DNA from: Hyphomonas sp.
Lineage (GTDB): Bacteria; Pseudomonadota; Alphaproteobacteria; Caulobacterales; Hyphomonadaceae
Reading direction: 5' to 3'
Assembly (NCBI GenBank): GCA_024743015.1
Contig: JANSXJ010000008.1
Span: 1 to 22,872, forward strand
DNA: 22,872 nt
Shown here: one piece after another, positions 1 through 22,872 of the stretch
How the letters are laid out: every line of letters begins with the position of its first letter
How positions within the stretch are numbered: the first letter of the stretch is position 1
Notes under the pieces: model-generated
What the model was told of the DNA's origin: nothing
Databases searched by the model: none
Seen by the model: only the letters and a program-made list of their open reading frames with translations
Program-made: the position numbers and the translations under genes

Positions 1-1157
1 ATCTCTCCTCGTTTCGCAGCGCGGCTGAGTTCGCGCGCGATGATGATCTGTTGAATTTGCGTTGTGCCTTCATAGAGCCTGAAAATACGCGCATCGCGGA
101 AGAACCGCTCGACGCCATAATCGGATACATATCCTGCCCCGCCAAAGACCTGCACTGCGCGGTCTGCGACCCGTCCGACCGCTTCTGATGCGAACATCTT
201 GCAGCACGAAGCGAGCATTGTCACCGGCTCACCCGCGTCGCGCTTTCGGGCTGCGTCGAGGATCATACAGCGGGCTGCATAGGCCTCGGCCTGGCTGTCA
301 GCAATCATCGCCTGGATCAGCTGATGTTGCATGATCGGCTTGCCAAACTGCTCACGTTCCATCGCATAGGTCACCATTTCGCTGATCAGACGGTCCATCA
401 TGCCCGTGCAAACGGAGGAAATATGCAAGCGACCTTTGTCGAGCACGCTCATCGCGACTTTGAAACCCTCGCCCTCACCCGCGATCATCATTTCGGAGGG
501 AACCCGCGCATTGTCGAAATTGACGTCACAAATGTGGGCGCCTTGCTGACCCATTTTCTTTTCAGGTTTGCCAACGCTGAGGCCCGGCGTATCGCGGGGC
601 ACGATGAAGGCTGAGACGCCTTTGCCACCTGGTTCGTCTGGATTGGTCCGCGCCATGACGGTGAACAGGTCCGCGACATTGGCATTGGTAATGTAGCGCT
701 TACCGCCATTGAGCACATAGGCGTCGCCATCCTTCGTCGCCTTGGTGCGCAGGCCTGCGGCATCGGATCCGGCTTCGGGTTCGGTGAGCGCAAAACTGGT
801 CACGATTTCGCCGCTGGCAATTCCGGGTAGGTATTTTTCCTTCTGCGCGTCCGTGCCGAACAAAACGAGGGCTTGCGAACCGATACCAATATTGGTCCCC
901 GCCGCCGACCGGAACGCAGGAGACGTCCACCCCAGCTCAAACCCGACCAGGCATTCAGTCTCCATATCAAGCCCAAGGCCGCCATACTCATCCGGCACGG
1001 CAAGACCGAACAGTCCGAGCTCTTTCATTTCTTGCACGAGGTCACCGGGCACGAGGTCATCTTCGGCAACCTGCGCTTCGGCGGGAACACAACGTTCGCG
1101 CACAAACCGCCGAACCTGGTCGATCAAGGCATCGCGAATCTCGGGATCAAAAGCCAT
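1..1157 (-). CDS. Acyl-CoA dehydrogenase, 3' end cut by window edge
   Basis: FAD-dependent acyl-CoA dehydrogenase, oxidising an acyl-CoA to the 2,3-enoyl-CoA and passing electrons to ETF in the cytoplasm. The frame is open without interruption from the ATG at 1157 to base 3 (385 codons) and has no stop inside the window; the family is usually 380-390 residues, so only a few codons are missing. Family marks: FALTEPEAGSDA in the middle domain, the EREQFGKPI segment, and a C-terminal RLYEGTTQIQ whose Glu, about residue 363, is the usual catalytic base. The start has AGGAGG nine bases upstream. It diverges from the thioesterase gene across 120 bases. No copy of the cluster operator lies in front of it, so it may not belong to the regulon. 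The specific acyl substrate cannot be read from the sequence. Confidence 0.93.
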   Translation of the reverse strand, partial: MAFDPEIRDALIDQVRRFVRERCVPAEAQVAEDDLVPGDLVQEMKELGLFGLAVPDEYGGLGLDMETECLVGFELGWTSPAFRSAAGTNIGIGSQALVLFGTDAQKEKYLPGIASGEIVTSFALTEPEAGSDAAGLRTKATKDGDAYVLNGGKRYITNANVADLFTVMARTNPDEPGGKGVSAFIVPRDTPGLSVGKPEKKMGQQGAHICDVNFDNARVPSEMMIAGEGEGFKVAMSVLDKGRLHISSVCTGMMDRLISEMVTYAMEREQFGKPIMQHQLIQAMIADSQAEAYAARCMILDAARKRDAGEPVTMLASCCKMFASEAVGRVADRAVQVFGGAGYVSDYGVERFFRDARIFRLYEGTTQIQQIIIARELSRAAKRGE

Positions 1158-1229
1158 CGATACAATCCTCCTGAGCTGCACAATACGCACACCTGACCGC
1201 CAAGTCGAACCCTGACGCATCGTCACGCT

Positions 1230-1246
1230 GGCGAAACTTTTTCGCC
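1230..1246. promoter_or_regulatory. Short inverted repeat in divergent intergenic region
   Basis: GGCGAAA and TTTCGCC flank a three-base spacer, 31 bases before the thioesterase start and between the divergent acyl-CoA dehydrogenase and thioesterase genes. It could be an operator or a leader hairpin. It does not resemble the cluster palindrome, and no function can be assigned. Confidence 0.3.
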
Positions 1247-1277
1247 GCGCTATCAGTACCGGCAAGGAGTGACCGAG

Positions 1278-1718
1278 ATGCAAGCAATAACCATCACTGA
1301 AGGCGAGTTTACCGGTTGGTCGACCTGGCCGAACGAGCCATTCGAACATGACACGGCTGGGCCCTTCTATCTACGCGAAGACGAGAATGGAAACATGGTC
1401 GCCGCGTTCCGGGCAGAGCGCAAACACATGAATGCGGGCGGTGTCGTTCATGGCGGTGCGCTGATGACGTTTGCAGATTTCGCCCTGTTCGCGCTGGCGC
1501 ATACCGGTGAGGATGATGGTTATGGCGTGACCGTCGCTTTCACCTCGGAATTCCTATCCGGCGCGTTGGAAGGCGAGCTGATCGAAGCACGCGGCGAGGT
1601 CATGGGCGGCGGCAAATCAATCACGTTCGTGCGAGGCGTCATTACCGGCGATGGCCGCCCGGTTCTGAACTTTTCCGGCACCATTAAAAAGCGCCACAAG
1701 AAAGCAACCACCACGTGA
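1278..1718 (+). CDS. PaaI-type hotdog-fold thioesterase
   Basis: A 146-residue single-domain hotdog protein, predicted to hydrolyse an acyl-CoA thioester in the cytoplasm. The family signature is at about residues 50-70: [20 protein letters not shown], with the HGG turn at 58-60 and an acidic Asp at 67, the usual arrangement in PaaI/YbgC-like thioesterases. The ATG at 1278 is preferred because AAGGAG lies eight bases upstream; an in-frame GTG at 1269 overlaps that ribosome site. Its stop overlaps the purT start in GTGA, so the two are translationally coupled. Substrate is unknown; it may be a housekeeping enzyme rather than part of the neighbouring pathway. Confidence 0.85.
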
Positions 1719-2899
1719 CCCGGATCGGTACACCCCTCTCGTCCACTGCAACCAAGGTGTTGTTTCTCGGCGCGGGCGAACTCGGCAAGGAAGTCGTGAT
1801 CGAACTGCAACGGTTTGGCGTCGAAGTGATTGCTTGCGATCGCTACGCAAACGCACCGGGCATGCAGGTCGCTCACCGTTCCAGAGTTTTTGACATGACA
1901 GACGCGGCTGCCTTGCGCGCCGTGATTGAAGAAGAGAAACCAGACCTGATCGTCCCGGAAATCGAAGCGATTGCGACAGATGAACTGGCCGCGATCGAAG
2001 CGGAAGGTCTGGCCACGGTCATTCCCACGGCGCGGGCCACGCAGCTCACCATGGACCGGGAAGGTATCCGCCGACTCGCCGCCGAAACGCTCGGGCTCAA
2101 AACCAGTCCCTATGCGTTCGCGAGCGATGCCGAAACGCTGGCGCGAGAAGCCGATCGCATTGGCTATCCGGTTTTCGTGAAACCAGTGATGTCGTCTTCC
2201 GGAAAAGGACAATCCAAAGTCGACACCGCTGCAGACATCGCGGCGGCGTGGGATCACGCGCTGACCGCTGGCCGCGGCAAACAGGTCCGCGTGATCGTCG
2301 AAGGTGCAGTGGACTTCGACTATGAGATAACGCTGCTCACGGTGAGGCACGCGGGCGGTACCGACTTCTGCGCCCCGGTGGGTCACCGCCAGGAAAGCGG
2401 GGACTATGTCGAGAGCTGGCAACCGCAACCGATGTCAGCTGCCGCTCTTACCGCCGCGCAAGACATGGCCCGAAAGGTCACCGACGATATTGGCGGTTTG
2501 GGCGTATTTGGGGTCGAGCTGTTCATAAAAGGCGATACCGTCTGGTTCTCCGAGGTGAGCCCTCGTCCGCACGATACTGGCCTCGTCACGCTTGCTACGC
2601 AGGACCAAAGCGAATTCGTCTTGCATGCCCGTGCCATACTTGGCCTTCCGGTCGATACGAGCTTGAACCGACCTGGCGCCAGCGCTGTGATCTATGGCGG
2701 CGTAGAGGCGATCGGCGTGGCGTTCGAGAATGTCGCGGACGCCCTGGACGAATCCGGCACTCAGCTGCGCCTGTTCGGCAAACCCGTCTCATACGAGAAG
2801 CGCCGCATGGGCGTCGCAATCGCACACGCAGAAACGATCGAAGGCGCACTGGAAAAGGCGCGGCGCACCGCAAATACTGTGACGGTGAAGACGGTTTAG
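1715..2899 (+). CDS. purT: Formate-dependent phosphoribosylglycinamide formyltransferase (PurT)
   Basis: ATP-grasp enzyme of purine synthesis: it makes formylglycinamide ribonucleotide from GAR, formate and ATP. The 394 residues match the usual PurT length of about 390. Visible marks are the N-terminal GAGELGKE loop (19-26), [12 protein letters not shown] (80-91), the ATP-grasp segment [13 protein letters not shown] (155-167) and the late [16 protein letters not shown] block typical of PurT rather than PurK. The start is GTG, sharing GTGA with the thioesterase stop. It has no cluster operator and looks like a housekeeping gene beside the catabolic cluster. Downstream is a palindromic repeat that may also end transcription. 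Confidence 0.95.
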
Positions 2900-2914
2900 C
2901 AGCCTACACCGCAT

Positions 2915-2990
2915 TGCCAACCAAAGTTGGCATCCATGGCGGCGGGCTGAACAATCCGTCGACCGCCATGGGTCCTGACTTTCGTCAGGA
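2915..2990. repeat. REP/BIME-like extragenic palindromic element
   Basis: Three inverted repeats follow one another between the convergent ends of purT and the saccharopine-dehydrogenase-like gene: TGCCAAC/GTTGGCA with loop CAAA (2915-2932), CCATGGCGG/CCGCCATGG enclosing 20 bases (2934-2971), and TCCTGAC/GTCAGGA with loop TTTC (2973-2990). The segment reading AAGTTGGCATCCATGG resembles the dispersed intergenic repeats common in alphaproteobacterial genomes. The hairpins may act as a bidirectional terminator or protect mRNA 3' ends. Repeat status needs the rest of the genome. Confidence 0.6.
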
Positions 2991-3021
2991 ACACGGAGAT
3001 TCACATTCGCGGAGACTCTGT

Positions 3022-4200
3022 CTAATTCTCAATCTCGAACGTCAGGCCCGCTTTTTCGGTCAGGCGTTTGAGCAGATGACCGCCCATTGCTGGCGCTGGC
3101 GTCCAGATGCCGCCGGGCGTGCCGGTATTGTCTTTTACAAGGCAGATTGCGCTCTCAGCGATCATCTTCGACGTGGATCCATAGCCCGGATCCTTGTCGC
3201 CTGTGACGCCGCCAATAATGACCTGGCCGTCGGCTGAGGTTCCAAAGAACATCACGTCGTAAAACCCGTTTTCGCGCTCTTCCTTGGTCGGACCTTCACC
3301 TGGCTTGGGGCCATCATCACCGCCCATCATATCCATGCTCGCAACCGCTTCAGCCGTAGCTTTACCTTGCTCTCCCGGGCCGGTGAGCATCATTTCGTCA
3401 TAGACAAAGTCCTCGCCATAGGCGTGGTGCATCAACGCATTCGAGCGATGGACATTTTTGGTGTTGATCGAGGCCATGATGAAGGGCGCAGACCAGCTGC
3501 CAATATCCTCATCCTCAATCGGCGCCATGCCATGAGGCTGATCCGGGCCCTGAAAGCCCATGGTCAGGCTGAACGGGTTCTGCAAAACGCCAATCAGGGA
3601 GGGGTCCTGCTTTACCGAGGCGAGCGTCGCTTTCAAACTGGCGGCGGTTCCGCCTGAGAACGTGCCCTGCATCTTGCGAACACGGCCCTTGATGCGCGGC
3701 ACGGGCGCACCAAAACGTTCCTTCGCGGCCTCCTGTGTGAACCAAACCCCAAGATCGAACGGGATCGAGTCGAAGCCGCACGAGAATACGATCCGCGCGC
3801 CACTGGCTTGCGCGGCGCTCTCATATTTCTCGATCATCTGATGCATCCAGCCCGGCTCACCGCACAGGTCGACATAGTCAGTTCCAGCCGCTGCGCAGGC
3901 GGAGACCAGCGCTTCGCCATAGAGTTGGTACGGCCCGACCGTCGTGCAGATACAACCGGCGCGCTCGGCCATGGCTTTCAGGCTGGCCGGATCATTTGCG
4001 TCGGCGACAACAAAAGGCGTTTCAGATGGCGCCCCGATCTCGTCGCGCACGGCGGCGAGCTTCTCCTCACTTCGGCCCGCCATGGCCCATTTGACCTCAC
4101 CTCCAACACCATATGTCTTGGCGAGATATTCAGCGACCAGCCGGCCCGTATAGCCGGTTGATCCATAGACAATAACGTCAAATTCACGGTCGGTTGCCAT
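3022..4200 (-). CDS. Saccharopine dehydrogenase-like NADP-binding reductase
   Basis: A 392-residue protein of the saccharopine dehydrogenase-like family, which includes trans-acting enoyl reductases of lipid synthesis. The N-terminal Rossmann loop reads YGSTGYTGRLVAEYL, with GSTGYTG at 13-19, followed by AGRSEEKL, where the Arg suggests NADP(H) use, and by VGPYQLYGE and DYVDLCGE, both typical of the family. The C-terminal half (GIWTPAPAMGG) also matches. No signal peptide, so cytoplasmic. The ATG has AGGGGA about seven bases upstream. It is the last gene of the DUF1330-lipoprotein-reductase series, 76 bases after the lipoprotein stop. The likely role is reduction of a C=C or C=O bond in a pathway intermediate; the true lysine enzyme is not implied. 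Confidence 0.85.
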   Translation of the reverse strand: MATDREFDVIVYGSTGYTGRLVAEYLAKTYGVGGEVKWAMAGRSEEKLAAVRDEIGAPSETPFVVADANDPASLKAMAERAGCICTTVGPYQLYGEALVSACAAAGTDYVDLCGEPGWMHQMIEKYESAAQASGARIVFSCGFDSIPFDLGVWFTQEAAKERFGAPVPRIKGRVRKMQGTFSGGTAASLKATLASVKQDPSLIGVLQNPFSLTMGFQGPDQPHGMAPIEDEDIGSWSAPFIMASINTKNVHRSNALMHHAYGEDFVYDEMMLTGPGEQGKATAEAVASMDMMGGDDGPKPGEGPTKEERENGFYDVMFFGTSADGQVIIGGVTGDKDPGYGSTSKMIAESAICLVKDNTGTPGGIWTPAPAMGGHLLKRLTEKAGLTFEIEN

Positions 4201-4276
4201 GATAATCCCCTAGTTCTGTACACCCTTAGGTGGAGCAGGAACTGGCGATTGGCAAATCTTACTTCGCGTCAGAGTG

Positions 4277-5116
4277 CTAAAAACTCGGCTCGGAAGGTAC
4301 GGCGTCAATGATGAATGTCTCATCGGCATAGACGGTGCCGATCGTGAAATCGGTCCAGATGGCTTCATTCGACATGACCCCATCATAGAAGAGACGCACC
4401 CGCCCCGCCTGCTGCCAGTCGACGCCGGGCTTGGAGAAATAGTCCGAATAGCGCCGCTCATGCCATCCGCGTGGCGTGCCGAATCCGACATAGAGAATCT
4501 GCAGTGAGCCCTGTTCAAACCCGAACAGCGTTTTGCCGCCTTCCGGATCGGTTAGCTGCACCATGTATGCAGGCTTGCCATCAATCGTTCGATCGGACCG
4601 GCGCGTCTGCGTCCAGCCTTCATCCAGCGCATTTCGGATTGCGCCGAAGCCGAAATTATTGCTCCACATCGCGTTCGCGGACTGATCTTCCATACGGCCT
4701 GACTGGTTGTACGTTGCAACTCCATCGAAGCTCAGAAGCAGCGCCAGATCCCCTTCGCTCCAGCCTTCAATGCGCACTTTGCCATTTGCCGCGTGCGCAT
4801 CATTCTTTTCATCCGCAAAGACCCGCCACATCGCGTACTGATCCCAGATCGCTCTGCTGCCATCTTGCCCATAGATTATGTTTTGACCGGACAAGAAGAG
4901 CGATCCCGGATTTACGAATGTCTCTCCGCCCGCGGCTTGATGCGCCAATGCAATGATATCGCGCCCATCGAGCTCCGGCTTGAACTGCCACGCCTGGGTG
5001 AGTTCGACCGCTGGATCGGTCTCCACAATCGTTTCCTGATCCAGGGGTTGATCCGCCACCATCTGGCAACCTGCCAGAATCAGACCCATCGCCAGCGAAG
5101 TCGCTATACGTATCAT
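4277..5116 (-). CDS. Predicted lipoprotein of unknown function
   Basis: A 279-residue exported protein I cannot place in a named family. The N-terminus MIRIATSLAMGLILAGC is a lipoprotein signal with lipobox LAGC and lipidated Cys17. Gln follows the Cys, not Asp, so Lol sorting to the outer membrane is expected. The mature part is rich in aromatic residues and beta-strand patterns (WQFKPELDGRDIIALAHQAAGG, TLFGFEQGSLQILYVG), reminiscent of the LolA/LolB-like half-barrel that binds hydrophobic ligands; this is a weak structural guess. It starts one base after the DUF1330 stop (TAGGATG) with GGAGG upstream, so it is cotranscribed with DUF1330 from the promoter region that holds the operator at 5446. 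Confidence 0.7.
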   Translation of the reverse strand: MIRIATSLAMGLILAGCQMVADQPLDQETIVETDPAVELTQAWQFKPELDGRDIIALAHQAAGGETFVNPGSLFLSGQNIIYGQDGSRAIWDQYAMWRVFADEKNDAHAANGKVRIEGWSEGDLALLLSFDGVATYNQSGRMEDQSANAMWSNNFGFGAIRNALDEGWTQTRRSDRTIDGKPAYMVQLTDPEGGKTLFGFEQGSLQILYVGFGTPRGWHERRYSDYFSKPGVDWQQAGRVRLFYDGVMSNEAIWTDFTIGTVYADETFIIDAVPSEPSF

Positions 5117-5117
5117 C

Positions 5118-5411
5118 CTATTCCTCCACGATCATGACATGCGCTTCGGAGACGGGTTGCCGTGCCGCTTTCAGCTTGGCGTAGGCATCGCTGTTCCAGA
5201 AGGCCTTGATGGCGTCTTTGCTTGGCCACTTTGAAATGACGGCGCTGGTTCCATCGAACAACCCGCCCTCGAGTGATTCTACGCCGGGACCGCGCAGCAC
5301 ATATTCGCCGCCATATTCGCCGATGAGTTTCGCAGTCGGAATGCCGTATTCATTGATAAAACGCTCTCGATCATGGATCCTTGCGAAGACAATCATGTAA
5401 GCGCTCATCAT
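5118..5411 (-). CDS. DUF1330 family small protein (ferredoxin-like fold)
   Basis: A 97-residue protein beginning MMSAYMIVFARIHDRERF and containing EYGGEYVLRGPG and KAFWNSDAYAKLKAAR, the usual DUF1330 dimeric alpha/beta-barrel pattern. Family function is not settled; members often sit beside catabolic enzymes. An in-frame start at 5447 would add twelve residues, but that extension overlaps the operator and lacks a ribosome site. The tandem ATG ATG at 5411/5408 follows GGGAGAA and is chosen. First gene of a three-gene minus-strand operon, divergent from the VOC operon, with the operator between them. Confidence 0.82.
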   Translation of the reverse strand: MMSAYMIVFARIHDRERFINEYGIPTAKLIGEYGGEYVLRGPGVESLEGGLFDGTSAVISKWPSKDAIKAFWNSDAYAKLKAARQPVSEAHVMIVEE

Positions 5412-5445
5412 CTTTTCTCCCAGAAGTGCTAGCCGCAGCCAAAAC

Positions 5446-5461
5446 AAATGATATATCTTTT
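5446..5461. promoter_or_regulatory. Cluster operator, copy 1 (DUF1330 / VOC divergent promoter)
   Basis: AAATGATATATCTTTT, one mismatch from the perfect palindrome AAATGATATATCATTT. It lies midway in the 92-base region between the DUF1330 start (5411) and the VOC start (5504), placed to control both operons. The identical 16-mer occurs before the TonB receptor. Confidence 0.8.
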
Positions 5462-5503
5462 CTTATGCCGCCCTTTTTAGGGCTTTGCAAAGGGTTTGGA
5501 GCC

Positions 5504-6385
5504 ATGAAACTTCTGCGCGCCGCCACGGTGACGGTCTCGGACCTAAATCGCAGTATCGATATCTACTCGCGCTGTTTCGATTACTCTGTTGTTGAGCGCG
5601 GCGAGATCAGCAATACGCTGGCTGAGAGTTGGCAGACGCCGAGCTCTGCAGGCTGCGCATTCGCGGTCATGCAGCCAGGCTCTGGCGCTGATATCTTTTT
5701 GCGGTTCATCGAACAGCCACCGGTCGAAGGTTTTAAAGCCCTGCGCTCCTATGGCTGGAACGCGATCGAGATTTGCGTTCAGGATGTGATGGCGGTGAAT
5801 GCCCGTATGCTAGAGAGCCCATTTGAGATTATCGGACCGCCGAACAAGATCCCGGGCCTCGACGCGATCCATCCGATGCAGGTCAAGGGCCCAGATGAGG
5901 AGATCGTCTATCTGACACAAATCAATGACGACCTTCCGGAATACAATCTACCCCGCGCAGGCAGCCTGATCGACAAGCTTTTCATTCTAGTCATGGGGAA
6001 CTCGGACATGGATCGCGCCGCGACATGGATGCAGGAAAAATGCGGCCTCGATTTTGGGCGCGAAATGGAGATCCCTTACACGATGATCGCCAAGGCCTAT
6101 GGAACGCCATTGGATGAGCTGCACAGGATCTGCACACTGATTCACGGCAAAGATGTCTTTCTGGAACTGGACCAATATCCGGACGCCGCCGTTCAGAGGC
6201 CGCGGCATAAGGGCATGCTGGTGCCTGGGTGCGCCATCGGGACACTCTTCCATCCGGAGTTTGACACCCTGCCCGGTCCCTGGCTGACACCACCCAGCGT
6301 TCGCGAAGGTGCCATATACATGGGAAAGCGTGTTGGCGTCTTAAAGGATCCCGACGGCACGCTCATCGAAATGGTTGAAGGATAA
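5504..6385 (+). CDS. Two-domain VOC (glyoxalase/bleomycin-resistance fold) protein
   Basis: A 293-residue vicinal-oxygen-chelate protein with two fused modules: about 1-130, from MKLLRAATVTVSDLNRSIDIYSR, and about 155-293, from KLFILVMGNSDMDRAATWM to VLKDPDGTLIEMVEG. VOC enzymes include extradiol dioxygenases, isomerases and lyases. The first-strand His that normally binds metal is absent in both modules (ATVTV and FILVM), while the last-strand Glu in LIEMVEG is kept, so this may be metal-free or use other ligands. The open frame extends back to 5381, but that region carries the operator and the oppositely oriented DUF1330 start; ATG 5504 has AAGGG and GGAG just upstream. Three bases separate its stop from the next gene, so it heads a three-gene operon. 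The substrate is unknown. Confidence 0.82.
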   Translation: MKLLRAATVTVSDLNRSIDIYSRCFDYSVVERGEISNTLAESWQTPSSAGCAFAVMQPGSGADIFLRFIEQPPVEGFKALRSYGWNAIEICVQDVMAVNARMLESPFEIIGPPNKIPGLDAIHPMQVKGPDEEIVYLTQINDDLPEYNLPRAGSLIDKLFILVMGNSDMDRAATWMQEKCGLDFGREMEIPYTMIAKAYGTPLDELHRICTLIHGKDVFLELDQYPDAAVQRPRHKGMLVPGCAIGTLFHPEFDTLPGPWLTPPSVREGAIYMGKRVGVLKDPDGTLIEMVEG

Positions 6386-6388
6386 GGC

Positions 6389-7402
6389 ATGAAACTTGGA
6401 ACGCTGAGACACGCGATCGACCATAAACCGGTCGCAGAGGATTTCACCATTATCGAAGCCGAGCGGCCAGCCTGCTCCGAAGATGGCCTGGTGGTACGCG
6501 TCGTTCACCTGTCGCTTGATCCCTATGTTGGCTCCCGCCTGCGCGGACGGCATATGGGAGAACCGGCGCCAACCCCGATGGAAGGTGCCATTCCGGGGGC
6601 GGTGATCGGCCAGGTCGTCGAAAGCCGCGCGTCGAAATTTGCCGAAGGGGATTGGGTGCATGTGATGGAGGGCGGTTGGCAGGAATTCATCGCAATACCT
6701 TCAGCTCACGCGCGCAAGATTGATCCGAAAGTTGCTCCCCTTGCCGCCCATGCGGGCGTTCTTGGCATGCCGGGACTCACAGCCTGGTCAGGCATCAGTC
6801 AGCTCGCCAAGGTGGGCAATGGCGACACCGTTCTCGTCGATGCCGCGGCTGGCCCAGTCGGTGGAACGGTCGGCCAAATCGCCCGCATAAAAGGCGCAGA
6901 CCGCGTGGTCGGCATCGCCGGCGGGCCAGAAAAATGTTCTTTGGTTACGGAGACTTACGGCTTTGATGCCTGTATCGACTATAAAGCGGAGGGTTGGCGT
7001 GATCGCCTCGCCGACGCCCTGCCCGACGGACTGTCCGTCTTCTTCGAGAACGTCTCGGCAGATATGGCCATGCTCGCTCTGACCCATGCCCGCACCTATG
7101 CGCGGGGTGTCCTCTGTGGCCTGGTCGATGCTTACCATACAGAGACGCAGAGCCAGCATCCTTTGAACGCTGGCCTGATCATCGGCAAGCGCGCGCAGCT
7201 GTTCGGGCTCGTCGTCTACGACTTCTATCCGCGCTGGGACGAGTATGTGGCAGAAGCCGCGCCGTGGATCGCCAGTGGTCAATTGAAATTCTCCGAGGAC
7301 CGCGCAGATGGCCTGGAAAATGCGCCTGCCTTGTTCGAGCGACTGATGAATGGCCAGAACAAGGGCAAAGCTGTCGTGACGGTCTCTGCGGAGCAAGTGT
7401 GA
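6389..7402 (+). CDS. Zinc-independent MDR family NADP-dependent oxidoreductase
   Basis: A 337-residue medium-chain dehydrogenase/reductase of the curcumin reductase / prostaglandin reductase / leukotriene 12-dehydrogenase type. These use NADPH to reduce the C=C bond of an alpha,beta-unsaturated ketone or aldehyde. Evidence: LSLDPYVGSRLRG (41-53), GMPGLTAWSGI (126-136), nucleotide loop DAAAGPVGGTVGQIA (151-165), then VVGIAGGPEKC and VFFENVSADM. The zinc-ligand pattern of alcohol dehydrogenases is absent. The start has AAGGA upstream and follows the VOC stop by three bases. The next ORF overlaps its stop in TGATG. It would act in the cytoplasm on an enone intermediate. Confidence 0.88.
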   Translation: MKLGTLRHAIDHKPVAEDFTIIEAERPACSEDGLVVRVVHLSLDPYVGSRLRGRHMGEPAPTPMEGAIPGAVIGQVVESRASKFAEGDWVHVMEGGWQEFIAIPSAHARKIDPKVAPLAAHAGVLGMPGLTAWSGISQLAKVGNGDTVLVDAAAGPVGGTVGQIARIKGADRVVGIAGGPEKCSLVTETYGFDACIDYKAEGWRDRLADALPDGLSVFFENVSADMAMLALTHARTYARGVLCGLVDAYHTETQSQHPLNAGLIIGKRAQLFGLVVYDFYPRWDEYVAEAAPWIASGQLKFSEDRADGLENAPALFERLMNGQNKGKAVVTVSAEQV

Positions 7403-8217
7403 TGGTTCGTAAGGGGTATGTCGACGGCACGCATGGCCAGATCCACTACCGGATAGCGAAATCCCGGGCAGAGTCGGAAAAACCACCACTCGTCTGTCTT
7501 CACCAAAGCCCGAAATGCGGGCTCGAGTTCGATACATTTATGCGCGAGGCCAGCCGCGACCGCACTGTGATCGCACCGGACTATCCTGGCTACGGCATGT
7601 CGGACCCCGCCCCTTCTGAGGACGACACAACCATCCCGATGTATGCCGAGGAGATGTGGCACCTGGCGGACGGTCTTGGCCTGGGCGTGGTCGATCTGTT
7701 CGGCAATCACACCGGCGCGAAAGTCGCTGCTCAGATGGCCCTTACGCAGGCTGATCGTGTGCATGCCATCGCGATGATCTCTGCCGCCATCCTCACCGAT
7801 CAAGAGCGCGAAATGTTCAAGGACATGTTCACGCCGATACCTCTCGACGCAGAACACACGCGCTTCAAAGTGAGTTGGGAACGGATCCGCGAGCGTCAGG
7901 GCCCGGGGCAGACACTCGAGATGATGGACCGCTCCATGTATATGAACATGATGGGTGGAGAAGCCTATGAGTGGGGCCACGTGGCGGCATTTGCCTGGGG
8001 CAAGCCGTTTGACGAAGCGCTGACGAAACTGCCGCACCGCATCACCCTCCTGAACCCGGTCGATGACCTGACCGAGTGTACTCGGCGAGCCATCCCGCTT
8101 TTACGAAACGGCGAGGTGATCGAATGCCCGCATTGGGGTTATGGCTTCATGGATGCGTTTCCGAAAGACACCGCGGATCTGGTGCTCAGCAAGCTGGATG
8201 CGTCCGTGTCTGCCTAA
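7402..8217 (+). CDS. Alpha/beta-hydrolase-fold protein with His in the nucleophile elbow
   Basis: A 271-residue alpha/beta-hydrolase-fold protein. The oxyanion-region motif is LHQSP (33-37) and the strand after it gives APDYPGYGMSDP. The nucleophile elbow, normally G-x-S-x-G, reads LFGNHTGAKVA: His103 replaces Ser. The other triad positions look present, with Asp221 or Asp222 in NPVDDLT and His244 in CPHWGYGFMDAFP. It may therefore not be a normal serine esterase; lyase, cofactor-free oxygenase or non-covalent hydrolysis are possibilities. I recall similar G-x-H-T-G elbows in proteobacterial homologues, so this is probably a subfamily trait. Start ATG 7402 overlaps the MDR stop (TGATG) with GGAG upstream. 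Its stop overlaps that of the MFS gene in CTAA. Confidence 0.85.
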   Translation: MVRKGYVDGTHGQIHYRIAKSRAESEKPPLVCLHQSPKCGLEFDTFMREASRDRTVIAPDYPGYGMSDPAPSEDDTTIPMYAEEMWHLADGLGLGVVDLFGNHTGAKVAAQMALTQADRVHAIAMISAAILTDQEREMFKDMFTPIPLDAEHTRFKVSWERIRERQGPGQTLEMMDRSMYMNMMGGEAYEWGHVAAFAWGKPFDEALTKLPHRITLLNPVDDLTECTRRAIPLLRNGEVIECPHWGYGFMDAFPKDTADLVLSKLDASVSA

Positions 8218-9722
8218 TGGCCGTCTGTGTATTTGTATTTACCGAGGAAGAGCAGCGGAATCGTCGATACAAACAGAATGACCGCCGCGCTGGTCAGCGT
8301 GAAGTTCCAATCCTGCCCTGGCAGAATGCCGAGATTAATGCCCAGGAAATGGATGCCGCGGCCATCAGCAATATCGGTCATGATGCTCGGTCCTAGGCCG
8401 GCACCAAGCGCGAAGAAACCATAGATCGCGCCATAGATCGCCGAATAGGATTTCATCCCGAAATATTTGGAGACCATGTAGGCCATGAAGTCATACTCGA
8501 CCCCGGCCCCGAACCCGATCATCAGGATCGCGATCGTAGCGGTGGTCGGCGTGACACCAGGCTGCGCCAGCATCCAAAGAGCGATGGCCGGTGATGCCAG
8601 AAACAGGAAGGCCACGCCCGGGGCCCAGAATCGGTCGATCAGATAGCCGCCAATGATTCGTCCGCCGAGCACAGCGAGGCCGGTGAGTGTGGCCAGTCCG
8701 ACGGCTTCGTCCATCCCAAACTCATTGGCCCGCAAGACGCGCTCAATGTTCGGGATAATCGCGCCGATTGCATAAGAGATCGGGACAAAGGAAATCGCCA
8801 GAACCCAGAAGCGCCATTCCTTCAGGGCTTGAGGTAGCGTCATGCCGGGCAGCTCCACTACTTGGCCTTCCTGGACCTCGGGCGGGGTCTTCTTGATGTC
8901 CAGAACCAGCATCAAAATCACTGGCACAAAGACCAGGCCGCAGAAGCCGAACGCCATAATATATTCCAGACGCAGTCCGTTTTGGCCGATCAGCGGGACG
9001 ACCTGATTGATGACCATCCAGACCAGACCAATCGTGCCCAGAAGCGCGATGCCAAGCACCGGATACTTCAGATTGACAATCGAGGCTTCACTCGCTGGTT
9101 CATCACTGACATCTCGCAGGCTGAGATACGATAGCGGCAGTGCGATCACGATGGGTAAGAGGCCGAGCAAGACATAGGCCGAGCGCCAGCCTGATCCGCC
9201 CACGAAGTGTAACGCCTCATTGGACACGATGTATTGCGATCCGAACTTCGCCAAGGCACCGAATACACCTGTCGCGATCAAGGCAATGCCGAGTGCGATG
9301 CCACGATTATGCTTGAACCAGTTGGCGACGGGGCGCGTGAAAGTGATCGGCAAAGTTCCTGCCCCGGCAAAGGCCAACACCAGCCATAAGGCAATGTAGA
9401 GCGACTTCGATCCGGTATTGAGTGCCAGCGCCATCATCGCGAGACCAAAGGTCACGATCGAGACAAGCGCGACGCGCCGCGCACCGAACTTTTCAGCTAG
9501 CACGCCGATAAAGGGCGAGGCGAAAAAAGCCCCGAACGTATAGATGGCAAGCGCGTTCAGAATATCTCCGGCCGACCATCCCATTGGTCCAAACTCTCCG
9601 AGCAAAGGCGGGATCATCACGCCGATCGTGTAGAATGGCAGCGGCGACAGGCCGAGCCCTACACCGACAGCGGCAGCGGCCAGTACCGGCCAACCGCGCT
9701 TGAATTCGCCGTCTTGCTCCAT
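8214..9722 (-). CDS. MFS transporter
   Basis: A 502-residue major facilitator with about twelve hydrophobic segments across the inner membrane. The loop after segment 2 reads GVLAEKFGARRVALVS, matching the MFS G-x-L-x-D-R-x-G-R-R signature with changes; TRPVANWFKHNRGIALGIA matches the monocarboxylate/OFA-like branch that carries organic acids. The ATG at 9722 (MEQDGEFKRGW) has GGAGG seven bases upstream; a start at 9743 lacks one. It faces the flavin oxidase gene across 96 bases that hold an operator copy. The 3' end overlaps the hydrolase gene by four bases. Likely imports or exports a pathway acid; direction cannot be told. Confidence 0.9.
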   Translation of the reverse strand: MEQDGEFKRGWPVLAAAAVGVGLGLSPLPFYTIGVMIPPLLGEFGPMGWSAGDILNALAIYTFGAFFASPFIGVLAEKFGARRVALVSIVTFGLAMMALALNTGSKSLYIALWLVLAFAGAGTLPITFTRPVANWFKHNRGIALGIALIATGVFGALAKFGSQYIVSNEALHFVGGSGWRSAYVLLGLLPIVIALPLSYLSLRDVSDEPASEASIVNLKYPVLGIALLGTIGLVWMVINQVVPLIGQNGLRLEYIMAFGFCGLVFVPVILMLVLDIKKTPPEVQEGQVVELPGMTLPQALKEWRFWVLAISFVPISYAIGAIIPNIERVLRANEFGMDEAVGLATLTGLAVLGGRIIGGYLIDRFWAPGVAFLFLASPAIALWMLAQPGVTPTTATIAILMIGFGAGVEYDFMAYMVSKYFGMKSYSAIYGAIYGFFALGAGLGPSIMTDIADGRGIHFLGINLGILPGQDWNFTLTSAAVILFVSTIPLLFLGKYKYTDGH

Positions 9723-9775
9723 GAATTCCTCCAGAATGATCAATTCGCGCTTGGCGCTTTTCGTTTCCTGATGTC

Positions 9776-9791
9776 TATTGGTATATCATTT
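9776..9791. promoter_or_regulatory. Cluster operator, copy 2 (MFS / flavin oxidase divergent promoter)
   Basis: On the minus strand this reads AAATGATATACCAATA. The left half is identical to the consensus palindrome and the right half is degenerate. It sits 54 bases from the MFS start and 28 bases from the oxidase start. This is the weakest of the six copies, but its location between divergent cluster genes supports it. Confidence 0.65.
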
Positions 9792-9818
9792 GATCCGGAC
9801 GTCGAGGAAAAAACGAGT

Positions 9819-11216
9819 ATGCAACTGACAAGACGGCACTTTGTGGCAATGAGTGGCCTCGCCGCCACCGCAGCCTGCACCCCGGCAATTGTCGAGACGT
9901 ATGATGCTGACGTCCTGATCCTGGGAGCGGGACTGGCAGGCCTCCACGCTGCGCGCATGTTGCAAGCGGACGGAATGAAGGTTCTCGTCCTGGAAGCCTC
10001 TGATCGTATTGGCGGGCGGATGTGGACATTGGACGATGTCCCGGGAAAACCGGAAGCGGGCGGCCAGCAGGTTGGCCAATCCTATGCCAGGGTGCGGTCC
10101 ACCGCGATCGATCTAGGTCTGAAGATTGTTCCTCCAAAACCGGGCGGATCAAGAGACAAGACCATGGTGCTCAATGGTCAGGTGTTCGATGCACGCGAAT
10201 GGGCAAGCTCTAGCGACAATCCCTTCCCCGAAGCTTTCAAGCGCGCCACGCCGGACGTTGCCCTGTTCATGGCAGCCGCGGGGGCGAACCCCTTGAAAGA
10301 CCAATATGCATGGCGAGAAGTCGGCACCGAGTTTGACATCAGCGCGGATGAATTTTTGAGCCAACAGGGTTTCGATGAACCGAGCCGTGCCCTGTGTGAT
10401 ATCGCCCTGAACGCCAACCAACTCACCACATATTCCATGCTGAATGTCTGGCGCAGCCTGACCCTGTTTCAACTCGACGCCTCCAGCGGCCCCTCGGAAG
10501 AAGTTGAGGGCGGCTCCCAACGATTGCCGGAAGCCATGGGTGCCAGCCTTGGCGGTGGCGCGGTTTTGACTGGCACCACCGTTACATCAATCGATGCATC
10601 GGGGCCTGGCGTGACCGTTCGCACGGTTGACCGCGCCTATCGCGCCCCATTTTGCGTCTGCACCCTTCCGTTCCCGGTGCTGCGCCAGATATCGCTCACA
10701 CCGGCCTCAGACGCGCCGTCGATCCAGCCGATCATCGAGGACATGGCGTACACACAGATCCAGCAAGTCTTTTTGGAGCTTGAGCAAGGCCCCGCCGATG
10801 GTCTTCCGCTCATGATGTGGTCGGATTCGCCGATCGAACGTGTGTTCCCGGTCAGGAATGCATCAGGAGAAACCGTCGCGCTGACCTGCTGGATCAACGG
10901 CACCGGAATTCGAAAAAGCGCCAGTGATGCCGATTGGATGCAACTGGCTGAACAAACGCTTCGCGATACGCGAGGCATCAAGGCACGCGCCCACAAAGTG
11001 TCGCGCTGGGATGAGTCTCAGCCGCTCAGCGGAGGTGCATATATGCATTGGGCGCCCGGACAGATTCAGCCCTGGGCAGAACGGGTCGTTGAGCCGACCG
11101 GCAATCTGCACTTTGCGGGAGAACACACATCCTACCTGCACACCGGGATGGAAGGCGCGATGGAATCCGGCGAGCGGGCCGCTTATGCGATCATTGAGGC
11201 TGCGGCGCCTGCATGA
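9819..11216 (+). CDS. Flavin amine oxidase family protein with Tat and lipoprotein signals
   Basis: A 465-residue FAD-binding oxidoreductase of the flavin monoamine oxidase family. Dinucleotide loop: [18 protein letters not shown] (31-48) followed by [12 protein letters not shown]. The C-terminal FAD motif [21 protein letters not shown] starts at residue 431. The N-terminus [20 protein letters not shown] joins a twin-arginine motif (TRRHFVA) with a lipobox ending at Cys20, so the enzyme is predicted to be folded with FAD, exported by Tat and lipid-anchored in the periplasm. ATG 9819 is chosen because starts further up overlap the operator; GAGG lies eleven bases upstream. Substrate may be an amine, amino acid or another oxidisable ring, since the family also holds desaturase-like members. 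The last 34 bases overlap the cysteine-synthase-like gene. Confidence 0.88.
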
Positions 11217-12250
11217 GGGATCGTTTCGAACCCGACCAATTCAACCTCAGGCGCGACATAGCCCGGCTTGACCGGCTCTTCCCGCGCGAGATCCGTGGAT
11301 AGATATTTCTTGTTGTCGTCACAGAAAATCGTCGCCACGCAGGACTTGCTTCCGAGTTGATCCTGGACGGCCAAAGCACCAATCAGATTGGCACCGGAGG
11401 ATATGCCGACGGCCAGACCAAGCTCGGAAGCAAGCCTTTGAGCCATGATGATGGCGTCGCCATCACTCACAGCCACAACTTCATCGACCTCGTCCAGCTT
11501 GACGATCGCTGGAATAAAATCGTCTGAGACCCCCTGAATGCGGTGGGCCCCGGTTTTGTACCCAGTCGAAAGTGTCGGCGACTCAGCTGGTTCCAGAGGA
11601 TGAATTTTGACGCCAGGGTGAGCGTCGCGCAGGGCACGTCCGACCCCCATGACTGTCCCGCCTGTTCCGACACCTGCTACAAACCCGTCTGGAGTTCGAC
11701 CAATCGAAGCCAACTGGTTCAAAATTTCTGGCCCGGTCGTCGCTTCATGGGCATTACAATTCTCGCAATTGGCGAACTGGCGCGGCAGAAACACGTCGTC
11801 GCGCGCGTCCGCCAAAGCCTCAGTCGCTGCAATCGCGCCAAGAAACCCGCCCTCTTCGCGGCTGACCAGACAAAGCTCCGCACCCAAGGAACGCAGCAGG
11901 CACTTGCGCTCTTCGCTCATCCAGTCCGGCATGTAGATCCGTACGGGGTGGCGTAGCGCACGTCCGAGCGCCGCCATCGCGATCCCTGCATTGCCGCTCG
12001 TAGCTTCAACAATCATGTCGCCTGATTTTAAAGCGCCGGTCGCGTAGCCGCATTTCAGAATATTGAGCGCCATCCGATCCTTGATACTTCCGGTCAGATT
12101 GTAATGCTCGGCCTTGGCATAGACGATCCGATGTTCGCCCTTCCAGCGGACATGAACCGCGAGCAGCGGGGTCCGCCCGATCATCCCGGCAAGAGAGTGC
12201 AGACGCGTTTGTTCGCAGAATTGAATCGGTTCGAAACTCGAAAATGCCAT
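11183..12250 (-). CDS. PLP-dependent cysteine synthase-like enzyme
   Basis: A 355-residue fold-type II PLP enzyme of the cysteine synthase / cystathionine beta-synthase family. The Schiff-base Lys57 is in [11 protein letters not shown], the substrate loop is [12 protein letters not shown] (TSGNAG 84-89, where CysK usually has TSGNTG), and the phosphate loop is [10 protein letters not shown] (193-202). Where CysK usually has prolines (NPANP), this protein has NCENCNAH, giving a Cys-x2-Cys at 162-165. About 45 residues extend past the usual core. The start has AGGAGG five bases upstream inside a predicted hairpin. Divergent from an Lrp/AsnC regulator, which probably controls it. It may be a Ser/Cys/Thr-type lyase or beta-replacing enzyme rather than true CysK. 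It has no copy of the cluster operator. Confidence 0.88.
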
Positions 12251-12268
12251 GCGGGCCTCCTATGGCAT
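12244..12268 (-). promoter_or_regulatory. Inverted repeat enclosing the ribosome site and start codon of the cysteine-synthase-like gene
   Basis: On the minus-strand transcript, ATGCCAT and ATGGCAT can pair around an 11-base loop that contains AGGAGG. The start codon lies in the 3' arm (ATGGCAT). This could hold back translation or, as DNA, be a binding site for the divergent Lrp/AsnC protein. Confidence 0.5.
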
Positions 12269-12300
12269 GGAGGATCGTCGAAAAACTCTCGAAAATCATT

Positions 12301-12759
12301 ATGAATATGATCGATGAAACCGACCGCCAAATCCTGCGTCATCTGCAACGTGACGCGACGGTTTCGCTCGAATCGCTCGCGGAAGAGCTAAGCGTTTCGG
12401 TGAATACCTGTTGGCGCCGCGTGCGGCGCCTGGAAGAAAGCGGCATCCTGAAATCGCGCGTTGCGATCTGTGACCCGGACATGCTGGATCTGGGTCAGAC
12501 CGTCTTCGTCGCAATCCGCACCCGCGATCACTCCGCCGAATGGCTGCAATCGTTCGCGTCTACGGTGACGGCGGTTCCGGAAGTTGTTGAGTTTTACCGC
12601 ATGGCCGGGGATGTCGACTATCTGCTCAAAATCATGGTCCGGTCCGTCGGTGATTATGATCGGGTCTACAAATCCCTGATCGAACAGATCGAAATCGCCG
12701 ATGTCAGCGCGACATTTGCCATGGAATGCCTGAAGAATACGACAGAGCTGCCGCTCTAA
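12301..12759 (+). CDS. Lrp/AsnC family transcriptional regulator
   Basis: A 152-residue regulator with an N-terminal winged helix-turn-helix (about 3-60: IDETDRQILRHLQRDATVSLESLAEELSVS, then TCWRRVRRLEESGILKSR) and a C-terminal RAM/AsnC ligand domain (VFVAIRTRD, VVEFYRMAGDVDYLLKIMVRSVGDYDRVY). Members bind amino acids and commonly regulate the gene next to them. The start ATGAATATG at 12301/12307 matches the family start (x-DETDR); no clear Shine-Dalgarno is present, so a leaderless or weakly translated message is possible. Divergent from the cysteine-synthase-like gene with 50 bases between, so control of that gene and of itself is likely. Its stop overlaps the CpeT-like gene stop in CTAA. 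Confidence 0.92.
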   Translation: MNMIDETDRQILRHLQRDATVSLESLAEELSVSVNTCWRRVRRLEESGILKSRVAICDPDMLDLGQTVFVAIRTRDHSAEWLQSFASTVTAVPEVVEFYRMAGDVDYLLKIMVRSVGDYDRVYKSLIEQIEIADVSATFAMECLKNTTELPL

Positions 12760-13694
12760 TCCGCGACGGCGTCAGGTGTATGGGTGCAACTCGCCTGGAT
12801 CCAACGCAAATTGATGCCAATCCGCTCGGCACCTGCTTCCGTCCAGGTATAAGACACCGCACGGTCGCTCTCGCCTTCGTGCACATACATGGTCAGTGAT
12901 GGCCGGTTCGTTCCGTAAGGCCAATCCACATCGCGCAGCTTCAAACGAATGCGGCGCGGGGTCTCCTCATCCGTCAGTAGCTCTGCCACTCCGCCTTGAT
13001 CATGCAGCATCACACCACGCCGGAAATCCCAGTCATTCATTCCCTCACCGCTATCACCGTGCTCAGCGCCGCGAAGTATGGCCGTCCAGCATTCGAACGG
13101 TCGGGCACGGCGCATCCGGGCTTCGACCAGCGCATCACCCCTCGCGCTTTGCACCCAAAATTCCTGTTCCGACAAGGTCAGCGTCACTTTCAGATCGCCG
13201 CCGTCTGCTGGTCGAGTGAAGATTAGCGGACACGCTTCGCCCGTGGCCGTGCCCTTGAACTGCCCGCTGGAACGCGCCCAGTGGATCTGGCAGTCGAACG
13301 GCTCCGGCGGTAGCACCCCTGCAGGGGCGGCCAGCGTCTGGCGGATCGTTTGGCTAGCCGCATCGATTGTAAAAGTGTGGATCAATTCGGTCGACATCTC
13401 GCCTTCGACCGTGCGAGTGGCTTTGAACTTAATCGTCAGTGGAGCGCTCTGTTCATCCCCCGCGAGCGCCACACGGGTCACCTCGATATGCTGGCGCGGT
13501 GCGAGTGTCGCTTCATCCAGCCCAGCCGCATCGGCGAAGAAGACGTGCCGGTCATTATCCCAGCGCCCTTCGAACTGATCGGTGAGTTCAACGAAGTCCT
13601 TTTCGAGCCAACCGGGCGTCTGGGCTTCCTGCGCGGTGGCACAGGCGGTTACCAATCCAATTGCGGTCGCGGATGTCAGACCCGTTTTCAACAT
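12756..13694 (-). CDS. Lipoprotein resembling the CpcT/CpeT chromophore-lyase fold
   Basis: A 312-residue exported lipoprotein: MLKTGLTSATAIGLVTAC with Cys18 as the lipidation site. The ATG at 13694 has AAAGGAT seven bases upstream; an ATG at 13712 lacks a ribosome site. The mature part starts with FVELTDQFEGRWDNDRHVFFAD and continues with PFDCQIHWARSSGQFKGTATGEACPL, which resembles CpcT/CpeT-type beta-barrels; these proteins attach bilins in cyanobacteria, but homologues are found in bacteria without phycobilins. No lyase activity should be assumed. It follows the TonB receptor on the same strand after an 82-base gap containing a hairpin, so it may be expressed by read-through. Placement in CpcT/CpeT is by pattern only. 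Confidence 0.6.
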   Translation of the reverse strand: MLKTGLTSATAIGLVTACATAQEAQTPGWLEKDFVELTDQFEGRWDNDRHVFFADAAGLDEATLAPRQHIEVTRVALAGDEQSAPLTIKFKATRTVEGEMSTELIHTFTIDAASQTIRQTLAAPAGVLPPEPFDCQIHWARSSGQFKGTATGEACPLIFTRPADGGDLKVTLTLSEQEFWVQSARGDALVEARMRRARPFECWTAILRGAEHGDSGEGMNDWDFRRGVMLHDQGGVAELLTDEETPRRIRLKLRDVDWPYGTNRPSLTMYVHEGESDRAVSYTWTEAGAERIGINLRWIQASCTHTPDAVAD

Positions 13695-13717
13695 CAATTT
13701 ATCCTTTCGCATATTTA

Positions 13718-13743
13718 AAGGGCGGATCGATAGACCCGCCCTT
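13718..13743 (-). terminator. Hairpin after the TonB receptor gene (weak terminator or attenuator)
   Basis: AAGGGCGG and CCGCCCTT form an eight-base stem around a ten-base loop. In the minus-strand transcript it is followed by TTAAAT rather than a run of U. It lies between the TonB receptor stop and the CpeT-like start, so it could reduce expression of the downstream gene or protect the receptor mRNA 3' end. Confidence 0.55.
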
Positions 13744-13776
13744 CAGAGAGTACACCTCAAGCTTGCGCAGGACGGG

Positions 13777-16242
13777 CTAGAATTCCGTGCTGAGCGTTAC
13801 CCCGATTTGTGAGCCGCGGCGAAGCGTGCCGACAAAGTTTCGCTTGAAGCTGTCGCCGCCATCGGCGTAACGCAGCACCAGCGGAGAGGAGTCTTCGTCC
13901 GTCAGGTTGCGGCCCCAGAGACGCAGCGTGTGCTGACCATTGGTCACGCCGATACGAGCACCAACGAGGGTCGCATCGCCTGTTTCCGCCTGATTATGCA
14001 CCTGCGAGAATTTGCTGGACTCATAGGACACATTCGCACCGGCAAAGAAATCCCAGTCCTTGTGGCCTGTTGCGCCTCTGTAATCGAGATCGAAGAAGAC
14101 CTGATGCTCTGCGGTCCGCGGAATCTCGCGGCCAACGATTGAGCCGAACGCATTCTGGAGACAAGGAGACATTGCATCACCCGGAATCTCAAAGAACTCA
14201 CATCCGACTGAACCATTCACCAGTCCGTCATCCAGAGTATCGAGCAGGACACCCTCATTCTGATCACGACCTGCAGTGAATTCGGTATCCGTCCAGGCGT
14301 AGTTCAACGTGGCAGTCAGGCCCTCAAAACTATCCGGAATGAACCGGAACTCGGCTTCCACACCGAGAATCTCCGCATCACCCGCATTGACTGTGGCCGA
14401 TGTCGTGTTCGTGTCGTTTACGCGAACATTCTGCGTAAGTTGATACCCTTGGACTTCGTTAAAAAAGCCAGCGAAGTTAGCCGTGAGTTGTCCGCCGAGA
14501 AAGACGTTTTTGGATCCAATCTCAATGGACTGCACTTCTTCTTCTTCGAACGTACCGAGACCGGCGAGTTGAGCCTGATTGGAGTTAAACCCGCCGGGCT
14601 TCTGACCTTCTGCATAAACCGCATAGAGCAGATTGTTCGGCGTCGCTTGCCAATCGATTGTCGCGCGAGGAGCGAAATTGTCGAAGCTCGCTGTCTGTAT
14701 TGGGTCACCCGGCGCAGAACGCTCAATATCTTCTTCCGCGTAACGGCCTTCCAGCGTGACCGAAACCGTATCGGTCAAGTCGTAGGAGACGAGACCAAAC
14801 ACCGCCTTGTTTTCGATGTCGAAAGTACTCGATCCAGTTGGCACCGCGATGATCGGCGATCCCAATGGGACGATGCCGATACAGGTCGGATTGAAGCCGC
14901 AAATGGTCTGCTGTGATGCAAGCTCTGCGGCAAAATTGGCACTGGCCGTTGCTTGAGCTCCGGCAGGCAATGAACGCGCGTCACGGCTCTTTTCCTCACC
15001 GTCCAGATAGTATGCACCCACCAAGGCTCTGAACCGATCGGTTTCATAGTTCAGGCGCAATTCCTGCGAAATCTCTTCTTCCTCAGAAGCATTGGCAAAT
15101 GTGAAATCCGCGATGCTGGTCGGATAGCCATACAGCGCCAGGAAGGGCGAGAAGCTTATGATATTGAGGGGAAAACCACCGGGGACAAAATTGGTGGCTT
15201 GGAACCGCGTTGGAGAATAGTCCCCATCGGTTTGCTGACTGACGTCTCGGCTGTTGAAGCCTGTGATCGATGTGATCGACCAGTTATCATTCAGGTCGCC
15301 ATCAATCGACAGACTAAGCTGCGTGTTCTCAATCTCGGTTCCGGCATTTGGGCCGACTTGAAGCCGATAGTCCGTGTTGACATCGCGCGGCTGAACAGTG
15401 CCGCAGAAGTAACGCCCTTGCCCACCATACAGAGCCCCATTGTCAAAGAAACAATTGTTCTCCGCGGCCGTCGTTGCAAACAGAGCCGGCTGACCGTCAT
15501 CACTGTTGGAATAGTAACCGCGCAAACGAATGTCCCAATTATCATTTGGCGTCAAATAAAGGACGCTCGAAACCGATTGCGTGGTTTCTTCGCCGATAAG
15601 TTGACCGTCAAACTGATTGGTAAATTCCCCATCATAATTATAGAATCTCGTGTTCACACCGAATGCGACGAAGTCATTGATCGCTCCGCCAAAGCCGATG
15701 CTGAGATCCTGTTGACCATGTTCTGCCAGGTCGATGCTGGCGCGCGCCGAGAATTCCTCCTGCGGCGTGCGCGTGATGATATTGATCGCGCCGGAATATG
15801 TGTTGCGTCCATAGAGCGCGCTTTGTGGCCCTTTCACCACCTCGATGCGCTCGACATCGTTCAGGTCATAATCGGTAATAGCGCCCGAGATCCGCACGCC
15901 ATCGATAAAGTAAGACACCCCCGATGCGCCGAGGATGTTGGCCTGCCCCCGAATCACAGGCCGGTTCGAATCGCGACCGAATTCATTATCGAAGCTTAGT
16001 CCGGCCGTGAGCTTTGAGATGTCGGACAGGTCCACCAGAGACAGATTGTCTATCGTTTCAGCCGAGACAACCGAGACAGCGACCGGTGTTTCCTGAACGC
16101 TTTCCTCAGTTTTCCTTGCGGTCACTGTAATGACATCCTGACGCGCTTCCGGCTCATCCTCAGCGTCCTGCGCGAGGGCAGGTGCATTATACGCGGTCAT
16201 GGCCAGCGCGGCTGCGCCCACCATCAAAATCGACTTCGTCAT
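13777..16242 (-). CDS. TonB-dependent outer-membrane receptor
   Basis: An 821-residue outer-membrane receptor for energised uptake. Signal peptide 1-24 (ending APALA), TonB box DVITVT (36-41), plug domain about 45-155 with RPVIRGQ, DGVRI, DVERIEVVKGPQSALYGRNTYSGAINIITRTP, then a 22-strand type barrel ending in RGSQIGVTLSTEF with the usual terminal Phe. The barrel style is that of the large receptors of sphingomonads and Hyphomonadaceae used for organic substrates rather than plainly siderophore-type. GGGAG precedes the ATG. The operator at 16290 lies 47 bases upstream. It is probably the entry point of the pathway substrate, but the ligand cannot be read. Confidence 0.95.
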   Translation of the reverse strand: MTKSILMVGAAALAMTAYNAPALAQDAEDEPEARQDVITVTARKTEESVQETPVAVSVVSAETIDNLSLVDLSDISKLTAGLSFDNEFGRDSNRPVIRGQANILGASGVSYFIDGVRISGAITDYDLNDVERIEVVKGPQSALYGRNTYSGAINIITRTPQEEFSARASIDLAEHGQQDLSIGFGGAINDFVAFGVNTRFYNYDGEFTNQFDGQLIGEETTQSVSSVLYLTPNDNWDIRLRGYYSNSDDGQPALFATTAAENNCFFDNGALYGGQGRYFCGTVQPRDVNTDYRLQVGPNAGTEIENTQLSLSIDGDLNDNWSITSITGFNSRDVSQQTDGDYSPTRFQATNFVPGGFPLNIISFSPFLALYGYPTSIADFTFANASEEEEISQELRLNYETDRFRALVGAYYLDGEEKSRDARSLPAGAQATASANFAAELASQQTICGFNPTCIGIVPLGSPIIAVPTGSSTFDIENKAVFGLVSYDLTDTVSVTLEGRYAEEDIERSAPGDPIQTASFDNFAPRATIDWQATPNNLLYAVYAEGQKPGGFNSNQAQLAGLGTFEEEEVQSIEIGSKNVFLGGQLTANFAGFFNEVQGYQLTQNVRVNDTNTTSATVNAGDAEILGVEAEFRFIPDSFEGLTATLNYAWTDTEFTAGRDQNEGVLLDTLDDGLVNGSVGCEFFEIPGDAMSPCLQNAFGSIVGREIPRTAEHQVFFDLDYRGATGHKDWDFFAGANVSYESSKFSQVHNQAETGDATLVGARIGVTNGQHTLRLWGRNLTDEDSSPLVLRYADGGDSFKRNFVGTLRRGSQIGVTLSTEF

Positions 16243-16289
16243 TTGAGACTCCCAGTTATGTTTTACAGCGCTTTCCTCGGACGCTGGTT

Positions 16290-16305
16290 AAATGATATAT
16301 CTTTT
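16290..16305. promoter_or_regulatory. Cluster operator, copy 3 (TonB receptor / DUF3598 divergent promoter)
   Basis: AAATGATATATCTTTT, identical to copy 1 over all sixteen bases. It lies 47 bases from the TonB receptor start and 100 bases from the DUF3598-like start, in a 163-base divergent region that otherwise shows no recognisable element. Confidence 0.8.
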
Positions 16306-16405
16306 GTCGCATGTTTTTCCGACAATGCAAGTGGCATAGGTAGATGTCCGGACAATCGAAGCGATTGGCGTGTCTATTTCGGCACACTTATAAGGAGACC
16401 TCAGC

Positions 16406-16912
16406 ATGCCCGATGGGATGACATCAAACGAGCTAAAGAAACTGATGCCCCTGCTGGCGCGTCACGAAGGCGTTTGGGAAGGCACGTATCGGTTCTATGA
16501 CGCATCTGGCGCACTTATCGATGAACACGCCTCCAGGCTGATCTGCCGGTTCCCCGAGACGGGCCACCCTTATCACCAGACCAACTTGTACCGCTGGGCG
16601 GACGGGAAACGCGAAACGCGCGACTTCCCGGCCGCAGTTGAGAATGGACGTCTCAAATGGGATAATGAATTCATCAATGGCTGGGCCTGCGACATTGCCC
16701 TGGATGATTTCAACCGCACAACAATGTTGAACTGGACCCGCACGGGCGAGCCGGACCTGTACCTGTATGAAATGATCCAGCTTTCCGATGATGGTCAGGC
16801 GCGTGCCCGCGTCTGGCAGTGGTTCAAAGCCGATCGCCTGTTCCAACGCACGCTGGTGGATGAGCGGTTCGTCAGCAAAGACTGGCAATCCTACGAGAAC
16901 CAGGATTTCTAG
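16406..16912 (+). CDS. DUF3598-like calycin-fold protein
   Basis: A 168-residue soluble protein without a signal peptide. The pattern LARHEGVWEGTYRFYDASG, SRLICRFPETG, YHQTNLYRWADGKRETRDFPA, INGWACDIALDD and DLYLYEMIQLSDDGQARARVWQWF fits the DUF3598 family, a beta-barrel group related to allene oxide cyclase-like calycins and best known from cyanobacteria. Many Trp and Tyr residues suggest a hydrophobic ligand pocket. The biochemical role is unknown. ATG 16406 has AAGGAG seven bases upstream. Divergent from the TonB receptor with the operator between, so probably induced with it. The family call is by memory of the pattern. Confidence 0.7.
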   Translation: MPDGMTSNELKKLMPLLARHEGVWEGTYRFYDASGALIDEHASRLICRFPETGHPYHQTNLYRWADGKRETRDFPAAVENGRLKWDNEFINGWACDIALDDFNRTTMLNWTRTGEPDLYLYEMIQLSDDGQARARVWQWFKADRLFQRTLVDERFVSKDWQSYENQDF

Positions 16913-16980
16913 CGCCTGGGTCGAGCTCAGGACATTGTGGCGCAGCGACACGGTTTCGGCAGCGTCGTAACCGACCCGCA

Positions 16981-17355
16981 ATGAAACTGTTCACCGCCCT
17001 TCGGATACTCCTGCTCGCCGTAGCCGCTTTCGGCTATTTCGCGAACGGAGCGCAGGCACATCTTAAAATCACCAAAGGTGAGTCGCTCAGCTTGATGCTG
17101 TGCAGCACCGACTCTCCAAGAACGGTGACGCTGGATCTGCCAGGCACCCCGGCTCAGGAAGATCCCGAGTCGTGTTGCGGGGATTGCACGCCGCCCGTTG
17201 CAATCACGCAGCCGCATGTGTCGCCAAAGGCCCGGTCGCTTCCTTTTGCGCAGCTGCTCCCTTTTCACTTACCAGCCGCGGTGTTTCCAAGATCGCCGCT
17301 TTGGCCGGGCGCACCGCCCCAGGGCCCACCATCAATTCACAAACACTCAGCCTAA
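16981..17355 (+). CDS. DUF2946-like small exported Cys-rich protein
   Basis: A 124-residue protein with signal peptide (MKLFTALRILLLAVAAFGYFANGAQA), then LMLCSTDS (Cys41), ESCCGDCTPP (Cys65, 66, 69) and a Pro-rich C-terminus ending APPQGPPS, the usual layout of DUF2946. Members often sit beside copper-responsive outer-membrane genes, and the cysteines suggest metal binding; both are inference here. No clear Shine-Dalgarno before the ATG. It is 68 bases after the DUF3598-like gene and 46 bases before the Met-rich outer-membrane protein, which is its likely partner. Confidence 0.7.
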   Translation: MKLFTALRILLLAVAAFGYFANGAQAHLKITKGESLSLMLCSTDSPRTVTLDLPGTPAQEDPESCCGDCTPPVAITQPHVSPKARSLPFAQLLPFHLPAAVFPRSPLWPGAPPQGPPSIHKHSA

Positions 17356-17401
17356 CCCTGAAATTCGGTACATTCGTGCCGACCTGTTTGTGAGATAAAT
17401 T

Positions 17402-18487
17402 ATGAAAATCAAACTCCTCCTGAGCGCCGCCCTTCTCTGTGGCGCGCTCCCCGCCATGGCGCATGAAGGCGATGGCGGCAATGTAGCCTACGCCACTGAC
17501 CATGCCCCGATCGGCGTCATGGCCGATCATCGCCACAAGAAAGGCGAGTGGATGACGTCCTATCGCTACATGTATATGGACATGTCCGGAAACCGCGACG
17601 GTGATGACAGTCTTTCGCCGGAAGACATTGTCACCACTGTCGCCAATCCATTCGCCAACCCACCCATGATGCCGCCAACATTGCGCGTGGTTCCAACCGA
17701 TATGCCGATGCAGATGCACATGCTCGGCGGCATGTATGGTCTGACCGACCGCATCACGCTTATGGCGATGGGCATGTACGTCTCCAAGGAGATGGATCAC
17801 ATCACCTTTCAGAGCCCGATGGGCACAACGCGTCTTGGCGAGTTCACGACCGAAACTGCCGGTATTGGAGACACCACAGTCGGCGCGATTATCGGGCTGG
17901 ATGACGGCTCTTTTGAGCATCGCCAGATCAATCTCGGCCTCGCTTTGTCTTTGCCAACCGGGTCGATCGAGGAAACTGATCAGATCTTGACGCCGATGGG
18001 CACGACGCCGAGTCCGCGCCTGCCCTATCCTATGCAATTGGGCTCTGGCACCTTTGACCTCAAACCGTCTCTTACGGCGCGCTCCCGAACGGGCAATTGG
18101 AGCTATGGCGCTCAGGCGTCCGCCATCATTCGGCTCGACGAGAATGATGAGGGATACACGGTTGGTGATGTCGCCGAAGCCACGGCCTGGCTCGCCTATG
18201 AACCTCAGCCCTGGGTCTCGTTTTCGGGGCGTTTGAAAGCGAGATCGGTTGGCCAGATCGAAGGTGATGACCCGCTTATTCGCGCACCCGTCCAGACCGC
18301 TGATCCTGCCAATCATGGCGGTGAGACAGTCGAAGCACTGCTCGGGATCAACCTCGCGGGGCAAGCCGGCTGGCAACAAGGGCACCGGATCGCGGCTGAG
18401 CTGGGGCTTCCCGTTATGAGGGATCTCAATGGTCCCCAAATGGAAACGGACCTCACCTTTACGCTTGGTTGGCAAAAAGCCTTCTAA
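17402..18487 (+). CDS. Met/His-rich outer-membrane beta-barrel protein (transporter family)
   Basis: A 361-residue exported protein: signal peptide 1-20 (ending LPAMA), mature N-terminus HEGDGG, then ADHRHKKGEWMTSYRYMYMDMSGNRDG and long runs rich in Met (PTDMPMQMHMLGGMYG, LMAMGMYVSKEM). The rest alternates short beta strands and ends in TLGWQKAF with terminal Phe, as in outer-membrane barrels of the type annotated only as transporter or phenol-degradation MetA-like. Met and His enrichment fits copper or silver handling. It follows the DUF2946-like gene and is closed by a strong terminator. No cluster operator, so it is probably functionally separate from the catabolic regulon. Confidence 0.75.
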   Translation: MKIKLLLSAALLCGALPAMAHEGDGGNVAYATDHAPIGVMADHRHKKGEWMTSYRYMYMDMSGNRDGDDSLSPEDIVTTVANPFANPPMMPPTLRVVPTDMPMQMHMLGGMYGLTDRITLMAMGMYVSKEMDHITFQSPMGTTRLGEFTTETAGIGDTTVGAIIGLDDGSFEHRQINLGLALSLPTGSIEETDQILTPMGTTPSPRLPYPMQLGSGTFDLKPSLTARSRTGNWSYGAQASAIIRLDENDEGYTVGDVAEATAWLAYEPQPWVSFSGRLKARSVGQIEGDDPLIRAPVQTADPANHGGETVEALLGINLAGQAGWQQGHRIAAELGLPVMRDLNGPQMETDLTFTLGWQKAF

Positions 18488-18501
18488 AACGGCTCAACTA
18501 A

Positions 18502-18529
18502 AAAAGCCGGGCTCTCGAGCCCGGCTTTT
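18502..18529. terminator. Bidirectional intrinsic terminator
   Basis: A perfect 12-base stem, AAAAGCCGGGCT with AGCCCGGCTTTT, encloses the tetraloop CTCG, giving a U tract on either strand. It lies between the convergent ends of the Met-rich outer-membrane gene and the DUF1838 gene, 14 bases past one stop and 22 past the other. Confidence 0.93.
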
Positions 18530-18551
18530 GATTTTGAGTTTCTAGACCGAT

Positions 18552-19472
18552 CTACTCACTCGTACGATCTGGTTTAGGGATCGAGCCGTCGACAATCCCT
18601 TTATAGTACTTCCAGCTGGTCATGTTCTTGCGCGGATCACCGGAAGGTGGCGGGCTCGTATATTCCGGATAATGGGTTGCGATCTCCGCCTTCATCGTAT
18701 CGGAGAGCTGGTCGAAGCTCTCCAGCTTGTAACCGGCTGTGTGCATGTACAGCATGCCTTCGCGACCATTCATGTTCATCCATGGCAGCCAGTCCGCCAT
18801 CCGCGCCCAGCCAACGGTGATCTTTGCAGAGTCCTGATTGGGGTCGAGCAAGTCATCCGTGCGCCCGAAGAAGTTGAACATCTCTGTCGCGTGATAGGTG
18901 CCCCCAATCTCTTTCTGGAATTCGCCGCCGAGAGGGTTTGGATACCAGAGCGGCACTGTGCTGCGCATCCACCACGTGCCGTCTTCGCCAATCTCACCAC
19001 GCCATTGCAATGGCGAACCATCGCGATTGGTCTCATACATTTTGAAGTTCACCGGGTCATTTGCCACGTGGAGCACATCCACGGTTTCGCCCGTCCAAGG
19101 ATTGTCCCAGGTCGAGAGTACTTCACCTGTATCCTTGTCTTTGTATAGCAGGATCTCGCGCGAAACGAGGTGCAGGCCTTTACCGAGCGTTTCGTCGTCG
19201 AGCGTCGAGCAGGCCCGAATGTTCATGCCTTCGACATCGAAGACGTGCATGTCTTTCTCACCCTGTTTGCGGGTCAACGCGATGCCATGCCACCAATAGA
19301 CCTCAGGTTGGTCATCGACAGTTGAGCACATGATTTTGCGCATGATAGTGAGTGAGTCAGCAGCGTCTGTTGGATCGAGCTGCGCGCCTTCCTGCGCCTG
19401 GCTGAGCGTCGCGCAAGCCGACAAAGCCGCGACGGAAGCCCCAATTGCTGCGATTTTTGAAACGAGTTTCAT
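18552..19472 (-). CDS. DUF1838 family lipoprotein
   Basis: A 306-residue exported lipoprotein: MKLVSKIAAIGASVAALSAC with lipidated Cys20 and Ala next, so outer-membrane sorting is likely. The mature part, from DAADSLTIMRKIMCSTVDDQPEVYWWHG through HVFDVEGMNIRACSTLDDE, TWDNPWTGETVDVLHVANDPVNF and SAKITVGWARMADWLPWMNM, matches the DUF1838 family. Its function has not been established; the Trp-rich strands suggest a lipocalin-like ligand pocket. GGAGGTGG precedes the ATG, and the perfect palindromic operator abuts that ribosome site, 12 bases from the start. It follows the symporter gene on the same strand by 39 bases but has its own operator. Convergent end closed by a terminator. Confidence 0.85.
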   Translation of the reverse strand: MKLVSKIAAIGASVAALSACATLSQAQEGAQLDPTDAADSLTIMRKIMCSTVDDQPEVYWWHGIALTRKQGEKDMHVFDVEGMNIRACSTLDDETLGKGLHLVSREILLYKDKDTGEVLSTWDNPWTGETVDVLHVANDPVNFKMYETNRDGSPLQWRGEIGEDGTWWMRSTVPLWYPNPLGGEFQKEIGGTYHATEMFNFFGRTDDLLDPNQDSAKITVGWARMADWLPWMNMNGREGMLYMHTAGYKLESFDQLSDTMKAEIATHYPEYTSPPPSGDPRKNMTSWKYYKGIVDGSIPKPDRTSE

Positions 19473-19484
19473 AGGTCCACCTCC

Positions 19485-19500
19485 AAATGATATATCATTT
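19485..19500. promoter_or_regulatory. Cluster operator, copy 4 (perfect palindrome upstream of DUF1838)
   Basis: AAATGATATATCATTT is a perfect 16-base palindrome and defines the consensus. It fills most of the 39-base gap between the symporter stop and the DUF1838 start and directly touches the GGAGG ribosome site, so any DUF1838 promoter must overlap it or lie within the symporter 3' end. Confidence 0.85.
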
Positions 19501-19511
19501 AAGTGGCACGG

Positions 19512-20960
19512 TTATTTGCTCTCGCCAACCCTTAACTCGCTCGACGCGGGAGTTTTTCTCGTCACACCCGCCAATCCCATGGCTGCAAATGCACCGAGCC
19601 ATGGCGCAATCGTTGTCCAGATACCGCCCGGTCCCGCGTCGATCCAACCGACTTCGTAAGCCACCGCGAGGCCAAATCCCGTGACCATTCCCGTCAACAC
19701 CGTTCGCCCCCGCGGTTTGAACCCTATCGTGCGAGCGACCACGACCGGACCAAACGCAGCTCCAAGAGCCACCCACGCGAACAGGATGCGTTTGAAAATG
19801 CTCGACGGCGCCAACAAGGTGAGCAAAACAGCAGCTATGCAGACCGCGACGATAGCAAGGCGGGACACCAAGACTTCCCGCCCGCCTAGCGCTCGCCCGA
19901 GACCGAGATCGTGCGACACCGCACCGCCCGCCACCAGCAATTGGCTGTCTACCGTCGACATGATCGCGGACAAGGTCGTAGCGGCGACGATACCTGCGAA
20001 AATTGGCGGTAAAAGGTCTTCCGCGAGCGTGAAGAAAACGCTTTCCGGCGCCGCGTCGCCGCCAAGGATCGCGCGGCCAGATAGTCCCAATACCGCCATC
20101 CCAGCGAAGACCAGCGCCGCCCAGCTCATCGCCACAGCTGCGCCTTTCACACGCGCACCTGTATCTTTGGTGGCCATGATCCATGCAACAAGATGAGGTT
20201 GTCCGAGCGCGCCAAATCCAGTCGCCGTCAGACCGAGAACAAAGCCGGCCGCTGCCCAACCCGCACGCGCGCCGAAGACGCTACCATAAGCTTCGGGCGC
20301 GTCGGCCATGGCCTGTGAAATGCCAGGCAGCCCACCGGCCTCGGCAAACGCCAGGGCCGGCAACAAGACGGCCACAAAAGCCATCAGCAATCCTTGAATG
20401 GTGTCGGTCAATGAAACCGCTAGAAAGCCGCCTAGAAAAACATAGGCGAGAATGATCAGCGCCCCGATGACAACGCCCGGCACAAAGCCTGTTTCGAAGA
20501 TGTCATTGATCGCCGTTCCAGCCCCTTGGAATTGCCCCGCGACGTAGAATGAGAAACAGATCGCGATCAGGATCGACGCGACGATCCGAATGAGCCTCGC
20601 TGAGCCGGGATGCGCGTATTGCGTCATGAATTCGGTGAGGGTCAACTGCCCTTCATCCCGGCTCGCGGATTGGAGCACGCCGCCCGCCCAAAGCCAGACC
20701 GCTGCGTATCCTGCAATGATACCCGGCACCATCCATAAAGCCGACGGTCCAGCCACAAAGACAAAGCCGGAAAAGCCAAGCAAAACCCACGCACTGGAGC
20801 TGGAGGCCGCATATGCGAGCCCGGCAACCCACGGGCCCAAATTGCGTCCACCCAACAGGAAGTCCTCTTGAGACTTGGCGCGCTGCGCTGCCCACAAGCC
20901 CACCCCGAACAGGATCGCCGAGTAGATCAACAGCGTGATCAGTGCTGGTAAATTCTGCAA
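19512..20960 (-). CDS. Sodium:solute symporter (SSS family, PutP-like)
   Basis: A 482-residue inner-membrane symporter with about thirteen hydrophobic segments. Family signals: the early loop KSQEDFLLGGRNLGPWVAGLA, the Na+-site helix AASSSSAWVLLGFSG, FGALGQPHLVAWIMA (the G-x-x-GQPH block typical of PutP), and ATTLSAIMSTVDSQLLVAGGAVSHD (the second SSS signature). PutP itself carries proline, but substrate cannot be read. The start is TTG at 20960 with the strong GGGGAGGTG seven bases upstream. It lies 36 bases after the HMG-CoA-lyase-like gene, so the two form an operon controlled from the double operator at 21993-22026. Confidence 0.92.
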   Translation of the reverse strand: MQNLPALITLLIYSAILFGVGLWAAQRAKSQEDFLLGGRNLGPWVAGLAYAASSSSAWVLLGFSGFVFVAGPSALWMVPGIIAGYAAVWLWAGGVLQSASRDEGQLTLTEFMTQYAHPGSARLIRIVASILIAICFSFYVAGQFQGAGTAINDIFETGFVPGVVIGALIILAYVFLGGFLAVSLTDTIQGLLMAFVAVLLPALAFAEAGGLPGISQAMADAPEAYGSVFGARAGWAAAGFVLGLTATGFGALGQPHLVAWIMATKDTGARVKGAAVAMSWAALVFAGMAVLGLSGRAILGGDAAPESVFFTLAEDLLPPIFAGIVAATTLSAIMSTVDSQLLVAGGAVSHDLGLGRALGGREVLVSRLAIVAVCIAAVLLTLLAPSSIFKRILFAWVALGAAFGPVVVARTIGFKPRGRTVLTGMVTGFGLAVAYEVGWIDAGPGGIWTTIAPWLGAFAAMGLAGVTRKTPASSELRVGESK

Positions 20961-20996
20961 GCCGACACCTCCCCAGATTGGCCTTGTGGGTCTCCG

Positions 20997-21947
20997 CTAT
21001 TCCGCAGCTGCGGGCACGGGTGCACCCTTAAAGCCAAGCGGCAGTCCTGCGCGCGGCGTAAACCCATACAGTTCCTCGCCCGGAAGCGCCGCCGAGACAA
21101 TGTCGCGCGTCGCCATTAACGCTTCGAGATCAATCCCGGTGTCCACGCCCATCGATTCGAACATGAAGACCAAATCTTCGGTCACGACATTGCCGCTGGC
21201 ACCGGGAGCCGTCGGGCAGCCGCCAAGCCCGCCAAGGGAACTGTCAAATGTCGTAATGCCCTCTTCGTAAGCGGCCATGACATTCGCGAGACCAAGCCCC
21301 CGCGTATTGTGCAAATGAACGCCGGTCAGATTTTCATCTCCGACCACTCTGCGCACGGCCCGGATCAGGTGTCGCATCGAGGCCGGATCACCGTAGCCCG
21401 TCGTATCGGACAGCCCGACCTCGTCACAACCGGCAGCCATCAGGCGTTCAGCGGATTTGAGAATAACCTGCTCATCAATGGGCCCTTCCAGGGTGCACCC
21501 AAACGCCGTCGACAAGGATCCTTCAAAGTGCGGACGTTTGCCATCAGATTGCTCCGCGATCAGGTTTGCGATGGCCTTGGCCTCGTCGATAACCTGATCA
21601 TGGGTGCGGCGAATATTGCGCAACGAGTGTGTTTCGCTGACCGATAGCGGCAATGTAATCTTGTGCGCTCCAGCCGCGATGGCGAGCTGCGCCCCTTTCA
21701 GGTTCGGCACCAGAACAGCAACTTCGAGGCCCGGAATTTGAACGGCGTGGCGAACGATTTCGTCAGTATCCGCCATTTGGGGCAGCAGTTTGGGTGAGAC
21801 AAAGGAGCCCACCTCGATCTCTTTGACACCTGCTGCCGCGAGCGCTGAGATCCACCGCTTCTTGTCTTCGGTTGGCATGATCCCACTGCAGTTCTGGAGG
21901 CCATCGCGCGGACCGACTTCACTGATCAAAACGTTACTTGTGGTCAT
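20997..21947 (-). CDS. Hydroxymethylglutaryl-CoA lyase-like enzyme
   Basis: A 316-residue TIM-barrel lyase of the HMG-CoA lyase branch of the DRE-TIM family; the known reaction splits 3-hydroxy-3-methylglutaryl-CoA into acetyl-CoA and acetoacetate. Metal and catalytic positions are present: EVGPRDGLQN (Arg14, Asp15), HLHNTRG (His211, His213), GGCPTAPGASGN (Cys244, Asn253), TED. The usual HDTYG after the metal His pair is HNTRG here, a change near the active site that may shift specificity to another branched 3-hydroxyacyl-CoA. ATG 21947 has GAGG upstream; the frame is open far further back, but that stretch is antisense to the CoA-transferase. First gene of a minus-strand operon with the symporter. 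Confidence 0.88.
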   Translation of the reverse strand: MTTSNVLISEVGPRDGLQNCSGIMPTEDKKRWISALAAAGVKEIEVGSFVSPKLLPQMADTDEIVRHAVQIPGLEVAVLVPNLKGAQLAIAAGAHKITLPLSVSETHSLRNIRRTHDQVIDEAKAIANLIAEQSDGKRPHFEGSLSTAFGCTLEGPIDEQVILKSAERLMAAGCDEVGLSDTTGYGDPASMRHLIRAVRRVVGDENLTGVHLHNTRGLGLANVMAAYEEGITTFDSSLGGLGGCPTAPGASGNVVTEDLVFMFESMGVDTGIDLEALMATRDIVSAALPGEELYGFTPRAGLPLGFKGAPVPAAAE

Positions 21948-21992
21948 GGTTGTTGCCTCATTTAATGATCCATACGGCGTGACCTGATTGCC

Positions 21993-22008
21993 AAATGATA
22001 TATCTAAT
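21993..22008. promoter_or_regulatory. Cluster operator, copy 5a (lyase / CoA-transferase divergent promoter)
   Basis: AAATGATATATCTAAT, with the left half and core identical to the consensus. It lies 45 bases from the lyase start. A second copy begins 18 bases further on. Confidence 0.8.
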
Positions 22009-22010
22009 GC

Positions 22011-22026
22011 AATTGATATATCTATT
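22011..22026. promoter_or_regulatory. Cluster operator, copy 5b (tandem second site)
   Basis: AATTGATATATCTATT, sharing the TGATATATC core and with one A-to-T change in the left arm. It repeats copy 5a at an 18-base interval and is 53 bases from the CoA-transferase start. The pair may allow cooperative binding or separate control of the two divergent operons. Confidence 0.75.
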
Positions 22027-22079
22027 AAAGATGTGCGGAACAGCGCTTTTAGCGTTACAGTCCAATGGGAGAGGATCGT

Positions 22080-22872
22080 ATGAGCACTGAAACAGGCCTG
22101 CTGTCTGGAATCAAGGTCATTGAATTCACGCATATGGTGATGGGGCCAGCGGCCGGACTCGTGCTCGCGGACCTCGGTGCAGACGTAATCAAGGTCGAGC
22201 CTGTAGGCGGCGACAAGACGCGGGGGTTGCGAGGATCGGGCGCGGGCTATTTCTCCATGTACAATCGAAACAAGAAAAGTCTGTCGATCGATCTCAAGTC
22301 CGCGGAAGGCAAAGAGCTCGCTCTGAAACTGATCGACGAGGCAGACGTATTCATCGAGAATTTCCGGCCCGGCGCGCTCGAAAAACTGGGCTTTGGGTAC
22401 GAGGCCCTTTCCTCCCGAAATCCGAAACTGATTTATTGCTCGGAAAAAGGATTCCTCGACGGCCCCTATTCGCATCGAACAGCGCTCGATGAAGTGGCCC
22501 AAATGATGGGTGGTCTGGCTTATATGACGGGTCCGCCCGGACGTCCGCTGCGCGCAGGCAGCAGTGTGATCGACGTGACTGGCGGAATGTTTGGAGCCAT
22601 CGCCGTGCTCGCGGCGCTGCAGGACCGCACGCGGACCGGGAAAGGACGCCATGTCAGCGCATCACTCTATGAGACGACAGTCTTTCTCGTCGGTCAGCAT
22701 ATGGCGCAGTATGCCGTCACCGGCACGCCAGCAGCGCCGATGCCAGCGCGCATCTCGGCATGGGCTGTCTATGACGTGTTTGACGTCAAGGATGATGAAA
22801 AAGTCTTTGTCGGTGTCGTCTCGGACACGCAATGGCGCGCGTTCTGTAAAGCGTTCTCGCTGACCGAATGGG
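22080..22872 (+). CDS. CaiB/BaiF family CoA-transferase, 3' end cut by window edge
   Basis: Family III CoA-transferase; 264 codons are visible of about 380-410 expected. These enzymes move CoA from a donor such as succinyl-CoA to a carboxylic acid. Visible marks: LSGIKVIEFTHMVMGPAAGLVLADLGADVIKVEP (9-41), NRNKKSLSIDLKSAEGK (63-78), VFIENFRPGALEKLG (90-104) and TALDEVAQMMGG, whose Asp137 aligns with the catalytic aspartate by position. The ATG at 22080 has GGGAGAGGA five bases upstream. Divergent from the HMG-CoA-lyase-like gene with two operators between, suggesting that transferase makes the CoA ester the lyase cleaves. The family includes a human enzyme acting on glutarate and 3-hydroxy-3-methylglutarate, which would fit, but the substrate is inferred. 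Confidence 0.93.
   Translation, partial: MSTETGLLSGIKVIEFTHMVMGPAAGLVLADLGADVIKVEPVGGDKTRGLRGSGAGYFSMYNRNKKSLSIDLKSAEGKELALKLIDEADVFIENFRPGALEKLGFGYEALSSRNPKLIYCSEKGFLDGPYSHRTALDEVAQMMGGLAYMTGPPGRPLRAGSSVIDVTGGMFGAIAVLAALQDRTRTGKGRHVSASLYETTVFLVGQHMAQYAVTGTPAAPMPARISAWAVYDVFDVKDDEKVFVGVVSDTQWRAFCKAFSLTEW

What the first reader, a model, noticed from the sequence alone, without database searches (positions are those of the whole stretch)
5446..22026. A shared 16-bp palindromic operator defines a single regulon across 16 kb
AAATGATATATCATTT or a close variant occurs at 5446, 9776 (minus), 16290, 19485, 21993 and 22011. All six are intergenic, and four of the five loci are divergent promoter regions. 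A given 12-mer such as AAATGATATATC is expected about 0.003 times in this length on both strands by chance; it is seen at four loci exactly and at two more with one change. The sites tie the TonB receptor, both carriers, the flavin oxidase, DUF1838, DUF3598, DUF1330 and the VOC, MDR, hydrolase, lyase and CoA-transferase genes into one control unit.
Basis: seen in the sequence. Interest (0 to 1): 0.82.

Follow-up and report, generated by a model that had tools for sequence, protein, structure and literature searches.

The report
Operator of a large catabolic regulon
A repeated 16-letter DNA palindrome marks many gene switches in a marine bacterium, is most likely bound by one repressor-type protein encoded elsewhere in the genome, and appears to control a large, uncharacterised pathway for eating a nitrogen-containing ring compound.

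Summary
Six copies of AAA(T/A)GATATATC(A/T)TTT-like palindromes lie in five promoter regions. The regulon is larger than claimed: the same genome holds nine more convincing sites on eight other contigs. All six window sites recur before orthologous genes in two congeners.

The AsnC protein in the window is probably not the regulator. The best candidate is a GntR/HutC-subfamily (UTRA) protein on contig C134 ("GntR1"), flanked by two sites. In 80 relatives, >=5 sites occur in 15 of 19 genomes with GntR1 and 1 of 61 without. A site lies in the fetched locus of 18 of 19 relatives' GntR1 genes at >=42% identity, against 2 of 15 loci of a second UTRA protein and 0 of 10 AsnC loci. GntR1 keeps the arginine that reads G(-4) in NagR.

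Operators sit a median 45 bp before start codons, which suggests repression relieved by a metabolite.

The genes look like uptake and catabolism of a cyclic imide: PuuE/cyclic-imidase-like proteins, isochorismatase, LeuCD, C-C lyases. Alkylmaleimides, perhaps from tetrapyrroles, fit. The substrate is inference. No binding was measured.

The parts
5446..5461 (.). operator 1, between DUF1330 (-) and VOC (+)
   Evidence: 16 of 16 identical in congeners G022 and G028 and in G047; 34 and 42 bp from the two start codons
9776..9791 (.). operator 2, between MFS carrier (-) and flavin amine oxidase (+)
   Evidence: operator 94-100% identical at the orthologous place in G022, G028, G047
16290..16305 (.). 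operator 3, between TonB receptor (-) and 168-aa protein (+)
   Evidence: identical in G022 and G028 although the rest of that spacer is 43% and 74% identical
19485..19500 (.). operator 4, perfect palindrome 12 bp before DUF1838 start (-)
   Evidence: site 11-13 bp before the DUF1838 start in G022, G028, G047
21993..22008 (.). operator 5a of a tandem pair
   Evidence: pair identical in G022 and G028; G047 has a single shifted site
22011..22026 (.). operator 5b, 18 bp from 5a; pair between HMG-CoA-lyase-like gene (-) and CoA-transferase (+)
5118..5411 (-). DUF1330 protein, then 4277-5116 (no Pfam hit); probable regulon operon
   Evidence: operator 34 bp upstream
5501..8217 (+). VOC / zinc-type MDR oxidoreductase / alpha-beta hydrolase operon
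   Evidence: Pfam; operator 42 bp upstream
8214..9719 (-). MFS carrier
   Evidence: Pfam
9819..11216 (+). flavin amine oxidase family protein
   Evidence: Pfam; PDB relatives
12756..16242 (-). TonB-dependent receptor (13777-16242) and following 318-aa gene (12756-13712, no Pfam hit)
   Evidence: Pfam
16406..16912 (+).
   Evidence: no Pfam hit; orthologue with site in G022, G028, G047
18552..19472 (-). DUF1838 protein
   Evidence: Pfam E 9.6e-69
19512..21950 (-). HMG-CoA-lyase-like gene (20997-21950) then sodium:solute symporter (19512-20960)
   Evidence: Pfam; HMG-CoA lyase subfamily 292 bits, above its cutoff of 246; operator pair upstream
22080..22872 (+). family III CoA-transferase, cut by the contig end
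   Evidence: not scanned with Pfam; 34% identical (E 4e-28) to a Pfam-confirmed CoA_transf_3 protein of the same cluster in G022
12292..12759 (+). AsnC/Lrp regulator, judged NOT the regulator of these sites
   Evidence: no site in the 10 best AsnC loci

Best explanation
The palindrome is the operator of one GntR-family, HutC-subfamily (UTRA) regulator, GntR1, encoded at G000:C134:705-1505. GntR1 most likely binds as a dimer: the winged-helix arginine reads G(-4) of each half-site. The operator lies between promoter and ribosome-binding site, or over the promoter, so binding blocks transcription. A pathway metabolite bound to the UTRA domain would release it. GntR1 controls at least 14 promoter regions in this genome, including its own, covering import and catabolism of one class of compound. 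Shown by computation: operator identity, conservation, genome-wide spread, linkage to the GntR1 gene, family assignment. Inferred: direct binding, dimer, repression, effector. The likely substrate class is a cyclic imide such as an alkylmaleimide (weaker).
For: Own genome: 18 pattern hits, 0 for the reversed control; 15 of the 18 fit the regulon. GntR1 has a site on each side of its gene (C134:558, C134:1533). In 80 relatives, >=5 sites in 15 of 19 genomes with GntR1 (>=180 bits) and 1 of 61 without, Fisher 8.8e-12; cut-offs chosen after seeing the data, genomes not independent. The single exception, G044 (88% complete), has sites before pathway genes, so GntR1 may be missing from its assembly. 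Site in the fetched locus (about 1.5 kb each side) of 18 of 19 relatives' GntR1 genes at >=42% identity, 16 of 19 within 220 bp of the gene; reversed control 0. G001, with only 2 sites in its genome, has one 161 bp from its GntR1 gene. In genomes not used for the matrix, 18 of 27 PuuE-like2 loci have a site, control 0. Operators outlast spacer divergence (G022 94-100% against 43-78%). 55 of 60 pattern hits in four genomes lie within 300 bp of a start codon, median 45 bp; 4 of the 5 others are ORF-caller artefacts. NagR Arg48, which reads G(-4), is conserved in GntR1; Arg38, which reads G(-5), is Gln in GntR1, and -5, left free in the pattern, is A or T in 95% of half-sites.
Against: No binding or expression data. 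Co-occurrence alone does not separate GntR1 from GntR2, a second UTRA protein of the same cluster (13 of 14 against 3 of 66, Fisher 2.4e-11); only adjacency and three discordant genomes (G035, G038, G025) do. Four genomes with GntR1 have fewer than 5 sites (G001, G030, G039, G068). Two of the 18 flanking sites (G058, G050) are weak and 583-631 bp from the gene; G066 has none. Only 4 of 29 class-level homologue loci have a site. The search pattern itself demands G(-4) and C(+4), so their invariance in the matrix is partly by construction. Gln at position 38 is not kept in G060, G039, G030 and G068. GntR1 could activate at some promoters.
Confidence: 0.9

Rival explanations
1. The AsnC/Lrp regulator inside the window (12292-12759) binds the palindromes.
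For: It is the only regulator among the 20 window proteins scanned, it lies in or near the cluster in several relatives, and it shows some co-occurrence (7 of 10 genomes with a >=220-bit match have >=5 sites).
Against: 9 of 70 genomes without such a match have >=5 sites; G015 has an 89% identical copy and 2 sites, G026 a 75% copy and 0. No site in the 10 AsnC loci fetched, the 10 best matches of many.
Confidence: 0.03
2. The second UTRA regulator of the cluster (GntR2, G000:C34:4790-5500) binds the palindromes.
For: Co-occurrence as strong as GntR1 by Fisher test; same subfamily.
Against: Not found in G035 (96% complete) and G038 (86%), each with 14 sites; present in G025 with 2 sites. Site in only 2 of 15 GntR2 loci, one of them about 1.3 kb from the gene.
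Confidence: 0.05
3. The palindromes are AT-rich promoter or chance sequence, not an operator.
For: GATATATC resembles promoter -10 elements.
Against: Shuffles give 0.003 per window; in the 61 relatives lacking GntR1 there are 48 hits against 70 for the reversed control, so background there is at chance; presence is bimodal within one genus (13-17 sites in 5 relatives, 0-2 in the other 23).
Confidence: 0.01
4. The regulon serves another substrate than an imide, for example a ureide, pyrimidine product or other N-heterocycle.
For: The PuuE-like proteins also resemble allantoinase; the isochorismatase is closest to N-carbamoylsarcosine amidohydrolases in PDB; CN-hydrolase is generic.
Against: LeuCD with a methylisocitrate-lyase-like or RipC-like C-C lyase in the same clusters as the imidases points to alkylated C4 dicarboxylates.
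Confidence: 0.5

Closest known systems
NagR (YvoA) of Bacillus subtilis and DasR, GntR/HutC repressors
   Same: GntR wHTH plus UTRA; palindromic operator; conserved Arg48 matches G(-4) (PMC4333415, passages read)
   Different: Operator core is GATATATC; Arg38 is replaced by Gln and position -5 is A/T; the regulated genes seen are not for amino sugars
HutC, histidine utilisation repressor
   Same: Same subfamily; A+T-rich palindrome (HutC operator recalled, not tested; one search found no paper)
   Different: NCBIfam HutC score 113.8 against cutoff 220; no hut genes among the regulon proteins scanned
Cyclic-imide catabolism (HxnM of Aspergillus nidulans, Pseudomonas putida imidase)
   Same: PuuE-related cyclic imidase followed by an amidase (PMC9304392, passages read)
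   Different: Here three PuuE-like proteins, LeuCD and C-C lyases follow; substrate unknown
Itaconate degradation RipABC
   Same: RipB-like hydratase, RipC-like lyase and family III CoA-transferase
   Different: RipB- and RipC-like proteins score below the NCBIfam equivalog cutoffs; embedded in a larger N-ring pathway

Membership tests
GntR/HutC (UTRA) transcription regulators | N-terminal GntR winged helix | tested here: met
   Pfam PF00392 1.6e-21
GntR/HutC (UTRA) transcription regulators | C-terminal UTRA effector domain | tested here: met
   Pfam PF07702 2.6e-35
GntR/HutC (UTRA) transcription regulators | Arg48-type arginine facing G(-4) of a palindrome | tested here: met
   sequence alignment only, with the dyad placed between -1 and +1; the contact itself is inferred
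GntR/HutC (UTRA) transcription regulators | effector-controlled DNA binding | not testable with these tools
   needs gel shift
NagR | Arg38 facing G(-5) | tested here: not met
   Gln in GntR1; -5 is G in only 5% of half-sites
HutC (histidine utilisation) | score above NCBIfam equivalog cutoff | tested here: not met
   113.8 < 220
PhnF (phosphonate) | score above NCBIfam equivalog cutoff | tested here: not met
   128.9 < 156.8
PuuE allantoinase | score above NCBIfam cutoff | tested here: not met
   PuuE-like1 226.7 and PuuE-like2 117.3 < 424.6; PuuE-like3 not scanned against NCBIfam
RipB / RipC itaconate enzymes | score above NCBIfam cutoff | tested here: not met
   RipB 239.2 < 340; RipC 232.6 < 375

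The most novel reading that the evidence does not exclude
GntR1 governs a dedicated aerobic pathway for alkylmaleimides released from tetrapyrroles (heme, bilins or chlorophyll products) in marine Hyphomonadaceae and kin. TonB receptors take up the pigment fragments; PuuE-like imidases open the maleimide; amidases free ammonia; LeuCD hydrates the alkylmaleate; and C-C lyases (HMG-CoA-lyase-like with CoA-transferase, RipC-like, or methylisocitrate-lyase-like) split it to pyruvate plus an acyl unit.
Probability: 0.27. Interest if true: 0.78.

Novelty: new member of a known kind. Interest (0 to 1): 0.52.

Why it matters
It gives a defined operator, a named candidate regulator and a gene list for an uncharacterised catabolic regulon (43-53 kb where contiguous) that comes and goes between closely related bacteria. 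The GntR1 operator can be used to find pathway genes of unknown function (DUF1838, the 230-aa, 247-aa and 280-aa families) in other genomes, and GntR1 itself could serve as a biosensor to identify the substrate. If the alkylmaleimide reading holds, it would supply a bacterial route for end products of tetrapyrrole breakdown. My searches of open-licence full texts found no description of such a pathway or of this regulon; subscription journals were not searched.

Tried and rejected
Rejected: AsnC in the window as regulator, GntR2 as regulator, chance (see rivals). Four of the 18 three-mismatch hits (C59, C410, C432, C470) were dropped because they fail the refined pattern. Three of the 18 refined hits were dropped: the C346 pair (PadR look-alike) and C14:3047 (deep inside a gene). 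The matrix left out the TTTCG look-alikes and all hits on G000.C14, G000.C346, G047.B and G047.C. The refined pattern was written after looking at the sites.

Dead ends: paper searches for the pathway and regulon returned nothing; one search gave one unrelated DUF1838 paper (listing only); DUF1838 has no convincing PDB relative (best E 0.13). The substrate could not be fixed by homology. No structure was predicted.
Full report
CHECK OF THE OBSERVATION. They fall in five promoter regions, four of them divergent. Starts at 9819 and 21947-21950 put sites 2, 5a and 5b between genes; the G022 orthologues agree.

THE REGULON IS GENOME-WIDE. The window is a whole contig (C569) of a draft genome of 585 contigs, 87.5% complete. 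At up to 3 mismatches the genome has 18 sites and the reversed control 1. The refined pattern WWWNGRTATAYCNWWW gives 18 and 0. Of these 18, I count 15 as regulon sites: six in the window, and C107:2496, C134:558, C134:1533, C159:3751, C228:562, C324:15209, C447:12331, C541:639, C574:2445. Three are set aside (see noticed items). Genes behind the outside sites: GntR1 itself, divergent from a second DUF1838-like gene; a hydrophobic protein of about 220 aa (no Pfam hit) with an FAD-linked oxidase and aldehyde dehydrogenase; VOC, zinc-type MDR and MFS; another VOC protein; a second TonB receptor; LeuC and LeuD; HapK-like, SDR and PuuE-like1 genes; and a 230-aa protein.

CONSERVATION. In G022 the regulon is one cluster of about 53 kb (C1:6136-59212) plus one site elsewhere; in G047 about 43 kb (C1:1664688-1708174) plus two pattern hits elsewhere, one of them PadR-type. 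Both clusters contain GntR1. In G028 the regulon is split, as here. Of the 15 sites, 13 have a counterpart before the orthologous gene in the stretches fetched from G028 and 11 in those from G022. All five window loci have one in G047. Sites are 94-100% identical between G000 and G022 where the rest of the spacer is 43-78%. Against G047 three align at 88-100% but 19485 at 75% and the 21993 pair at 50%, because the sites there are shifted. The matrix comes from 56 sites of four genomes (22 distinct). Its G(-4), C(+4) and central TATA are demanded by the pattern; in the looser search, 46 of the 47 sites listed for G008, G014, G028 and G038 keep G(-4) and C(+4).

THE REGULATOR. Three candidates were compared in 80 relatives. 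GntR1 (L017:705-1505, Pfam GntR and UTRA) at >=180 bits is in 19, of which 15 have >=5 sites; of 61 without, 1 has. That one, G044, is an 88% complete draft whose sites lie before pathway genes. GntR2 does as well by Fisher test (13 of 14, 3 of 66), because it sits in the same cluster; AsnC does worse (7 of 10, 9 of 70). Cut-offs were set after seeing the data and genomes are related, so the p-values overstate. Adjacency decides. A site is in the fetched locus of 18 of 19 relatives' GntR1 genes at >=42% identity (16 of 19 within 220 bp) and in 1 of 10 fetched loci below 40%, of 11 such matches; against 2 of 15 GntR2 loci and 0 of the 10 best AsnC loci. G035 and G038 have 14 sites and GntR1 but no GntR2 match; G025 has GntR2 and 2 sites. 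In a draw of 385 genomes of the class, 4 of 29 homologue loci scanned have a site, control 0.

HOW IT MOST LIKELY WORKS. In NagR, G(-5) is read by Arg38 and G(-4) by Arg48 (PMC4333415, passages). GntR1 aligned to YvoA/NagR keeps Arg48 and has Gln at 38. Its operator has G(-4), and A or T at -5 in 95% of half-sites. The Gln is not universal: Ala or Glu in G060, G039, G030 and G068. Many operators lie 10-50 bp before start codons, with spacing conserved between species: LeuC 15-16 bp, DUF1838 11-13 bp, the hydrophobic protein 15-18 bp. This is the geometry expected for repression by blocking. The 60 hits include two PadR-type look-alikes, C14:3047 and one G047 hit outside the cluster. Repression, and its relief by a ligand, are inferred from the family.

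WHAT IT CONTROLS. Over the full cluster: TonB receptors, SSF and MFS carriers; three PuuE-like proteins (PDB PuuE allantoinase E 1.1e-57 for PuuE-like1; 3.5e-25 for PuuE-like2; PuuE-like3 by Pfam only); isochorismatase (best PDB N-carbamoylsarcosine amidohydrolase); CN-hydrolase and amidase; LeuCD; RipB- and RipC-like proteins; three family III CoA-transferases (two by Pfam; one by similarity); HMG-CoA-lyase; acyl-CoA dehydrogenase and two MmgE/PrpD; aldehyde dehydrogenase. Cyclic imidases are relatives of PuuE (PMC9304392 and PMC3084791, passages). Having guessed from imidase, amidase and LeuCD that an alkylmalate lyase should be nearby, I scanned an unnamed gene that recurs near LeuCD and PuuE-like2 in four other genomes of the order: in three it is methylisocitrate-lyase/PEP-mutase-like (292-295 aa, E 5e-87 to 2e-88, below the equivalog cutoff); in the fourth a paralogue was scanned (271 aa, E 2e-44) and the copy beside LeuCD was not. 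In these four genomes LeuCD is only 33-36% identical to ours, and this lyase was not seen in the Henriciella cluster. PuuE-like2 itself is in 80 of 398 genomes of the order drawn. Maleimides are regarded as degradation products of tetrapyrrole pigments (PMC8669743, passages), so tetrapyrrole fragments are one possible source. This remains a hypothesis. The comparison to 2,3-dimethylmalate enzymes of anaerobic nicotinate fermentation is recalled.

PLACE AMONG KNOWN SYSTEMS. GntR1 is a GntR/HutC protein by domain tests. It is not HutC, PhnF or NagR by the tests made. The regulon is a new member of a known kind; the pathway may be new.

Noticed in passing
L140:3238-3274 (G000:C346); G028:C1:262535-262572; G047:C1:891983: Look-alike palindrome TTTCGATATATC..., paired 21-22 bp apart in G000 and G028, before a PadR-family gene: probably a separate PadR operator that a loose GATATATC search would confuse with this one.
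   Followed up: partly
window 13777-16242: The TonB receptor is 94% identical to G028 but only 34-36% to the receptor in the same slot of G022 and G047, while the genes around it are mostly 66-91% identical to G022: receptor replacement inside a conserved cluster.
   Followed up: no
L016:2531-3223 and L138:6064-6756: A 230-aa gene that sits in the cluster in G022 and G047 lies elsewhere in G000 and G028, still with its operator 19-20 bp upstream, next to a phage-integrase-family (tyrosine recombinase) gene.
   Followed up: partly
window 11183-12759: The PALP enzyme and divergent AsnC gene sit between regulon promoters but have no site of their own. The pair also lies near GntR1 in G001; in G047 it is not in the cluster, and the best AsnC match is about 0.7 Mb away with a stop inside.
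   Followed up: partly
window 16981-18487: A 124-aa gene and a Phenol_MetA_deg-type gene are present here; the latter is also in G028 but not between the same neighbours in G022 and G047.
   Followed up: no
L024:15209-18026 (G000:C324): A second, paralogous operon (247-aa-like, 230-aa-like, FAD-linked oxidase, 26-42% identical) also has an operator upstream.
   Followed up: no
L117:653-7062: In the Ponticaulis locus the core module directly follows RtcR, RtcB and RNA-cyclase genes with a Ro60/TROVE-like protein.
   Followed up: no
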